64,000 nucleotides of DNA, taken from positions 744,001 through 808,000 of the forward strand of contig NZ_ATVQ01000001.1 of NCBI RefSeq assembly GCF_000420805.1, written 5' to 3'. The stretch is from Yaniella halotolerans DSM 15476 (GTDB lineage Bacteria; Actinomycetota; Actinomycetes; Actinomycetales; Micrococcaceae). Under the pieces are notes generated by a model that ran no database searches, was not told where the DNA came from, and saw only the letters and a program-made list of their open reading frames with translations. Positions 1 through 64,000 of the stretch are shown here, in pieces. The translations under genes were made by a program, and so were the position numbers. Numbering within the stretch: the first letter of the stretch is position 1; each line of letters starts with the position of its first letter.

Positions 1-148
1 TAGCCTCGGGAAGTCTGCAGTTCTGCAGGTCATCAGCGATCGGTGCTCGCCAGTCGACAATCAACGGCACAGCGCCGGCATTGTGAACGGCCAGTGCCGC
101 AGTCAGCGCCTCGGCCGCATCGGGGTGATCAATGATTTTGAGCTGCAC
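1..148 (-). CDS. Partial N-terminus, possible AMP-forming acyl-CoA ligase
   Basis: Only the first 49 codons lie in the window; the gene runs off the left edge. The GTG start at 146-148 lies inside the 3' end of bioY, an overlap of 20 bases in another frame, which suggests translational coupling. The visible residues (starting QLKIIDHPDAAEAL, then GAVPLIVDWRAP) look like the short N-terminal helix-strand of small adenylate-forming enzymes of the MenE type, and from general knowledge such ligases can follow bioY in actinobacteria. No catalytic motif is visible, so the family call is an inference. A BioM-type ATPase is the obvious alternative, but no Walker A appears in this stretch. Confidence 0.4.
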   Translation of the reverse strand, partial: MQLKIIDHPDAAEALTAALAVHNAGAVPLIVDWRAPIADDLQNCRLPEA

Positions 149-701
149 GGGGTCTCGTTGTACCGACAGAGGTGTCGAAGGCTTTTGGATAGGCGCGATA
201 GAGTCCCATGGTCACCAGCGTGGCGACGACGACCTTAAGGATGTCGCCGGGCAAAAACACCAGGGAGGTCAGGATGGTTTCACCGATGGTCAGCTGGGTA
301 AACCAGGCTTGTATCGGTATCCCGAAAAGGTAGACCACGAAAATTCCGCCGACCACGGAGCCCAGCGCTACGCGCCACCACACCGGACGCTTGCCAACAA
401 TCAACCCGATGATGAGGGGCGCAACGAGCCATGCCACAAGATAACCTGCCGTGGGGGTGACGAACACGCCGAGTCCCCCGCGACCACCGGCCAATAAGGG
501 CAAGCCTAAGGCAACGCCGAGAATGAGCAGTGCCATGGCTGCCGAACCACGCCACGGGCCAAGAACGGCTCCGGCGAGCATGACGCCGAGGGTTTGCAAC
601 GTAATCGGCACGACGCCGGCCACGGTGAAAGAGCCTAACAGGCCCAAGCCTGCGGTCAACGCCGCAAATACTGCGATGTGCGCTAAATCTCTGGCCGTCA
701 T
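129..701 (-). CDS. bioY: Biotin ECF transporter substrate-binding subunit BioY
   Basis: BioY is the membrane S component that captures biotin and works alone or with an energy-coupling module. The 190-residue protein has the usual family length and about six hydrophobic segments. It carries the family signatures PITLQTLGVMLAGAVLGP (near residues 32-49) and GGRGGLGVFVTPTAGYL (near 72-88). It is transcribed away from a TetR-family gene, and the shared upstream region holds two BioQ-like operator boxes, so control by biotin status through that regulator is likely. The 3' end overlaps the next gene by 20 bases. Confidence 0.95.
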   Translation of the reverse strand: MTARDLAHIAVFAALTAGLGLLGSFTVAGVVPITLQTLGVMLAGAVLGPWRGSAAMALLILGVALGLPLLAGGRGGLGVFVTPTAGYLVAWLVAPLIIGLIVGKRPVWWRVALGSVVGGIFVVYLFGIPIQAWFTQLTIGETILTSLVFLPGDILKVVVATLVTMGLYRAYPKAFDTSVGTTRPRAAQNH

Positions 702-723
702 CGGGCCGCCTTTCGAGTCCAGG

Positions 724-750
724 TGAACACTGTTCAGTGAACAGTGTTCA
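724..750. promoter_or_regulatory. Two tandem BioQ-like operator boxes
   Basis: The sequence reads TGAACACTGTTCA (724-736), one G, then TGAACAGTGTTCA (738-750). Each 13-mer is a palindrome around its central base, and the whole 27 bp is also a perfect dyad around 737. The form TGAAC-N3-GTTCA is very close to the TGAAC-N3-GTTAC box known for the actinobacterial biotin repressor BioQ. The site sits between bioY (start 701) and the divergent TetR gene (start near 797), so it can control both. Confidence 0.85.
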
Positions 751-796
751 GGATAGCCCAGCGGCCGCTGAACGCCAAGCGCTAAGATGAGTGGCG

Positions 797-1309
797 ATGT
801 CTACCATGAGCCGTGATGAACTCAGCCGCGTGGGGTTACAGTTGTTGAACACCCACGGCCTGGCCGATGTGTCGATGCGTCGCGTCGCCAAAGAGCTCGA
901 TGTCGCGGTTTCTGCACTGTACTGGCACGTCAAAGATAAGCAATCGCTGCTGGGGGCCGTGGTTGACCGTCTGTTGGCATCGGTAGATTTCGGCCCACCA
1001 AGCGGTGCTTGGCGGACCGACCTCACGGCCCGGGCCGAACAGCTCTACGAAACACTGCTCACTACCCGAGATGCCGCAGAACTGGCCGCTTCCGCACTCG
1101 CGCTGGGTACTGGCGGCGAGGCGATGCGCCGAGCGCTTGCCGAAGTCTCCCCGAATGACACCACCACCGATGCCGTCATGGCGTTGCTGATTGGTCACGC
1201 CACCCTGCATCAACAGCGCCTGCAGGCACAGGCGATCGGGGTGGATGTTTCGGGGACGACCTCTGCCACGTTTCGTCAGGTGCTCGACCTCCTGACGAAG
1301 CGTGTCTGA
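797..1309 (+). CDS. TetR-family regulator, probably BioQ-like biotin repressor
   Basis: About 170 residues with an N-terminal TetR helix-turn-helix (residues roughly 8-50, including VSMRRVAKELDVAVSALYWHV), then an alpha-helical ligand domain. A GTG at 791 and an ATG at 806 are alternative starts in the same frame; 797 is a compromise because no clear Shine-Dalgarno decides. The gene is divergent from bioY with a tandem BioQ-like operator between them, so the natural inference is a repressor of biotin uptake that also regulates itself. BioQ is known to act with BirA-derived signals rather than by binding biotin directly; whether that holds here cannot be read from sequence. Confidence 0.8.
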   Translation: MSTMSRDELSRVGLQLLNTHGLADVSMRRVAKELDVAVSALYWHVKDKQSLLGAVVDRLLASVDFGPPSGAWRTDLTARAEQLYETLLTTRDAAELAASALALGTGGEAMRRALAEVSPNDTTTDAVMALLIGHATLHQQRLQAQAIGVDVSGTTSATFRQVLDLLTKRV

Positions 1310-1318
1310 ACAATCTTG

Positions 1319-2335
1319 TTAGTATTCGACAACGACTCGTCCGTCGATTTTTCCGCCTCGCATCTCTTCGAATACTTCGTTAAGATCTTCGAGTGGACGA
1401 CGGTGGTAGGTGGGCTCAACCTTGCCGGCCGCGTGGAATTCCAATGCCTCGATCATGTCTTGTCTCGTCCCAACGATCGAGCCTCGCACCGTTAGGCCGT
1501 TGAGTACGACATCAAACACGGAAACATCGAATTTTCCTGGTGGTAGACCGTTGAAGACGATGGTCCCGCCCCGACGTGACATGCCGATTGCTTGCCCAAA
1601 AGCTTGCTCATGCACAGCCGTCACCAATACTGCGTGAGCTCCGCCAACCTGTTCTTGAACTGCTGTCGCCGGGTCCGCATCGGCGGCGTTGATGATAATT
1701 TCGGCACCATGTTTCTTTGCTAGTTCCAGCTTGTCATCGGCAATATCGACGGCGATCACGCGCAGCCCCATCGCCACCCCATATTGCACCGCCAGGTGCC
1801 CGAGGCCACCGATACCGGAGATCACGACCCAGTCGCCCGGCTTCGCTTCCGATACTTTGAGCCCTTTATATACCGTCACTCCCGCGCACAGGATCGGCCC
1901 CACTTCATATATGTCGGACCCTTCCGGGATTTTTGGAGCATAGCGAGTATCAATCAGCATGTACTCACCAAAGGAGCCATCTACCGAATATCCGCTGTTG
2001 GTCTGGTCATGGCATAAGGTTTCCCAACCCCGCCGGCAGTACTCACAATTGCCGCAAGCACTCCAGAGCCAGGCATTGCCTGCGATATCGCCGATTTCAA
2101 AGTTCACGGCGTCTTCTCCGAGCTCTACGACTTCGCCCACACCTTCGTGTCCGGGAATGAACGGCGGCGACGGCTTGACCGGCCAATCGCCCTCCAAGGC
2201 GTGTAAATCGGTGTGGCAGACACCGGTGGCGATGAGTTTTACCAACGCCTGGTGCTTACCTGGCTTTGGTTTATCGGTGTTTTCGATGTCGATGGTTTTG
2301 CCAAATTGCTTAACGATTCCAGCTCTCATAACCAT
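1319..2335 (-). CDS. Zinc-dependent alcohol dehydrogenase (AdhP/AdhA type)
   Basis: Medium-chain NAD-dependent alcohol dehydrogenase that interconverts primary alcohols and aldehydes. The catalytic zinc site is visible as GVCHTDLHALEGDWP and PGHEGVGEVVELG, the structural zinc site as CGNCEYCRRGWETLC, and the Rossmann motif as GIGGLGHLAVQYG. I chose the ATG at 2335 (338 aa) because AAGGAGGG lies nine bases upstream and the family normally begins M(K/R)AxxVxxFG; a longer frame to 2392 exists but has no support. The gene stands alone, convergent with the TetR gene, and has its own promoter at 2407-2435. Confidence 0.92.
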   Translation of the reverse strand: MVMRAGIVKQFGKTIDIENTDKPKPGKHQALVKLIATGVCHTDLHALEGDWPVKPSPPFIPGHEGVGEVVELGEDAVNFEIGDIAGNAWLWSACGNCEYCRRGWETLCHDQTNSGYSVDGSFGEYMLIDTRYAPKIPEGSDIYEVGPILCAGVTVYKGLKVSEAKPGDWVVISGIGGLGHLAVQYGVAMGLRVIAVDIADDKLELAKKHGAEIIINAADADPATAVQEQVGGAHAVLVTAVHEQAFGQAIGMSRRGGTIVFNGLPPGKFDVSVFDVVLNGLTVRGSIVGTRQDMIEALEFHAAGKVEPTYHRRPLEDLNEVFEEMRGGKIDGRVVVEY

Positions 2336-2406
2336 GGGATCGACCCTCCTTATGTCGTCATGAATTGCAAGCTTCATGAGCCGCTGCGGCACGTGAAAAG
2401 CTTGTA

Positions 2407-2456
2407 ATTATGACCCTAATCACACAGATGTTGCATGGACGTTGCACTCGTCCATG
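2407..2456 (-). promoter_or_regulatory. Promoter and palindromic operator for the alcohol dehydrogenase
   Basis: On the minus strand a -35 like TGCAAC (2430-2435) and a -10 CATAAT (2407-2412) are separated by 17 bp. Touching the -35 is a perfect inverted repeat, CATGGACG (2434-2441), seven-base loop, CGTCCATG (2449-2456). Its position fits a repressor or activator site, though it could also be a short terminator of the flavin reductase gene that ends at 2481. Confidence 0.5.
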
Positions 2457-2480
2457 CCAAACGGGCTAAGAGCACGTGGC

Positions 2481-2993
2481 TTACGGGTGGACGGCCCGCT
2501 CGTCGCTGCCGTGTGCCGGTGCCATCTTGCCCAAATCGGCGATACGCAGGGGCGTGAATTTTCCGGTACTTTCGGCATCGACCACTCGCGCAGTCACACA
2601 CACGTGATCTCCACCATCGTCGACAATCGACAGACGCTCAACCACCATGCGGTTGGGACAATCCTGCAGCAACGGCACGCCGTGTTCCGCATCGGCTGCT
2701 ACGTCCAGGTCGGCGAATTTATCGGTATCGTCACCCGAGCGGGTCGCAAAATGTTGGGCCAGCGGGAGGTCTTCGGCGGTCAAAAAGTGCACGGCGAAGT
2801 GGGTTGCCAACAGCCCGGCTCGATAGGTGTGGTTGGCTTTGGACAGCCAGAAGCAGTACTGCTGCGGAGCAATACTCGACTGTGTGTGGTAACCGACCAA
2901 ACAGCCTGCCTGAATGTCATCGGCAACGGTCGTGACCACCACTGCGGCAGAATTTACCGAGCCCATCAACGAGGTAAATGCCTTACTACTCAT
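2481..2993 (-). CDS. Flavin reductase-like FMN-binding protein
   Basis: 170-residue protein of the flavin reductase-like, FMN-binding split-barrel family, which reduces free flavin with NAD(P)H or acts as a small flavoprotein. The start (FTSLMGSVNSAAVVVTT), the IQAGCLVGYHTQSSIAPQQ segment and the following FWLSKANHTYR stretch fit the usual barrel strands, and a histidine-containing HFLTAEDLPLAQHFA region follows. It overlaps the upstream reductase gene by eight bases, so the two are surely co-transcribed. The pair could supply reduced flavin or act on a pteridine- or flavin-like substrate, but the substrate is unknown. Confidence 0.8.
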   Translation of the reverse strand: MSSKAFTSLMGSVNSAAVVVTTVADDIQAGCLVGYHTQSSIAPQQYCFWLSKANHTYRAGLLATHFAVHFLTAEDLPLAQHFATRSGDDTDKFADLDVAADAEHGVPLLQDCPNRMVVERLSIVDDGGDHVCVTARVVDAESTGKFTPLRIADLGKMAPAHGSDERAVHP

Positions 2994-3747
2994 GACCGGA
3001 ACCCTCCTTCGCTACTTCGTACCGCAGAAAGAGGGTGTGCTCCTCGCCTTTGACGGATTTTAGCTCGAAATGATGGACGCCCCCGCCGTCGGGCATGATG
3101 CCAACGGGGAGGTTGTCACCGCCCATGACCGGGGCAATCGATAAGCACAGTTCATCGAGGCGTTCTGCGGCAACGAACTCGCCCAATAGGGTTGGACCAC
3201 CTTCACACAACACCACCTCGTGCCCGCGTTCGGCCAGGGCCTGCAGTGCCGCTGCAGGTTCAACACGTTCTTCACCCGCAATGACTACGGTCGCATGCTT
3301 TTTGGCTTCTGCAAGCTTGTCGGGATCCGCAGCTGCACTCGTGATGATCATGGTTGGCGCATGCTCGGGTGCCGCTTTGAACAGTTTGAGATTCCAGTTC
3401 AGATTCAGGCTACCGGTGACCACCGCGACCGGTGGCGTTGGCGGTTTTCCTTCGGCCTCGCGCTGGGCTTTGGCCTCATCGGAGAGTCGCACCAGGCCAT
3501 AGCCTTCCTTGCGAACCGTTTCGGCGCCGACGAGAACGACGTCGGCAATCTGACGCATTTGCCGGAAAAGTTTTTGGTCAACTTCGGTGGATAATGCCCC
3601 GACTTTGCCATCGATTGCTGCGGTGCCATCGAGGCCCGCAACCATGTGGCCGGTGACCCAGCATTCGTGCCTGGGCCCAGACCGATCGACCGCAAGGTAG
3701 GGTTCCATGGGATCTGGGATGTCTTTGCCAAATTCGAGATGCTTCAT
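2986..3747 (-). CDS. RibD C-terminal/dihydrofolate reductase-like reductase
   Basis: 253-residue protein of the RibD_C superfamily, whose members reduce pyrimidine or pteridine rings with NADPH. The N-terminal VTGHMVAGLDGTAAIDGK, the ADVVLVGAETVRKEGYG segment and the C-terminal nucleotide-binding motif VVLCEGGPTLLGEF are diagnostic. No deaminase domain is attached, so this is not a full RibD. It leads a two-gene unit with the flavin reductase (8-base overlap). Similar stand-alone reductases are common in actinobacteria and most lack a known substrate. Confidence 0.82.
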   Translation of the reverse strand: MKHLEFGKDIPDPMEPYLAVDRSGPRHECWVTGHMVAGLDGTAAIDGKVGALSTEVDQKLFRQMRQIADVVLVGAETVRKEGYGLVRLSDEAKAQREAEGKPPTPPVAVVTGSLNLNWNLKLFKAAPEHAPTMIITSAAADPDKLAEAKKHATVVIAGEERVEPAAALQALAERGHEVVLCEGGPTLLGEFVAAERLDELCLSIAPVMGGDNLPVGIMPDGGGVHHFELKSVKGEEHTLFLRYEVAKEGSGHE

Positions 3748-3867
3748 GGTGTGAGTCTATGGGCTATGCCGATCCCTGTCAGTGGCACAGCGGCTCGGCA
3801 GAACGCCGGGATTTGTTAGGGTGCAGACAGAAGCGATCTATCACCCAATCTCCGTCAGGAGGACTCG

Positions 3868-4239
3868 ATGATTGACTCACTGCAGCTCAACGATAACCTG
3901 ATCACCATCAAGGTCAGCGGCACCGTAGACCGCGATGATTGGCAACAGGTCACCGATATGGTCAACGAGGCGCTGGAACACCACGAACGGGTCTCCGTGT
4001 TGGCTGATCTGACCCACCTCGACAGCTTTACCGCCGGCGCGGTCTACGAAGACACCAAATTGGGCATCAAGAACCTGGGCTCACTGGATCATTTCGATAA
4101 GATCGCTGTGCTCACCGAGCAGCAGTGGCTGGAACGCGGTGCCCAGGTGGCCGAAAAGCTGCTGCCCAACGTCGATGTGCGCGTCTTCGACACCGCCGAG
4201 ACCCAGCAAGCACACCGGTGGGTCACCAACGCTTCCTAG
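3868..4239 (+). CDS. SpoIIAA/STAS-like domain protein
   Basis: 123-residue protein with the pattern of the SpoIIAA-like (PF11964) STAS fold: an early beta hairpin (NLITIKVSGTVDRDDWQ), a helix (VTDMVNEALEHHERV), then VLADLTHLDSF and a late FDKIAVLTEQQWL segment. Proteins of this family bind hydrophobic ligands or act in stress signalling, but most are uncharacterised. A good Shine-Dalgarno (AGGAGG, ending about six bases upstream) supports the ATG at 3868. It is monocistronic and divergent from the reductase pair. Confidence 0.75.
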   Translation: MIDSLQLNDNLITIKVSGTVDRDDWQQVTDMVNEALEHHERVSVLADLTHLDSFTAGAVYEDTKLGIKNLGSLDHFDKIAVLTEQQWLERGAQVAEKLLPNVDVRVFDTAETQQAHRWVTNAS

Positions 4240-4275
4240 ACCCCGTCTTCTCATCTGCGTCTCATTTCTCTGGGT

Positions 4276-4288
4276 CATAATGGACGCA
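4276..4288 (+). promoter_or_regulatory. Probable leaderless promoter -10 element
   Basis: CATAAT (4276-4281) ends six bases before the ATG at 4288, and no Shine-Dalgarno precedes that ATG. This spacing would put the transcript start on the A of the start codon, as in the leaderless mRNAs common in actinobacteria. A matching -35 is not clear. Confidence 0.45.
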
Positions 4289-4707
4289 TGTCTCGCATCA
4301 TTTCGTCCCGGCTCGCGTGGACGGTGGCGGCCATTGCAGCAGTCGTCACCGGGAGCCTCTTCGTCCAAGACGTCGTGGCCGGTCCAGACGACCGCGACCT
4401 CGGCCCGGTCGTAGAAAACACCCACGAACCTGCTCCGGCCCCATCGCCGACGCCCTCCGAGACACCCACCCCTTCGCCAGAGCCCACGCCCGAACCCACT
4501 GCGGAGCCGGAACCTGAGCCTGCCCCGCCGAGTCATCCGGTCGCCCCCGCTCCCCCGGTCGATGTCGAATACGACGACGATTGGGATGACGATGACTGGG
4601 ACGATGACGACGACGATTGGGAGGACGATGACTGGGACGACGACGATGACGACTGGGATGATGACGACTGGGACGACGATGACTGGGACGACGATGACGA
4701 CGACTAA
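4288..4707 (+). CDS. Exported Pro-rich protein with Asp/Trp-repeat tail
   Basis: 139 residues in three blocks. An N-terminal signal or anchor (SRIISSRLAWTVAAIAAVV, residues 2-20) comes first. A Pro/Glu/Ser/Thr-rich stretch follows (about residues 45-92). The tail, about 45 residues, is built almost only of Asp and Trp, mostly as DDW and WDDDD units. The tail is extremely acidic and probably disordered unless it binds cations. The gene ends inside the start of the histidine kinase gene: the kinase ATG at 4694 lies 14 bases before the end of this stop codon. Co-expression is therefore expected, and a role as an extracytoplasmic accessory or calcium/magnesium-binding partner of the kinase is a reasonable but untested inference. 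I do not recognise a named family. Confidence 0.7.
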   Translation: MSRIISSRLAWTVAAIAAVVTGSLFVQDVVAGPDDRDLGPVVENTHEPAPAPSPTPSETPTPSPEPTPEPTAEPEPEPAPPSHPVAPAPPVDVEYDDDWDDDDWDDDDDDWEDDDWDDDDDDWDDDDWDDDDWDDDDDD

Positions 4708-6211
4708 TGCACGGGGCAGAGCCTCCGGCACCAGGTTATCGATCCGGGCCCGGTTATTGATCGGCATACTGCTCCTCACCGGAGCGACCCTACTGATCGC
4801 CGGCGCTGTGAACTATGTAATCGAGCGCCAGCGCCTCGAGACCCAGATGGACGAATCGCTGGCCCGTGACGTCGAAGATTTCCGCGTCCTAGCTGATACC
4901 GGTATCGACCCTGAAACCCAAGAACATTTCACCCGGGCGGCCGACCTGATGTACACGGCCATGCAGTACAACCAGCTGTCCGAAACACAGAGCGTGATCG
5001 GTATGCAGGACGGCGAGATCATCTGGAGCGCCCCCGAAAACGTCTCGCTGCGCCTGGAAGAAGATGCCGACTTCGTTGACTGGGCCGCAACGGTCGAACC
5101 AGAATCGGCTTACATCACCACGGTGGAAACCGACCGTTCCACCTACCGTGCCGCCGTGGTCCCCGTACACCTCGCCGAAGACTCCGAACCCGGTATCTAT
5201 ATCGAAGCCGCCGACCTAGAGGCCGAGCTTCGTGAGGTGCACATGTCGTTGGCCATCTTCATTGGCGCCGGGGCCGGAGCCCTGCTGATCGGCGGCATTA
5301 CAGCCTGGTTGTTGGTGGGGCGCATGCTCCAACCCGTTCGGGACCTGCAGGCCACCGCCCAACGGATTTCAGAAGAAGAACTCGATTCCCGCATCCAAGT
5401 GCGCGGTCACGACGAATTCGCCGAACTCACCGAGACCATCAACAACATGCTGGACCGGCTACAACTGGCGCTGGAGCAGCAAAGCCAGCTGCTCGACGAT
5501 GTCGGGCATGAGCTGCGCACCCCGATCACCATTATCCGCGGCCATTTGGAACTCATGGATAGCAACGATCCAGAAGACGTCGCACAGACCCGCGATATCG
5601 GACTCGACGAGCTGCAACGCATGTCACTACTGGTCAATGACCTGGTGACCCTGGCGCAGTCCAACACCACGGACTTCATCCGGCCAGCACCCACCGATAT
5701 CGGCGAACTCATGCACGATATCCATGCCAAAGCTCAAGCCCTGGGCCCACGAGATTGGACACTGACCGCACGAGCGCACGGCTCCGTCACCGTGGATACG
5801 GCTCGGCTCACCCAGGCTGTGCTGCAGCTGTGCGCTAACGCCGTCAAATTCTCTGAACCCAATACTTCGGTGGAGCTAGGCAGTACCTTCCGCCACAGCG
5901 ATGGTACCGGCACCGAGCTCTGCCTATGGGTCGCTGACTCAGGCATCGGCATCACGCCGGAAGATCAGCAGGGTATTTTCAAACGGTTCGGTCGTGGTTC
6001 AAGCGGTGAACGCACCCAGGGTTCCGGTCTGGGCCTCAATATCGTCTCGGCCATTACCGCCGCACACGGCGGCACAATTCACGTCGAATCAACGCCGGGC
6101 GCCGGCTCGATTTTTATCATCACCATTCCGCTGGAACCGACCGATGCATCCGATACGCTACCTGATACGACACGTTCGACGCAGCCATCCGAAGACCAGG
6201 AGTCCGAGTAG
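4694..6211 (+). CDS. Two-component sensor histidine kinase
   Basis: 505-residue membrane kinase. Order: first membrane helix (about residues 20-42, LLIGILLLTGATLLIAGAV), an extracytoplasmic sensor region of about 140 residues, a second helix (IFIGAGAGALLIGGITAWLL), HAMP (RMLQPVRDLQATAQRISEEE), the HisKA box VGHELRTPITIIRGHLELM with the phosphorylated His, then the ATPase domain with N box LCANAVKFSE, G1 DSGIGIT, F box FKRFGRG and G2 GSGLGLNIV. I start it at the ATG at 4694 because the frame upstream is only the out-of-frame shadow of the Asp/Trp repeat. It overlaps the Asp/Trp gene by 14 bases and the regulator gene by one base (TAGTG). Confidence 0.93.
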   Translation: MTTTNARGRASGTRLSIRARLLIGILLLTGATLLIAGAVNYVIERQRLETQMDESLARDVEDFRVLADTGIDPETQEHFTRAADLMYTAMQYNQLSETQSVIGMQDGEIIWSAPENVSLRLEEDADFVDWAATVEPESAYITTVETDRSTYRAAVVPVHLAEDSEPGIYIEAADLEAELREVHMSLAIFIGAGAGALLIGGITAWLLVGRMLQPVRDLQATAQRISEEELDSRIQVRGHDEFAELTETINNMLDRLQLALEQQSQLLDDVGHELRTPITIIRGHLELMDSNDPEDVAQTRDIGLDELQRMSLLVNDLVTLAQSNTTDFIRPAPTDIGELMHDIHAKAQALGPRDWTLTARAHGSVTVDTARLTQAVLQLCANAVKFSEPNTSVELGSTFRHSDGTGTELCLWVADSGIGITPEDQQGIFKRFGRGSSGERTQGSGLGLNIVSAITAAHGGTIHVESTPGAGSIFIITIPLEPTDASDTLPDTTRSTQPSEDQESE

Positions 6212-6879
6212 TGAACAGAATCCTTATTGTCGAAGATGAACCACGCATCAGCTCGTTCCTCTCCAAAGGACTAAAGGCCGCAGGGTTCACTCCGCTGGCC
6301 GTCGCGACCGCCACCGAGGGCCGTGAACAAGCCGGTACCGCAACCTTCGATCTGGTCATTTTGGACCTGGGCCTACCCGATGGCGACGGGTACAGTGTGC
6401 TGAGCTATATTCGATCGTTAGGCCTGGACATACCGGTGATTATTTTGACGGCGCGCAACTCGATACACGATACCGTGACCGGCCTGCAGTCCGGGGCCGA
6501 CGACTACATGGCCAAACCATTCCACTTTGATGAACTGTTGGCCCGTGTCCAATTGCGGCTGCGTTCTGAACCGCAGGAAGCTGAAGTTTCGATCCTCACC
6601 CACAACGGGCTGCAACTTGATTTGCTGCGCCGAGTGGCGACGGTCAACGACGTCGAAGTCGATCTTTCGGCCCGCGAATTTGAACTCGCCGAAACATTTT
6701 TGCGTCATCCCGGCCAGGCGTTATCTCGAGAACAGTTACTTTCCCGTGTATGGGGTTACGACTATGACCCCGGCTCCAACGTGGTAGACGTCTACGTCCG
6801 GTACCTACGCAATAAGCTAGGTACCGGACGTTTTGAAACGGTTCGCGGCGTCGGCTACCGACTCTCCACCAAAGTCTGA
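6211..6879 (+). CDS. OmpR-family response regulator
   Basis: 222 residues: receiver domain (IVEDEPRISSFLSKGL, acidic pocket ED; phospho-acceptor Asp in LVILDLGLPDGDGY; conserved Lys in YMAKPFHFDELLAR) and a C-terminal winged helix (LSAREFELAETFLRHPGQ, then VVDVYVRYLRNKL and the TVRGVGYRL wing). The GTG start overlaps the kinase stop by one base, so the two are translated together. It is convergent with the VTC/DUF4956 pair, seven bases apart, and may regulate that pair or the acidic exported protein. Confidence 0.95.
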   Translation: MNRILIVEDEPRISSFLSKGLKAAGFTPLAVATATEGREQAGTATFDLVILDLGLPDGDGYSVLSYIRSLGLDIPVIILTARNSIHDTVTGLQSGADDYMAKPFHFDELLARVQLRLRSEPQEAEVSILTHNGLQLDLLRRVATVNDVEVDLSAREFELAETFLRHPGQALSREQLLSRVWGYDYDPGSNVVDVYVRYLRNKLGTGRFETVRGVGYRLSTKV

Positions 6880-6886
6880 GATTGCG

Positions 6887-7690
6887 TTAGGCCACCCGAG
6901 CCCATTCGTGACGCTTCATCAGTCGCGACCACTTATTGGCTGGTAGTTCTGGATTCAACGCCGCCACCCCCAGACAATATTTCGACATGCTCACCGGGCG
7001 GATCCCCAGCTCCGATAATGCCAGGTCAGAGACTCCCCGACCGTTGCTGGTTTTCGTTTCGACCACCACCATATCTGGGCCGTGCACCTTCGCTTCGCTG
7101 TCCTTGTAGCGCAGTTCGACGTCACTGGTCACGCGCTCGCCGTCCGTTGAATTCACCAGGGTTGCCCGAACATAGGAGTTGTGCAGCACCGCTTCAAGTT
7201 CTGGAACAGTCTGCCCGTATTCTTCGGCCAACACCTGGGCCGCGAATTCCAGGTTCTGCGGTGTCAGCTGACGAGCATCATCGACCGGCTGTTCACGGCG
7301 GTGCTTCACCGTGGCGCCGAGACGTCCCTTGGTTTTGATCTCGAACATACACAGATCGGAGTCCACATACGTCCGCGAGCGCACCTTATATCGGCGCCGG
7401 CGACCCTGGCGGTGTGCCCGGTATTGCTCGAAATCCGGGGTATCGAAATATGTTGAGCGGTATTGAAAGCTGCGGATCCCGTCGATTTCCATCACGGAGA
7501 ATTCCTCGCCTAACCGGTCGGTGAATGCCGCAAACTGGGTGGGTGTCAGTAAGAATTTCTTATCCACCCGGGTTTGCAGTGCAGCGGTTTCCATGACGTC
7601 GGCAAGCGAGATACTTGCTCGGTCTGTCACCGCCGCATCGAGTGCTTCACGCGCGCTGTTTTGTGCCATATTCATATCCGCTTGCTGCAT
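6887..7690 (-). CDS. VTC-domain polyphosphate polymerase-like protein
   Basis: 267 residues of the VTC family, a tunnel fold of the CYTH/TTM type that in yeast Vtc4 makes polyphosphate from ATP. Basic and acidic tunnel residues are visible: RVDKKFLLT near residue 40, FQYRSTYFDTPDF, RRRRYKVRSRTYVDS, FEIKTKGRLGATVKHR and VVVETKTSNGRG. It follows the DUF4956 membrane gene with a two-base gap, an association often seen in bacteria. Function as an actual polyphosphate synthase is inferred from the family. Confidence 0.85.
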   Translation of the reverse strand: MQQADMNMAQNSAREALDAAVTDRASISLADVMETAALQTRVDKKFLLTPTQFAAFTDRLGEEFSVMEIDGIRSFQYRSTYFDTPDFEQYRAHRQGRRRRYKVRSRTYVDSDLCMFEIKTKGRLGATVKHRREQPVDDARQLTPQNLEFAAQVLAEEYGQTVPELEAVLHNSYVRATLVNSTDGERVTSDVELRYKDSEAKVHGPDMVVVETKTSNGRGVSDLALSELGIRPVSMSKYCLGVAALNPELPANKWSRLMKRHEWARVA

Positions 7691-7692
7691 GG

Positions 7693-8379
7693 TTATCGCA
7701 CCCGAGTCGATGAAACGCTCGCCGGACCCTGCGCGAGACCGTAAGTCGGCTGCTGCGCTGAAATGGGCGAATAATTCGTATCGGAGGCGTTGCCTTTCCG
7801 TGGCTTCTTGGGTGCCGGGATGTTGTCGACCGGGCCGTTAGGGCTGTAACGCACATCAACGATCGTGAGGTCCCGGACCATATCCAGTTCCAGTACCACC
7901 GTGCGCAAGACTTTGGCATCGAGGAGCTGCTCCAAAGCATCGATCTGTTGGTGTTCTTCAGGGTAGGCCCGGTCCAGGGTGACCATTTGGCGCTGCGTAT
8001 TTTTTCCAACACCGTGATGATCGACAACGTACATGATCAGCACCAGGCTCGCGGTGATCACGGGTGAAACCCACGCTGGATCCGGGTGCAGGCCGTTGAG
8101 CAGACCGATCGCCAGTGAAATGAAGTAGTATGCGACTTCTTCCTGGGTGAGCGTATCGGAACGCAACCGAATGATCGACAAAATGCCAAAGAGTCCGAGT
8201 CCCAGACCTAATCCGGCTTCAGATTCCGACAAGAGCAGTGTGACGGCGAAGATGCCCATGCTCAGCGCAACATAAGCCAGCGCAAGATCGCGCCGGTAGT
8301 GCCGCCGAAAATAGACGAAAAATACGAGAATTGCCATCCCGATAACGTTGGCCAGTAGCCCTACCCAGAGTGCCGTCAT
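7693..8379 (-). CDS. DUF4956 integral membrane protein
   Basis: 228 residues with about five membrane helices in the first 125 residues (for example VGLLANVIGMAILVFFVYF and SPVITASLVLIMYVVDH), then a soluble tail of about 100 residues ending in a Pro/Ser-rich, low-complexity stretch. The conserved GLGLGLFGILSIIRLRSD segment is typical of DUF4956. It is the first gene of a pair with the VTC-domain gene and probably anchors or channels for it. Its biochemical role is not known. Confidence 0.8.
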   Translation of the reverse strand: MTALWVGLLANVIGMAILVFFVYFRRHYRRDLALAYVALSMGIFAVTLLLSESEAGLGLGLGLFGILSIIRLRSDTLTQEEVAYYFISLAIGLLNGLHPDPAWVSPVITASLVLIMYVVDHHGVGKNTQRQMVTLDRAYPEEHQQIDALEQLLDAKVLRTVVLELDMVRDLTIVDVRYSPNGPVDNIPAPKKPRKGNASDTNYSPISAQQPTYGLAQGPASVSSTRVR

Positions 8380-8744
8380 GATGTCTCCTTCATTCGTTTT
8401 GTGTTCGTGATGCTTTCACTCTAAAAACGTATTATGAGCCACAAAGTAGAAACTGATGAGAAACCTCTCATACACCTGCCGTTTACCTTGGCGGTACATT
8501 GCGGACATCGAGTCCGTGTCAGACGCCTCGCGGCTGGCTACGCTAGAAACAGCACAACAAGACGTTCTGATTTTCCACGACGAGATCGTGCCGAATCCAG
8601 CGTTTAAGGCCACCCACATTATGCCCAAAGATATTCGGTTTACCTTCTGACGCTAACGTCTCATGAACAGCCCCACGTTAGACTGAGCTGTTATTCCATC
8701 AACCGCAACACACCACTACCGCTATCCGGCAAGGAGCGCACAAC
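8380..8744. other. 365-base gap between DUF4956 and DUF892 genes
   Basis: This divergent spacer should hold promoters for both neighbours. It also holds one weak open frame, listed separately at 8456. The stretch just upstream of DUF4956 is AT-rich. I see no repeat, tRNA or terminator in it. Confidence 0.5.
8456..8650 (+). CDS. Small hypothetical ORF, doubtful
   Basis: 64 codons from ATG to TGA within the divergent spacer. The middle part (YIADIESVSDASRLATL, then IFHDEIVPNPAFKA) has reasonable codon choice and amino acid composition, but no ribosome binding site is convincing and I do not recognise a family. It could be a remnant of a longer gene. Antisense frames of similar length overlap it. 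Confidence 0.25.
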   Translation: MRNLSYTCRLPWRYIADIESVSDASRLATLETAQQDVLIFHDEIVPNPAFKATHIMPKDIRFTF

Positions 8745-9236
8745 ATGCACATCAAAAATGCCGAACACCTTTTCGAACGTCAACTATCTCTAATCAATAG
8801 CGTCGAAGAACAGCTCAGCAAGGCCCTACCCCGTTGGGCCGAAGCAGTTGATCGCAAGGCGCTTGCCAAGGCTCTGAACCGCCACGCGGAAGAGACCCAG
8901 GGCCAGCTAGAACGGCTCGAACGTGCCGCCGAGAAAATTGACGACCTCCGGATCAAACGGATCAAAGACAACGCCTTCGCTGCCCTGGTGGAAGACACCG
9001 ACGACATCATTGAAAGCACCGAAGAGGGCCCGATACGAGATGCCGCCCTCATCGGTGCCGTACGAAAGATTGAGCACTACGAAATCGCCGCTTATGGGAC
9101 GCTTCGTGTACTCGCCAAACAGCTGGGCTACTCCAAAGTGCGAGACCTCTTGAAGGAAACCCTCGTCGAAGAGAAGGCCACTGATGAGAAGCTCACCGAG
9201 CTACTCAAGAAGAAGATCAAACCGGTAGCGGACTAA
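8745..9236 (+). CDS. DUF892 (YciE/YciF) ferritin-like protein
   Basis: 163 residues forming a four-helix bundle. The opening ENAEHLFERQL-like segment (KNAEHLFERQLSLINSVEEQL), HAEETQGQLERLERA, and the late KIEHYEIAAYGTLRVLAKQL carry the acidic and His residues that form the di-metal site in this family. Members are stress-induced and ferritin-like; exact chemistry is unknown. A Shine-Dalgarno AAGGAG lies about ten bases upstream of the ATG. It stands alone and converges on the acyl-CoA ligase gene. Confidence 0.88.
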   Translation: MHIKNAEHLFERQLSLINSVEEQLSKALPRWAEAVDRKALAKALNRHAEETQGQLERLERAAEKIDDLRIKRIKDNAFAALVEDTDDIIESTEEGPIRDAALIGAVRKIEHYEIAAYGTLRVLAKQLGYSKVRDLLKETLVEEKATDEKLTELLKKKIKPVAD

Positions 9237-9244
9237 CTGGTCCC

Positions 9245-10909
9245 CTACTGTGTTCGGATCTTGTTCTTTTGGATCTTGCCGGATCCGGTGCGCGGGAGTT
9301 CTTCGACGAACCACACGTCTCGCGGTCGGTGGGATGAATTCAGGTGTTGGCGCGCGTAGTTGAGGATCGATTCCCGGAGCTCAGCTTGCGCGGTCTCTGA
9401 TTCCGGCGCCCCCTTGGTCGGAACCACGACGGCGGTCACCCGTTCGCCCCAGTCCTCGTCCGGTACACCGATGACAGCCGTCTCGAGCACGTCTGGATGA
9501 TCCAGCACGACCTGTTCAACGATCACCGATGAGACGTTCTCGCCGCCGGATTTCACGATGTCCTTCAACCGATCTTTGAAAGAGAAAGCACCCTCGGTGT
9601 CAATACTGCCCACGTCTCCGGAGTGGAGCCAGCCGCCAGCAAAAACTGAGTTATCCGGTTTGAGATAGCCTTCCATGATGGCCGGACCACGCAACACCAG
9701 TTCCCCGTCCACCCCCGGTGACACGTGTTCGTGCGTGTTCGGATCCACAATGCTGGCTTCGGTATGCGCCGTCATCGTGCCCCAGGTGAACCGCTTGTCT
9801 TCGTCATAACCTGGCCACTGACACAGGGTACCCGGCGTCGCTTCGGTCATTCCCGACGCCATCACCAGATCGGCGTGTGGGAACCGATCGCGCAGAGAAC
9901 TGTAGAGGCTCTCGGGCACCGGCGCCATACCGTAGCCAAGGATTTCGAGGTGTTCGAGCATGTCGCCGGTTTTCACTGAATAGTCATGGATGGCCTGGAG
10001 CATGATCGGCAGCCCCATGCCGTGCGTGGTTTGGGATTCTTGGACGGTGCGTCCAAAGACTTCAGGGTCAAAGCCCGAGAGCATATGCACTCGGCCGCCC
10101 ATCTGCAAAAACGGGATGACAATCATATTTAGCGCGGCAGTATGGAATACCGGCAGTGCAATAGTGGTGACCGGCTGCTGCTCGCGGCGTTGAATATTCA
10201 GCGTGGTCGCACTCGAGAGCCCAGAAATATAGACGGTCAAATGCGATGTCATGATGCCCTTCGGATCCGAGGTTGATCCAGACGAGAACAGGCACTGTGC
10301 AATCTGACGGTCAGCAATCGCTATCTCTAATGGCGCATCGACTTCGACGTCATCGCCGGCAAAGCGTTCCGCAGTGGCAACGAACGCATCAAAATCATGC
10401 AACTGAGCTCCGGGGAATCCGTTGGCCAGCGCTTCGTGTTGTGCGCCGATGACGACCACATGCTCTACAAAAGGAATCAGTTCAGCGGCAGACGTGAGTA
10501 CGGGGAGCAGGTCTACATGGATCACGATGACCTTTGGTTCAGTTTGCTTCAAGGCATAGACCACATGATGTTCACCGCCCAGCATGTTCACCAGGGTAGC
10601 TGCTGCACCCATTTTGGTGATGCCGAAATAGGCGACCATGTATTCTTTGCAGTTTGGGGCCATCACCGCCACGGCTTCGCGAGCGGCAACACCGACACCT
10701 ACCAGGGCGTGAGCAAACCGGTTGGCTTGTGTTTCCAACTGGTTGTAGGTCAATTCTCCGCGGGCATCGACCAGGGCCCTGCGGTCACCATAGGCCTTGG
10801 CCGCGCGGGTTGGGATATCACCCACCGAGGTGCGGCGCGCCAGGGCGTGGTCAAGTTCAAAGCCTTCGAGAGACTCCGGATTGTCGATATTAAAAATTGG
10901 GAACTTCAT
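9245..10909 (-). CDS. AMP-dependent acyl-CoA synthetase
   Basis: 554-residue adenylate-forming ligase that activates a carboxylic acid with ATP and joins it to CoA. Motifs in order: P-loop-like FSSGSTSDPKGIM, GMTEATPGTL, the hinge region HSGDVGSIDTEGAFSFKDR, and the C-terminal catalytic lysine motif RTGSGKIQKNKIRTQ. Length is typical for medium/long-chain or aryl acyl-CoA synthetases. It lies downstream of the ThDP oxidase gene, 71 bases apart, on the same strand. The substrate cannot be read from sequence. Confidence 0.88.
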   Translation of the reverse strand: MKFPIFNIDNPESLEGFELDHALARRTSVGDIPTRAAKAYGDRRALVDARGELTYNQLETQANRFAHALVGVGVAAREAVAVMAPNCKEYMVAYFGITKMGAAATLVNMLGGEHHVVYALKQTEPKVIVIHVDLLPVLTSAAELIPFVEHVVVIGAQHEALANGFPGAQLHDFDAFVATAERFAGDDVEVDAPLEIAIADRQIAQCLFSSGSTSDPKGIMTSHLTVYISGLSSATTLNIQRREQQPVTTIALPVFHTAALNMIVIPFLQMGGRVHMLSGFDPEVFGRTVQESQTTHGMGLPIMLQAIHDYSVKTGDMLEHLEILGYGMAPVPESLYSSLRDRFPHADLVMASGMTEATPGTLCQWPGYDEDKRFTWGTMTAHTEASIVDPNTHEHVSPGVDGELVLRGPAIMEGYLKPDNSVFAGGWLHSGDVGSIDTEGAFSFKDRLKDIVKSGGENVSSVIVEQVVLDHPDVLETAVIGVPDEDWGERVTAVVVPTKGAPESETAQAELRESILNYARQHLNSSHRPRDVWFVEELPRTGSGKIQKNKIRTQ

Positions 10910-10980
10910 GTACGTTGAGAACTCCTAGGTGCAGCCGCAGAATGCTGTGACATACGTCATCATACTGGACTGATTTGGAG

Positions 10981-12783
10981 TTATCCATCTGTACTCAATC
11001 CCATGCGGGCAAACAGTCGGGCAGCACCTGCTCGAGCACTCTGGGCGATAACCTCCCCGGAGTCGGGGTCGCCGTGCAGCAACGACTTCGCCAGTCCTTT
11101 CGCTTGTGCACTGGCAATGTGTGCCGGCAGCGGTGGCGTATTGGGATCGGTTTTGACGCTCAAGACCACCGGTCTGTCCGCGGCAAACGCTTGGTCCCAG
11201 GCCGCATCAATGTTTTCTGGGTCTTCGACCCGAATACCTTTGAGACCCAGCAATTCGGCGTACCCGGCATAGTCCATCGGTTCCACGAGTTGTGCGGTGT
11301 CCCAGCGCGGGTCACCTGCGATTCGCATCTCCCACGAGACCTGGTTAAGGTCACCGTTATCGATCACTAAGACGATAAACGTGGGGTTATCCCATTCGTG
11401 CCAGTGTCGTTTGACCGTGAGCATGCCGTTCATCCCCAGCATCTGAAAGGCGCCATCACCAATGGTGCAGACCACGGGGCGATCCGGGTGCGCAAATTTT
11501 CCGGCCATGGCATACGGCATGGCACCAAGCATCGAGGCCATTCTGCCCGAGAGGCTCCCCATCTGATTGCGCCCAAGTTTAATGTGGAATCCGTACCAGT
11601 CTGCGGTACTTCCAGCATCGGCGGTAATAATCGCATTTTGGGGCAGTTTGTCATTCAGGGACGTAAAGACCCGGCGTGGGTTAATAGGTTCGGCTTTGGT
11701 CTGGGCTATTCGGTCATTTTCCGCATCCCAGTCTTGCATCTGTTCTGCAATCGACTCCTGCCAGGCGGTGTCATGCTGTTGCAGATGCGGCAGCAGTGCC
11801 GTCAACGTTGTTTTTGCGTCGCACCACAGGTTCACGTCGGTGGGATAGCGAATGCCAAGATGGCGCGGCGACAGATCGATCTGGACTGCGCGCGCCTGCC
11901 CGGTGGGAGGTAAAAACTCTCCATAGGGGAAATTGGTTCCCACCATCAGTAAGGTGTCGCAGTTTTGCATCATGTCATAGCTGGGGCGGGAACCCAGCAG
12001 ACCAAGTTGTTGGGTGTGATAAGGCACGTCGCCTGGCACAGCTTGTTTACCCAGCAGCGCAGTAGTGATCCCGGCTCCGAGTCGCTCAGCGACTTGTAAT
12101 ACCTCATCGGTTGCTCCGATAGCACCCTGCCCCACCAGCATCGCGACTTTTTCACCAGAGTTGAGCACTTCGGCGGCTTTGGCCAGAGCCGAATCGTCAG
12201 GAGCAAACTGGTCTTCAACGTAGCCCACGCCGCTGCGAGAAACGAAATGTTCAACAGCGGGCTCTTCCATTTCGAGGTTTTGTATATCGGCGGGAAGAAC
12301 GATAACGGCGGGTCCGCGATACGCTTTGGCCATTCGGATGGCCTTGTCGACCACCAGTTGGGTGTGCATCGGCGTCGTTATGGTCTGCACAAAAACGGCG
12401 ACGTCGCTGAACGCACGCTCGAGATTGAATTCTTGCTGGAACTCGCTACCCAGCGCTACTCGACCTTGTTGTCCGACAAGTGCTACAACCGGTGCGTTAT
12501 CACCCTGAGCATCGTATAGACCGTTCAGCAGGTGCAGTGCCCCGGGACCCGAGGTAGAAATGCACACGCCGACCTCGCCGGTGAAGTTTGCATGTGCGGT
12601 CGCCATGAACGCGGCTTCTTCTTCATGCGTTGACCGTATGTAGCTAAAGTTTTTGCCTTCTCGCTGGGCACGGCCCATCGCGCCATCAAAACCGCCGATA
12701 CCATCACCTGGGTAGCCGTACCACTGATGTAATTCCCATTGGATCAGCCGATCAATTATAAAGTCACTAACTGAAGTTGCCAT
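10981..12783 (-). CDS. ThDP-dependent enzyme, pyruvate oxidase-like
   Basis: 600-residue thiamine diphosphate enzyme of the acetolactate synthase/pyruvate oxidase superfamily. The catalytic Glu is seen in STHEEEAAFMA (residues about 51-61), the FAD/ADP-like middle domain spans roughly 190-320, and the ThDP motif is TIGDGAFQMLGMNGM with the Asn in VIDNGDLNQ. It resembles the actinobacterial thiamine-pyrophosphate-requiring proteins annotated near PoxB, which decarboxylate pyruvate. It is probably not IlvB, as no small regulatory subunit is nearby. GGAGGGTGATGAAATGG-type spacing supports the start at 12783. Confidence 0.85.
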   Translation of the reverse strand: MATSVSDFIIDRLIQWELHQWYGYPGDGIGGFDGAMGRAQREGKNFSYIRSTHEEEAAFMATAHANFTGEVGVCISTSGPGALHLLNGLYDAQGDNAPVVALVGQQGRVALGSEFQQEFNLERAFSDVAVFVQTITTPMHTQLVVDKAIRMAKAYRGPAVIVLPADIQNLEMEEPAVEHFVSRSGVGYVEDQFAPDDSALAKAAEVLNSGEKVAMLVGQGAIGATDEVLQVAERLGAGITTALLGKQAVPGDVPYHTQQLGLLGSRPSYDMMQNCDTLLMVGTNFPYGEFLPPTGQARAVQIDLSPRHLGIRYPTDVNLWCDAKTTLTALLPHLQQHDTAWQESIAEQMQDWDAENDRIAQTKAEPINPRRVFTSLNDKLPQNAIITADAGSTADWYGFHIKLGRNQMGSLSGRMASMLGAMPYAMAGKFAHPDRPVVCTIGDGAFQMLGMNGMLTVKRHWHEWDNPTFIVLVIDNGDLNQVSWEMRIAGDPRWDTAQLVEPMDYAGYAELLGLKGIRVEDPENIDAAWDQAFAADRPVVLSVKTDPNTPPLPAHIASAQAKGLAKSLLHGDPDSGEVIAQSARAGAARLFARMGLSTDG

Positions 12784-12944
12784 TTCATCACCCTCCTGGG
12801 CGCCGAATTGAGCATGCTGTCATACCGGGGCCGATAGGCTACACCGGCATTTTTCACCCTGCGTCGCCGCAACCGCTGTTGCTAGACCCGATGATCAACT
12901 GGTCCCTTTGGTGGCAGACTGCCGGTGGCGACCTATGGTTGTCA

Positions 12945-13742
12945 TCAGTCGTTGGGCACGACCTTGAATCGGCGGGCGGTCAGCGCCGGATTCGTGGCCC
13001 TGGCATTGGCAATGCGGTCGGACTTCAATTCGGCCTGCACAATGCCGACTTCTTCGCCGATGGTTACGATAGCAATGCCCATCGGATCGATAATCGAACT
13101 GTGGCCGGATCCGGTTGGCGCCGACTGATCTGCGGCTAGAACGTACACGGTGTTTTCAATGGCGCGAGCCTGCAAGAGCGTCGTCCAGTGGAACTCTTTG
13201 AGTGGGCCTGGCACCCACTCGGCTGGTAACGCCAATACATCAGCGCCCGCATCGACCAGCATGCGCGAAACTTCTGGAAACCGCAGGTCGTAGCAGGTCT
13301 GCATGCCGATCTTCAGACCATTGATCTCGAGTAACTGCGGTTCTTGTATCTCGCCGGGATTGACCCAGGTGGACTCCTGGGTCCCGAACGCATCGTAAAG
13401 GTGCAACTTGCGGTAGACCGCTCGTATCTGCCCATCTTTAATGCCCACCAACGTGTTGTAGATGCGGCCTTGACCGTCGGACTCATTCACGCCTGCGATG
13501 ATTGCAATACGCCGCTGAACACTGAGCTCGCACAAGGCCGTCACCGACTCCCCGTCGAGCGCTTCGGCACTATCGACAAAGGATTTATCGATCACAAGGT
13601 TGGTAAACGTTGCATACTCGGGCAACACCGCCAGTTCAGCACCGGCATCAGCTGCTTCGGATACCAGCTGTCGAATCTGTTCGAGATTTACTGTTTTGTC
13701 GGTGGTCGGCGCAAATTGGATCACTGCTGCAACAAGACTCAT
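12945..13742 (-). CDS. Carbon-nitrogen hydrolase (nitrilase superfamily)
   Basis: 265 residues with the Glu-Lys-Cys triad of the nitrilase superfamily: Glu in VLPEYATFTNL (near residue 42), Lys in YRKLHLYDAFG, and Cys in QTCYDLRFPE. The short length and YDLRFPE context match omega-amidase/Nit2-like enzymes that remove ammonia from 2-oxoglutaramate or deaminated glutathione. It stands alone; the 160 bases to the ThDP enzyme start hold nothing I recognise. Confidence 0.88.
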   Translation of the reverse strand: MSLVAAVIQFAPTTDKTVNLEQIRQLVSEAADAGAELAVLPEYATFTNLVIDKSFVDSAEALDGESVTALCELSVQRRIAIIAGVNESDGQGRIYNTLVGIKDGQIRAVYRKLHLYDAFGTQESTWVNPGEIQEPQLLEINGLKIGMQTCYDLRFPEVSRMLVDAGADVLALPAEWVPGPLKEFHWTTLLQARAIENTVYVLAADQSAPTGSGHSSIIDPMGIAIVTIGEEVGIVQAELKSDRIANARATNPALTARRFKVVPND

Positions 13743-13885
13743 GCGGTTCCCTTAGGTATCGGCTTTCACAGAAGCCTAACCGAGACCGACCCCCACGAGA
13801 AGCAGCCACCTTGTGTAGTTTGCAAAGGAGAAGGAACAGCTCCCCAACGATCGCTATGTGACTGATAAATAGCTAGTACCAGTAA

Positions 13886-13914
13886 TCGACACAACTCGCG
13901 CGCGATGCTAGGAT
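13886..13914 (+). promoter_or_regulatory. Sigma-A-type promoter of the abiF-type RNA
   Basis: TCGACA (13886-13891), a 17-base spacer and TAGGAT (13909-13914) make a good vegetative promoter. The transcript would begin near 13921, exactly where the structured RNA leader starts. Confidence 0.6.
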
Positions 13915-13920
13915 CGTTCA

Positions 13921-13980
13921 TAACATGACCGGTTCCGCTACCCACCTCGGTGGGAGCCCAGGGCCGGTCCTTGCTTTATC
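13921..13980 (+). ncRNA. Structured RNA upstream of abiF (abiF RNA-like)
   Basis: The outer helix pairs GACCGG (13927-13932) with CCGGTC (13964-13969). Inside it, CCCAC (13941-13945) pairs with GTGGG (13950-13954) around a CTCG tetraloop, and unpaired TTCCGCTA and AGCCCAGG segments lie between the two helices. A conserved RNA motif just upstream of abiF/Abi_2 genes is known in many bacteria, and position and shape agree. The helices are intact here although the protein gene is dead. Confidence 0.65.
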
Positions 13981-13997
13981 TCTGCAGGACAATACTG

Positions 13998-14922
13998 GTG
14001 AGCCCTCCAACGAAGCTATTTAAAACATACGCAGAACAAATTGAGCTGCTGCAACTACGCGGGATGACCATAAAAGATCCCGATCGGGCAGAAAAACTGC
14101 TGCGTAAAGTGAGCTACTAGCGCTTATCAGGCTACTGGTTCCCATTGCGGGAATTTGAGCCAGAGACCCAGCAAAGCATCGACGTATTTTGCAACGGGAC
14201 TACCTTCGAACTGATAAGCAATCTTTATCACTTTGATGAGAAACTTCGTCACACCGTTTTTAGCGAGCTCTCAGCGATTGAACTAGCGGTCCGCGCAATG
14301 CTTGGCCACTCCCTCGGACGTATAGACCCCTTGGCCCACTTGGATCCTGACAAGCTGGGAGCTAGAGCTAAGCAACAGACCTCGCGGTCTAACGCTGAGC
14401 CGGTACATGCAGTATGGCTCAGAAACTTCAAACGCGCACTCACGTCATCAAAAGAAGATTTCGTGAAACATCATAAGGCAAAATATGATGCGAAGCTACC
14501 TATATGGGCAGCTGTGGAAGTCATGGACTGGGGGGATGTTGTCGCATTTGTATTCAATGGCACCTAGTCCAGCCCGAAGGGAAGTCGCAAGCGCCTGTAA
14601 CCTCACCCCACCTCAACTTGGGTCGTGACTCAAGTGCCTAAATATCCTCCGGAATTACGCTGCACATCATGCGCGCATGTTCAACCGGGTCTACGATATA
14701 AAACCAAAAGTCAGCGCAGATCCTAGGCTGAGTAACGTACAGGAAACCGGTAACAGACTTTTTGGGCAGCTAACACTCGTGCAATATCTCCATCGCCAAC
14801 TCGGCATATCACCCGCTAAACGTCTTCCACAACTACTTGAAGAGTTCCCCTCGAATTCGCTCGTACCCTTCGACCGTTTAGGTACACCTCATAATTGGCG
14901 TGAACTATCCCTGTGGAAGTAG
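13998..14922 (+). pseudogene. Broken AbiF/Abi_2 abortive-infection gene
   Basis: Read through its three lesions, this is a full Abi_2 protein of about 305 codons. Lesion 1 is TAG at 14118-14120, where family members have a second Tyr in VSYYRLSGYW. Lesion 2 is a +1 shift in a run of six G (14530-14535); dropping one G restores DWGMLSHLYS. Lesion 3 is TGA at 14626-14628, where WLKCLN is expected. HEPN-like RxxxxH motifs remain: RAMLGH and RNYAAH. Such proteins are RNA-cleaving toxins linked to phage defence. The GTG at 13998 is the likely old start. Three separate hits show the gene has not been selected for some time. Confidence 0.85.
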
Positions 14923-15020
14923 GTCCCAAAATCCCCGTCGCACCTTCACAGTCACCAGATTGCCTGTGTTTTGCACTTCGGTTAGTACAACCGCGTAAAG
15001 AATCGTACCTTCAGCTCCAA

Positions 15021-16523
15021 TTAGCTCTCAGCCGTCGGAGTGGTCGGCGTTTCAGCAATGTGCCGACCGAGTGGGAATGGCTTTCGTAGCCCTAGGAACT
15101 CGACGGATTTTCCGCGTTCGGTATAGCGCTCATGAATCGCATCCAGCGTTGCGGCGGTGGATTGGTCCCAAATATTGGCTTGCCGCAGGTCGATCACGAC
15201 ATGCTCTGGGTCCAGCGCATAATCGAACTGGTTAGCCAGATCATGCGATGAGGCGAAGAACAACTGGCCAGTGACCAGATACGTTGCAGTCTCTGCGTCC
15301 TCGGTGCTGCGTTTGACGTGTGCGAAGTGGGATACGTGCCGGACGAAGGCGATCATCGCAGCCAGGACACCTAGGCCAACTCCGACCGCGAGGTTGCCGG
15401 TAATGACCGTTGGAATCACGGTGATGAGCATAACGACGGTCTCGGATACCGGCATATTCTTCAGCGTACGCGGTGCGATCGAGTGCCATTCGAAGGTCGC
15501 ATAGGCAACGTACACCATGACGGCGACCAGTACGGCCATCGGCATCATGCCGACGATATCGCCCAGGCCAACGGCCAGAATCATCAGGGATAAACCGGCG
15601 ATAAATGTCGAGAGTCTGGTGCGGGCTCCGGATGCGCGCACGTTGATCATGGTTTGGCCGATCATCGCACAGCCACCCATGCCGCCAAAGAAGCCGGCCA
15701 AGATATTTGAGGTTCCTTGCCCAACGGATTCGCGGGTTTTATTCGACGGTGTATCGGTGATGTTGTCGACCAACTGCGCCGTCATCAATGATTCGAGCAG
15801 CCCAACGACCGCCATGGTCAGGGCAGCGGGCAGAATGATTTGCAGTGTTTCGAGTGTGAACGGCACATCTGGAATGAGGAAAAACGGTAGCTCATTGGGC
15901 AGTTCGCCCTTATCTGCAACGGTAGGAACATCAAGACTAAAGATGACGACGATTAGCGTGACGACCACGATGGCTACCAGTGGTGCTGGAATAGCCGCAC
16001 TGACTCTGGGCCACAAAAAGATGATGACCAGCCCAAGCGCAAAGAGCGGGTAGACGGCCCAGGGAACATCAATCAGATCCGGCAGTTGTGCAACAAAAAT
16101 GAGGATAGCAAGTGCGTTCACGAAACCCGTCATGACCGATTGCGGAATGAACCGCATCAGCTTGGCGACCCCGATGACCCCGAACAGAATTTGTAACAGC
16201 CCAGCCAGAATGACCGTGGCAAAGAGGTATTGCACGCCGTGAGAAGCAACCACCGGTGCGATCACCAGCGCCGTTGCGGCTGTGGCGGCGGAGATCATCG
16301 CGGGACGGCCCCCGACAAACGCGATGGACATGGCCATTACAGCCGCGGCGTAAAGACCGACCTTGGGATCGACGTCTGCGATCAATGCAAACGCGATGGC
16401 CTCTGGGATGAGTGCCAATGCGACGACGAGGCCCGCGAGAATTTCGGTGCGCAGCCAGGCCGGACGCTTGAAGGTTTCTCGAACGGATTGGCGTTGGGCT
16501 GGAGTGACCTGCGCCGCGGACAT
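15021..16523 (-). CDS. SulP-family anion transporter with STAS domain
   Basis: 500-residue membrane transporter. The first part has around ten to twelve helices with the SulP signature ALIPEAIAFALIADVDPKVGLYAA near residue 40, and the last 110 residues form a cytoplasmic STAS domain (HVVIDLRQANIWDQSTAATLDAI). The family moves sulfate, bicarbonate or other anions with H+ or Na+. I chose the ATG at 16523 because GAGG lies five bases upstream; a GTG at 16529 is the alternative. It stands alone, so the ion is not known. Confidence 0.88.
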   Translation of the reverse strand: MSAAQVTPAQRQSVRETFKRPAWLRTEILAGLVVALALIPEAIAFALIADVDPKVGLYAAAVMAMSIAFVGGRPAMISAATAATALVIAPVVASHGVQYLFATVILAGLLQILFGVIGVAKLMRFIPQSVMTGFVNALAILIFVAQLPDLIDVPWAVYPLFALGLVIIFLWPRVSAAIPAPLVAIVVVTLIVVIFSLDVPTVADKGELPNELPFFLIPDVPFTLETLQIILPAALTMAVVGLLESLMTAQLVDNITDTPSNKTRESVGQGTSNILAGFFGGMGGCAMIGQTMINVRASGARTRLSTFIAGLSLMILAVGLGDIVGMMPMAVLVAVMVYVAYATFEWHSIAPRTLKNMPVSETVVMLITVIPTVITGNLAVGVGLGVLAAMIAFVRHVSHFAHVKRSTEDAETATYLVTGQLFFASSHDLANQFDYALDPEHVVIDLRQANIWDQSTAATLDAIHERYTERGKSVEFLGLRKPFPLGRHIAETPTTPTAES

Positions 16524-16697
16524 ATACACCTCTGAATGACTTGCCTATTCAGGCACGCCGAAGTGGGCATAGGGGCCTGAGTGAACATAGGTATTCTACC
16601 AATGACGTGATGGACGCACGTACTTGGTCGTTACCATCAGCTCCCGGCTAGAAAAACGCGCAGCACACCCTGGCCGCTACACAAAATGCGGTGGGGG

Positions 16698-17081
16698 CTA
16701 GCCTTCCCAGGTGGCATACGGCGCGAAGTCATCCGAGAGCGCCTCGAGAACTTTTTCAACTTGACCCTCGGCCACCGCGTCCATCAGCACAGAAAATGCT
16801 GCGTGGGTGCGGCGCTGGCTTTCACCCAGTGTCGCATCGAGGTGTTTGGCGACGCGGCGCACCATATCTGATGCATCAAATTGTTCCTTGATCACAGGGT
16901 CGCCAACGGCTAACACTTCAGCGAGTTCTTTGGGCAATTGAGCCGCAAAATTATCGCGCTCCTCTCCCAGGTCCCGCAGCGCCAATGTTTCCAGTACGGC
17001 AATGACGGTGTCGTGTGCGTCCTGGGATGAATCGAGTTCGCCACGCTGTTGCACGCGTTCAATAATTTCGGTGGTCTGCAT
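16698..17081 (-). CDS. DUF2267 protein
   Basis: 127 residues matching DUF2267: an N-terminal VQQRGELDSSQDAHDTVIAVLETLALR helix pair, the conserved QLPKELAEVL segment and a second similar half (MVRRVAKHLDATLGESQRRTHAAFSVLMDAV). All alpha-helical, no membrane segment, no catalytic residues known. AGGAGG lies close upstream of the ATG at 17081. The gene is divergent from an SRPBCC gene. Confidence 0.85.
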   Translation of the reverse strand: MQTTEIIERVQQRGELDSSQDAHDTVIAVLETLALRDLGEERDNFAAQLPKELAEVLAVGDPVIKEQFDASDMVRRVAKHLDATLGESQRRTHAAFSVLMDAVAEGQVEKVLEALSDDFAPYATWEG

Positions 17082-17203
17082 GATTCCTCCTTGAAAATAC
17101 GTTCGATGGGCAATTGGAGTTCTCTGTCCATTGTGGGCTGATAAACCCCCGAGTTGGCAACAGCTGTTAGCTGACGGTCAGACAACGCGAGTAGTGTAGG
17201 CCC

Positions 17204-17689
17204 ATGACTGAACACAAGAATTCTTCCGACGACGTCACCGAAGTCGACACCGGTCCCTTCACGATCAGCTACCGCGTGTGGGTCAACGCAGAGCCTGCAG
17301 ACCTGTGGCAACTTGCCTCAAATCCGCACCGTCACCACGAGCTGGATGGCGGTGGAAACCTCTCCGCACGAGTGACCGGGCCTGAACAACTCGCCGAGGG
17401 TGACACCTTCAACATTTGGATGCGCCAGTATGGGGTGCGCTACACCCTCAAAATGCGTGTGGTGTCAGCTGATCCAGAACGTGAAATTGCCTGGCAGCAC
17501 CCCGGAAAACACATCTGGCGCTGGGCTTTCACCCCTGCCGACACCGGCGGCACCTGGGTGACCGAAACCTTCGACTACACGCAGGTAGCACCCATCATGA
17601 TTCGTGGGTTTAACTGGTTGGGCATTTTCCATAACAACGCGAAGAATATCCGGGCCTCACTCCGCGATCTGCAACAACGCTTTCGCTAA
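17204..17689 (+). CDS. SRPBCC/START-like ligand-binding protein
   Basis: 161 residues with the SRPBCC (Bet v1-like) pattern: YRVWVNAEPADLWQLASNP at the start, HHELDGGG, then GDTFNIWMRQYG, DPEREIAWQHPG, WRWAFTPADTGGTWVTETFDY and a long C-terminal helix with a DLQQRFR end. Such proteins bind hydrophobic molecules or act as polyketide-cyclase-like proteins; no specific ligand is indicated. It is single, just upstream of the DUF222/HNH gene. Confidence 0.82.
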   Translation: MTEHKNSSDDVTEVDTGPFTISYRVWVNAEPADLWQLASNPHRHHELDGGGNLSARVTGPEQLAEGDTFNIWMRQYGVRYTLKMRVVSADPEREIAWQHPGKHIWRWAFTPADTGGTWVTETFDYTQVAPIMIRGFNWLGIFHNNAKNIRASLRDLQQRFR

Positions 17690-17782
17690 TCCCGTTTTCC
17701 ACAGCGAGCCGCAGCCGCACCCGTTGCCCACATTCTGTCGGCAAACTCTGCGGAGGTGGGTCTCGAGTGCTGAAGTCGAGGT

Positions 17783-19438
17783 ATGACACAGCAACTCGGA
17801 TCCGGGGTGAACCCGGCAGCACTCATCGACCAGGCGCACGGGCTCCTCGCCGAGGCAATCACCACATACCGCCAACCCGAGGCCTATTCGAAGCTCGCTC
17901 GGTTTATCGTGGACCAAGCCTCCATCGATTGGGGAACTGTCTGGGGTACCGGCATTGAGCCGTCCGAAGGAACCGCACAAGTCCCGGATGTCCCATTTCC
18001 GGTGCTGTTGCGCAACGTCGAGCAGCTGTCGCGTCAGATCAATGTCCTGCAAACGTTATTGGTTGGTTTCGCTTCGACCGCGTACTACTCAGATATTGAG
18101 CGTGCTGAAATCTTTGGCATGCCAGCAGGTAAGACAGCGTTTCGGAATATCGCTGAGTTCCTTCGAGACTCTTTAGGGATCACGCTGCGGGACGCTAAAT
18201 CGCGAGTGAAGTTAGCCGGCCACCTCTCCCCCGCGCCGAGCTTGGACGGCGGGCACCGGCCCGACTCACCGTATCCCGAGGTTGCCAAACGCTTTCTGGA
18301 GGCCTCGATTGATGCCTCTGCCGCAGAGATTGTCGTGGACACCATCAATCAGGTGGAACGCGAAGCGGCTCAAGCCAAAGTGTTGACACCCGAGGTCGAA
18401 CAGCAACTTGTCGCTGGGCAGGACCACCTGGCAAAGCAGGCTGACGCGCTCGACCCCGATGGTCTTCGCCAGGTCGCCAAGCGTTGGTCGCAATACACCA
18501 CGCACTGGTTTGAGCAGAACCACCCTCCTGACGACGAAGTACTCGACCGCAAGCGTGGGGCTTTCTATCGCGGTGAAGTTCAAGGTCTCCACAGTTGGAT
18601 GCTTCGTGTCGACAGCCTATTTCACGAACGCCTGCGGGTTCTGGCCGCGGTAGTGAATAATCCCAATGCCACCTTTGAGCCGCTGAAGTCCCTGCTCGAA
18701 AAGCTCTTTGGCACAGCCCTGCCAAACTTCAGTAGCCCGGTCGGCCACAAGCCCCCGGCAGAAAACGGACAACAAGAGCTGTTGAGTGAAGACGAAGTCG
18801 GCACCCCTATTGCTGCGGCTGATGACCGGAATCGCCAGCAAAAACTCTTAGACGGTTTGACTGCGGTTTTCGACACCGGCATGTCTTTAGCCTCAACAAC
18901 ACTTCCCACCATGGGCGGGCTACCACCGCAACTCAGCGTCGTCATGGACTATCAGACGCTATACGATCAGCTCAGCCACGATTGCAATATCCAAGGCCCG
19001 TCTCAGCCCACAGCCACCAATTTCATTTCCCAAGCCCTGTTTACCGGCCCCATCTCGCCATCGTCGATCCGCCCACTATCCTGCGAGGCCGATTTGATCC
19101 CGGCGGTACTGGGGTCACAAGGTGCGATTCTGGATATGGGACGAAAAACTCGGCTCTTTACGACCGATCAACGGCGGGCGCTCATCGCGCGAGACCGCGG
19201 GTGTGCGGCGCCGAACTGTACGATTCCTGCACCCTGGTGCGATGCTCACCATGTCGAGGCGTGGAAACGTGGCGGCCCAACCTCGGTGGTCAATGCGACA
19301 CTGTTGTGTTCGCATCATCACCACGCGGTGCACGCCGGCATGTGGCAAGTGACGATGAACGCAGGGATCCCCTGGTTCACTCCAGCACCGTATCTAGACC
19401 CTGATCAACGGCCTCGGCGCAATCGATTCTGGCGGTAA
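17783..19438 (+). CDS. DUF222/HNH endonuclease-domain protein
   Basis: 551 residues: a large N-terminal DUF222 region and a C-terminal HNH nuclease module with CAAPNCTIPAPWCDAHHVEAW, then VVNATLLCSHHHHAVHAG. The zinc-binding Cys pairs and the HH...H catalytic set are complete. This family is present in many copies in actinobacterial genomes and is often thought to be mobile, but the biological role is unsettled. The start at 17783 lies 93 bases after the SRPBCC stop and has weak ribosome binding. Confidence 0.88.
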   Translation: MTQQLGSGVNPAALIDQAHGLLAEAITTYRQPEAYSKLARFIVDQASIDWGTVWGTGIEPSEGTAQVPDVPFPVLLRNVEQLSRQINVLQTLLVGFASTAYYSDIERAEIFGMPAGKTAFRNIAEFLRDSLGITLRDAKSRVKLAGHLSPAPSLDGGHRPDSPYPEVAKRFLEASIDASAAEIVVDTINQVEREAAQAKVLTPEVEQQLVAGQDHLAKQADALDPDGLRQVAKRWSQYTTHWFEQNHPPDDEVLDRKRGAFYRGEVQGLHSWMLRVDSLFHERLRVLAAVVNNPNATFEPLKSLLEKLFGTALPNFSSPVGHKPPAENGQQELLSEDEVGTPIAAADDRNRQQKLLDGLTAVFDTGMSLASTTLPTMGGLPPQLSVVMDYQTLYDQLSHDCNIQGPSQPTATNFISQALFTGPISPSSIRPLSCEADLIPAVLGSQGAILDMGRKTRLFTTDQRRALIARDRGCAAPNCTIPAPWCDAHHVEAWKRGGPTSVVNATLLCSHHHHAVHAGMWQVTMNAGIPWFTPAPYLDPDQRPRRNRFWR

Positions 19439-19517
19439 GCTGGAGCGACACCGAGCACTTCACTCGTGAGACGTGTGCATCCGCGCAAACTGTCGACTAG
19501 CAAAGGACGTCGGAGCC

Positions 19518-19934
19518 ATGGCAAGAAAACCGTTCAATATGCCGCCCAAAGCTTTTGGCCCTGCCGAAGGCGACCCCAATGCTGATGTCACGGTTCTCAC
19601 CGCCGATGATGCGCCAGCCCCACGTCAGGGCACACCACCTGCCATCACACGCAGACTCGAAGGTGACGGGGTGAACCTCATCTTCCTCACATTCACCCCG
19701 GGGCAAATGCTGCGTTCACACACCACGGCTCACCCGATCACAGTTCAAGCGCTCAAGGGATCACTGGTCCTCACGACCGACGACGGTGATATCGTCATGG
19801 AGCCGGGGACCGTCGTGCACCTGCGTGCGATGGTCGTCCATGAAGTGTCAGCCCCAGACGACGCCGAAGACACCAACGTTTTGCTGCTGAGCATGCTGAC
19901 CGGCGAACGTCATTCCGAACCGACAGCAGAATAA
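19518..19934 (+). CDS. Cupin-domain protein
   Basis: 138 residues with a single cupin barrel: LTFTPGQMLRSHTTAHPITVQALKGSLVL is motif 1 and MEPGTVVHLRAMVVHEVSA is motif 2, with histidines placed to bind a metal. I use the ATG at 19518; a GTG 45 bases earlier has no support. Convergent with the Lrp gene. Likely a small metalloenzyme or a sensor of a small molecule; no substrate can be assigned. Confidence 0.8.
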   Translation: MARKPFNMPPKAFGPAEGDPNADVTVLTADDAPAPRQGTPPAITRRLEGDGVNLIFLTFTPGQMLRSHTTAHPITVQALKGSLVLTTDDGDIVMEPGTVVHLRAMVVHEVSAPDDAEDTNVLLLSMLTGERHSEPTAE

Positions 19935-19937
19935 TCG

Positions 19938-20411
19938 CTAGTGCAGTGCGCTATCTGAGGTTCGCTCCTCAAAAATCATCACCGTTTGAGTATCGACCAC
20001 ACCGTCTAACGGTTGGATCTCATCAAACACCACGCGGCGCAGATCCGCATTATCACGTGCCCGCACCAGCAAAATGACGTCCATGGGACCACCGGTCAGT
20101 GTCACCTGCCAGATCTCTGGAATATCTAAGAGCTTCTGCCGCAGGGCACGCCAGTTATGTTGGCGCAGTTTAAGGATGACATGGGCCGAAGCGCCGAACC
20201 CTAAGCGTGCGTGATCAACCGAGATCGAATACCCGGTAATAACGCCGTGTTTCTGCAAATATTGGAGGCGCGAATAGCAGTGCGCTCGTGAGATGTGCAC
20301 CTTCTCCGCGAGCGCAGTGACAGAAATCCGCCCGTCATCAGCCAATGCCGAGATAATGCGCCGATCGATCGTCTCCAACTGCGCAGCTTCCGTACTGCGT
20401 TGCTCCTCGGG
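19938..20411 (-). CDS. Lrp/AsnC-family regulator (BkdR-like)
   Basis: 157 residues: N-terminal winged helix (LETIDRRIISALADDGRISVTALAEKVHISRAHCYSRL) and a C-terminal RAM ligand domain (VILKLRQHNWRALRQKLLDI, then GPMDVILLVRARD). The ATG at 20411 is preceded by GGAG. It is divergent from the 2-oxo acid dehydrogenase operon, the arrangement known for BkdR-type Lrp regulators that respond to branched-chain amino or keto acids, so it probably controls that operon from the 20412-20583 interval. Confidence 0.88.
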   Translation of the reverse strand, partial: PEEQRSTEAAQLETIDRRIISALADDGRISVTALAEKVHISRAHCYSRLQYLQKHGVITGYSISVDHARLGFGASAHVILKLRQHNWRALRQKLLDIPEIWQVTLTGGPMDVILLVRARDNADLRRVVFDEIQPLDGVVDTQTVMIFEERTSDSALH

Positions 20412-20583
20412 CATCCCATCTCCAAAATGTAGGCCACACGCATCTATACGCTTCAATTTGTACACAATTCTATGGTGATATTGAAAAAATGTCTGCAGTT
20501 TGTGATTTGCATCCCACTTTTCGTTTCAAGTGACCATACTGGTGTTTACAGTACTCGCATCCAACTTGAAGGACGTGCCAGCC

Positions 20584-21765
20584 ATGATGCCGGAGAACGC
20601 ACAGCCTGATCCCACAGATGAAAAAGTCAAGAGACTTGGAATCAGCCTTGAGGACTATCTGCTGCCAACTCACGGTCGGATCCAGATGATTTCTGAATCC
20701 GGTGAGCTTTTGCCCGTAGACGAGCAAGGCTCCACACCAGGCCACGAATACCCCATGCCGACCACGCAAGAATTGCTCGACGGCTACCGCCAGCTGGTCA
20801 TTGGCCGTCGGGTCAACGATCAGAACTATGCGCTGGTACGCCAAGGACGCATGGCAGTTTATCCGTCATCTCATGGGCAAGAAGCCTCTGAAGTTGCAGC
20901 CGCCCTGTGTCTGGAACCTCGCGACTGGCTCTTCCCCACCTACCGCGACACTGTTGCCGTCATCGCACGCGGTGTGGACCCCATGGAAGTAATGACCAAC
21001 TTCCGCGGAAACTGGCATCAAGGCTATAACCCACATGAGAACAACACTTCGGTTCAATCAACACCACTGACCACACAGCTGTTACACGCCGTTGGGATGG
21101 CACACGCCGCCCGACTCCGGGGTGAAGAAATGGTAGTGCTGGGCATGGTCGGCGATGGCGGCACGTCGGAAGGTGACTTCCACGAAGCCCTGAACTTCGC
21201 CTCGGTGTTCAAACTGCCGGTGATCTTCTTTGTACAAAACAATAAGTATGCGATCTCCGTACCGCTCTCCCGCCAGACAGCTGCTCCATCGCTGGCGCAT
21301 AAAGCTGTGGGTTACGGCATGGCCGGTGAACTCGTGGACGGCAATGACTTAGCTGCATTGCTCGCGGTGCTCGGTCGTGCCGTGAAACTTTGCCGTGAAG
21401 GTCGCGGCCCATTCCTGGTTGAAGCCGATACCTACCGGATGCAATCGCACACCAATGCCGACGACGCCACTCGTTACCGGGAAGGCGAAGAAGTCGATGA
21501 ATGGACTAAGCGCGATCCACTGACACGTATGCGCACCTACTTGAAGCATGAAGGCGCTCTGACCGAGGAACTTGAATCGGAATATACCTCAGATGCTGAA
21601 ACGGTCGCAGCATCGCTGCGGGACGCGATGGGCCAAGACGCTGAACTGAACCCGTTGGATCTCTTTGATCACGTCTACACAGTGCAAACACCACAGTTGG
21701 CTGAGCAACGGGCACAGTTGGCTGAAGAACTATCCCGCGACGCACACACCGAGCACCAGGGCTAA
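20584..21765 (+). CDS. 2-oxo acid dehydrogenase E1 alpha subunit
   Basis: 393-residue ThDP-dependent E1 alpha subunit that decarboxylates a 2-oxo acid. The ThDP motif is GDGGTSEGDFHEALNFA with NNKYAIS following. The phosphorylation-loop region YRMQSHTNADDATRYR is typical of branched-chain or pyruvate E1 alpha. I choose the ATG at 20584 because GAAGGA lies ten bases upstream; longer frames run back into the promoter. First gene of a three-gene operon with E1 beta (13-base gap) and E2. With an Lrp gene next door and no E3 here, a branched-chain 2-oxo acid dehydrogenase is more likely than pyruvate dehydrogenase, but this is not proven. Confidence 0.9.
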   Translation: MMPENAQPDPTDEKVKRLGISLEDYLLPTHGRIQMISESGELLPVDEQGSTPGHEYPMPTTQELLDGYRQLVIGRRVNDQNYALVRQGRMAVYPSSHGQEASEVAAALCLEPRDWLFPTYRDTVAVIARGVDPMEVMTNFRGNWHQGYNPHENNTSVQSTPLTTQLLHAVGMAHAARLRGEEMVVLGMVGDGGTSEGDFHEALNFASVFKLPVIFFVQNNKYAISVPLSRQTAAPSLAHKAVGYGMAGELVDGNDLAALLAVLGRAVKLCREGRGPFLVEADTYRMQSHTNADDATRYREGEEVDEWTKRDPLTRMRTYLKHEGALTEELESEYTSDAETVAASLRDAMGQDAELNPLDLFDHVYTVQTPQLAEQRAQLAEELSRDAHTEHQG

Positions 21766-21778
21766 GAGGAGCACAACA

Positions 21779-22855
21779 ATGAGCAAGGATAAATCAACTC
21801 TCAGCTTTGCCGCCGCACTGAACGCAGCACTGACCGATGAGATGTCGAGCGACGATATGGTCGTGGTCTTCGGCGAAGACGTCGGCACGCTCGGTGGGGT
21901 CTTCCGCATTACCGAAGGCTTGAGCCAACAGTTCGGCGAGGATCGGTGTTTCGACACTCCCCTGGCTGAGTCCGGAATTGCCGGCACCGCCATCGGCATG
22001 GGGCTCGGTGGCGTACGCCCGGTCATCGAAATGCAGTTCGACGCGTTCGCTTATCCAGCATTTCAGCAGATCATCAGCCACATGGCCAAGATGCGCAACC
22101 GCACCAAGGGTTCCGCCCCACTCCCCATCACCGTACGCATCCCCTATGGCGGTGGAATCGGCGGCGTCGAACATCACTGTGATTCCTCAGAGTCGTATTA
22201 CGCTCACACCCCGGGACTGAAGGTCTACACCCCGGCCTCCGTGGAAGACGCCTACCTGATGCTGCGAGCCGCGATCCGCCTGGATGACCCGGTAATTTTC
22301 ATGGAGCCAAAGAAGCTCTACTGGACCAAGGCAGAGGTCTCGCTCGAAGAGCTGCGTCAAGAATTCGACACTCGCTGGGCCCAGGTCGAGACACAGCGTG
22401 AACACGGTGAACCATACGCTCGTGCTGGCGTTGCCCGTCCCGGTGAGGACGTCACGTTGGTCTCCTACGGACCGTCTGTGGTGACCTGCTTGGCAGCCGC
22501 TGAAGCAGCCGCAAAAGAAGGTCACAGCGTTGAAGTCGTTGACCTCCGCAGCATCAATCCATTGGACGAAGCCACCATCACGGCATCGGTTGCCAAAACC
22601 GGTCGCGCCGTTGTTGTTGCCGAACCGCAAGGTTTCACGTCGGTGGCCTCGGAAATCGTGGCGCGTATTCAGCAGCGTTGCTTCCATTCGTTAGCAGCAC
22701 CGGTGCTGCGGGTGACCGGTTTCGATATCCCCTACCCACCTCCGATGCTGGAAAAATATCATCTGCCGAATGTCGATCGAATCTTGGATGCCATCGACGA
22801 TCTGCAGTGGGATGACACTCCCGTAGACTTCGCCACCGCCACAGGAGGGCACTGA
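21779..22855 (+). CDS. 2-oxo acid dehydrogenase E1 beta subunit
   Basis: 358-residue E1 beta partner, with VVVFGEDVGTLGGVFRITEGL near residue 27, the DTPLAESGIAGTAIGMGLGG segment, IRIPYGGGIGG-like pocket residues (VRIPYGGGIGGVEHHCDS) and the C-terminal VTGFDIPYPPPMLE. The ATG at 21779 has GAGGAG eight bases upstream. The stop overlaps the E2 start by one base (TGATG), so translation of E1 beta and E2 is coupled. Confidence 0.92.
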   Translation: MSKDKSTLSFAAALNAALTDEMSSDDMVVVFGEDVGTLGGVFRITEGLSQQFGEDRCFDTPLAESGIAGTAIGMGLGGVRPVIEMQFDAFAYPAFQQIISHMAKMRNRTKGSAPLPITVRIPYGGGIGGVEHHCDSSESYYAHTPGLKVYTPASVEDAYLMLRAAIRLDDPVIFMEPKKLYWTKAEVSLEELRQEFDTRWAQVETQREHGEPYARAGVARPGEDVTLVSYGPSVVTCLAAAEAAAKEGHSVEVVDLRSINPLDEATITASVAKTGRAVVVAEPQGFTSVASEIVARIQQRCFHSLAAPVLRVTGFDIPYPPPMLEKYHLPNVDRILDAIDDLQWDDTPVDFATATGGH

Positions 22856-24210
22856 TGAGCACACAGATTTTCAACCTCCCCGACCTGGGTGAAGGCCTCA
22901 CGGAAGCCGACCTCGTCAACTGGCTCGTCGAAGAAGGCGAGACCATCGCCGTCGACCAGCCGATCGCCGAAGTCGAAACCGCCAAAGCACTCGTCGAAGT
23001 CCCCTCACCGTATGCCGGTACCGTGATCACCCTGCACGGCAAACCGGGTGAAACGCTGTTCGTGGGCAACCCGCTCATCACTGTCGGCGATGAGTCAGCC
23101 CAGTCTGCAGACCAGCCCGGCGCACTGGAGTATCGAGAAGAAGAGCAAGCTGGCATTGCAGTCCCCGACGACGAGGATAACGAATCTTCCGGCAGCGTGC
23201 TGATCGGCTATGGTACCACCGGTGGCGCAGCAACAGGGCGCACCCGCGCTCGCAAACACCCCTCGACGGCTTCGAATACTCAGACGAGCCAGTCCACCGA
23301 CAAGGGAGGGGCGCCGCGCGTAATTTCTCCTATCGTGCGTCAGCTCGCGAAACGCAACAATATTGACGTCGCCCAACTCACCGGCAGTGGGCAGGATGGC
23401 ATCATTACCCGCGCCGATGTTCTGGCTGCTACGGAAGCACAGACCGATACACCGCAGACAGAAACGAGCACGCCGGCCGCCCAAGACCAGGATGCCCGTT
23501 CTGGTTTGACCATCGTGGACCGGGTACCCATGACCGGCGTTCGCAAAATGGTTGCGGAGCAGATGGTGCGCTCGAGAACGAACATCCCAGAAGCCACCGC
23601 CTGGTTAGACGTCGACGTCACCGAACTCATCGAACTGCGTGCACGGTTGAAAGCTGATGATCCAGAAACCGCACCCAGCTTGTTGGCTTTGATCGCACGG
23701 TTCACCACGGCAGCCTTGCGCCGCTACCCCGTCATGAACTCGAGGATCGTGGAAACCGATGACGGTGAAGAGATTGTCTACTTCGACGGGATCAATCTAG
23801 GTCTTGCCGCCCAAACCCCGCGCGGTCTCGTCGTTCCTGCGATCGAACATGCCCAGCGGCTCTCTGCTCGCGAGCTGACCACCGAGATCGGTGAACTCGT
23901 AGCGAAAGCCCGGGATGGCCAATGCACCCCGGCCGAACTGACCCGTGGAACCTTCACCCTGAATAACTACGGGGTCTTTGGTACTGACGGTGCAGCAGCG
24001 ATCATCAATACTCCTGAAGTTGCAATCCTCGGTGTTGGCCGGATTATGGATCGCCCATGGGTGGTTGATGGGGAAATCATGGCGCGAAAAGTCACTGAGC
24101 TGACGCTGTCATTTGACCACCGGGTGACCGACGGTGGCACTGCTTCGGCATTCCTGACCTCGGTTGCCGATGCTATGCACCACCCAGCCTCGGCGTTGGC
24201 AGATTTGTAA
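22855..24210 (+). CDS. 2-oxo acid dehydrogenase E2 (dihydrolipoyl acyltransferase)
   Basis: 451 residues: one N-terminal lipoyl domain (lipoylated Lys in EVETAKALVEVPSPYAG), a linker, a peripheral-subunit binding domain (RVISPIVRQLAKRNNIDVAQ), another Pro/Thr-rich linker and the acyltransferase core with LSFDHRVTDGGTASAFL, where the His and Asp catalyse acyl transfer. A single lipoyl domain fits branched-chain E2. The operon ends here; the partner E3 must be elsewhere. Confidence 0.92.
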   Translation: MSTQIFNLPDLGEGLTEADLVNWLVEEGETIAVDQPIAEVETAKALVEVPSPYAGTVITLHGKPGETLFVGNPLITVGDESAQSADQPGALEYREEEQAGIAVPDDEDNESSGSVLIGYGTTGGAATGRTRARKHPSTASNTQTSQSTDKGGAPRVISPIVRQLAKRNNIDVAQLTGSGQDGIITRADVLAATEAQTDTPQTETSTPAAQDQDARSGLTIVDRVPMTGVRKMVAEQMVRSRTNIPEATAWLDVDVTELIELRARLKADDPETAPSLLALIARFTTAALRRYPVMNSRIVETDDGEEIVYFDGINLGLAAQTPRGLVVPAIEHAQRLSARELTTEIGELVAKARDGQCTPAELTRGTFTLNNYGVFGTDGAAAIINTPEVAILGVGRIMDRPWVVDGEIMARKVTELTLSFDHRVTDGGTASAFLTSVADAMHHPASALADL

Positions 24211-24228
24211 AAGTATTGCCGCGCCAAC

Positions 24229-24269
24229 AACACGGTGAGGAGTACCGCAACGATATTCCTCACCGTGTT
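24229..24269 (+). terminator. Strong hairpin after the E2 gene
   Basis: A 13-base perfect stem pairs 24229-24241 with 24257-24269 (core ACGGTGAGG with CCTCACCGT) around a 15-base loop. There is no T run behind it, so it is a Rho-type or mRNA-stabilising hairpin, or a weak terminator. Confidence 0.5.
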
Positions 24270-24364
24270 CGTGTGATGACAAAAGTTGACCCAAATTCAG
24301 CCGGTAGATTGCTGGCAGTCCGAAAAAGCATTTAACAGCCGGGATAGTAGAACCGTCAACTATC

Positions 24365-24913
24365 ATGCGGGGCATGCACCATCACGATCACACCAACTTG
24401 AATAACTATTCGCCGCCGCCTCCACCGGAGATTCCGGCGTACAAGAATCAAGCCTCCACAACACCACCTGACGAAGGTAGAAAATACCAAAGACCACGTA
24501 GACAAAAACGCAATCCACTACTCATACCCCTCATTGCAGTAAGTGTTCTGGCTCTGGTTATGTCGGCGCTCTATCTACAAACTTTGTTCGCTCAAGCCCA
24601 ACGCGATACGTCGTTTGCAGAGGCCGTAGAAACCTGTGACGTTTCGGAGACGTCGCCTTATATTGAGGTGGCTGACGATGGCGACACTCTGCTCATGACG
24701 TCAGAAGGAGACGAGTCACTCGGCGCTCCGATAACAGAAATTGCATGTGTTTTCGTCGAACTAGAGGTGCCTTCAAGCATCATTAACCGTTTCGAGACAA
24801 CCCGCGCCCTGGACGGCACGCAAACCGGTACCTGGGACGTATACGAAGCAACTTGGAACTATCATCCAAACAGCGGCTCACACGTCACGATTACCGTCGT
24901 GGACCCCGACTAG
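24365..24913 (+). CDS. Single-pass membrane protein of unknown function
   Basis: 182 residues: a cytoplasmic Pro-rich start (SPPPPPEIPAYK), a basic block RRQKRN, one membrane helix (LLIPLIAVSVLALVMSALYL, about residues 52-71) and an extracytoplasmic domain of about 110 residues with two Cys (ETCDVSE, EIACVFVE) that may form a disulfide. The style resembles many small actinobacterial exported proteins with no named family. No Shine-Dalgarno is seen; the ATG at 24374 is an alternative start. Confidence 0.7.
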   Translation: MRGMHHHDHTNLNNYSPPPPPEIPAYKNQASTTPPDEGRKYQRPRRQKRNPLLIPLIAVSVLALVMSALYLQTLFAQAQRDTSFAEAVETCDVSETSPYIEVADDGDTLLMTSEGDESLGAPITEIACVFVELEVPSSIINRFETTRALDGTQTGTWDVYEATWNYHPNSGSHVTITVVDPD

Positions 24914-24939
24914 TAGCCGTGCTTCGCCATTGTTCAGGG

Positions 24940-26256
24940 TTACGGCAGTAGCCCGTAGATGATGCCCGAAACGGCAACCACACCTGCAATCGTCACGAAA
25001 ATATTCGAGGCGAGTCCACGATATGGTTCCAGCACATTGACTTTATGGATGGCGTACATCGGCAAGAGGTACAACACCATGGCAATGATCGGTCCCGAGA
25101 GCGATTCAATAAGCGATAACACGGACGGATTCAAAATTGCGGTAATCCAGGCGGTCAACACCACGAATCCGATAACCCCGTAGCGGATGTACTTTTGGTT
25201 GAGGTTTCTGCCTTTGGTACCGAACGTGTTGTTGATGATGCCCACACCGCCTTCAATGCCACCCAACCAGTGGCCGAAAAATGATGAGGCAATGGCAACG
25301 ATGGAGATCGCTGGCCCAAGAATTTGTAGGAACGGCTGATCCAGCTGATTCGCCAGGTATGACACGACCGGAAGGTTTGCTTCGCGTGCTTCTTGCATCC
25401 CTTCGGGCCCGAGTGCCAGTGCTGATGACCAGACGAATCCCATCGTGAAGATGGTGAGAATAACAGTCGTCCATTTAATGATCTGCGATGCCTTCATCCC
25501 GGCACGGAGTTTATAGGTCTCTTTGAGCGAGACGGTGAGCTGGCTGGTCGCCGCGGCGAAGCTAAACGAAAAGACCAGAACTGGAATGACCAGCCACACC
25601 GATGACACAAAGTCACCGAATGCCGGCACCTCGCCGAATGAATCGAACTGCCAGTGCGGAATGAGCCAAATAATGAGGAAGGCTAAAGCCGCGATGAGTG
25701 GGTAGACGATCCACCCTGTGACGATTGAGACCAGTTTTGGCCCGGCGATCATGACCGCCGACATTGCCAACACCAAGATCAGTGACAGTAACCAGCGCGG
25801 CCAGGGTTCCATACCGAGTTGATTGACCATCAATGAATTGACGGTATTGGTTATCGATACCGCATAGATCAGGATGATCGGATAGATCGATAAGAAATAC
25901 ACGACCGTGATGAACAGGCCAGCACCACGGCCAAAGTACTGACGAGAAACTTCGGTGATGTCCGATGTGGGTTCACGAACAGCAACCACCATTCTCGACA
26001 GCCCACGGTGTGCGAGGTACGTCATCGGACCGATCAGGATGGTCGCAACAATCAGCGGGTAGACGCCGCCTTCACCGGCATTGATAGGCAAGAATAGGAT
26101 TCCGGCGCCAACGGCGGTGCCGAACAGACTGATCAGCCAGCTGGCATCGAAGCGACTCCACTTGGGTTTTTCGCCCTTGCCCCGGTGCATTTCGAATTCC
26201 GCCGGCGTGACGGCCGTCCCGCCTTCCGTAGGGAATTCTTCTCGAGACCAACTCAT
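24940..26256 (-). CDS. HAAAP-family amino acid permease
   Basis: 438 residues with eleven or so membrane helices. The signature SLFGTAVGAGILFLPINAG (near residues 44-62) marks the hydroxy/aromatic amino acid permease family (SdaC, TdcC, TnaB relatives), H+-coupled importers of serine, threonine or aromatic amino acids. It is convergent with the unknown membrane gene and stands alone. The exact amino acid is not predictable. Confidence 0.85.
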   Translation of the reverse strand: MSWSREEFPTEGGTAVTPAEFEMHRGKGEKPKWSRFDASWLISLFGTAVGAGILFLPINAGEGGVYPLIVATILIGPMTYLAHRGLSRMVVAVREPTSDITEVSRQYFGRGAGLFITVVYFLSIYPIILIYAVSITNTVNSLMVNQLGMEPWPRWLLSLILVLAMSAVMIAGPKLVSIVTGWIVYPLIAALAFLIIWLIPHWQFDSFGEVPAFGDFVSSVWLVIPVLVFSFSFAAATSQLTVSLKETYKLRAGMKASQIIKWTTVILTIFTMGFVWSSALALGPEGMQEAREANLPVVSYLANQLDQPFLQILGPAISIVAIASSFFGHWLGGIEGGVGIINNTFGTKGRNLNQKYIRYGVIGFVVLTAWITAILNPSVLSLIESLSGPIIAMVLYLLPMYAIHKVNVLEPYRGLASNIFVTIAGVVAVSGIIYGLLP

Positions 26257-26386
26257 AAAATGATCGCTCCTCTATTTGGCGAACGCTGCACCGAATCGCA
26301 CATCGGATGGCACCAGTCTGAAAAGCAGACCTGAAACTTAGCCTAGGTCAGACCGTTACAGGTCACATAATCATGAGTTGAAACAC

Positions 26387-26420
26387 AGCGGGAGCCAACG
26401 ATTCTTCGTTGGCTCCCGCT
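26387..26420 (-). terminator. Terminator after the ThDP enzyme gene
   Basis: A 15-base perfect stem pairs 26387-26401 with 26406-26420 around the loop TTCT. On the minus strand it lies 33 bases after the stop of the ThDP gene and is followed by GTGTTTC, a weak T-rich run. Confidence 0.7.
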
Positions 26421-26452
26421 TATCAGACGCGTTGAGCGTCGTGGTGATCAGA

Positions 26453-28108
26453 TTAGTAGGCTTGTTGGCGCTGTTCCGTTACCAAATGGATCAGAGCAAA
26501 AGAGCCCTCGTTGATGGCATCGTAGCAAGCCTGGATCGCGTCCGAGATCTGAGAGTTCTCAGTCACCTTGATTCCGAAACCGCCGAAGGCTTTCGCCATG
26601 TCAGCAAAGTTCGGGTTCTGCAGCTGGGTGCCTGACACTCGGCCCGGGTAGTCGCGTTCCTGGTGGGTACGGATGGTGCCGTATTCCTGGTTGTCCATGA
26701 CGATGATGAACGGAGTCGCACCGTACTGGGTGGCGGTAGCGATTTCTTGTCCGTTCATGAGGAACTCGCCGTCACCGGCGATCGACACAACGCACTTCTC
26801 CGGGAAGTTCAGCGACGCTGATACAGCAGATGGGACAGAGTACCCCATGGAACCGTTGCGGGCTGAAATCAGTGAACCGTAGTGGTGGGTCGGGAAGTAG
26901 CGGTGCGCCCAGTTGGTGTGCTCGCCTGCACCGAAGGTAACCATCGCATCATATGGCAGCGTTGGCACGAGGTGCGCCATCATCGCGTCCATGGTGGCTG
27001 GGCCCTCGTTGAGGTTTTCGGTTGGCAGCGCAGCGAAGTCTTCCTGTTGCTGGCGCATCTTTGCCGTCCAAGATTCCCATTCAGGTTTATTCGGCAAGTC
27101 CATGCGCACCAGGTCGCGAACAAACTCGGCTGGTTTGGCCAGAATCTGGTGAGATACTGGGCCTGAACGACCGCGCAGTGCGGGGTCGACGGTGACCAGG
27201 AAGTTTTTCTTGTCCCAGTTCTGACGAATCGTGAAACCATCGGTGATCATATCGCCGGGTACCGTACCGACGAAGACCAGGAGGTCAGTTTCCTCGAGGA
27301 GATCGTAGGTTGGTTTCGGACGACCGTAGCCCATTGGTCCGACATAGGATGGCGAATCAAACGGGATAGTTCCCTGGGTACGCCATTCAACGGCGCCGGC
27401 AATCTTGTGGTCTTCCAACCAGGTGGACAGCTGCCGGGAGGCTTCGCTGGTCCAGTCGTTACCACCGGTAATGAAAAGTGGTTTTTCGGATTCCAACAGT
27501 GCGTCATGCAGCTGTTTCCAGTCGTCGACGGTCATACCGCCACCGGCAACCGGAATCTGCGGGTGGACGCGCGCATCGATCGGCTGGGTGATGATGTCTT
27601 CGGGCAGACCCACGACTACGGGGCCTGGGCGTCCGGAAGACGCGGCGAACATTGCTTCAGCAACGATTTCGGAAGCGCGTTCTGGGTGGTCGAGGACCAT
27701 GACGCGTTTTGTTCCGGTGCCGAACCAAGCGTGTGGATCGAATTCCTGGAAGGCTTCTTTTTCGCGGTGTTCGAATGGGATGAGGCCGACGAACAGCACC
27801 ATTGCTGTTGAGTCCTGCCATGCGGTGTGCAGTGCGACGTGAGCGTTAGCTGCACCGGGACCGCGGGTCACCATGGCGACACCGGGTGTCTGGTTGAGCT
27901 TGCCGTCTGCTTCAGCCATGTAGGTGGCTCCGCCTTCGTGGCGGCAGATGACGTTTTTGATCGGGGAATCAGCGAGTCCATCGAGGACGTCCAAATACGA
28001 TTCACCGGGGATCGAGTACACGCGTTCGACGCCGTGCGCTACCAGAGAGTCAACGATGACGTGTCCGGCAGATTTTTTCTGGCCATTACTGTTGAGTGGA
28101 TAACCCAT
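26453..28108 (-). CDS. Acetolactate synthase-like ThDP enzyme
   Basis: 551-residue ThDP enzyme. Catalytic Glu in CRHEGGATYMAEADG (near residue 58) and ThDP motif SIAGDGEFLMNGQEIATA with Asn in VMDNQEYGTIR. Length and layout match the acetolactate synthase large-subunit superfamily, but no small subunit is adjacent and the sequence is unlike typical IlvB, so benzoylformate or other 2-oxo acid decarboxylase activity is possible. AAGGAG lies upstream of the ATG at 28108. The gene is divergent from an NAD(P)-binding protein gene. Confidence 0.83.
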   Translation of the reverse strand: MGYPLNSNGQKKSAGHVIVDSLVAHGVERVYSIPGESYLDVLDGLADSPIKNVICRHEGGATYMAEADGKLNQTPGVAMVTRGPGAANAHVALHTAWQDSTAMVLFVGLIPFEHREKEAFQEFDPHAWFGTGTKRVMVLDHPERASEIVAEAMFAASSGRPGPVVVGLPEDIITQPIDARVHPQIPVAGGGMTVDDWKQLHDALLESEKPLFITGGNDWTSEASRQLSTWLEDHKIAGAVEWRTQGTIPFDSPSYVGPMGYGRPKPTYDLLEETDLLVFVGTVPGDMITDGFTIRQNWDKKNFLVTVDPALRGRSGPVSHQILAKPAEFVRDLVRMDLPNKPEWESWTAKMRQQQEDFAALPTENLNEGPATMDAMMAHLVPTLPYDAMVTFGAGEHTNWAHRYFPTHHYGSLISARNGSMGYSVPSAVSASLNFPEKCVVSIAGDGEFLMNGQEIATATQYGATPFIIVMDNQEYGTIRTHQERDYPGRVSGTQLQNPNFADMAKAFGGFGIKVTENSQISDAIQACYDAINEGSFALIHLVTEQRQQAY

Positions 28109-28297
28109 GAAATAGTGCTCCTTGACTGAAATACCTTGCGTTCAGCCCAGTCGCCATTGACATATGGGCAAGCGCTAACCTTTACAAAGTACCAGCCCTA
28201 GATGGAATATCTGCACTGTAACTCAACGTTTCAGTACATAAGACCATAAATATTCCCCCGTCGGCAGCACGCGGTGCTGCATTAGGAGAACTACAGA

Positions 28298-28966
28298 ATG
28301 TCGAATGTCATCATCGTCGGAGGCCACGGCAAAGTCGCGCAGTTAGCTACTCCCCTACTGGTGGAAGCCGGCCACAAGGTCACCTCGATTATCCGCAGTG
28401 CAGACCAAGAAGAGACCATCAAACAACTCGGGTCGACACCGTTGTTGCTGGATATCGAAACCTCAAATCAAGATGACCTAGCCAAGGCATTTGCCGGCCA
28501 AGACGCCGTTGTGTGGGCCGCCGGTGCCGGTGGTGGGAATCCCGACCGCACTTATGCCGTCGACCGTGACGCTGCGATCGCCTCGATGGATGCCGCACAA
28601 GGTGCCAATGCAATGCGCTACATCATGATTTCCTACCTTGGTGCTTCGCTGGAACACGGGGTAGATAAAGACAACTCGTTTTTCCCCTATGCCGAATCCA
28701 AAGCACTGGCCGATGAGCATCTGATGGACTCTGATTTGCACTGGACGATTCTTGGTCCGGGTTCGCTGACTTTGGAAGACCCCTCGAACACGATCCGCCG
28801 CGTGGGTCGGATGTCCGACGACAGCCTCGGTGAGAACGATTCAAAAGACACCTCCCGTGCGAATGTGGCAAATGCGATTGCTGCCGCGCTGAGCTCAGAG
28901 AAATCCGTCAATAACATCGTGGACTTCGTCGACGGCGATACCCCGATCGAAGATATCTTCCGCTAA
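28298..28966 (+). CDS. NAD(P)-binding epimerase-like (atypical SDR) protein
   Basis: 222 residues with an N-terminal Rossmann motif IVGGHGKVAQLATPLL and the atypical-SDR features DAVVWAAGAGGGNPDRT and MRYIMISYLGAS; no classical YxxxK dyad is visible in the usual context, though YAESKALADEHL follows. Resembles the YwnB/YhfK family of NAD(P)H-binding proteins. AGGAGAA lies upstream of the ATG. Followed at once by a strong terminator. Confidence 0.83.
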   Translation: MSNVIIVGGHGKVAQLATPLLVEAGHKVTSIIRSADQEETIKQLGSTPLLLDIETSNQDDLAKAFAGQDAVVWAAGAGGGNPDRTYAVDRDAAIASMDAAQGANAMRYIMISYLGASLEHGVDKDNSFFPYAESKALADEHLMDSDLHWTILGPGSLTLEDPSNTIRRVGRMSDDSLGENDSKDTSRANVANAIAAALSSEKSVNNIVDFVDGDTPIEDIFR

Positions 28967-28983
28967 AAACATTCTCTATAAAC

Positions 28984-29023
28984 AAAGGGCGCTTGGAGAC
29001 CGGTGAGTCCCCAAGCGCCCTTT
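28984..29023. terminator. Bidirectional terminator
   Basis: A 13-base stem pairs 28984-28996 with 29011-29023 (core GGGCGCTTGG with CCAAGCGCCC), followed by TTTTCTCT on the plus strand and TTTGTTTATA on the minus strand. It serves both the NAD(P)-binding gene and the LANTG gene that converges on it. Confidence 0.85.
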
Positions 29024-29057
29024 TCTCTGCAATTATTCAGTGCAGCACATAATTTTC

Positions 29058-29810
29058 CTACACGGACTTGCGACTACGCAGCACCAGGACCGCCCCCACA
29101 CCGATGGCCGCAAGCGCGATCAAAACACCAATCGCGATGTTCGCCCCGGTATTCGCCAGGAAGCCATCGGAGGACTGGTCTCCTGATGCATCTGTATTGT
29201 CAGCTCCGTTTGAGTTATCCGTTCCTTTTGAGCTGTCGGCCCCTTCGGAGTCGGTTCCAGCATCATCGCCGGTATCACCCCCACCATCACCGGCCTGAGA
29301 GTCACCGTCCGTCCCTGAACCACTACCGTCGCTGCCCTGACCATCATCAGGAGCGGTGGTTGAGTCTTCGTCAGGATCAGGGGATGCTTCGTCGTCGGGG
29401 TCTTGAGTTGAACCATCCCCAGGGTCGTTTGCGCCTACCAACGGCGCCAAGTACCGCTCGGTATCTGCGGCCGTATTGAGCGCGATGTCGTAGTCTTCTA
29501 AGACGTCACTGGGCAGTTGGACTTGGAAGTCGGTGGTACCAGCGTCATCGAGTTCGTATTGTTCGATGAAGACGACATCGTCGGTGGCGGGATCGGCCGC
29601 GTCGGCGTCGTCCTTCAGGATCAGCACGGTGAGCGGCTCCCCGGCCAGAGCGTCCGATGAGCTGATGGTCACGGATGCGGTAGTTGAGTCGCCGGGCTCA
29701 GCTTGGTGGCTCAAGACTGGGACATCGGTGGTGGCCGCGGTTGCGGTACCAGCGCCCAGCAGGCCACATGCGACAGTCAGCCAGGATGCCACGATTGTGC
29801 GTGTTTTCAT
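29058..29810 (-). CDS. Sortase-anchored (LANTG) surface protein
   Basis: 250 residues: signal peptide (MKTRTIVASWLTVACGLLGAG, cleavage near ATAA), a folded domain of about 115 residues with beta-sandwich character, a long linker of Asp, Gly, Ser and Thr, and a C-terminal cell-wall sorting signal LANTG, membrane helix and RSRKSV tail. GGAGGAG lies upstream of the ATG at 29810. Only two bases separate it from the 1977-residue gene upstream, so the two are one operon, and this small anchored protein may dock the large partner at the wall (inference). Confidence 0.85.
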   Translation of the reverse strand: MKTRTIVASWLTVACGLLGAGTATAATTDVPVLSHQAEPGDSTTASVTISSSDALAGEPLTVLILKDDADAADPATDDVVFIEQYELDDAGTTDFQVQLPSDVLEDYDIALNTAADTERYLAPLVGANDPGDGSTQDPDDEASPDPDEDSTTAPDDGQGSDGSGSGTDGDSQAGDGGGDTGDDAGTDSEGADSSKGTDNSNGADNTDASGDQSSDGFLANTGANIAIGVLIALAAIGVGAVLVLRSRKSV

Positions 29811-29812
29811 GT

Positions 29813-32630
29813 TCAGTTCTCCTCCGGTGCATTGACCAGCATCGGGCGCTGTGTGGTGTCGTTCCATTGCCAGGTGTTCTCGAAATCCCATCCCAACGTT
29901 TCGATCCAAGTTTGCGGATCGGTCGCTTCTTCGGTGGTCAGTGTTGCGCCCCGCTGTGTGTCAGGGCCTTCTTCGGGCACCGATTCCTTGTCGACCGCCA
30001 GGGTTTCCACCGCGTAGTTATTGAGCATGGTTGCAGTGTGGCCGTCGCGAACCCGACCAACGATGCGGCTGGCCTGGGACCCTGCGGTCACCGATGGATT
30101 CAGTGCCACACTATTTTGGATGGTCGTACCGGTGTAGCCGTACCCGGTGATGCCACCCGCGTTGGGTTCGTTCCCTACGGTTTCCACCGCACCTGCCGCA
30201 TACACCCGGTCGGTGGTGCTGCCTTCTGCAGTAATCCCGATGACGCCGCCTGCTTGGCGGTGGCCATCCGCTGTGACATCGGCGGTCGAGTAGGTGTCGG
30301 TCACGGTGCCGTAGGAGTAGCCCACGACTCCGCCGACGGTGGCATGACCGATGATTTCACCGGAGGTCCAGACTTCTGCGACCGTCCCTCGGTTGGTATC
30401 GACCAGTAGGCCGGTATTTTCGGCGGTGTTGGTCACCGTTGCATTGGCCAGGCCCACGTTGCGAATGGTGCCCGAGTTTTCAACAAACAGTCCTCCAACG
30501 TCCGAGGTGTACCCGGTGATGGTGTGGCCTGCGCCGTCGAAGGTTCCGCTGAAGCCCTCAGGTGCCAACTGTTCTTGGTCGACGCCGGTGAGATCCAGTG
30601 ATTCGGTCAGACGGAAGTCCTCGGACGGTTGTGCGGTGACTTTTGCCAGGTCGGCTGCTTCGCCGATCAGCAGGTAGCCGTCTTCATCCCGTTCCAGAGC
30701 TTCCTCTTCTGGCTGTTCTTCTTCTGGTTGTTCTTCCTCTTCAGGCTGCTCGTCAGCGCCGGTCTGTTCGTCGTCTTCGGATGGTTCCTCCTCGTTGGAT
30801 TCATCATCCTCATCGATCGGTGGGACCGGTTCGCCGGTGTAGTTTTCTGGCACAACCTGCAACACAGGGCGCGCCGCGTCGTCGTCCCACTGCCAGACGG
30901 ATTCCATGTCCCAGCCCAACGTGTCAGTGTAGAAGGCCGATTCACCGAGATCCGTTGTCGTTGCGGTGGCGCCCATCCAGGTGTTGGCACCTGTGTCGGA
31001 TTCGGTAACCGCGTTGGTATCCACGGTTTCTGCGGCCCAGTTATTCTCCAACGTGGCGGTGTGCCCGCTGAAGACTCGACCGAGGATCCTGTGGGTGTAG
31101 CTTGGCGCATGCAGGCTCGGGTTGGCGGCCAGCACGTTACTGATCACGGTGTCCGTATAGCCGTATCCAACCACACCACCAATATTGCGAGTTTCAGCCG
31201 AAACCGCGCCTGTGGAGTAGACGTTTTCGGTGGTCGATCCGGCAAGCGCCACACCGACCACGCCGCCGGCTTCTGTTGAGCGAGAGTGGACGTCGGCTGT
31301 GGAGTAGGCGTTGAGCAAGCTGCCACCCGAATCACCAACCACACCGCCCACGCGGCTTGTGCCATCGACGGTTCCTGTGGTGTAGACGGTATGCATTTCG
31401 CCATTGTTCACGTTGGCGATAATACCCACGCGTCCGCCTTCCAAATCGACCTCGGCGTCCGTCACGGCGAGGTCATAGATCGCACCGTTGTTGATATTGA
31501 ACAGACCACCGGTCTGCGAGGTAAGCCCGGTGATCGTATGACCGTTGCCATCGAGTTCACCGGTGAATGGCCGCAGCCCACCCAGTGGTTCCCACCCCTG
31601 AACCTTGGACAACTCCAGATCTGCGGTCAGCACGTACTGTTCGTCAGGGTACTGCGTGATCTGTTGGAGTTCTTCGGCGCTGTCGATCTCGTAGTAGCCG
31701 TCAGCATTGGGTTCTCCGGCAGGTTGTTGTGCCCGGTGTTCTTCAGGATTGACCTGCAGAACCGGCCGTTGGGCATCAGCATTCCATTGCCAATCCTCGG
31801 CGAAGTCCCAACCGAGATCCTCGGTGTAGAGGTCCTGGCTCTGGGTTGCTTCAGCCTCGACGACGCGACCCTTCCAGTTGTCTTCGGCGGGCTCATCGGA
31901 CAGTGTCTCCACACTGATGTAGCCGGCATCGCTGGCCAACAGACCGGACAAGGTTGCGGTCTGGCCGTTGAGCACGCGCCCAACAACCGCGTGTGCATAC
32001 TGCGGGCCGGTCACGGACTCATTGAGTGAGATCGCGTCGTGTACCTCGGTGCCGCTGTAGCCGTAGCCGACCACGCCACCAACGTTGCGAGTGTCTGCGG
32101 TGACGTTACCGGTCGAGTACACCCGTTCGGTATCGGAGCCGCCCAGGGCCACTGCGACGACGCCGCCGGCCTCGGTGGTTCGTGATCGCACATCCGCGGT
32201 CGAGTAGGTGTCGGTGATGGTTCCGGTGGAGTCACCGACCACGCCACCAACGCGTCCCTGCCCGGTAATCGAACCTGACGTCCAGGAGTTTTCGATGGTG
32301 CCTTCGTTGAAGTCAGCCAGCAGGCCAATCGTGCCCTGCGCGGTATCGACTTCGGCGTCTTCGACCGCCAGGTTGCGAATGGTTCCCTCGTTGACGGCAA
32401 ACACGCCACCGCCGCCGTTATCGGTCGGCTGGTATCCGGTAATGCTGTGACCTTGTCCGTCAAAGACCCCGGTGAATGGTGTGGTGCCGGCACCGATCTG
32501 CGAGCGCGGACTGTCGTCCAGTTCCAAATCGTTCATGAGCACGTAGTGGCCGTTAGGGTTCCAGCGAATATTCTCCGCATCTTCCCAGGTCCGCAGTTCA
32601 AATGGGTCTTCTGCGGTGCCGCCACCGAGC
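29813..32630 (-). repeat. Three coding GLUG-type repeat modules
   Basis: The last half of the giant protein is a triplicated unit of about 290 residues, lying roughly at 31745-32630, 30840-31745 and 29813-30690. Each unit holds a (T/S)G(V/E/T)(F/L)DG(Q/N/A)GH(S/T)ITGY-like start, then GG(V/L)F(A/N/V), a VGGVVGDS or VGGVVGYS motif, TYSTADV, VGYGY, and ends LGWD(F/M)...WQW(N/D)...RP(V/M)L. An acidic Glu/Asp/Gln/Pro linker lies before the third copy. Such repeats occur in bacterial adhesins and peptidases and form beta-helical stalks. Confidence 0.75.
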
Positions 32631-35600
32631 ATGCCCTGGCGCAGTTCCATTGGTGCACGCAGTGGGACTCCGGAGCCCAGCTCATCCCAGACAAACAGTT
32701 TTGCGGTCGCGGAGGTCGGCAGCTCGAGTGGTTCATCGAAGCTGACGAACTGCTCGGTGCCTCGGTGATCCAGTTCGACTTCTTCCACCCGAAGGTCCAA
32801 GAGTTCTTGTTCGTCGTAATCATACGAGGCCACAGCAACCGTAACGTCGTCACGAGCACCCGGATAGCTCAGCAGGCCAACGCCTTCGAGCTGGTGGTCG
32901 GAGATTTTGGTTGAGCTGATGTCCCAGACACCTTCGGGCTGGTCCACCACGAATTCGTCAACGACGTCGCCGTCAACCGTGTAGGTGGTCATTGTCAGAC
33001 CGTCGTCGGTAATTTCCAGGGCGGCGCCCATTTGGTCGTTGTCGTCATAGACGATGTCGTCCCACCAGAAGGCCTGGTTCTCATAGAATTTTGGTCCCGA
33101 TGAACCCATGGTCACATAGGTGGTACCGGCGGCGTATTCTTCCGCGGATTCGGCCAGGGCCTCTCCCCCGATGATCGTGGAGCGTTTATATACGTGGTCG
33201 TGTCCACCGATGTAGAGGTCCACGCCCAACTGATCGAGGGTCTCGGTAACCAGGGCGCGGTCGGTTGCCATACCGGCATCATCGGCGTGGCCGCCCCCGT
33301 AGTAGGAGAAGTGCCCGGTGACGACCTTCCACGATTTATCCGTGGCGCGCATGTCATCGACCAGCCAGTCCAACTGCGTTTGCAGATCGTAGTTCGAGTT
33401 CAACACGGAGACGTGGATGTCACCGTGGTCGAACGAATAGTTGGATTCGCCAACTTCACTACCGTTTTTGGGGTGGTTGTACATGCCGCGGAAAATGGCG
33501 TTGCGTTCCGGTGAGACTTCGTTGAATTCTTTGTCCCCGTAGGCTTCGTGGTTGCCCGCCATGGTGGCCAGGCGCAGGTCTAGGTCGTCTAAGACCCAGT
33601 CGTAGAGCTGTTCCCAGTACTGGCCGCGACCGGCATTATCCACGAAGTCGCCGACCTGCAGCATCGTGTGGCCGCCAGGTTTTTGTTCTCGGACGGTCTC
33701 GAGCGCTGCGGTGAAGAGTTCGTGTTCAGCCTGGTCATTGGAATTTACCTGCAGGTCACCCATCACATACAGCGGTGAGTTGTCGTCCCCGCCGGAGATG
33801 AATTCACCCTGGGGTTCGGTCCAATCGCCATCAGCGCTAACACCAAAACGATACTGGTAGCGCTGATTTTCTTCGAGGCCCTCAAACGTAAATTCATGTG
33901 AGCGCAACGGTTGGCCGGTAATCGAGTCCTGGTAGTTCTCGGCGTCGGTGCCAATGGTGTCGATTTCAAAGACTTGTTCGGCGTCGGACCGTACCGTGAT
34001 GGCGTCTGACCAGTCAGAAGAGCCCACCGGCAAGGCTTGCGCCCACGTTTCGGTGATCTGCACATCGGTGTTGACCGATACTCCCGTTTGATCGCCGGTT
34101 TCGCCGACAGTTGCGGTGGAACCAAAGTATTGGAACACACCGTCGGGATCCAACTGATCCTGGCTGATCTCAATGCGTTTGATATCCGCTGCGGTGTTGC
34201 CTTCGCCGTCGGTGGCGTGCGTGACGATCAAGTGGTCCGAGTAGCTCGAGATATCAAAGCCGTCGTCTCGCAGCTCCACTTCACCGGCCGCATCATACAC
34301 CGTGGTTTCGATAGTGGGCTCTGCACCAGAGTCGTCGGTCGCCTCAACTGCCGGCAGCTCGATGCGCTCCCCATATGTCGCAGATGCGGCGGTTTCTGCC
34401 ACCTCGAGTTCAGGAGCATAATCCGCTCCGCGAGTCGCCTCACCAATCCAGACAGGCGACGAGATGATTTCATCGCCGTCGGCCTGGGTCGCTTTGAGCC
34501 AGTAGTAGTCTCCGTCTGCAACCTCCAGGGTGGCATCCAGGCTGATCTGGTTGCCACCCTCCGGGGTGAATTCGTGTGCGACGTCGCCACCGTTGGTGTA
34601 GACCACAACGGTTTCAAAAGCTTCATCTTCGCCAGCGTCTACTAGTTCAATGTTGAGCTCTAACTGGCTGGTATCGCTGGACAGGATGGAGCCCATTTGC
34701 TCGCCGTTAGCGTCCATTTGCAACGAGGCATCCACGTCGAATGTGGTGTACATGCTGCGGTCTCGCATGGCCTGGTAGAGGCTATCGATGCTGTGCTCTT
34801 CGGCCCAGACGCCGGTGTGCGCCGGGTTGCCGGTTACCCAGGTGGCGTTGTGTTCATCGCCGGACCAGACCGGGGCCAAGTGCCAGCCGGCGTCGAGGGC
34901 TTTGACGAAGTGGTCGTGATAATTCGGTGTTTTGTACTCAAACAGCGGGATCTGTTCGTCGACCTCAGGGGTGAGGTGACTAAACCCGAAGTGCCCGTGA
35001 TTGGTGGCCGGGTGGTTGAACTGCCCGATGGCATCCGGATCCATGGTGAGACGGGACATCACAGTGGGGACATCCCACATCAGGTGGCCGGTACCCCAGT
35101 CGCCGCCACCTTCAGATTTGGCGGTCAGAAACCAGTCGGTGTTGAAGATGTTCATATGGCCGCTGGAGTTATACCACGTGACCTCTTCACCAATCAGTGC
35201 CTGCAGATGATCACTGGTCGCGTTGAATTCATCGGCTGCTTCGTGGCTGTAGGACCATTCGTCCGAGTGCGAGGCGTAGCGATCTTCAGTAAAAGCATCC
35301 GCATTGCGCAGATCAAAGACGACGTCGTGATCGGTCACGCCAAAGAAGTCGACGTTGGCATTTTCTGCCACGTGTTCCATCGCATCGGTGGGAAGCTGCA
35401 CACCATCACTGATCGCGGTGTGCGAGTGGATTTCTGCACGGAAGTGTTGTTTGCCGAGATGTTGTGCTCGTTCGGCGTCTTCTTCAGCGATCGTGATGCG
35501 GGGACTCACCTCAGATTCGGCAAAATCTTCATCTTCAGTGTGGTCGTGCTCCCCGGCAGTTTTTCCAAGCTCGCGTGGATCGTGTTCCTCGGTCTCAGGG

Positions 35601-35746
35601 ACCGCCAGGTCTTGGGCTGCAGCTTCTTGGGTGCCTGATTCGGCCCAGGTGGGGAAGACCAGCAGGCCGGCGGTTAGCGCGGCACCGGTGAGCACCGCTG
35701 CAGAACGGCAACTCGCCTTCTTCCAAAACGTTCGTTGAGACGCCAC
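29813..35746 (-). CDS. Giant exported PHP/metallophosphoesterase protein with GLUG repeats
   Basis: 1977 residues from a GTG with GAGGAG five bases upstream. Order: signal peptide (AAVLTGAALTAGLLVFPTWA); a PHP-type domain with RAEIHSHTAISDG and FGVTDHD, near residues 90-330; a fibronectin/purple-acid-phosphatase-like N-domain; a calcineurin-type metallophosphoesterase with YVMGDLQVN, VGDFVDN, AGNHEAYGD and IGGHDHVYKR, about residues 650-920; then three GLUG-type modules up to the C-terminus, separated by acidic linkers. No membrane anchor or LPXTG is present, unlike its downstream neighbour. It probably acts outside the cell on phosphate esters such as nucleotides or teichoic acids; the substrate is unknown. 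Confidence 0.85.
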   Translation of the reverse strand: MASQRTFWKKASCRSAAVLTGAALTAGLLVFPTWAESGTQEAAAQDLAVPETEEHDPRELGKTAGEHDHTEDEDFAESEVSPRITIAEEDAERAQHLGKQHFRAEIHSHTAISDGVQLPTDAMEHVAENANVDFFGVTDHDVVFDLRNADAFTEDRYASHSDEWSYSHEAADEFNATSDHLQALIGEEVTWYNSSGHMNIFNTDWFLTAKSEGGGDWGTGHLMWDVPTVMSRLTMDPDAIGQFNHPATNHGHFGFSHLTPEVDEQIPLFEYKTPNYHDHFVKALDAGWHLAPVWSGDEHNATWVTGNPAHTGVWAEEHSIDSLYQAMRDRSMYTTFDVDASLQMDANGEQMGSILSSDTSQLELNIELVDAGEDEAFETVVVYTNGGDVAHEFTPEGGNQISLDATLEVADGDYYWLKATQADGDEIISSPVWIGEATRGADYAPELEVAETAASATYGERIELPAVEATDDSGAEPTIETTVYDAAGEVELRDDGFDISSYSDHLIVTHATDGEGNTAADIKRIEISQDQLDPDGVFQYFGSTATVGETGDQTGVSVNTDVQITETWAQALPVGSSDWSDAITVRSDAEQVFEIDTIGTDAENYQDSITGQPLRSHEFTFEGLEENQRYQYRFGVSADGDWTEPQGEFISGGDDNSPLYVMGDLQVNSNDQAEHELFTAALETVREQKPGGHTMLQVGDFVDNAGRGQYWEQLYDWVLDDLDLRLATMAGNHEAYGDKEFNEVSPERNAIFRGMYNHPKNGSEVGESNYSFDHGDIHVSVLNSNYDLQTQLDWLVDDMRATDKSWKVVTGHFSYYGGGHADDAGMATDRALVTETLDQLGVDLYIGGHDHVYKRSTIIGGEALAESAEEYAAGTTYVTMGSSGPKFYENQAFWWDDIVYDDNDQMGAALEITDDGLTMTTYTVDGDVVDEFVVDQPEGVWDISSTKISDHQLEGVGLLSYPGARDDVTVAVASYDYDEQELLDLRVEEVELDHRGTEQFVSFDEPLELPTSATAKLFVWDELGSGVPLRAPMELRQGMLGGGTAEDPFELRTWEDAENIRWNPNGHYVLMNDLELDDSPRSQIGAGTTPFTGVFDGQGHSITGYQPTDNGGGGVFAVNEGTIRNLAVEDAEVDTAQGTIGLLADFNEGTIENSWTSGSITGQGRVGGVVGDSTGTITDTYSTADVRSRTTEAGGVVAVALGGSDTERVYSTGNVTADTRNVGGVVGYGYSGTEVHDAISLNESVTGPQYAHAVVGRVLNGQTATLSGLLASDAGYISVETLSDEPAEDNWKGRVVEAEATQSQDLYTEDLGWDFAEDWQWNADAQRPVLQVNPEEHRAQQPAGEPNADGYYEIDSAEELQQITQYPDEQYVLTADLELSKVQGWEPLGGLRPFTGELDGNGHTITGLTSQTGGLFNINNGAIYDLAVTDAEVDLEGGRVGIIANVNNGEMHTVYTTGTVDGTSRVGGVVGDSGGSLLNAYSTADVHSRSTEAGGVVGVALAGSTTENVYSTGAVSAETRNIGGVVGYGYTDTVISNVLAANPSLHAPSYTHRILGRVFSGHTATLENNWAAETVDTNAVTESDTGANTWMGATATTTDLGESAFYTDTLGWDMESVWQWDDDAARPVLQVVPENYTGEPVPPIDEDDESNEEEPSEDDEQTGADEQPEEEEQPEEEQPEEEALERDEDGYLLIGEAADLAKVTAQPSEDFRLTESLDLTGVDQEQLAPEGFSGTFDGAGHTITGYTSDVGGLFVENSGTIRNVGLANATVTNTAENTGLLVDTNRGTVAEVWTSGEIIGHATVGGVVGYSYGTVTDTYSTADVTADGHRQAGGVIGITAEGSTTDRVYAAGAVETVGNEPNAGGITGYGYTGTTIQNSVALNPSVTAGSQASRIVGRVRDGHTATMLNNYAVETLAVDKESVPEEGPDTQRGATLTTEEATDPQTWIETLGWDFENTWQWNDTTQRPMLVNAPEEN

Positions 35747-36038
35747 AAATACTCCTCTTTTGATGTGAGACTTTTTGAGACTAAAGAGCATGCATGACGA
35801 CTCGGCGATTTCTAGGTGAACGTTCAACGAATTCACAGGTAAGCGTGGACAGATGCACGGCAAATGTGACAAACCTCTAGCTGACGTGGCCAGTTGCCAC
35901 TGGAGTCACCCAACGGTAGCTTGTCTTTGCAGTGACGTGAGACACTGGGAGGACCTTCCCGCGGAGCTTTGGCACACGATTGTGCCGCAAAGTTTTCCGC
36001 ATTGACGCTCAGAATGTTCTATCTGCAAAGGAGGCCGC

Positions 36039-37496
36039 ATGGCGCTCTTAGATTCCGCTATATGGTCCGAAAAGATTTTCCTCAACGGCTGGCGTGCTGG
36101 CTCAGCTGAACCAACCGATATCCTGGAACCAGCCACCGGCAACGTCCTGGAACGCGCCGGGTTAGCAAGTGCCGACGACATTCACGAAGCCGCTCAAAAA
36201 GCTGCGGAGGCGCAGAAGGCTTGGGCTGCAACGAAACCAGCTGAACGGGCCGCTGTTATGCGTCGCGCCGGTCAAATATTTGAAGATCATGCTGCAGAAC
36301 TTACCGACTGGATTCAGCGGGAAACCGGCGCCATTCCGGCCAAAGCTGGCTTGGAAATCACGGTTGCCGCAAACGAATGCTACGACGCTTCGGCGCTCCC
36401 CCACCACTCGATGGGCGACGTGCTGACTTCCGATGAGGATCACTGGTCCTTCGCTCGACGTCTGCCGGTGGGTGTTGTCGGAGTGATTTCGCCGTTTAAC
36501 TTCCCGCTGATCCTGTCGATCCGCTCCGTCGTGCCCGCCCTGGCATTGGGTAATGCGGTGGTGCTGAAACCAGATCCACGCACCCCGGTCTCCGGCGGTG
36601 TCATGATCGCTCGCGCCCTGGAGGAAGCAGGCCTACCCGAAGGTGTCTTCCAGATGGTGCCCGGTGGCGCTGAAGCTGGCGCTGCCTTGACCGAAGCCCC
36701 GGAAATTGAAGTCGTCTCCTTCACCGGATCCACCGCCGCTGGCCGCAAGGTTGGCGAGGCTGCCGGCCGCAACCTCAAACGCGTACACCTGGAACTGGGT
36801 GGCAATAACGCAACCGTTGTCTTGCCCGGCGCCGACGTCGCGAAGGCTGCATCGGCCGGCGCATTCGGTTCGTTCCTCCACCAGGGTCAGGTATGTATGA
36901 CCACCGGACGGCACCTGGTGCACGAGTCGATTGCCGAAGAATATGTCGCAGCGCTGCAGCAGAAGGCTGAGCAGCTCCCACTGGGCGATCCCACCGAAGA
37001 GAATATCGCGATCGGTCCGGTGATCGATGAGGGCCAGCGCGATAATATCGACCGCATTGTGCAGCAGTCCAAGGATGGTGGGGCCAAGGTCGTTGCGGGC
37101 GGTAGCTATGACAAGCTGTTCTACTCCCCGACCGTCATTACCGATCTGACCGATGAGAGTCCGGCGTGGAGCCAGGAGATCTTTGGCCCGGTAGCCCCGG
37201 TTCGGACCTTCTCGACCATCGAGGAAGCCGCAGAGATTATCAACGCTTCCGAATACGGCCTGTCAGTTGGGTTGCTCGGCAATGTCGGTGAGGCCATGAA
37301 ATTGGCTGACATGGTGCGCTCTGGCAAGGTTCACATCAACGAGCAGACGGTGTCCGATGAATCCAACGCCCCGTTTGGTGGCTTCGGCAATTCCGGGAAC
37401 GGTTCGCGTATCGGTGGCTACACCACGAACATCGAGGCCTTCACCGAGGTGCAGTGGCTGACCATGCGACCAGAGATCGCCCCGTACCCCTTCTAA
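36039..37496 (+). CDS. Aryl-aldehyde dehydrogenase (benzaldehyde dehydrogenase type)
   Basis: 485-residue NAD(P)-dependent aldehyde dehydrogenase. Catalytic Glu in HLELGGNNATVVL, catalytic Cys in HQGQVCMTTGRHLV, cofactor pocket in SPFNFPLILSIRS and FTGSTAAGRKVGE. Overall it looks like the XylC/vanillin dehydrogenase group that oxidises benzaldehydes to benzoates. A Shine-Dalgarno AAAGGAGG ends six bases upstream. In this setting vanillin or syringaldehyde is a reasonable substrate (inference). It reads towards the hydrolase gene and ends at a hairpin. Confidence 0.85.
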   Translation: MALLDSAIWSEKIFLNGWRAGSAEPTDILEPATGNVLERAGLASADDIHEAAQKAAEAQKAWAATKPAERAAVMRRAGQIFEDHAAELTDWIQRETGAIPAKAGLEITVAANECYDASALPHHSMGDVLTSDEDHWSFARRLPVGVVGVISPFNFPLILSIRSVVPALALGNAVVLKPDPRTPVSGGVMIARALEEAGLPEGVFQMVPGGAEAGAALTEAPEIEVVSFTGSTAAGRKVGEAAGRNLKRVHLELGGNNATVVLPGADVAKAASAGAFGSFLHQGQVCMTTGRHLVHESIAEEYVAALQQKAEQLPLGDPTEENIAIGPVIDEGQRDNIDRIVQQSKDGGAKVVAGGSYDKLFYSPTVITDLTDESPAWSQEIFGPVAPVRTFSTIEEAAEIINASEYGLSVGLLGNVGEAMKLADMVRSGKVHINEQTVSDESNAPFGGFGNSGNGSRIGGYTTNIEAFTEVQWLTMRPEIAPYPF

Positions 37497-37515
37497 ACCC
37501 ACGCAAAAAGTCAAA

Positions 37516-37554
37516 GTTGTAGCCCGAGCGAGTTCAACTGGCCCGGGCTACAAC
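37516..37554. terminator. Hairpin between convergent genes
   Basis: GTTGTAGCCCG (37516-37526) pairs with CGGGCTACAAC (37544-37554). It lies just after the aldehyde dehydrogenase stop and just after the stop of the minus-strand serine hydrolase gene, so it can end both transcripts. Confidence 0.65.
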
Positions 37555-37561
37555 GTGATCT

Positions 37562-39223
37562 CTAGTCTTTAACGTAGGCGGCTAGCCCAAGACTGCCAAA
37601 CTTCGCCGACACATCCTGTGTGCCGATCGGAGCGTGTGCCGCTATACCGACCAGACCCTGTGGACACTCAACGATGAGCACCGAGCTGCGTCCTTGATAC
37701 TCGTCATAGTCTCGTACTCGTCCCCAGCCCGAGACGGTCCAGTGTTTCACGGTGTGCGGCCCATAGCCTGGCAACGCATTGGCGAGGCCATCTGGCTCAA
37801 AGACCGCTGACATCCACTGCTTCACGCGTCCGTCATCCTCGAGTACCTGGCGCAAGACGGCTAGCAAATCTGCAGCGGTGGTGGTGCCGGTGAACCCTTC
37901 ACCACTGGAGCGTTCTTCAACACCGGTGATGGTTGTGTTCTTGAGGTTGGCGACATACCGGCGACCGTGTTCAACCAAGTCGACGCCGAGTGCTTTGAAA
38001 TGCTCAAGTAGAGCCATGGTTGCCGCACCATCTCCACTACCGATCACCAGATGCATGGCGTCATCGACGGAGACGCGAACGGAACCGTTCAGGTGCCGCA
38101 GTGAACCTGTATAGGCATGCGAGCGGTGGTGGTCCGTAATGTCGATGCTGGCCTCGAACAGGCCCGGCGTGGTGTCTTCGAGCTCTGCCAGGGTGCAAGC
38201 AAAGAACAATTTGCCGATACCGGAGAAGGTGAAGACCATATCTTCGTGAACGGCGCGGCCGCCTTCAACTGCATACAGCAATTCACCAAACTCTTGACCC
38301 CAGTAGTCAGGTTCGACGAGCTGGCGCTTCATGGCGTCAACACGCTGGGTGTCGAGGTAGAACGCTTCGATTGCTTTACCAAACTCCACGAACATCTCTT
38401 GAGCGCGCACTCGACCAGGGGCCCCGTCGTCGAACTGGACGGGGATAGACTCGGCAAATACCGCCACGGAAGCAACCGGCGCACCGGCCACGTCCAATAG
38501 CAGTCCTATCTGTGACAGCCCTCGGATACCGCGACCGTTCTTTTCAGCGAAGTGCCCCCAGTCCAGCGAGGCACCCAGCATCGGGGTCATGAGGTTGCTC
38601 AACAACTCGATTGCTGTTTCGCAAAGCTGGACACTCAACCCGAGCGCAGCGGCCTGCTTGGCATCCTGGCTCCCCTGTGCCAGTCGCTCCAATATCAGGG
38701 CCTGGTCGTGTGCAGAGGTGACGGTCATCGAATCAATGGGGTGTGACCAGTCTAGTTCGGCTGATCGAGGGAAGATCTCACGGTGCTGCGAGTCCTGCAT
38801 GCCAACCTGCGCGCAGTAGTCGTTGACCCATTGCAGTGCGTCACCGGTGGCTTCATCGATGGCGTGGAATACTATTTGGGTACAGATGTTGTCGGAGGTA
38901 ATCATCATCTGTGCGAGATGATCACGTAAGCTCAGTTCAATGCCACAGGATAGGTGGCGCATAATGCCCGATTGGACGCCGTCTCTGAGCGGGTCATCGA
39001 TAACATACACGGCATCTAGCGAAAGCTTGCCGTCCTGCACCAAGGCGAGACAGGCTAATAGAACGCTAACTTTCCGGGCGCTAAATGCCGCGAGCACATC
39101 GCGGTCGTCCGCACCGACGGATTGTCCCGTGGCAATATCTCGTACTTGCCAGTGCACCGAAAAGGGGTAACCCTCAATGATTTCGTGAAGGCTGTTCTCT
39201 AATGTATACAACTTGTCTGACAT
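37562..39223 (-). CDS. Tandem class A beta-lactamase-like serine hydrolase
   Basis: 553 residues holding two beta-lactamase-fold halves. The N-half keeps a class A-like active site: SARK (SxxK, residues 48-51 or so), SDN in MMITSDNIC and KNG in FAEKNGRG. The C-half has the same layout but eroded motifs: FSGIGKLF for the first, GSGDG for the second, and VKHWTVSG at the third. No signal peptide is seen, so it is probably cytoplasmic. I use the ATG at 39223; a GTG three codons earlier is possible. Role unknown; a peptidase, esterase or lactone hydrolase is more likely than antibiotic resistance. Confidence 0.75.
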   Translation of the reverse strand: MSDKLYTLENSLHEIIEGYPFSVHWQVRDIATGQSVGADDRDVLAAFSARKVSVLLACLALVQDGKLSLDAVYVIDDPLRDGVQSGIMRHLSCGIELSLRDHLAQMMITSDNICTQIVFHAIDEATGDALQWVNDYCAQVGMQDSQHREIFPRSAELDWSHPIDSMTVTSAHDQALILERLAQGSQDAKQAAALGLSVQLCETAIELLSNLMTPMLGASLDWGHFAEKNGRGIRGLSQIGLLLDVAGAPVASVAVFAESIPVQFDDGAPGRVRAQEMFVEFGKAIEAFYLDTQRVDAMKRQLVEPDYWGQEFGELLYAVEGGRAVHEDMVFTFSGIGKLFFACTLAELEDTTPGLFEASIDITDHHRSHAYTGSLRHLNGSVRVSVDDAMHLVIGSGDGAATMALLEHFKALGVDLVEHGRRYVANLKNTTITGVEERSSGEGFTGTTTAADLLAVLRQVLEDDGRVKQWMSAVFEPDGLANALPGYGPHTVKHWTVSGWGRVRDYDEYQGRSSVLIVECPQGLVGIAAHAPIGTQDVSAKFGSLGLAAYVKD

Positions 39224-39446
39224 GTACTCCACGCAAAAGATTTTGAGACAACGTAGCCGGGCTGAGTATAGACATTTTAAAGTAACCAGCGTCTATGTTT
39301 GATTTTTCAAATATTACCTCAGGTCCCTGAATGTACACCCAAAACGGCCTGAAAACCCACTAGGGAGAACTTTATATCAGGTAGCCCTGATTAGCTACTG
39401 GTCAGTAGGTTTTGTTCAAGGATTTCTGCTTTAGCATGCGAGCACA

Positions 39447-39495
39447 CGAAAGCCCCGCCGATGCAACGCATGTACGTTAGTCGGCGGGGCTTTCG
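39447..39495 (-). terminator. Terminator after the orphan binding protein
   Basis: A 15-base perfect stem pairs 39447-39461 with 39481-39495 (core GCCCCGCC with GGCGGGGC). On the minus strand it lies 22 bases after the stop of the binding protein gene. Confidence 0.75.
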
Positions 39496-39516
39496 AGAGT
39501 GTTATTCAGTAGCCGG

Positions 39517-40491
39517 TTATTCCTGGAGGAAGAGATCTTCTTCGGTTGGCGCATCCCCGATGAAGTCATAACGGTCAGCCAGTTCGACCATGTCCATGAG
39601 CTGGTCACGATCGAGCTCACCATCAAGGCGTTCCATGGTGAGGGCATCCGCATCTTCTTGTGAGATTTCGAGGAAGTCGACCAGTAATGCGCGGGAACCT
39701 TCTTGGTCTTCTTCAGCGGCGGCCAACGCTTCGGTCATGGCGTCAGCGAAGTCGGCGGCCATTTCAGGATCATCGGCGGCCAGTTCACCGGAGGTGAAGG
39801 TAATCATAGTGGCCATGCCAGGGTCATTTTCCTGGAAAGAGTACCCAACGAGTTGGTTTTCCTCATCGGCGAGCAGGCCAGACAGGAATGGTTCTGGAAT
39901 CCACACCGCGTCTGTATTACCGCGCTCAAGCTGTGCCGGCATATCAGGGAAGGCGATTTCAGAGAATTCAAGAGCCTGCGGATCAGCACCGTCTTGTTCA
40001 GCAAGGTTCATCACGGTCAAATCTCCGAGGGTATTCAGAGCGTTGACCGCGGTGGTTTTGCCCTCAAGATCTGCCCAGGTTTCAATGTCTGAGTCTGCTC
40101 GAGTGACGACGCCTGCGACGTCTTCACCTTCTTCGAGCGAGTTCGAGTACCCGGCCACAATCTTCATGTCCAGGCCCTGGTCAACCGCGGTGACTACGGA
40201 CAGCGGGTTACCGACACCGAAGTCCATCTGACCGGCAGACACAGCCGGTAGCATCGCGGCACCGGCGGTGGAAACCTCATAGTCCACATCGAAACCGTGT
40301 TCTTCGAAGATGCCGTTTTCAATGCCGTAGGCAACGCCCACGCTCGGAGCAATGGACAGCACCCCAACGGTTACTTCGCGGAGCTCTTCGCCATCACCGG
40401 ACGCTTCATCGCCTCCACCACCACCGCAGGCAGTCAGCAAGAGGGCGGATGCAGCGGCAGTCGCGAAGCCCGTCATCAATTTGTTTTTCAT
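39517..40491 (-). CDS. ABC transporter substrate-binding lipoprotein (NMT1/SsuA type)
   Basis: 324 residues with a lipoprotein signal (ALLLTACGGG, acylated Cys near residue 22) and an NMT1/SsuA-like two-lobe domain (VTVGVLSIAPSVGVAYG, GIFEEHGFDVDYE, MDFGVGNPLS). AGGAGAA lies upstream of the ATG at 40491. It is a clear paralogue of the binding protein at 57730, sharing GIFEEHG, (A/S)DLEG and AFPDM segments, but has no permease or ATPase beside it, so it may feed the importer at 58905-61644. It follows the hydroxycinnamate-type genes, suggesting an aromatic or side-chain acid ligand (inference). Confidence 0.87.
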   Translation of the reverse strand: MKNKLMTGFATAAASALLLTACGGGGGDEASGDGEELREVTVGVLSIAPSVGVAYGIENGIFEEHGFDVDYEVSTAGAAMLPAVSAGQMDFGVGNPLSVVTAVDQGLDMKIVAGYSNSLEEGEDVAGVVTRADSDIETWADLEGKTTAVNALNTLGDLTVMNLAEQDGADPQALEFSEIAFPDMPAQLERGNTDAVWIPEPFLSGLLADEENQLVGYSFQENDPGMATMITFTSGELAADDPEMAADFADAMTEALAAAEEDQEGSRALLVDFLEISQEDADALTMERLDGELDRDQLMDMVELADRYDFIGDAPTEEDLFLQE

Positions 40492-40750
40492 TGGTTCTCC
40501 TGGTGTGAGTGTTTCCAGGTGCACCATAGGCACGATCGGAAACAGTGTGAGATGAGAGGATCGGTTATTGAGTTTTGATCTAGATATTCATCAATTGAGA
40601 TCCACAATAGACCACATTCCAACACATTGGAAGGGTTTATGCGATAAAATTGTTAGGTTCATCACATCAGAATTTGGGCGAGCAAAAGGGCCCGAAGAAA
40701 GCACGGAAACGGCTCTCCGCAGGCCCTAATGCGGTAGGTCTAGAGCAGTC

Positions 40751-41221
40751 TTATGCGTAGAAGCGTGAGAGGAACGTTGCTACAACTGCTGGGCGCTCCT
40801 CGCCTTCGATTTCGATGGTCGAGTTGGTCACCAGGTGCAGGCCGTTGCCTTTGACTTCCTGTACTTCAGTGACTTCGGCGTGCATGCGGATACGCGAGCC
40901 AACTTTGACCGGGCTCGTAAAGCGAACTTTGTCGAGGCCGTAGTTGACCTTGGTTGAGACGCCAGTGACGTCAAAGAGTTCCGACCAGAATGGGATAATC
41001 AACGAAAGCGTCAGAAAACCGTGGGCGATCGGAGCGCCGAAGGGGCCTTCTTTCGCACGTTCAACGTCAGTGTGGATCCACTGGTGGTCGCTCGTTGCGT
41101 CAGCGAAGGTGTTGATCATCTCTTGTGTGACGGTCGTCCACTCGGTGGCACCCAGATCAGTGCCGGCGAGGTCAGCAACTTGGTCAAATTCAACGACGGT
41201 ACGGGCAGTAGTTTCAGTCAT
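40751..41221 (-). CDS. MaoC-family enoyl-CoA hydratase
   Basis: 156-residue hot-dog fold hydratase. The hydratase motif is present as ATSDHQWIHTD with the Asp/His catalytic pair, followed by GPFGAPIAHGFLTLSL. In this cluster it would add water to a cinnamoyl-CoA-type thioester, the role assigned to CouM in Rhodococcus. It is the last gene of a minus-strand group with acyl-CoA dehydrogenase (29 bases apart), hydrolase and SDR. Confidence 0.88.
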   Translation of the reverse strand: MTETTARTVVEFDQVADLAGTDLGATEWTTVTQEMINTFADATSDHQWIHTDVERAKEGPFGAPIAHGFLTLSLIIPFWSELFDVTGVSTKVNYGLDKVRFTSPVKVGSRIRMHAEVTEVQEVKGNGLHLVTNSTIEIEGEERPAVVATFLSRFYA

Positions 41222-41250
41222 TGGGTTTTCCTTATCTGTCTTGAATGGTT

Positions 41251-42429
41251 TTAGACGAACGCGCTTTGGCCGGTAATGGCGCGGCCAACAATCAGCGCGT
41301 TAATTTCGTGGGTGCCTTCGTAGGAGTACACCGCTTCGGCATCGGCGTGGAAGCGGGCAACATCCGTGTCTAAGGTGATGCCATTGCCACCGCACACTTC
41401 ACGAGCCAAAGCAACGGTTTCGCGGAGCTTTGCTGCGGTGAACATTTTGGCCAGTGCCGAGTTCTCGTCTTTATAGACGCCGGCATCTTGCTGCTCGGTG
41501 AGCTGCATAGCCATGGCGACCGATGCGGTGACATTGCCCAACATGGTGGCCAGCTTTTCTTGTATCAGCTGGAATCCGGCGATGGGTTTACCGAACTGTT
41601 CGCGACTCGTGGTGTAGCGGACGGCTGCTTCATAAGCACCAGCCATCGCTCCGGCTGCGATCCAGGAAACATCCGAACGCAACAGCCGTAGACATTTGGC
41701 CACATCTCGGAACGAGTTGATGTTCAGTAGGCGGGCGTCGGCGGATACCTGAACATTGTCGTAGGTGATGTCCGCGTTCTGCATGATCCGCAGCGATGCC
41801 TTGCGCTCGATTTTTTCCAGTGTAACGCCTTGGGCATCGCGAGGCACCAGAAACGCTTTGACTTGATTATCGGCGGTATCGCGCGCAAACGTGCACAGCA
41901 CATCCGCCTGGAACGCACCGCCAATCCAGCGCTTGGCACCGTTAATGGTCCACGAACCGTCGTTATTCTGTGAGGCCGATGTTTGGAGGCCACCTGCGAC
42001 ATCTGAACCGTTATCTGGCTCGGTGAGCGCAAAAACGCCGAGTAGCTCGTAGTTCACAATTTGTGGATCGAGTTCTGCGACCTGCGCTGCACTGCCGCCC
42101 TGTTTCACAACGGTGCGAAACAAACCGGCTTGCGCGTTGAAGAAAGTGGCGACGTTGGTATCGCAACGTGCCAGTTCAAAGGTTCGCATGGATTCAAAGA
42201 CACCGCGAACACTCTCCCCGGCCTCTTGAAGCGCCGGCGGATTCATCAGGCGTAACGATTGCAGCGGCTCGATGATTTCTTCAGGCAGGCGATCTTCGTG
42301 CCACGCATCGTTGAGGTATGGGTAAACCTGATCGGTCAGCGTGGCGCGCAGCTCGTCCAGCACGGTTTGTTCAGCAGCCGTCAAACGGTCCGAAAAACCA
42401 TAGGCATCCCAGGATGACACGTTGTTCAT
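41251..42429 (-). CDS. Acyl-CoA dehydrogenase (glutaryl-CoA dehydrogenase-like)
   Basis: 392-residue FAD enzyme that oxidises acyl-CoA to enoyl-CoA. The catalytic Glu sits in SYEGTHEINALIVGRAITG near the end, the FAD-contact FALTEPDNGSDVAGG and the REQFGKPIAGFQLIQEKLA segments are present. It overlaps the hydrolase gene by four bases. The phd cluster of Corynebacterium has an equivalent dehydrogenase for saturated phenylpropionates, which fits here. Confidence 0.9.
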   Translation of the reverse strand: MNNVSSWDAYGFSDRLTAAEQTVLDELRATLTDQVYPYLNDAWHEDRLPEEIIEPLQSLRLMNPPALQEAGESVRGVFESMRTFELARCDTNVATFFNAQAGLFRTVVKQGGSAAQVAELDPQIVNYELLGVFALTEPDNGSDVAGGLQTSASQNNDGSWTINGAKRWIGGAFQADVLCTFARDTADNQVKAFLVPRDAQGVTLEKIERKASLRIMQNADITYDNVQVSADARLLNINSFRDVAKCLRLLRSDVSWIAAGAMAGAYEAAVRYTTSREQFGKPIAGFQLIQEKLATMLGNVTASVAMAMQLTEQQDAGVYKDENSALAKMFTAAKLRETVALAREVCGGNGITLDTDVARFHADAEAVYSYEGTHEINALIVGRAITGQSAFV

Positions 42430-43328
42430 GCCGAATCACCTTGGTCCAGGCCAAGGAGTTTCACGGCGTTTTCTTTGAGGATCAACGGGCGAACTTCGTC
42501 TTTAATCGGCAGATCTTCAAACGCGGCCATCCATTTTGGTGGCGGGATCAGCGGGAAGTCGGTGCCAAAGAGCACTTTATGCTTCAGCATGTTATTCGAC
42601 TGACGCACCAGCGACTCCGGGAAGTACTTGGGCGACCAACCTGACAGGTCGATATATACGTTCGACTTGTGGGTTGCAATCGAGTTGGCCTCGTCTTGCC
42701 AGGGTACTGATGGGTGCGCCATGATGATCTGGAGGTTTGGGAAATCTGCGGCAACTTCGTCCAGCAACAGTGGATTGGAGTACCCCAGTTTGATTCCGGC
42801 ACCGCCCGGCAGTCCGGCGCCCATGCCGTTTTGTCCGGTGTGGGAGATGATGGGGAGACCAATTTCTTCCAATGCTTCCCACAGCGGGTAAAACTCGCGG
42901 TCAGACGGGTTGAAGCCCTGTACCGACGGGTGGAATTTGAACCCTTGAACGCCGAGCTCATCTGCCTGACGTTTAGCCTCTTCAATGGCTGCCGCACCGG
43001 TTCGCGGATCAACGGAGCCGAATGGGAGCAGCACATCGTTATTGCGTGCCGCACCAGCTACAAGATCGTCGATCGAGTTTGGCATGTGGCCGTCAAACTG
43101 TGTGCGAGCGTCCAAGGTAAAGACGACCGCTGCCATTCCCAGATCGCGGTAGATACCGGCGATCTTGTCGATGGAAGGCGTGCGATCTTCGGACTTGAAG
43201 TACTTGGCCGACGCTTCGTAGAACTTTTCTGGCATGGGTTTGTGCCCCTGCTCATCCAGTTCTATGTGAACGTGGACATCTACCGCGGAGATCGCGGAGA
43301 CATCAATATTTGATACGTACTTTGCCAC
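42426..43328 (-). CDS. Amidohydrolase-family TIM-barrel hydrolase (CouO/PhdC-like)
   Basis: About 300 residues of the amidohydrolase_2 superfamily: the metal-binding HxH in VDVHVHIELDE, a strand-5 His in IISHTGQNG, IMAHPSVPW, and Asp in FGTDFPLIPP. In the cou (Rhodococcus) and phd (Corynebacterium) clusters such a hydrolase splits 3-oxo-3-arylpropanoyl-CoA. I start at the GTG at 43328, which has AGGTGG five bases upstream; a GTG at 43337, directly after the SDR stop, is the alternative. Order SDR, hydrolase, dehydrogenase, MaoC on one strand indicates one operon. Confidence 0.85.
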   Translation of the reverse strand: MAKYVSNIDVSAISAVDVHVHIELDEQGHKPMPEKFYEASAKYFKSEDRTPSIDKIAGIYRDLGMAAVVFTLDARTQFDGHMPNSIDDLVAGAARNNDVLLPFGSVDPRTGAAAIEEAKRQADELGVQGFKFHPSVQGFNPSDREFYPLWEALEEIGLPIISHTGQNGMGAGLPGGAGIKLGYSNPLLLDEVAADFPNLQIIMAHPSVPWQDEANSIATHKSNVYIDLSGWSPKYFPESLVRQSNNMLKHKVLFGTDFPLIPPPKWMAAFEDLPIKDEVRPLILKENAVKLLGLDQGDSA

Positions 43329-43337
43329 GGATACCAC

Positions 43338-44261
43338 CTAGGCCTTTGGCTGCAGGTCTGCCGGAAGTTCTGGCATTTTTTCGCCGACTTCTTGCAGGTT
43401 GCCTTCAACGATCGAGCGGCCCTTGTTCTGCAGTGCTTCGTAGGTCCATCCGCCTTCGAGGTATTCGGTGGCAACTGGCTCTGGGTGACCCCAAACCTGG
43501 AGACGGTCGCCACCAACGCCGATGGCCTGACCGGTGATGTTGGCTGCGTCGTCGGATGACAGGAAAGCAACGAGTCCGGCGACGTCGGCTGCTGTACCGA
43601 AGCCAAGCTCCTTGCGGAAGAAATCTGGCATGGCTTCGCCGGCTTTATCTGCTTCAATCGCAGCTGAGAAGAACGGCACGGTTTCAGTCATGGCAGTCGC
43701 GGCCACAGGAATAATGGCGTTGACGGTTACACCTGCGCGTTTCATTTCCATTGCCCAGGTGCGCACCATACCGACGATGCCGGCTTTTGCTGCGGCATAG
43801 TTGGTCTGACCAAAGTTGCCGCGCTGGCCGGTTGGCGAACCGATGGTGACGATGCGACCTTTAACTTCATTGTTCTTGAAGTAGTCAAAGGCTGCGCGAA
43901 CGCAGGTAAAGGTCCCGCGCAGATGCACGTTGATCACTTGGTCGAAATCGTCATCTGACATTTTCAGCAGGCTGCGGTCCCGCAGAATTCCGGCATTGTT
44001 CACCAAAATATCGAGGGTGCCAAAGTTTTCAACAGCAGCGTTGACGAGCTTTTCGGCTGTTTCGGTCGAGCCGACGGCCGCGGTGACGCCAACGGCAGTG
44101 CCGCCTGCGCCGGTAATAGATTCAACGGCCTGGTTCGTGACTTCTTCGTTGACATCGTTGATCACGACTTTGGCGCCCTGACGGGCCAGTTCTTGCGCGT
44201 AAGCTAGACCCAGGCCAGCGCCCGATCCGGTAACGATTGCTACTTTGCCATTCAGTGTCAT
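43338..44261 (-). CDS. Short-chain dehydrogenase/reductase (3-hydroxyacyl-CoA type)
   Basis: 307 residues: NAD-binding VTGSGAGLGLAYAQ, NNAGILRDRS, catalytic Ser in TIGSPTGQRG and YAAAK. The roughly 40-residue C-terminal extension is unlike plain FabG and resembles the hydroxyacyl-CoA dehydrogenases of steroid and peroxisomal type. In the cluster it would oxidise the 3-hydroxyacyl-CoA made by MaoC. First gene of the operon, divergent from the MarR gene, with an imperfect palindrome in the 129-base gap. Confidence 0.9.
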   Translation of the reverse strand: MTLNGKVAIVTGSGAGLGLAYAQELARQGAKVVINDVNEEVTNQAVESITGAGGTAVGVTAAVGSTETAEKLVNAAVENFGTLDILVNNAGILRDRSLLKMSDDDFDQVINVHLRGTFTCVRAAFDYFKNNEVKGRIVTIGSPTGQRGNFGQTNYAAAKAGIVGMVRTWAMEMKRAGVTVNAIIPVAATAMTETVPFFSAAIEADKAGEAMPDFFRKELGFGTAADVAGLVAFLSSDDAANITGQAIGVGGDRLQVWGHPEPVATEYLEGGWTYEALQNKGRSIVEGNLQEVGEKMPELPADLQPKA

Positions 44262-44300
44262 GTTTGACCTCTATCCCTTGTTGCTACATTCAACTGCTCG

Positions 44301-44345
44301 TTGGATATAGAAATAATTGTAAATAACACTTATTGTCTATACCAA
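44301..44345. promoter_or_regulatory. Large imperfect palindrome, candidate MarR operator
   Basis: The left arm 44301-44320 (starts TTGGATATAGA) mirrors the right arm 44326-44345 (ends TCTATACCAA) with only three mismatches and one single-base gap. It lies between the divergent SDR operon and the MarR gene, where CouR/PhdR-type repressors bind. The AT-rich centre could also hold promoter elements. Confidence 0.6.
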
Positions 44346-44390
44346 CCGATAATTTTGTGGATGTCAATAATTGATGGAAAGATGTTTCAT

Positions 44391-44855
44391 ATGAACGCCG
44401 AACTGCTGACTGCCAATGAGCTCGACCCTTCGCCGCTGCGCGACACCGAGCTGGTCCAAGAAATCCAATTCCTCACTGCCAGACTCGCTGCGAAGGGCAA
44501 TAATCACGCCAACAAGCTACTCGAGGAACTCGACCTCAATGTTCGACAGTTCTCAGTTCTTGCCCTGGCTGCTTCTGAACTGAAACCAACCCAGCGCGAA
44601 ATGTCAGCATTTGTCGCCCTGGATCCTTCTCAAATCGTTGCCCTCGTCGATACGCTCGAAGACCGCGGTCTAGTCAAGCGCGAGACCGATCGTCGGGATC
44701 GACGCTCGAAGAATATCGTGGCCACCGAAGACGGAGAGAAGCTCTACCGCAGGGCCCGCACCATTACGATTACTGCTGAAGATCACGTGCTGTCGAAACT
44801 CACTGAGACAGAACGCGATCAGCTGCGTGAACTGTTGACCAAAGCCACGCTCTAA
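44391..44855 (+). CDS. MarR-family regulator (CouR/PhdR-like)
   Basis: About 154 residues with the winged-helix core LNVRQFSVLALAASELKPTQREMSAFVALDPSQIVALVDTLEDRGLV and the wing RETDRRDRRSKNIVATEDG. The ATG at 44391 has GGAAAG nine bases ahead; an earlier in-frame start lies at 44382. The equivalent regulators in Rhodococcus (CouR) and Corynebacterium (PhdR) repress hydroxycinnamate genes and respond to their CoA thioesters, and the position between CoA ligase and SDR operon matches. Confidence 0.88.
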   Translation: MNAELLTANELDPSPLRDTELVQEIQFLTARLAAKGNNHANKLLEELDLNVRQFSVLALAASELKPTQREMSAFVALDPSQIVALVDTLEDRGLVKRETDRRDRRSKNIVATEDGEKLYRRARTITITAEDHVLSKLTETERDQLRELLTKATL

Positions 44856-44876
44856 ACGTTTCCACGCCCTACGGGC

Positions 44877-44911
44877 ATCGGGACACAGTGCACGCTGTGT
44901 CCCGATTTTTT
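44877..44911. terminator. Terminator between MarR and CoA ligase genes
   Basis: A 12-base perfect stem pairs 44877-44888 with 44895-44906 (core CGGGACACAG with CTGTGTCCCG) around TGCACG, followed by six T on the plus strand. It closes the MarR transcript and, on the minus strand, the CoA ligase transcript. Confidence 0.9.
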
Positions 44912-44912
44912 A

Positions 44913-46475
44913 TTAAGCGTTCCCGTACAGCTCACGCAGTTGTGGCTTGCGAACCTTGCCCGAGGCCGTTCGTGGCAGGTCGTCGACAAAGACCACGGAT
45001 TTCGGAATCTTGTAGCGCGCGAGTTTCCCATCGAGATAGGACAGCACGTCCGCCTCGGTCAGCTCGTGGCCTTCGCGGACCACGATAGCTGCACGTGGCA
45101 CTTCGCCCCATTTTTCATCCGATACCCCGAAGACCGCGACGAAGGCGATGGCATCCATCTGCGACAACTCTTGTTCGATCTGCGCCGGGTAGATGTTCTC
45201 CCCGCCAGAGATAATCATGTCTTTCATGCGGTCGGAGATAAACAGGAAGCCGTCGTCGTCCATGTAGCCCATGTCACCACTGCGGAACCAGGTGCCGCCG
45301 TCATCGGTGATAAAGGACGATTCATTCGCTTCTGGTCGATTCCAGTAACCCGAAATGACGTTGGGGCCCTGAATTTGGACTTCGCCAACTTCGTGGGCTG
45401 ACAGTTCTTTGCCGTCGAGATCAGCAACACGAACGAGCGTGTGCATTTGTGGCAGACCAGCCGAGCCCATCTTTTCGCGTGAGTAGCGCCCAGGCAGTGT
45501 GGTGGCTCCAGGCGATGTTTCCGTCATGCCATACCCCATAGTGAAGCTGAGGCCGCGATCCTCATACGCCTCCAGGATGCGCAGCGGCACAGCCGAACCA
45601 CCGCAGGTCAGGCTGTTCAGGGAGGAAATGTCTGTCTGCTCCCATGCTGGGCCCTCCGCCAGGAGTTGATACGTGGTGGGCACCCCGGAAATGAAGGTCG
45701 CCTTGTGCTGCTCAATGAGCTCCAGCGCTCGACCAGGATGGAAGCGCGGCTCAAGGATGAGATGTCCGCCTTTAATGAAGGTTGGCAGTACGCCCATGCC
45801 AAGTGCCGCGACGTGGAACATCGGCGAGATCATTAGCGAGACCTCGTCGCTGCTGATGTTCATATCAGAAATAACGTTGATGGCATTCCAAGTCAAATTG
45901 CCGTGGGTCAACATCGCACCCTTTGGATTGCCAGTGGTTCCCGAGGTGTAGAGAATAATGGCGAGATCATCGAGGTCTACGTTGGTGCGTGGACGCTCCG
46001 GACTGGCGTCGGCCAACACCTCGGAGTAATGCTCGGATGGCAGGGTCAAGCGACCTTCTTCGGCTGGAACGCGGGCGCCATCGTCAACGAAGATTACGCG
46101 CTCCACCTCGGTATTTTCCACGCCCGCTACAGCTAGCGGTTCCATGGTTATCGAGGCGATGAGCATTTGCGCTCCGGCGTCCTCCAAGTGGAACGTCACT
46201 TCTGGTCCCGCCAGGCGAGTATTGAGCGGCACGAATACCGCGCCGATGCTCCCCAGTGCGAACAGGGTTTCGAGGAACTCCACTGAGTTCTCACCGAGGT
46301 AGGCAACTCGGTCGCCCTGCTTGACCCCACGATCCGTCAGTGCGTTTGCCAACTGATTAATACGCTGATCAAACTGTTCATAGGTCAGATTCAAGTCGCC
46401 GGCAGTGACCGCCATGCGACCTGCCGACTTGATCCTGCGTCGATGAATCCAATCGCCTATACCGTGATTCGTCAT
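44913..46475 (-). CDS. AMP-forming CoA ligase (hydroxycinnamate CoA ligase-like)
   Basis: 520-residue adenylate-forming ligase. Motifs: ILYTSGTTGNPKGAMLTHG, GYGMTETSPGATTLPG, SGDMGYMDDDGFLFISDR and the C-terminal Lys in RTASGKVRKPQLREL. It would start the pathway by forming the cinnamoyl-CoA thioester, the role of CouL or PhdA, and it is the only CoA ligase in the cluster. Upstream (46548-46578) is a 13-base perfect inverted repeat. It has its own transcription unit. Confidence 0.88.
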   Translation of the reverse strand: MTNHGIGDWIHRRRIKSAGRMAVTAGDLNLTYEQFDQRINQLANALTDRGVKQGDRVAYLGENSVEFLETLFALGSIGAVFVPLNTRLAGPEVTFHLEDAGAQMLIASITMEPLAVAGVENTEVERVIFVDDGARVPAEEGRLTLPSEHYSEVLADASPERPRTNVDLDDLAIILYTSGTTGNPKGAMLTHGNLTWNAINVISDMNISSDEVSLMISPMFHVAALGMGVLPTFIKGGHLILEPRFHPGRALELIEQHKATFISGVPTTYQLLAEGPAWEQTDISSLNSLTCGGSAVPLRILEAYEDRGLSFTMGYGMTETSPGATTLPGRYSREKMGSAGLPQMHTLVRVADLDGKELSAHEVGEVQIQGPNVISGYWNRPEANESSFITDDGGTWFRSGDMGYMDDDGFLFISDRMKDMIISGGENIYPAQIEQELSQMDAIAFVAVFGVSDEKWGEVPRAAIVVREGHELTEADVLSYLDGKLARYKIPKSVVFVDDLPRTASGKVRKPQLRELYGNA

Positions 46476-46547
46476 GCCACTCCTTGCCTGGAAATTCTTG
46501 TGATAACCATCATACTGATTACATTTTGCATCAAATGATTGTTATTC

Positions 46548-46578
46548 GCAACGATTGCATTACTTATGCAATCGTTGC
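46548..46578. promoter_or_regulatory. 13-base perfect inverted repeat upstream of the CoA ligase
   Basis: GCAACGATTGCAT (46548-46560), loop TACTT, then ATGCAATCGTTGC (46566-46578). The position, 73 bases upstream of the ligase start and 25 bases beyond the YdeP stop, allows either an operator for the ligase or a terminator for YdeP. No T run follows, which slightly favours the operator reading. Confidence 0.5.
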
Positions 46579-46603
46579 TGCGATATTTCAGGCTCCCGGG
46601 GCT

Positions 46604-48973
46604 CTACGATGCGCTGACGTCAGCCGGCTCAACCTCCGAGCTCGCATCAGCACTTTCACCGTTGTCTTGAGGACTGGGTTCAAAGCGAACCATCATGGCT
46701 TTGAATCCTGGAGTATTGGATTCACGAACGACCAGTCCCTGGTGCACCAAGGCGTTGGCTTCTGGGAAATATGCGGCAACGCAGCCTCGGGTGGTCGGAT
46801 AGGACACCAGCCGGAAGGCATCGGCTCGACGCTCTTCTCCCTGATACATGGAGAAGACGTCCACGAGGTCCCGATCTTGGAAACCGGTCGCTGCTAGATC
46901 ATCAGGGTGGATCAGAATCACGCGACGTCCACCTGAGATACCCCGGTAGCGATCATCCAGGCCGTAGAACGTGGTGTTGTACTGATCGTGAGAACGCATG
47001 GTCTGCAACACCAGGTACCCTTCAGGCGGTGCCAAGTATTCCAGCTCCCGCACGGTGAATTGCGCTTTACCCTGGGGCGTTGCAAACTCACGGCGGTCTC
47101 GCGGCGGATTCGGCAGCACAAACCCGTACTTGGTCCGTACCCGCTCATTGAAGTTCTCAGTTCCTGGAATGACCCGGGAGCAATGGTCCCGGATGACGTC
47201 GTAGTCATCCGCCATGGCTTTCCAATCGACGTGGTGGTCGGGTCCGAAAATCGCCTCGGCCATCCGAGCCAAAATGACGGGCTCGCCGAGCAGGTGATCC
47301 GAGACTGGTTCCAGTCTGCCCTGAGTTTTACTGATCACCGACATGGAGTTCTCCACCGAGAGGAACTGGGCGCCACCGGGATGTTTATCGTCGAGGTCAC
47401 TGCGGCCCAGTGTTGGCAGGATCAGTGAAGTCCTCCCGTGCACCACGTGTGAGCGGTTAGGCTTTGTCGAGATGTGGACGGTCAGGCCGGTACGTTTGAG
47501 ACCGTCTTCCATCAACGCGGTATCGGAGTTGGCTAGCGCCAGGTTGCCACCGAGGGACACGAAAACGTCGACCTCATCACGGGCCATGGCACGCATAGCT
47601 TCGGTCGAATCATAGCCGTGCTGCCGAGGTGCCGTCATACCGAATTCAGCATCGAGGCGCTGCAGAAACGGTTCACCGGGTTTCTCCCAGATCCCAAATG
47701 TCCGGTCACCCTGGACGTTGGAGTGGCCACGAACCGGGCACGCACCAGCCCCGGGTTTGCCGAAGTTCCCCTGCACCAGCAGCATGTTGACAATTTCTTT
47801 AATCGTGTCCACCGAATGTGGCTGCTGGGTGATACCCAAGGCCCAGCAAACAATCGTGGCTTTAGACTCGGCCAGCAAATCGCCGATGTGCTCGATCTCA
47901 TCGCGGGTCAGCCCGGTGGCTACCTCAATGGTTGGCCAGTCAAGATCTGCACGCGCGGCGGCGTAGTCATCAAATCCTTCGGTAACCGAGTCAATGAACT
48001 CGCGATCCACGATGGTCCCGGGGTGCTCAGCTTCCTTGCGAAGCAGGATGTGCCCCAGCGCTTGGAAAAGCGCCTGGTCGCCTCCGATTTTAATCTGTAA
48101 GAATTCGTCGCTCACCTGATCGCCGTTACCGACGACGCCTCGAGGGGTCTGTGGGTCTTTGAAACGCAACAGTCCGGCTTCGGGCAGGGGATTCACCGCT
48201 ACGACTTTGCCACCATTTTTGCGGCAGGCGGTCAGCGAGCCGAGCATACGCGGGTGGTTGGTTCCCGGGTTTTGTCCGACCACGAATACGAGTTCGGCCT
48301 GTTCGATGTCTTCCAACGAGACGGTCCCTTTGCCGATGCCGATGGTCGGAGTCAGTGCCGTACCGGAGGACTCATGACACATGTTCGAACAATCCGGCAG
48401 GTTATTGGTGCCCAGGCTGCGCGCGAGGAGCTGATACATGAATGCTGTCTCATTGGGTGTACGACCCGATGTGTAGAAGGTGCAGCGATCCGGGGTGGTG
48501 GCATTGACGTGCTCGGCAATGACGTCGAACGCTTCCATCCAGCTGATAGGGCTGTAGTGCGTTTCGCCTTCACGAATGACCATCGGATGGGTGATCCTGC
48601 CCGATTGGCCCAACCAGTATTCAGTTTTTTGTTCGAGGTCGGCGATCGAGTGATCGGCCCACCACTGCGGTGTTGCCACACGGGTCGTGTTCTCTTCGGC
48701 AAGTGCTTTCGCACCGTTTTCGCAGAACTCGATCTTCTTGCGGTCCCCGGTGATCGACTCTGGCCAGGCACAACCGGGGCAGTCAATACCGTCGGGCTGA
48801 TTGACCCGGTACATCGAGCGCACCGTACGGGATATCCCGCCCTGTTTGAGGCCACGCTCGAATGAGACGGTGACTCCCTTGAGTCCGGCCGCTGCTTGTT
48901 TCGGTTCGGAAACTTTCAGGTTGGCTTCGTCTATATCGTCGAACTCGGCCCGGTGTCCTCGTACATCTGACAT
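46604..48973 (-). CDS. FdhF/YdeP-family molybdopterin oxidoreductase
   Basis: 789 residues with an N-terminal CPGC...C cluster region (DGIDCPGCAWPE), and the molybdenum-site NMCHESSGTAL where Cys takes the place of selenocysteine. Molybdopterin-guanine-dinucleotide contacts include FYTSGRTPNETAF and VVGQNPGTNHPR. The family includes acid-stress YdeP and formate-dehydrogenase-like enzymes. I start at 48973, with AAGGA seven bases upstream. In an O-demethylating locus, disposal of formate or formaldehyde-derived electrons is a possible job (inference), but substrate is unproved. Confidence 0.85.
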   Translation of the reverse strand: MSDVRGHRAEFDDIDEANLKVSEPKQAAAGLKGVTVSFERGLKQGGISRTVRSMYRVNQPDGIDCPGCAWPESITGDRKKIEFCENGAKALAEENTTRVATPQWWADHSIADLEQKTEYWLGQSGRITHPMVIREGETHYSPISWMEAFDVIAEHVNATTPDRCTFYTSGRTPNETAFMYQLLARSLGTNNLPDCSNMCHESSGTALTPTIGIGKGTVSLEDIEQAELVFVVGQNPGTNHPRMLGSLTACRKNGGKVVAVNPLPEAGLLRFKDPQTPRGVVGNGDQVSDEFLQIKIGGDQALFQALGHILLRKEAEHPGTIVDREFIDSVTEGFDDYAAARADLDWPTIEVATGLTRDEIEHIGDLLAESKATIVCWALGITQQPHSVDTIKEIVNMLLVQGNFGKPGAGACPVRGHSNVQGDRTFGIWEKPGEPFLQRLDAEFGMTAPRQHGYDSTEAMRAMARDEVDVFVSLGGNLALANSDTALMEDGLKRTGLTVHISTKPNRSHVVHGRTSLILPTLGRSDLDDKHPGGAQFLSVENSMSVISKTQGRLEPVSDHLLGEPVILARMAEAIFGPDHHVDWKAMADDYDVIRDHCSRVIPGTENFNERVRTKYGFVLPNPPRDRREFATPQGKAQFTVRELEYLAPPEGYLVLQTMRSHDQYNTTFYGLDDRYRGISGGRRVILIHPDDLAATGFQDRDLVDVFSMYQGEERRADAFRLVSYPTTRGCVAAYFPEANALVHQGLVVRESNTPGFKAMMVRFEPSPQDNGESADASSEVEPADVSAS

Positions 48974-49055
48974 GCTGCTATCCTTCGCTTCGTAGTGCAT
49001 CGCGCAATCTTTTGCAGCTTAGCAACATCTGTTATTCAAGTCACCGTATGCGGTG

Positions 49056-50057
49056 TTAGGAATGACGGATCCCGGCCAGCGCATCGCGGTCAATCTGTTC
49101 CTGATTCTCAACATAGGGTGTGCCGTGGGTGTGGAACGTCGGCACAGTTTTCATACCCCACGCCTGGCCTTTGGCGCGTTCAGCTTCCGACCACGTGACG
49201 ACTGGCTGGTCAGGATTCATGATCAACCGTGCGCCGGCGTTAGCGAATTCAATACGGTTTCCGCCCGGCTCCCAGACATAAAGGAAGAAGGTTTGGTTGA
49301 TCGCATGCTTATAGGGCCCGTATTCGATATAGACGCCTTCTTCCAAAAAGTAGTCTGCCGCTTTGAGAATATCCTCGCGAGTATCCGTGGCAAACGCCAG
49401 ATGGTGAAAACGCCCCCGTTCACCGGTCCAGTCGTCGGAATAGACGACGTCGTAGGATTTTTGGGCGAATCGGAACCAGCGTGCCGCGAAGCCGCCTGCG
49501 TCGAGTTCGACCTGTTCGGTTTCGCGCGCCTTCATCACGGTGCCCCAGAAGTCACCCGCGGCATTCACATCTGCGGCCAGGTAGTTGATGTGGTCGAGGC
49601 GGCGGGCGTTGACCCCGCGGCCCGGGAAGCGGGAAGCCTGGTTTTTCAGTGCGGGCCGGTCCTCGTCGTCGGCAATATAGAGCGTGGTGTCATAGTAGAT
49701 ACCGAATTCGTGACCGTCCGGGTCTTCGAATTCGTAGTAGGCGCCGATGCCGACTTCAGGTTCACGCCAGCCCCTGCCTAAACCGGTGGCCTCGATCGCG
49801 GCGACCCGGCGTTCGAGCGCCTCGGCGCTAGTAGCTCGCAACATGGTGCGGCCAACACCGTTGGTTTCAGAAGCGGTGAGTTTGATCGAATAGGTTTCAT
49901 ATTCGTCCCAGCAGCGTAGATACGCGGAGTTGCCGAGGCGTTCGACTTCGCGCATGGCCAGCATTTCGTTGAAGAACCGCAGGCTCTCGTCAAAGGTCGG
50001 GGTCAGGATTTCTACGGCGCTGATATGCGCCAGGTCAAAGTTTTCTCGTTCAGCCAT
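49056..50057 (-). CDS. Type I extradiol ring-cleavage dioxygenase (VOC family)
   Basis: 333-residue two-module VOC protein. The metal ligands are visible in the C-terminal module: His in RLDHINYL, His in FHHLAFATD and Glu in GNRIEFAN. The C-terminal SEAERAKGQAWGMKTVPTF tail resembles homoprotocatechuate/catechol 2,3-dioxygenases. Downstream, nine bases on, is the CHA aldolase gene, then oxalomesaconate hydratase and tautomerase genes; no LigB-type dioxygenase is present. By context the ring-cleavage substrate is gallate or 3-O-methylgallate (inference); catechol would need other downstream enzymes that are missing. Confidence 0.85.
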   Translation of the reverse strand: MAERENFDLAHISAVEILTPTFDESLRFFNEMLAMREVERLGNSAYLRCWDEYETYSIKLTASETNGVGRTMLRATSAEALERRVAAIEATGLGRGWREPEVGIGAYYEFEDPDGHEFGIYYDTTLYIADDEDRPALKNQASRFPGRGVNARRLDHINYLAADVNAAGDFWGTVMKARETEQVELDAGGFAARWFRFAQKSYDVVYSDDWTGERGRFHHLAFATDTREDILKAADYFLEEGVYIEYGPYKHAINQTFFLYVWEPGGNRIEFANAGARLIMNPDQPVVTWSEAERAKGQAWGMKTVPTFHTHGTPYVENQEQIDRDALAGIRHS

Positions 50058-50066
50058 GATGCTTCC

Positions 50067-50750
50067 TTAGTCGTTGTAGTGCAGGCCGGCGGCCTCAAGT
50101 TTTTCGCGCATGTTGTAAACGTCTAGCCCGAGTTCACCGGCGGCCAGGCGTGCACGAACCGTCGCTTCTTTAGCTTCTCGCGCTCGCGACGCCGCGACCA
50201 CCTCGGCCACTCGATCTGCCGGTACGACGACAACGCCGTCGGCGTCCCCGACCACCACGTCACCGGGGTTGACATGGGCGTTGGCCACGGTGACCGGGAT
50301 GTTGACCGACCCGAGGGTTGCCTTGACTGTGCCACGAGCGTGGATCGCGGCAGCAAAGACGGGAAAATCCATTGCTTCCAGGTCGGCAATATCTCTCACA
50401 CCGCCGTCAATTACGAGTCCCACGCTGCCACGTGCGCGAAAGGATGTGGCCAAGAGGTCACCGAAGAATCCGGCATGGGATGGTGCGGCACATCCGGCGA
50501 CGACGACATCGCCGTCCTGGATTTGCTCGGCGGCAACGTGCAGCATCCAGTTGTCACCGGGTTGCAACAGGACGGTGACGGCCGGGCCGCAGAGCTTGGC
50601 GCCGTCGTAGACGGGACGCATATAGGGGCGCATTAACCCGATGCGGCCCATGGCTTCGTGAACGGTAGCGGTACCGTAGTCGCTCAGCGCTGCGACATCT
50701 TCGGGGTCCGGACGCTGGATCGTCGTGTTGACGACACCGAGTTCATACAT
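50067..50750 (-). CDS. 4-carboxy-4-hydroxy-2-oxoadipate aldolase (RraA/LigK family)
   Basis: 227-residue class II aldolase of the RraA-like fold, which splits CHA to pyruvate and oxaloacetate and may also decarboxylate oxaloacetate. The family motif GDLLATSFRARGSVGLVIDG followed by GVRD (about residues 97-120) carries the metal and substrate residues. It is the last enzyme of the gallate and protocatechuate-4,5 routes, and the neighbours (hydratase, tautomerase) complete that route. Confidence 0.88.
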   Translation of the reverse strand: MYELGVVNTTIQRPDPEDVAALSDYGTATVHEAMGRIGLMRPYMRPVYDGAKLCGPAVTVLLQPGDNWMLHVAAEQIQDGDVVVAGCAAPSHAGFFGDLLATSFRARGSVGLVIDGGVRDIADLEAMDFPVFAAAIHARGTVKATLGSVNIPVTVANAHVNPGDVVVGDADGVVVVPADRVAEVVAASRAREAKEATVRARLAAGELGLDVYNMREKLEAAGLHYND

Positions 50751-50767
50751 GGTGATTCCCCTTCCTC

Positions 50768-51790
50768 TTAGCGACCCTGTGCCGTCAGGCGGCGATCCAG
50801 GCGCGGATGGATTCTGCGTGCGGTGGCTTCGAAAATATTGTGCCGATCGGCCGCAGTGAGGTCTGCGTTGTTGATGTAACGCACGGTGTCATCGAAGAAG
50901 TGGCCGGTGTTGGGGTCTTCGGTTCGAACGGCTCCGATCATTTCGGAGGCGAACATGATGTTGTCGTGCGGGATGACTTCCAGCAGCGTGTCAATGCCAG
51001 GTTGGTGGTAGACGCAGGTGTCGAAATAGACGTTGTTCAGCAGATGATCCTCTAGCTCAGGTTTGTCCAGCATCATCGCCAGCCCCCGGAATCTGCCCCA
51101 GTGATACGGTGCCGCTCCCCCGCCGTGGGGGATAATGAGCTTGAGTTCTGGGAACGTTGCAAACAGGTCGCCTTCGAGTAATTGCATGACGGCGGTCGTG
51201 TCGGCGTTGAGGTAGTGGGCGCCGGTCGTGTGGAACGCCGGGTTGATCGAGGTGGACACGTGCACCATCGCGGGCAGCTCGTGTTCGATGAGCTTTTCAT
51301 ACACCGGGAACCAGTATTCATCGGTCAGCGGTGGTGAGGTCCAGTGCCCACCTGACGGGTCCGGGTTCAGGTTCACAGCAACGACGTCGTGTTCGGCCAC
51401 GCAGCGCTCGAGTTCCTCAATGACGGTTGCCGTCTCGACACCCGGTGATTGTGGCAGCATCGCAGAGGGTACGAAACGTTGTGGATAGAGTTCACACACC
51501 CGGCCGATCAGGTCGTTGCAGTGCCTCGACCAGTCGGACGAAGTTTCGAAATCTCCGGCATGATGGGCCATAAAGGAGGCACGCGGTGAGAAGACCTGAA
51601 CGTCGATGCCCCGTTCATTCATCAAGCGCAGCTGATTGGGCTCGATCGACTCGCGAATTTGGTCATCCGTGATGACCGGCCCGTCACCGGATGGCGGCAT
51701 GCCTCCGTCCAGCGCTGCCAGTTGTTGTTTTCGCCAGGCACCAAGCGGCTCCGGCGCCGTCGTGTAGTGCCCGTGAATGTCAATGATCAC
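50768..51790 (-). CDS. 4-oxalomesaconate hydratase (LigJ-like amidohydrolase)
   Basis: 340-residue amidohydrolase-superfamily enzyme that hydrates 4-oxalomesaconate to CHA. The N-terminus IIDIHGHYTTAPEPLGAW is characteristic of LigJ. Metal-site residues follow in MVHVSTSINPAFH, IIPHGGGAAPYHWGRFRG and the EMIGA motif. I start at the GTG at 51790, with AAAGGAAA ahead; a longer frame begins at 51874 but the family starts with IIDIHGH. Followed by the aldolase gene 17 bases on. Confidence 0.9.
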   Translation of the reverse strand: MIIDIHGHYTTAPEPLGAWRKQQLAALDGGMPPSGDGPVITDDQIRESIEPNQLRLMNERGIDVQVFSPRASFMAHHAGDFETSSDWSRHCNDLIGRVCELYPQRFVPSAMLPQSPGVETATVIEELERCVAEHDVVAVNLNPDPSGGHWTSPPLTDEYWFPVYEKLIEHELPAMVHVSTSINPAFHTTGAHYLNADTTAVMQLLEGDLFATFPELKLIIPHGGGAAPYHWGRFRGLAMMLDKPELEDHLLNNVYFDTCVYHQPGIDTLLEVIPHDNIMFASEMIGAVRTEDPNTGHFFDDTVRYINNADLTAADRHNIFEATARRIHPRLDRRLTAQGR

Positions 51791-51818
51791 TGCGTTTCCT
51801 TTGCTCTGCCGAATTGTT

Positions 51819-52967
51819 CTAACCTGTGGGACGATGTCCGGGGTCCCACACATTGCGTGGCACGTAGAGTTCACCGCGTGAGATGAGCCTGGCGGTGCGC
51901 GTATTGCCCGAGGCCACGACTGCGCCGTCGTCGCTCAAGTCCACGAGTGCTCTAAAGATACCGGTGGGGTGTTCGATCGGTACCGTCTGTTGACTGCCGC
52001 TGCTCGCTGCACCAACCGAGGCCGCGACCGAACCGTCCATCACCAGTGCAGTGGCCACGGTGACCGCTGCGAGCACGCCGATCGACTCGTGCACCCTGTG
52101 CGGGATGAAACTGCGGGTGCTAATAGCGCCGCCGGCTACCGGTGGTGCCACGAGTGTCATTTTGGGATACGACGCATCGGTCACATCGCCCAGGCCCATC
52201 ACTGCTGCCGCGGTCAGACGGAGCTCTTCGACGCGCGCCTGGAGTTCGTGATTGTCGCTGAGCTCGGCAACCGATTCGTAACCGGTCACGCCAAGATCCT
52301 CAGCTTTGATCAATACCAACGGCTGGCCATTATCGATCAGCGTCACCGTGTACTCGGCACCATTTGCCGTGACAACATCGGTGACATTGCCGGTCGGAAG
52401 CAGAGCGTCGGCGATGGATCCTGCGGTATTGAGGAACCGAATATTCACCGGCGACGCAGCCCCGGGCACGCCTGCGATTTCTGTCCCGCCACTGTACTGC
52501 ACGATGCGCTGACCATCCATCTGTGGCGTGTGAATGCTGATGTGCGAGACCAAACCGGTGTTCGTGGTGCGCACGACGACGTCGGTGATGTCATCGGTCG
52601 GTTCGATGAGCCCGGCTTCAACGGCAAATGGGACCACGGCCCCGAGCATATTGCCACAGTTCTGGGTGGTTTGTACTGTTGCCGCATCGGGCTGCAGTTG
52701 CGCGAAAGTGAAGTCAAGATCGACGTCATCCGCTTCCGATGGCCCCACAATTGCGGCTTTGGACGTCAGCGGATGGCCGCCCCCGATACCGTCGACCTGC
52801 AGTGGATGCGGACTGCCCATGACGGACAGCAGGACCTGATCGCGCATGTGCTCGTCATCGGGCAAATCAGCGGCTAGAAAGAAAGGTCCACGCGAGGTAC
52901 CGCCGCGCATGAGGGCGAACGGGAGCGCCGTTTGATCACCGTTCCGGCGCGCACGACTGGTTGGCAT
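51819..52967 (-). CDS. 4-oxalomesaconate tautomerase-like PrpF-family isomerase
   Basis: 382 residues of the PrpF/AcnD-accessory fold. The N-terminal FALMRGGTSRGPFFLAADLP, the catalytic-Cys motif TQNCGNMLGAVVPFA and late PHRVHESIGVLAAVTVATA are all present. In gallate catabolism the homologue GalD converts the keto and enol forms of oxalomesaconate. It leads the minus-strand lower-pathway operon and is divergent from a GntR gene. Confidence 0.88.
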   Translation of the reverse strand: MPTSRARRNGDQTALPFALMRGGTSRGPFFLAADLPDDEHMRDQVLLSVMGSPHPLQVDGIGGGHPLTSKAAIVGPSEADDVDLDFTFAQLQPDAATVQTTQNCGNMLGAVVPFAVEAGLIEPTDDITDVVVRTTNTGLVSHISIHTPQMDGQRIVQYSGGTEIAGVPGAASPVNIRFLNTAGSIADALLPTGNVTDVVTANGAEYTVTLIDNGQPLVLIKAEDLGVTGYESVAELSDNHELQARVEELRLTAAAVMGLGDVTDASYPKMTLVAPPVAGGAISTRSFIPHRVHESIGVLAAVTVATALVMDGSVAASVGAASSGSQQTVPIEHPTGIFRALVDLSDDGAVVASGNTRTARLISRGELYVPRNVWDPGHRPTG

Positions 52968-53017
52968 GACTATCCTTTGTTGTGGGTACGCTCACACCAG
53001 ACTAACCATTCGCGGGA

Positions 53018-53037
53018 TTGTTTACAATATTGTTTAC
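53018..53037. promoter_or_regulatory. Tandem TTGTTTAC motif, candidate GntR/FCD operator
   Basis: TTGTTTAC occurs at 53018-53025 and 53030-53037, a 12-base period; the first copy reads on as the half-palindrome TTGT-TT-ACAA (53018-53027). This falls in the 147-base gap between the tautomerase (start 52967) and the divergent GntR gene (start 53115). FCD-type GntR proteins bind TTGTnnACAA-like sites. Confidence 0.5.
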
Positions 53038-53114
53038 TAAATACCCCTGATACTTCGTAGGGTCGCTACTATGGAGGCAATACAGCTTTCACGTAAGTAT
53101 TGGAGGCCTCCGAT

Positions 53115-53783
53115 ATGGCCAGCACCTCGACAGCCACGCAGTCGGCTGATGCCCGACACGAACTCTCACTGACGCATCGACTACGTCAAGACATTGTTGC
53201 GGGACACCTGGTGCCACATCAGCGCCTAGTCGAAGCCGATGTGGCCGAAGCGCACGGAGCTTCGCGGGGCGAAGTACGTCTGGCGTTAAACGAGCTGATC
53301 ACCGAGGGACTGGTTGAGCGGATCCCGAATCGTGGTGCACGGGTTCGCAAAGTGTCGCTGCAGGAAGCCATCGAAATTACCGAAGTTCGTGCTGCAGTGG
53401 AGTCGTTGTGTGCGCGGAAGGCCGCCGAGAACATTACCGAAGCCCAAGCCGACGAGCTGCGGGATATCGGTCGGCAGATGCAGCTGGCGGTGAATCGGGG
53501 CGAGCGTCAAGAGTACTCGCAACTCAACCGTGCCCTGCACAGTCGCGTCATAGAGCTTGCCGACCAGCAGACCGCGGCCGAGACGATTACGAGGCTTCGC
53601 GGCCAAGCCATTCGTTACCACTTCCAGTTGGCAACCCAACCGGACCGACCACGGGTTTCATTGCCGCAGCACATGATGATTATCGAGGCCATTTGTGCAC
53701 GCGATCCTGATGCTGCCGGTCGGGCGATGGGCGAGCACTTAGCGTCGGTCACCGAAGCGATTGCGGAATCTGCGGGGGCCTAG
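53115..53783 (+). CDS. GntR-family (FCD subfamily) regulator
   Basis: About 222 residues. Winged helix near residues 18-80 (LTHRLRQDIVAGHLVPHQRL, then VAEAHGASRGEVRLALNELITEGLVERI) and the FCD ligand domain with metal-site residues (HSRVIELAD, HMMIIEAICARD). The ATG at 53115 has GGAGG eight bases upstream. Divergent from the lower-pathway operon, so it probably responds to a pathway acid such as oxalomesaconate or gallate. Its stop overlaps the convergent PadR stop by three bases. Confidence 0.88.
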   Translation: MASTSTATQSADARHELSLTHRLRQDIVAGHLVPHQRLVEADVAEAHGASRGEVRLALNELITEGLVERIPNRGARVRKVSLQEAIEITEVRAAVESLCARKAAENITEAQADELRDIGRQMQLAVNRGERQEYSQLNRALHSRVIELADQQTAAETITRLRGQAIRYHFQLATQPDRPRVSLPQHMMIIEAICARDPDAAGRAMGEHLASVTEAIAESAGA

Positions 53784-54373
53784 CGGCCTGTTGATTCGAA
53801 GCTGTCGAGCAGTTCGAGCCCCTGTGTGGCCCAGGTGATTTCTGCCCGGGCTTGCTGCAGGATGCCTTCATAGGCGAACACCTTGAACTGCGTGATCTTG
53901 GTGTGCTCAGCTGGCGGATATTGCGCGAGCCTGCTCTGGTGAATGGCTGAGCTACCTTCGTGGAGTTCATCGATCTGGAACTGTACATCGTCGACCACCT
54001 GTTGGTGGTGTTCGAGGTGGTCTTGGAGGCACCGTCGGGCTTCGTCGTCGGTTGCAAATTCGAAATAGGCTGACCGCAGTCGAACCTCACTGCGTTCGGG
54101 ACGATATGCAACGGGCTTGGCGTACCATTCGCGCAGATGAGCGATACCGGCATCGGTAATCGCATACTCGGTTTTCGTGGCACCCTTTGAACCCCAGGGC
54201 ACCGGGTAACCGGTGAGCAGCTGTTCGGCTTGCATCTTCTTGAGCTCGGGATAAATTTGCGAATCCGGTGCGTGCCACAAAAACCCCACCGATGAGTGGA
54301 AATTTTTGGCGATGTCATAGCCGGTGCTGGGGCCGGAGGACAACAAGGTAAGCAGTGCAGATCGTAGACTCAT
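53780..54373 (-). CDS. PadR-family regulator
   Basis: 197 residues: N-terminal PadR winged helix (RSALLTLLSSGPSTGYDIAKNF, PDSQIYPELKKMQAEQLL, ATKTEYAITDAGI) and a C-terminal all-helical Vir_act_alpha_C dimer domain (ARRCLQDHLEHHQQVVDDVQFQID). I use the ATG at 54373; no Shine-Dalgarno is present, and the close upstream -10-like TACACT suggests a leaderless transcript. PadR proteins often answer to phenolic acids, although the family is broader. Convergent with the GntR gene; the two stops share a CTAG. Confidence 0.85.
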   Translation of the reverse strand: MSLRSALLTLLSSGPSTGYDIAKNFHSSVGFLWHAPDSQIYPELKKMQAEQLLTGYPVPWGSKGATKTEYAITDAGIAHLREWYAKPVAYRPERSEVRLRSAYFEFATDDEARRCLQDHLEHHQQVVDDVQFQIDELHEGSSAIHQSRLAQYPPAEHTKITQFKVFAYEGILQQARAEITWATQGLELLDSFESTGR

Positions 54374-54419
54374 GGTGACCGTAGTGTAGTAGAAACTCTC
54401 GTTTGGATCAGTTATCAGT

Positions 54420-54870
54420 GTGCAGAATCCGCGATTCATTGCCGCTCAGCAGTTTGACTTCGATGCTTTGCGCGAAGATTTGAGAGCCGTTCTCGAGTCA
54501 GCAGCGCGCCTCAACGACAAAGTCGCAGACGCTACGCTCGTCGGTGGAAGCGCGGCTAGTCTATAGGCAAACCGCCGCTCATCCTACGACCATGATGTCC
54601 TAAAAGACCCGGCAAAATCATCCTCGGCCAACTCGGCGACATAGAAGCCGGCGTACGTCAGATGATCCGCACTGTGCCGCTCGAGGTCCTGGAAGTGCAA
54701 CTACCGAGTGGCAATACCGTGCGCGTAGCAACCCAACAAAAAGCGCTTCGGATCAAAGCCTATCTAGCGGTCAAGCGGAACCAAGTGCGCGACTACCTCG
54801 ATATTGCCGCGCTTTCTCACAGATACGGAGGCGGCAACGGTGAATCACCTCAACCGCCCTAAAGACATCA
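54420..54870 (+). pseudogene. Degraded AbiEii-type nucleotidyltransferase toxin
   Basis: Remnants of a nucleotidyltransferase toxin gene. From a GTG at 54420 the frame gives an N-terminal part ending ATLVGGSAASL, then TAG at 54564-54566, then NRRSSYDHDVL. A shift of frame, probably with a deletion, lies between 54596 and 54611. The second frame gives GDIEAGVRQMIRTVPLEVLEV and LRIKAYLAVKRNQVRDYLDIAAL (54617-54830), which is the characteristic C-terminal nucleotidyltransferase helix. The C-terminus past 54862 is also shortened. These are the AbiEii/AbiGii toxin hallmarks. The gene is not functional. Confidence 0.7.
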
Positions 54871-54943
54871 AGCCTCCTTGCTTGATATCGCAGCACGGAT
54901 GGAACGGAAGGACTACAACTAATGCTGCGTTTTCGAAACATCA

Positions 54944-55177
54944 ATGCGATCGAGTCCGACCCCGGTCGAGGACTGGGGCTTCGCAGGCATTCTGACCGCA
55001 GTCGATCGTGGTGGACTATCGCAGTGGAGACGTATCGGCACGGCCATTCGAAACGCTCGCAAGACTGACAAACAGTTACTCGGCGAAAAGTTTACGTCCC
55101 TGTTGCAGGAGGCAGAAATGACGCAGGCCGAGGCCGCGGCATTTCTTGGAACCTCCCGCCGAGAGCTGTTTGCGTAG
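54944..55177 (+). pseudogene. Truncated antitoxin-like remnant next to the AbiEii toxin
   Basis: 77 codons reading PTPVEDWGFAGILTAVDRGG, SQWRRIGTAIR and an HTH-like QEAEMTQAEAAAFLGTSR. The first half matches the N-terminal segment, and the end the helix-turn-helix, of antitoxins encoded beside actinobacterial AbiEii toxins, with an internal stretch apparently lost. It lies downstream of the dead toxin, the reverse of the usual order, so rearrangement is likely. Whether it is still made is unknown. Confidence 0.4.
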
Positions 55178-55189
55178 GACCCTGTCGGA

Positions 55190-56596
<1,407 letters not shown>

Positions 56597-56642
56597 TCAC
56601 ATAATTAGTGCTGAGTGTTCGAAGAAGGTTGGGAATACTGGA

Positions 56643-57506
56643 TTAGAACTGTTTGGTGAAGTCTTGAGCCCACTCGGCGGTTTTTGCCATGCCACCGAAA
56701 GTGTAGAAGTGCACACCGACTCTGCCGGTGTAGTTGGTTGATTCAGTTTCAGCTGCGAGGTCTTGCAAGAACTTATCTGGTCCGGCACTGCCCATCAGGT
56801 TGGTGAGTGAGAAACCATATTTTTTGACTATGCCCGCCGACGTCCCCACACCGAAACGCTTGGCGTAGTTCAATAGGCGACGAATGCCTGCCGGGCCCGG
56901 CGTGCCAATGCGCACGGGGGCGCTAATATTCTTAACCGCCAACTCGTCAAGCCACTTGGCCACCGGCGCAGTGTCGAAACCGAACTGCGTTAGGATGACT
57001 GCGCTCATGTCCTGCTCGGCTAGGTACTCGACCTTGCCACTGAGTTCGCGGGAGAGCACCTCTTCGGAAATGTCTGGGTGACCTTCCGGGTAACCTGCGA
57101 TTGACACATCTTTGACACCGAATTCTGCGAAGACCCCGGATTGCAGCATTTCCAGCGACGATCCATATGGGCCAAGCGGTTCTGCTGGGTCCCCGCCTAC
57201 GGCAAAGACGTGCTGCGCCGCGTCGACGTTGGCCAAGGCCTGGAGGAATTCTTTGAGTTCGTCTTCACTGTGGATGCGACGAGCCGAGATGTGTGGAACC
57301 GGAATGAACCCGAGCTCTTTGACGGCTTTTGCAGCCGCCACACGCATCTCGAGGTCTTCGTTCCCCAGGAAGGTGACATTGACTCGCGATCCTTGCGGAA
57401 TCAGTGGCGCCGCCTCACGCAGAGCATCCACATCTTTACCGGTCATTTCAAGAGAAAAGTCTTGCATCAACGCACGGACACCCGCGGTTGTAGCTGATTG
57501 GGACAT
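56643..57506 (-). CDS. metF: Methylenetetrahydrofolate reductase
   Basis: 287-residue FAD-dependent MTHFR. The conserved VFAVGGDPAEPLGPYGSS, SIAGYPEGHPD and LTQFGFD segments line the FAD and folate sites. GAGG lies about six bases upstream of the ATG at 57506. It is paired with the O-demethylase gene, so its probable job here is to convert 5-methyl-THF back to methylene-THF instead of serving methionine synthesis. Confidence 0.92.
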   Translation of the reverse strand: MSQSATTAGVRALMQDFSLEMTGKDVDALREAAPLIPQGSRVNVTFLGNEDLEMRVAAAKAVKELGFIPVPHISARRIHSEDELKEFLQALANVDAAQHVFAVGGDPAEPLGPYGSSLEMLQSGVFAEFGVKDVSIAGYPEGHPDISEEVLSRELSGKVEYLAEQDMSAVILTQFGFDTAPVAKWLDELAVKNISAPVRIGTPGPAGIRRLLNYAKRFGVGTSAGIVKKYGFSLTNLMGSAGPDKFLQDLAAETESTNYTGRVGVHFYTFGGMAKTAEWAQDFTKQF

Positions 57507-57653
57507 CGGTTACCTCACTTTTCGTTGGTACGCGACCGACCTGAATCAATGTCGCACATCACATACTATCTATGACCATAGTGAGTTGCAAGCAATTGCT
57601 GGAAAAAGATCATTATTGAAAAGTTCACGCACACAACCATGCAGCCTTAACTG

Positions 57654-57700
57654 CTAAACGCCTGCAACACCTCAGCCATAGAGGCGCCGCAGGCGTTTAG
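57654..57700 (-). terminator. Long hairpin between binding protein and MTHFR genes
   Basis: CTAAACGCCTGC (57654-57665) pairs with GCAGGCGTTTAG (57689-57700) over 12 bases; an inner CCTC/GAGG helix adds stability. It lies about 30 bases after the binding protein stop. No T run, so it may be an attenuator or stabiliser. Confidence 0.55.
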
Positions 57701-57729
57701 GTTCATACTCTAAGCGCGTGATTTAGTGT

Positions 57730-58725
57730 CTACGAATCGTCGCGAACCAGGTCATTCACATCAATGACCTCGTCGATCAGACCGGTTTGCTCCGACAGCT
57801 CGATAATTCGCTCGGTTGATTCCACATTGATCTCTTGCGGGAATCGAGGCATGTTCAGGCTATCGATGATCTCTGGGTCAATTTCCGAATACTCGGGCAG
57901 GATTTCCTTAGCCTCTTCGGGGTTATCTTCGGCATACTGCTGAGACTCTTTCATCGCGGCGACAAACGAATCAACAAGTTCAGGATCTTCTTCGATCCTG
58001 TCCGTTGAGGCAAAGTAGCCAGCGATCATCAGATCTTCGATTGGCTCAGCATAGGGCGAGTAGATTTCGCGAGCTCCGGCATCTTTTGCCAGGGTCGCAA
58101 ACGGCTCAACCGCCATGATGGCATCGACATTGCCCGACTCCAGCTGACCACCCATATCCGGGAAGGCAACTTCAACCAGGTTCATCGCTTCCGCGTCTCC
58201 GCCAGCCTGCGTTAGCCCTTCCTTCAAGACCGTGTCGTTGATGTTGTTGAGAGTGTTGACCGCAACGCTCTGCCCTTCGAGGTCTGCGATAGATTCCGCA
58301 TCCGAATCTTCAGGCACGAGCAAGGACGAGAAGTCCTCGCCGACATTGCCCGTGGTCTGCGGGCCCGGCGCCACAAGCTGCAGCGGCAGGCCTTGGGATT
58401 GACCAATCACCAGCGAGGTGATGTTCGAGAACCCGAAATCAAAGTCGCCGGACTGCACCGCTGGGATAATGGCCGCACCACCCTGAGCCAGCGTGAGATC
58501 AAGCTCCAGGCCGTGTTCTTCAAAGATGCCCTCTTGGGCACCCAAGTAGATGGGCGCTACGTCAACAATGGGAATGACGCCGACCGAAACTTGGGTCAGC
58601 GAACCGTCTTGCGCCGCATCGTCACCTTCGGCGGGACCTTCTTCTCCCCCACCACAGGACGTGAGTACAAGCAGACCCGCAGCTGCGGCCGCTGCGACAC
58701 TGCCTCGAATACCGAGTGTTTTCAT
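57730..58725 (-). CDS. ABC transporter substrate-binding lipoprotein (SsuA/TauA type)
   Basis: 331-residue lipoprotein: signal ending VLTSCGGG and an NMT1/SsuA-like domain (VSVGVIPIVDVAPIYLGAQEG, FDFGFSN, VAFPDMGGQLESGNVDAI). AAGGAG lies upstream of the ATG at 58725. With the ATPase and two permease genes upstream it forms a full SsuABC/TauABC-type importer. The neighbourhood suggests an aromatic acid such as vanillate or syringate. A terminator-like hairpin precedes it, so it has its own transcript in part, which would allow more binding protein than membrane parts. Confidence 0.9.
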   Translation of the reverse strand: MKTLGIRGSVAAAAAAGLLVLTSCGGGEEGPAEGDDAAQDGSLTQVSVGVIPIVDVAPIYLGAQEGIFEEHGLELDLTLAQGGAAIIPAVQSGDFDFGFSNITSLVIGQSQGLPLQLVAPGPQTTGNVGEDFSSLLVPEDSDAESIADLEGQSVAVNTLNNINDTVLKEGLTQAGGDAEAMNLVEVAFPDMGGQLESGNVDAIMAVEPFATLAKDAGAREIYSPYAEPIEDLMIAGYFASTDRIEEDPELVDSFVAAMKESQQYAEDNPEEAKEILPEYSEIDPEIIDSLNMPRFPQEINVESTERIIELSEQTGLIDEVIDVNDLVRDDS

Positions 58726-58857
58726 GATGAGCTCCTTGCAGGCGTGAGGCTTCACGTGAATTTAGTGAAGCAAGTCACAACGGTATGCGGATTGCATGCG
58801 ATCGTCAATAGTTTTTTGCCTTAACGCTTATCAGTGTATTTTTTGTGTTAACCCAAT

Positions 58858-58884
58858 GTGGGGACCTGACAAGCAGATCCCCAC
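58858..58884 (-). terminator. Hairpin between ATPase and binding protein genes
   Basis: GTGGGGA (58858-58864) pairs with TCCCCAC (58878-58884). On the minus strand it follows the ATPase stop by 20 bases and runs on to an A-rich stretch, so it is a partial terminator at best. Confidence 0.5.
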
Positions 58885-58904
58885 TGAGTTGAAAAGTTGC
58901 GTGT

Positions 58905-59810
58905 TTAGGCTTGGGCTTTGGCCGCATCTGGCCGGAAGCCTTCTTTGGCCAGTTGGATTTGCTCGTAGACGTGGTGGCGTAGTTCGCTGAAGCGCTGTGA
59001 TGAGCGGGTTTCGAGCTGATCGCGCTCGTCTGGCAGGTCGATTTTGATGTCCTGCTGGATCACGGTGGGTGACGAGGACAGGATGACAACCCTGGACCCC
59101 AGGTACACGGATTCATCGATATCGTGGGTCACGAACAAGATCGTCACACCCAGTTGGCGCCACACGCGACGGACCAGGTCTTCAAGGTCGGCACGGGTTT
59201 GGGCGTCGACAGCGGCGAAGGGTTCGTCCATGAGCAGCACTTCTGGCTGGTAGGCCACGGCGCGGGCAATCGCAACACGTTGCTGCATACCACCCGATAG
59301 CTGCCACGGATATGACCGCGGCACGTGATCCAAGCCCACAGCCTCGAGTGCGTCATCAACGACTTTGTCGCGTTGGGCTTTGTCCATGCCTTGGACCTTC
59401 AACGGCAGCTCCACGTTTTCGCGAACGCGCATCCAGGGATATAGCGAACGACCATACTCCTGGAAGACCACCGCCATGTTCTTTGGTGGGCTGGTCACGA
59501 GCTTGCCGCCCAGCTTCACCTCGCCAGCAGTGGGTTCAAGGAGTCCTGAGATGGCTTTGAGCAGGGTGGTTTTACCCGAGCCCGATGGCCCCACCAGGCA
59601 GGTGAGTTCGCCCTTGGGTAGGTCAAAGGTGAGGTTCCGAACGGCTTCAATACCGCCGCCGTCGGTCTGATAGACCTTTTTGAGATTGCGTACCGACAGC
59701 AAGGCTTCACCGTCAGGCAGGGTGAGCCCCACCGGTAGTTGCCCGTCCGGTGTGTCGGCCATACTGCCCTGGTTGATCACCGGGTTGTGTTCTGCAGGTT
59801 GAGTCGTCAT
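58905..59810 (-). CDS. ABC transporter ATPase (SsuB/TauB type)
   Basis: 301 residues. Walker A GPSGSGKTTLLKAISG, Q loop VVFQEYGRSLYPWM, signature LSGGMQQRVAIARA, Walker B VLLMDEPFAAVDAQTRADL, and H loop FVTHDIDESV are all complete. I start at the ATG at 59810 (AAGGA nine bases ahead); earlier in-frame sequence is not conserved. It powers the two neighbouring permeases. Confidence 0.93.
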   Translation of the reverse strand: MTTQPAEHNPVINQGSMADTPDGQLPVGLTLPDGEALLSVRNLKKVYQTDGGGIEAVRNLTFDLPKGELTCLVGPSGSGKTTLLKAISGLLEPTAGEVKLGGKLVTSPPKNMAVVFQEYGRSLYPWMRVRENVELPLKVQGMDKAQRDKVVDDALEAVGLDHVPRSYPWQLSGGMQQRVAIARAVAYQPEVLLMDEPFAAVDAQTRADLEDLVRRVWRQLGVTILFVTHDIDESVYLGSRVVILSSSPTVIQQDIKIDLPDERDQLETRSSQRFSELRHHVYEQIQLAKEGFRPDAAKAQA

Positions 59811-59848
59811 AGCAAGATATCCTTCAAAAAATTGTGTGAGCGTTGTTG

Positions 59849-60622
59849 CTAGCCGGCGTTTTCCATCTCGCGCTGTCCGTGGTACCACTTCAGGACACTG
59901 CGCTCGACGATCTGGAAGATGAACGACATAATGACACCGATCAGACCCAGCACCACGATGCCCGACCACATTTCAGGAATGGCGAAGGACCGCTGGAACT
60001 GGATAATGGTGTAGCCCAGCCCTGCCGAGGAGGCGAACATTTCCGAGATCACCATCAGAATCAGGGCAATGGACAACGACTGGCGAATGCCCGCCATAAT
60101 TTGCGGCATCGCCGATGGCAAGATCAGATACCGGATCCGGGCGATGCCATCAATGCGATAGGTATGCGAGGTATCGGACAGTACTTCGTCCATTGAACGC
60201 ACACCTTCGATGGTATTGAGCAGAATCGGCCAGACGGCACCCAGCACGATGACGGCAATTTTCATGTCATCGCCAATACCGATCAGCAGCATAAACACTG
60301 GAATCAACACGGTCGGCGGGATGGCGCGGAAAAATTCCATGGTTGGTTCCATGAGCTGACGCAGCCACCGGAATGACCCGACCAACAAGCCCACGACAAT
60401 ACCGATCACAATGGACAACACCAGGCCGGCAATCAACCGGGCCACCGATGGGAATACATCGGATTGCATCCGGTTCCAGGTCCAGGTTGAACTAAATGCA
60501 TTGGACATTTGCTCCAGGGTCGGAACAAAGAAGCTCGTGGACTGAGAAGACCACACGATCCACGCTACGATCAGCAGTGCTGGCAGCGCGATGATATGGA
60601 AGAAATCTTTGAGGAAACGCAT
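59849..60622 (-). CDS. ABC transporter permease (SsuC/TauC type), second
   Basis: 257 residues with six membrane helices and the EAA-type loop RIDGIARIRYLILPSAMPQIMAGIRQ. Its ATG overlaps the stop of the other permease gene by one base (TAATG), so the two permeases are translated together and probably make a heterodimer. Confidence 0.92.
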   Translation of the reverse strand: MRFLKDFFHIIALPALLIVAWIVWSSQSTSFFVPTLEQMSNAFSSTWTWNRMQSDVFPSVARLIAGLVLSIVIGIVVGLLVGSFRWLRQLMEPTMEFFRAIPPTVLIPVFMLLIGIGDDMKIAVIVLGAVWPILLNTIEGVRSMDEVLSDTSHTYRIDGIARIRYLILPSAMPQIMAGIRQSLSIALILMVISEMFASSAGLGYTIIQFQRSFAIPEMWSGIVVLGLIGVIMSFIFQIVERSVLKWYHGQREMENAG

Positions 60623-61644
60623 TATTTGACCTCCGAGCGGACCGACGTGTGCCAGGACAACACGCTGCGCTCAACCGCACGAGTGACCAGGTTGATCAAG
60701 ACACCCATCATGCCTGTGGCTAAGACCAGTGAATACATTGAGGTATACGCACCACCAGACTGTGCTCGCGCAATTTCAGCACCCAACCCCGGAGTACCAA
60801 TAATCAACTGCGCGGTAATCGCCAGAATCAGCGCCACCGCAGCCGCCAAACGAACACCAGTCATCAAGTATGGCAAGGCCGTTGGGAAAATGACATACCG
60901 GATACGATTCATTGGTCCAAGGCCATACGACTTCGCGGTATCCATTGCCACGGCGTCAACGTCCGCAACACCGTAGAGCACCTGGATCAACACCTGCCAG
61001 AACGAGGCGTAGACAATCAGCAACAGTGCAGACTCAATGCCCACACCGAAGATCAGCACGGCCAACGGAATCAAAGCCACTGAAGGCACCGGACGCATAA
61101 ACTCAATCGTTGAGTTGGTGAATTTCCGCAAAAAGTTCGACGAACCAATAATGAAACCCAGCACCGTAGCGGAAACCACTGCAATTACCATGCCAATCGC
61201 CCAGGCGCGCAACGTATCCCAGACCGCAATCCAGAACACAGAATCGCCAAACTTCACGATCAGATCAGCAATCGCCGCCGATGCCGGAGGCATATACCGG
61301 GCATCGACAATACCCAGCAGCGGCAGCAATTCCCAGATACCCAGGAAAAGCAAAATACCGACCAGACCTAACAACCGATTGGCCCACGTCCGGCGCCGCT
61401 GACGAACGGCCTGCGACTGCCCCGTACTCGTCTTTCGACCGGTCGCACCACGCTGCGCCGTTGAAACAGCCGGCGCACCAGGATCCGGACGCGTTGATTC
61501 ATCCAAACCAGCTACTCGATAGCCAGCCGGGAACGAATCGCCACCACCATGTTCAAGGCGATGTAAATCGCGAGACTGCCGCTGACGATCCACCGCCCCA
61601 TCATCGCGTGGCGCGGGCCCCTTTGAAGGGTCGCGTTCTGTCAT
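60622..61644 (-). CDS. ABC transporter permease (SsuC/TauC type), first
   Basis: 340 residues: an unusual hydrophilic, Arg/Gly-rich N-terminal extension of about 85 residues precedes six membrane helices and the EAA loop GPMNRIRYVIFPTALPYLMTG. Other family members lack the extension, so the true start may be internal, but no better ribosome site is seen. First gene of the importer operon, 147 bases from the IclR stop. Confidence 0.88.
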   Translation of the reverse strand: MTERDPSKGPAPRDDGAVDRQRQSRDLHRLEHGGGDSFPAGYRVAGLDESTRPDPGAPAVSTAQRGATGRKTSTGQSQAVRQRRRTWANRLLGLVGILLFLGIWELLPLLGIVDARYMPPASAAIADLIVKFGDSVFWIAVWDTLRAWAIGMVIAVVSATVLGFIIGSSNFLRKFTNSTIEFMRPVPSVALIPLAVLIFGVGIESALLLIVYASFWQVLIQVLYGVADVDAVAMDTAKSYGLGPMNRIRYVIFPTALPYLMTGVRLAAAVALILAITAQLIIGTPGLGAEIARAQSGGAYTSMYSLVLATGMMGVLINLVTRAVERSVLSWHTSVRSEVK

Positions 61645-61791
61645 GAGTTTTCTCCACTAGGTGTGCAAGTTGCGGATGAATTGTGGTGTCACTGCTTACA
61701 CAAATGTGAGGCGCGACACTTCAGCTAAGACTAACCCGCTAGCCTTGATGATTCAAGTCGTCAATTATTCTATAACTCATTGATTCCACGG

Positions 61792-62646
61792 TTACGCTTC
61801 ATCAAAGTACTCCATGGAACTTCGGGAGGAGTTGATAAGCATGCGGAACCGAGCACCCGGCAGCGCATGCGGGTGATCAGGATCGATATACGCGGCCCTC
61901 AACTGCTGGCTCACACCGTGCGCCGCGTGACGCAATAAGTCCACGATTCGCACACTGACAGGCTCGTTCGCTGGAACGACCACACCGAGGCCGGCAAGCA
62001 CCTCCCCTTGCGGACCATAAATTGGCGCAGCCATGCCTCGGGCGTCCAGGTGCACGAAACCATCAGCCACCGCATAGCCGTTCGCACGCACCTTCTCAAC
62101 CTGCGCAAGGACCTGCTCCACAGTACGCGGCGTCCGGCGGGTATAAGCATGAATCCCTGCGGCCACAAGCTCTTGAATAAAGTCTGGCGATTTCCCTGAA
62201 AGCAATACATGGCCGATAGCAGAGGCCCCTAGACTGATACGCCCGCCTACGATGGTGGCATTCACAACGGCGTCAACCCTCGAAGCGCGATCCAAATACA
62301 CGACGTCATGACCACCGTCCACCCCAAGCTGCGTATGCTGCCGCACCTGATTCTGAACAAGCTGCACCATAGGCGCAGCGATCTCTCGCAAGCCCATAGC
62401 GCGTGGAGTGCGTGCCGCCAACTCCCATAAACGCAGACCGAGCTGATACGACCTGTCGGGCAGTCGCTCCAACAGCCGCTGTTGTTCCAACTCGCCCACG
62501 AGGCGATGCACTGTCGTCATTGGCAAGCCACACCGTTTGGCGATCTCGGAGAGCGACAAGAATGCGGTGCCAGCCTCAAACGCATCCAGGATCAACAAGT
62601 GTCGCTCAAGAACTGTAATCGGCGTCCCGACATTCTGCCTTGGCAT
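61792..62646 (-). CDS. IclR-family regulator
   Basis: 284 residues: N-terminal winged helix (FLSLSEIAKRCGLPMTTVHRLVGELEQQRLLERL) and the C-terminal GAF-like ligand domain (LGVDGGHDVVYLDRASRVDAV, GRISLGASAIGHVLLSG). Many IclR proteins control aromatic acid catabolism (PcaU, PobR). It is divergent from the VanB-type reductase and P450 genes and lies at the head of the importer genes. Confidence 0.9.
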   Translation of the reverse strand: MPRQNVGTPITVLERHLLILDAFEAGTAFLSLSEIAKRCGLPMTTVHRLVGELEQQRLLERLPDRSYQLGLRLWELAARTPRAMGLREIAAPMVQLVQNQVRQHTQLGVDGGHDVVYLDRASRVDAVVNATIVGGRISLGASAIGHVLLSGKSPDFIQELVAAGIHAYTRRTPRTVEQVLAQVEKVRANGYAVADGFVHLDARGMAAPIYGPQGEVLAGLGVVVPANEPVSVRIVDLLRHAAHGVSQQLRAAYIDPDHPHALPGARFRMLINSSRSSMEYFDEA

Positions 62647-62659
62647 ATTCCTCCTCGAG

Positions 62660-62679
62660 TTCCAATGATCGGAAATTCC
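62660..62679. promoter_or_regulatory. TTCC/GGAA repeat between IclR and reductase genes
   Basis: TTCC (62660-62663) and GGAA (62671-62674) are an inverted pair seven bases apart, and GGAAATTCC (62671-62679) is a palindrome. It lies 14 bases upstream of the IclR start and about 75 bases upstream of the reductase start, so it is a candidate IclR operator. Confidence 0.4.
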
Positions 62680-62752
62680 GCTCTACATCCTACGTGACGA
62701 CTGTCACAATAACTTTCTATGTGCCCCACTTCGTCATTTCGTTGGAGGAATC

Positions 62753-63715
62753 ATGACTGCAGTAGACAACGCATCGAACAGTGACCAACTCGTAGTGACA
62801 CAACGCTTGGATCGCTCTACGAGCGTCACTGAATTTGTACTCGAACGGCGCGATCGTCGGCGCCTTCCCGACTGGGCCCCGGGCGCTCACATTGACGTCG
62901 TCCTACCGAGCGGAAAAATTCGGCAATATTCTCTGTGCGGAGATCGCTGGGCCCCACACCAGTATCGGATTGCGGTACAACGAGACGATCTCGGCGGAGG
63001 GGGCTCAGTCGAGCTCCATACCGAATTGAAGCCAGGCGACACCATCAGCTTCGGCGGACCCCGCAACAATTTCCGCCTCGCACCGGCCCAGAGCTATCGC
63101 TTTATCGCCGGTGGCATCGGTATTAGCGCTCTATTGCCCATGATCGCACAAGCTAATTTGCTCGGTCTTGAATGGCAGCTGTTGTACCTCGGGCGCAACC
63201 TCGAACGTATGGCCTACCAAGAACTGCAAGAACGCTACCCCGAACGTGTCACCGTGCACGCCAGCCAAAATGCTGGCCGAATCTCAATTCGAGAGTGGCT
63301 CGGCTCCCCGCCGGACGACACCATGGTCTACGCCTGTGGGCCTGAATCGCTGCTGGAAGCTTTGCCGGAGGCGTGCTCCGATCTTCCTGAAACGACCCTG
63401 CGAACCGAACGGTTCACCAACACGATGGCCGATGCCATCGTCAGTTCTGAACCCTATGAAATTAAGCTGCAGCGCAGTGGTCGCGTCGTAGAAGCGCCGG
63501 GCAACACCTCAGTCGTAGACGTCCTGGCCAATGCGGGCGTTGATGTTATCACGTCGTGCTCCCAAGGCGTTTGTGGCACCTGTGAAGTCGACGTCCTTGC
63601 CGGAGAAATTGACCACCGCGACGCAATTCTTGATGACGACGAACGTGCCACGAACACGTGCATGTTCCCGTGTGTTTCACGTTCCCTCTCAGAACGTCTT
63701 GTACTGGACCTCTAA
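62753..63715 (+). CDS. VanB-type oxidoreductase (FAD, NAD and [2Fe-2S])
   Basis: 320 residues in the phthalate-dioxygenase-reductase order: flavin domain with RQYSLCGDRW (near residues 58-70), NAD domain with YACGPESLLEALPEA, and a C-terminal plant-type ferredoxin with CSQGVCGTCEVDVL and a final Cys in TCMFPC. It transfers electrons from NAD(P)H to a partner oxygenase. The cytochrome P450 gene starts 20 bases later on the same strand, so the P450 is the likely partner, probably forming an O-demethylase pair. Confidence 0.92.
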   Translation: MTAVDNASNSDQLVVTQRLDRSTSVTEFVLERRDRRRLPDWAPGAHIDVVLPSGKIRQYSLCGDRWAPHQYRIAVQRDDLGGGGSVELHTELKPGDTISFGGPRNNFRLAPAQSYRFIAGGIGISALLPMIAQANLLGLEWQLLYLGRNLERMAYQELQERYPERVTVHASQNAGRISIREWLGSPPDDTMVYACGPESLLEALPEACSDLPETTLRTERFTNTMADAIVSSEPYEIKLQRSGRVVEAPGNTSVVDVLANAGVDVITSCSQGVCGTCEVDVLAGEIDHRDAILDDDERATNTCMFPCVSRSLSERLVLDL

Positions 63716-63735
63716 GACCCGATTGGAAGAATTTC

Positions 63736-64000
63736 ATGACTACAAACGCTGTTTCCAAATGCCCGTTCACGGGTGCACCAGACCTGGCCCCCGCCTCACA
63801 CGAACAGCAGGTAGACGTTCCAGTCCTGCTTGAAGACCCCTTTGAGGAATCCAACTTGGCCGACCCGCATCCAATGCACAAACGTCTCCGCGATGCAGAT
63901 GCCGACGTTGTCTATCTTCCTGCTTACGACATCTATGCGGTGGCGCGCTACGAGGCAGTACTCGACACGTTAGAAAACTGGCAGGATTACTCCAGTGCCG
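63736..64000 (+). CDS. Cytochrome P450, N-terminal part (CYP199-like)
   Basis: The first 88 codons are visible; the gene leaves the right edge. The segment DPFEESNLADPHPMHKRLRD, then VVYLPAYDIYAVARYEAVLDTL matches the opening of CYP199-type P450s that demethylate 4-methoxybenzoate and similar methoxyaryl acids. The heme Cys is beyond the window. GGAAGA lies upstream of the ATG. With the VanB-type reductase it would give oxidative O-demethylation that releases formaldehyde, alongside the THF-dependent demethylase of the same locus. Confidence 0.8.
   Translation, partial: MTTNAVSKCPFTGAPDLAPASHEQQVDVPVLLEDPFEESNLADPHPMHKRLRDADADVVYLPAYDIYAVARYEAVLDTLENWQDYSSA

Follow-up and report, generated by a model that had tools for sequence, protein, structure and literature searches.

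A VOC-fold extradiol dioxygenase as candidate gallate ring opener in a methoxylated aromatic acid locus of Yaniella halotolerans

In Pseudomonas putida KT2440, the gal pathway (galA, B, C, D) includes a tautomerase, an aldolase and GalB, a PIG-L-type hydratase. The gallate dioxygenases, GalA of KT2440 among them, belong to the LigB superfamily according to sections of the AromaDeg survey (PMC4250580). In the syringate/vanillate pathway of Sphingobium sp. SYK-6 (LigM, MetF, LigH, DesA, DesB, DesZ, LigAB and LigJ/K/U), gallate, protocatechuate (PCA) and 3-O-methylgallate (3MGA) are opened by three related type II enzymes, as described in part of PMC3962378. The PCA 4,5-cleavage cluster (pcaA) of Pseudarthrobacter phenanthrenivorans Sphe3 combines the type II enzyme PcaA with LigC and LigI, and an excerpt of PMC8431788 states that PcaA also converts gallate to 4-oxalomesaconate (OMA).

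Here we describe a locus of Yaniella halotolerans DSM 15476 located in the window, i.e., the whole analysed stretch of 64,000 nucleotides (NZ_ATVQ01000001.1, positions 744,001 to 808,000). The locus has LigM, MetF, LigJ, LigK and LigU in common with SYK-6 and the tautomerase and aldolase in common with KT2440, and its LigK is 67% identical to that of Sphe3, its LigJ 69% when read from position 51790, near which the true start probably lies. We consider it likely that the locus serves the catabolism of methoxylated aromatic acids and that the dioxygenase EDO1 opens gallate or 3MGA there in place of the type II enzymes DesB/GalA. The following features were assigned:

36039..37496, plus strand: aldehyde dehydrogenase (357.2 bits to the 4-hydroxybenzaldehyde dehydrogenase 9jw2)
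39517..40533, minus strand: second NMT1-type solute-binding protein (PF09084, 81.9 bits)
40751..41221, minus strand: MaoC-type hydratase (PF01575, 99.3 bits)
41251..42429, minus strand: acyl-CoA dehydrogenase (PF00441, 105 bits)
42426..43337, minus strand: amidohydrolase-2 family hydrolase of the side-chain set (PF04909, 173.3 bits)
43338..44261, minus strand: short-chain dehydrogenase of the side-chain set (PF00106, 171.9 bits)
44913..46475, minus strand: AMP-forming CoA ligase with a putative phdA/couL-like role (PF00501, 296 bits)
46604..49000, minus strand: FdhF/YdeP-type molybdoenzyme, probably accessory (TIGR01701, 878.9 bits, cut-off 582.15)
49056..50057, minus strand: EDO1, type I (VOC) extradiol dioxygenase, proposed gallate/3MGA ring-cleaving enzyme
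50067..50750, minus strand: LigK/GalC, 4-carboxy-4-hydroxy-2-oxoadipate (CHA) aldolase (TIGR02798, 366.8 bits, cut-off 304.5)
50768..51874, minus strand: LigJ, OMA hydratase (505.8 bits to 2gwg, 461.8 bits to 6dxq)
51819..52967, minus strand: LigU/GalD, OMA tautomerase (NF033377, 457.9 bits, cut-off 440)
53780..54439, minus strand: PadR-family regulator (PF03551, 45.1 bits)
55190..56584, minus strand: LigM, tetrahydrofolate (THF)-dependent vanillate/3MGA O-demethylase (NF047885, 817.6 bits, cut-off 580)
56643..57506, minus strand: MetF, LigM-linked type of 5,10-methylene-THF reductase (7xg9, 287.9 bits; next structure, 23.6 bits)
57730..58755, minus strand: NMT1-type solute-binding protein of the importer (PF09084, 110.9 bits)
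58905..59969, minus strand: ATPase of the ABC importer, with a true start that probably lies further in (PF00005, 121.8 bits)
59849..60622 and 60622..61644, minus strand: two ABC importer permeases (PF00528, 84.6 and 79.5 bits)
61792..62646, minus strand: IclR-family regulator (PF01614, 78.3 bits)
62753..63715, plus strand: FNR reductase with C-terminal 2Fe-2S domain, likely P450 partner (PF00111, 49 bits)
63658..64000, plus strand: CYP199-like P450, starting inside the window and ending at 65022 in window numbering (488.9 bits to CYP199 9g9q, against 133.8 bits to the first chain outside the leading group)

The original prediction had proposed a single locus for methoxyaromatics, and all the families it named were recovered at or beside their predicted positions. 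The catabolic block occupies 39.5-61.6 kb of the window on the minus strand, and the reductase/P450 pair follows it. Between the 19 minus-strand genes of 39517-62646, 15 of the 18 gaps are shorter than 230 bp and three measure 651-812 bp. The order MetF-LigM-PadR-LigU-LigJ-LigK-dioxygenase-...-CoA ligase-SDR-amidohydrolase-ACAD is kept in both closest relatives found (L064 and L065), and the grouping of these genes is therefore not due to chance. The complete NMT1-type ABC importer extends over 57730-61644, minus strand. Membership of the aldehyde dehydrogenase in the block is circumstantial, a loose association: a beta-lactamase-like gene (37562-39232, minus strand) stands between the two, and the enzyme reached the cut-off of none of the 25 NCBIfam families listed, out of 45. 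The FdhF/YdeP-type molybdoenzyme, absent from the original prediction, was rejected as a core part, since the L064 and L065 stretches gave no match to it and other genes fill its slot there; the content of this slot varies between relatives. Oxidation of formate derived from the C1 unit by this enzyme would be a guess.

Sequence similarity firmly identifies LigM, LigU, LigJ and LigK. LigM aligned with the solved LigM 5x1i at 671.9 bits, and both this structure and 7xg9 are presumably SYK-6 proteins. The alignment of LigJ with OMA hydratases of solved structure covers almost the full protein, and the OMA lower pathway set of tautomerase, hydratase and CHA aldolase is complete in the locus. A DesA-like paralog is encoded elsewhere in the genome (C1:496977-498374), scoring best against NF047633 (624.7 bits, under the cut-off of 800) and 565.6 bits against the LigM family (under the cut-off of 580). 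The occurrence of THF-dependent demethylation with a gallate lower route in an actinobacterium had been called notable; actinobacterial LigM does not stand as a novelty, because 15 of the 297 genomes of the order have a LigM that exceeds the family cut-off and part of PMC9296663 already reports putative LigM- or DesA-like enzymes from actinobacterial MAGs, which makes LigM uncommon and not remarkable.

The side-chain set of the phd/cou type is complete, with CoA ligase, acyl-CoA dehydrogenase, hydratase, SDR and amidohydrolase all present together. We take this combination to be the defining phenylpropanoid set, with the phd genes of Corynebacterium glutamicum and the cou genes of Rhodococcus jostii as its presumed counterparts, which it resembles in family make-up. 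Ferulate and sinapate may be regarded as putative substrates. The amidohydrolase at 42426-43337 was also considered as LigI and rejected, as Sphe3 LigI had no match in the window (E 1e-3) and the PDB matches were weak. The P450 aligned nearly full length with CYP199A4 (397.6 bits to 4dnz), presumably a para-methoxybenzoate O-demethylase, and differs from that system in the electron-transfer gene beside it, which encodes a fused FNR-2Fe-2S protein. The reductase-P450-IclR group was also found in L045, L079 and L106.

EDO1, which the original prediction had missed as a ring-cleaving enzyme, scored 277.2 bits against the catechol 2,3-dioxygenase equivalog TIGR03211, under the cut-off of 320.2, and proteins of its kind carry the database label "catechol 2,3-dioxygenase". 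A fold search matched its two-domain VOC fold to 7q2a and 3lm4 (TM 0.85-0.86) and also to XylE. EDO1 thus has the fold of the type I catechol dioxygenases (AphC 7q2a, 3lm4, XylE 1mpy, homoprotocatechuate 2,3-dioxygenase), at 32-34% identity to the nearest of them in the fold search, and their 2-His-1-Glu ligands: in its clade H156 and E270 are present in 100/100 sequences and H219 in 99/100. The residues that we take to be XylE H246 and Y255 are kept as H251 and Y260 (100/100). The second-sphere catalytic His of these enzymes (XylE H199) is, in contrast, replaced by Tyr202 in all 100 clade sequences, with His in 16/16 paralog sequences, the column being assigned via the 1mpy alignment. The nearest solved relative of EDO1, 9wgj, deposited under the name catechol 1,2-dioxygenase, carries Tyr at this position too, and Tyr202 is therefore no proof of gallate specificity. 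We conjecture that the Tyr site might be tuned to a ring with a third hydroxyl. A second type I enzyme, 32% identical to EDO1, is encoded elsewhere in the genome, and a further extradiol enzyme is possible, cupin-type extradiol families lying outside the search.

The gene neighbourhood of EDO1 was compared across genomes at 8 kb, with thresholds of 40% identity for LigU and LigJ, 35% for LigK and GalB-like proteins, and 40% coverage. LigU, LigK and an OMA hydratase accompany the EDO1 clade at 77 of 95 loci (13/15 and 64/80), compared with 0 of 20 paralog loci (Fisher p 3e-12, loci being counted as independent of kinship). The hydratase is either LigJ or the unrelated GalB-like protein, a PIG-L protein occupying the GalB place in many loci, and at least seven swaps were counted on a quick tree whose long paralog branches drew a program warning. 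The remaining 18 clade loci are without the full set, some of them owing to a short stretch. Among the 297 genomes of the order, 16 have a high-scoring OMA tautomerase (at least 428 bits; next best 316), and 14 of these have the EDO1 clade; G254 and G210 carry the tautomerase without EDO1, and G135 and G177 carry EDO1 without a tautomerase match. The 80 named loci are the best 80 of at least 569 confirmed EDO1 loci; a relative of the ABC ATPase (at least 50% identity) adjoins EDO1 in 12 of them and DUF1932-like genes in 23. Five regions out of 83 plasmid records were examined, four of them annotated: GalB-like, EDO1, LigK and LigU stand in a row in two of these four alphaproteobacterial loci, and no LigU is annotated within 10 kb in Roseomonas L059 and Methylobacterium L061. 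Streptomyces L118 has the order GntR-GalB-LigK-LigU-EDO1-MFS transporter. EDO1 can also share a locus with another extradiol enzyme: a type II gene (50% to Sphe3 PcaA) lies in the same cluster in L050 and a LigB-like class III (type II) gene adjoins EDO1 in Roseomonas L059.

Unlike SYK-6 and Sphe3, the genome of Y. halotolerans gave no match to the LigB-family type II dioxygenases (PF02900), and, unlike Sphe3, none to LigC and LigI at E 1e-10; this latter search found LigC (82-93%) and LigI (83-90%) in 7 of 18 other genomes. The searches thus turned up no known feeder of LigU/J/K. PcaGH is present over its curated cut-offs, and together with the unmatched LigC, LigI and LigB family this indicates that protocatechuate most likely leaves by 3,4-cleavage, the LigU/J/K branch serving gallate-type substrates. 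The predicted route from methoxyaromatics to pyruvate and oxaloacetate consequently fits the genes, except that the exit for vanillate is probably PcaGH and not LigU/J/K; likewise, the gallate-type lower pathway holds for LigU, LigJ and LigK, and its key step would fall to a type I VOC enzyme and not to type II DesB/LigAB/DesZ.

It is very unlikely that EDO1 acts as a protocatechuate 4,5-dioxygenase in a locus for vanillate only, with CHMS and PDC as intermediates. Protocatechuate is also a product of LigM, five of the 95 clade loci carry LigI-like genes (60-70% to Sphe3 LigI), and the LigB-like neighbour in Roseomonas would agree with such a role; however, the route needs LigC for CHMS and LigI for PDC, and these, as well as the LigB family, are unmatched in the genome, on which ground it was rejected. 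PcaGH argues in the same direction, LigC has no match in any of the 95 clade loci, and four genus-g20 genomes possess their own type II-LigC-LigI cluster separate from EDO1, which lies on a different contig in G028, G243 and G173 and about 12 kb away on the same contig in G145. Also unlikely is activity on another catechol (alkylcatechol, methoxycatechol or pyrogallol), with the proximity of LigU/K/J reflecting a loose aromatic-island association. Alkylcatechol and biphenyl-diol enzymes are the fold neighbours of EDO1, the database name points the same way, and gallate is not among the type I substrates in the sections of the AromaDeg survey concerned (PMC4250580), but the pairing with OMA enzymes, contrasting with the paralogs and involving two unrelated hydratases, speaks against it.

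It is possible, though doubtful, that EDO1 acts mainly on 3MGA in a DesZ-like manner, with release of methanol or PDC, and on gallate to a minor extent; this is a sub-case of the preferred explanation, and the likelihoods of the two overlap. EDO1 accompanies a DesA-like demethylase and MetF in G272 (77% identical EDO1) and a LigM/DesA relative and MetF in G222, both without LigM over the cut-off, and LigI without LigC in the five loci mentioned would fit LigC-independent PDC, which DesZ or LigAB can form from 3MGA according to part of PMC10765951. On the other side, LigM itself adjoins EDO1 in the window, and a LigM- or DesA-like gene (at least 40% identity) lies within 8 kb in only 27 of the 80 named clade loci, so that gallate from plant sources fits better.

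Under the preferred explanation, in which EDO1 opens gallate or 3MGA, the ABC importer would take up the acids, and the CoA ligase, acyl-CoA dehydrogenase, MaoC hydratase, SDR and amidohydrolase would, judging by family, shorten C3 side chains. The CYP199-like P450 may remove para-methoxy groups, and homology strongly suggests that LigM transfers meta-O-methyl groups to THF, the C1 unit being recycled by MetF and formate-THF ligase. Protocatechuate derived from vanillate would leave via PcaGH, encoded elsewhere in the genome; syringate, after the DesA-like enzyme elsewhere, and 3MGA would yield gallate. The gallate or 3MGA ring would then be opened to OMA by EDO1, in the stead of the unrelated type II DesB/GalA, a step that we infer from what the genome contains and from the conserved gene neighbourhood, and LigU, LigJ and LigK would carry OMA to pyruvate and oxaloacetate.

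No description of a type I gallate dioxygenase was found in open-licence PMC papers (subscription journals and preprints were outside the search), and the probable gallate ring opener of this locus belongs to a protein family other than that of the gallate ring-openers which those papers describe. We lean towards the view that the large VOC clade, which occurs in actinobacteria, has relatives on alphaproteobacterial plasmids and bears Tyr for the second-sphere His, represents another family of gallate dioxygenases that evolved independently. The clade would then offer a natural test of the role of the second-sphere His in type I dioxygenases and, for lignin engineering, a compact Gram-positive gene set (dioxygenase, LigU, LigK, and LigJ or GalB). 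If this view is true, a key step of gallate and syringate catabolism would have been invented twice, on unrelated folds, and pathways that seem broken in standard annotation might, as we conjecture, be completed in probably hundreds of genomes. Streptomyces, Microbacterium and many other actinobacteria would then be recognisable as degraders of gallate or S-lignin by their "catechol 2,3-dioxygenase" gene.

A block on the minus strand of the window (G+C 57%; C1:744001-808000 of the 2.78-Mb genome of Y. halotolerans) runs from 61.6 down to 39.5 kb. Profile and structure matches gave the following genes, in order of transcription:

Genes of the block and its upstream neighbours
61.6 down to 39.5 kb, minus strand, first part: two ABC permeases, ATPase, NMT1-type binding protein, MetF, LigM, PadR regulator
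Same block, middle: LigU, LigJ, LigK, EDO1 (VOC dioxygenase), FdhF/YdeP-type molybdoenzyme
Same block, end: CoA ligase, SDR, amidohydrolase, acyl-CoA dehydrogenase, MaoC hydratase, second binding protein
Starting at 62753, plus strand: reductase, then a P450 running out of the window

EDO1 and LigK are spaced by 9 bp. Between EDO1 and the CoA ligase the gene content varies: the window has the molybdoenzyme there (46604-49000), locus L064 (9079-12074) has YdiJ/GlcD/GlpC-like oxidoreductase genes, and locus L065 (8344-10798) has a DesA-like demethylase with a LysR regulator. The closest structures to the P450 are CYP199 and CYP199A4, of a family of para-methoxybenzoate demethylases. The aldehyde dehydrogenase, nearest to 4-hydroxybenzaldehyde dehydrogenase structures, stands apart from the block, and a 2019-residue frame at 29813-35872 carries one calcineurin-like phosphoesterase domain. 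The actinobacterial reading of the window in the original prediction proved right, because the closest relatives of EDO1 among the named matches listed come from a Micrococcaceae MAG, at 94%, and from Candidatus Yaniella excrementavium, at 89%.

LigU and LigK scored over curated cut-offs, and LigJ matched solved 4-oxalomesaconate hydratases. All three enzymes require 4-oxalomesaconate, of which protocatechuate is one known source, via type II cleavage, LigC and LigI. Its other known sources, as described in PMC10765951, are gallate, opened by DesB or LigAB, and 3-O-methylgallate, opened by DesZ or LigAB and processed via PDC and LigI. According to PMC3962378, the type II enzymes DesB, LigAB and DesZ are related to one another, and AromaDeg places gallate and methylgallate dioxygenases within the LigB superfamily; gallate is absent from its type I substrate list in the sections of PMC4250580 consulted. 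The Y. halotolerans genome gave no match to the type II family (PF02900), nor to LigC or LigI with protein queries from P. phenanthrenivorans Sphe3 (E 1e-10); the same queries found LigC (82-93%) and LigI (83-90%) in 7 of 18 other genomes searched. Protocatechuate is covered by PcaGH, which is over its curated cut-offs, and the extradiol enzyme of the block is EDO1. A second type I enzyme of the genome (C1:542943), 32% identical to EDO1, had none of the tested 4-oxalomesaconate genes within 8 kb. It lies with a FAD hydroxylase and a fumarylacetoacetate-hydrolase-family gene (C1:535000-552000), probably as a separate meta-cleavage cluster.

The surroundings of EDO1 were compared within 8 kb in the best 80 of at least 569 confirmed loci in named GTDB genomes, which bear actinobacterial titles throughout. 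LigU was present in 68/80, LigK in 69/80, a GalB-like hydratase in 57/80, LigJ in 11/80, LigM in 26/80 and the importer ATPase in 12/80; four of the 12 loci devoid of LigU are on stretches shorter than 10 kb. LigU, LigK and a hydratase occurred together in 64/80 named loci and 13/15 loci of the order sample (this trio being incomplete in 18 of the 95), and in 0/20 loci that carry paralogous type I dioxygenases and went through the same procedure. Among the latter, one had LigK and LigJ (L155), one LigM and MetF (L167) and two a DesA-like gene. A quick tree, with a warning of long paralog branches, set EDO1 and the paralogs on separate sides of one branch (SH-aLRT 99). The hydratase beside EDO1 may be LigJ or a GalB-like PIG-L protein unrelated to it, and this tree requires at least seven switches from one to the other among 84 labelled rows. 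By record annotation, which the Nonomuraea record lacks, plasmids of Agrobacterium vitis and Thioclava carry GalB-like, EDO1, LigK and LigU genes consecutively; those of Roseomonas and Methylobacterium have LigK near EDO1 and no annotated LigU in its neighbourhood. In 23/80 named loci and 8/15 order loci (L045, L050, L060 and L062 among the bearers), EDO1 has a DUF1932 (6-phosphogluconate-dehydrogenase-like) gene within 8 kb; the window gave no match to it.

Across 297 genomes of the order, an EDO1-clade gene (51-100% identity, the window's own included) and a 4-oxalomesaconate tautomerase (at least 428 bits, next best 316) were each found in 16, and together in 14. In two genomes of this sample, G135 and G177, EDO1 is present and the tautomerase was not matched. 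Two others, G254 and G210, have the tautomerase and no EDO1, and there it may serve a protocatechuate route, because both show strong LigB, LigC and LigI matches. Among the 95 clade loci, LigC was found in none and a type II PcaA-like gene in one (L050); this gene, together with a type II gene near EDO1 in Roseomonas (L059), counts against EDO1 as the sole ring opener in every locus. LigI, present in 5/95 of these loci in the absence of LigC, would be consistent with the formation of PDC from 3-O-methylgallate or gallate.

Since the metabolite common to the usual partners of EDO1 is 4-oxalomesaconate, the natural substrate we propose for it is gallate or 3-O-methylgallate; the 18 loci with an incomplete trio speak against this reading. 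A LigM- or DesA-like gene (at least 40%) lies near EDO1 in 27/80 named and 6/15 order loci. In two order genomes 3-O-methylgallate is favoured as the substrate of EDO1, because a demethylase relative and MetF adjoin it with no LigM over cut-off: G272 has a DesA-like demethylase there, and G222 a relative of LigM and DesA that scores 504.6 bits with the LigM model.

The LigM of the block (817.6 bits, cut-off 580) aligned along its length with solved LigM, and MetF was specifically like 7xg9 (288 bits vs 24 for the next structure). Elsewhere the genome has a formate-THF ligase (PF01268, 798.5 bits) and a second demethylase (C1:496977-498374), most DesA-like and below both the DesA and LigM cut-offs. 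LigM-type demethylation, held to be notable in an actinobacterium, turned out to be uncommon but not new, with LigM over cut-off in 15/297 genomes of the order and an earlier report of putative LigM- or DesA-like enzymes in actinobacterial MAGs (PMC9296663). The GCV_T folate-binding domain was matched at 11 places in the Y. halotolerans genome (10 over cut-off), several of them in frames longer than 800 residues, which suggests further THF-dependent demethylation systems. One cluster (L012, C4:195000-204000) looks like a methylamine-type demethylation locus, with a DmmA-family protein over cut-off, a reductase and two GcvT-like proteins, nearest to DMSP and TMAO demethylases, respectively, and both below cut-off. 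A MetE-like methionine-synthase-domain protein, found by sequence clustering in 13/100 clade loci and assigned to subfamily NF005085 from a scan of the L047 copy (8258-9364), could be an outlet for the methyl groups that O-demethylation releases.

The AlphaFold model of EDO1 (mean pLDDT 81; below 50 at residues 247-249, 251-255, 299-310, 313-320 and 329-333) matched the folds of AphC, 3lm4, XylE and homoprotocatechuate 2,3-dioxygenase. The clade retains the ligands H156, H219 and E270, with H219 in 99/100 sequences. In type I enzymes the second-sphere His (XylE H199) is an acid-base catalyst. Its column, set via alignment of the second type I enzyme of the genome to 1mpy, holds Tyr202 in 100/100 clade sequences and His in 16/16 paralog sequences (15 loci); 9wgj, the nearest solved relative of EDO1, has Tyr at the same position. 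A comparison of where the catalytic His lies in DesB and in BphC, a type I enzyme, is given in PMC3962378 (legend of Figure S3).

In public annotation the EDO1-clade genes appear as catechol 2,3-dioxygenase or as VOC family protein, and our searches of open-licence papers found no type I gallate dioxygenase described. The locus represents a known pathway with an unrelated candidate enzyme, EDO1, at its key step.
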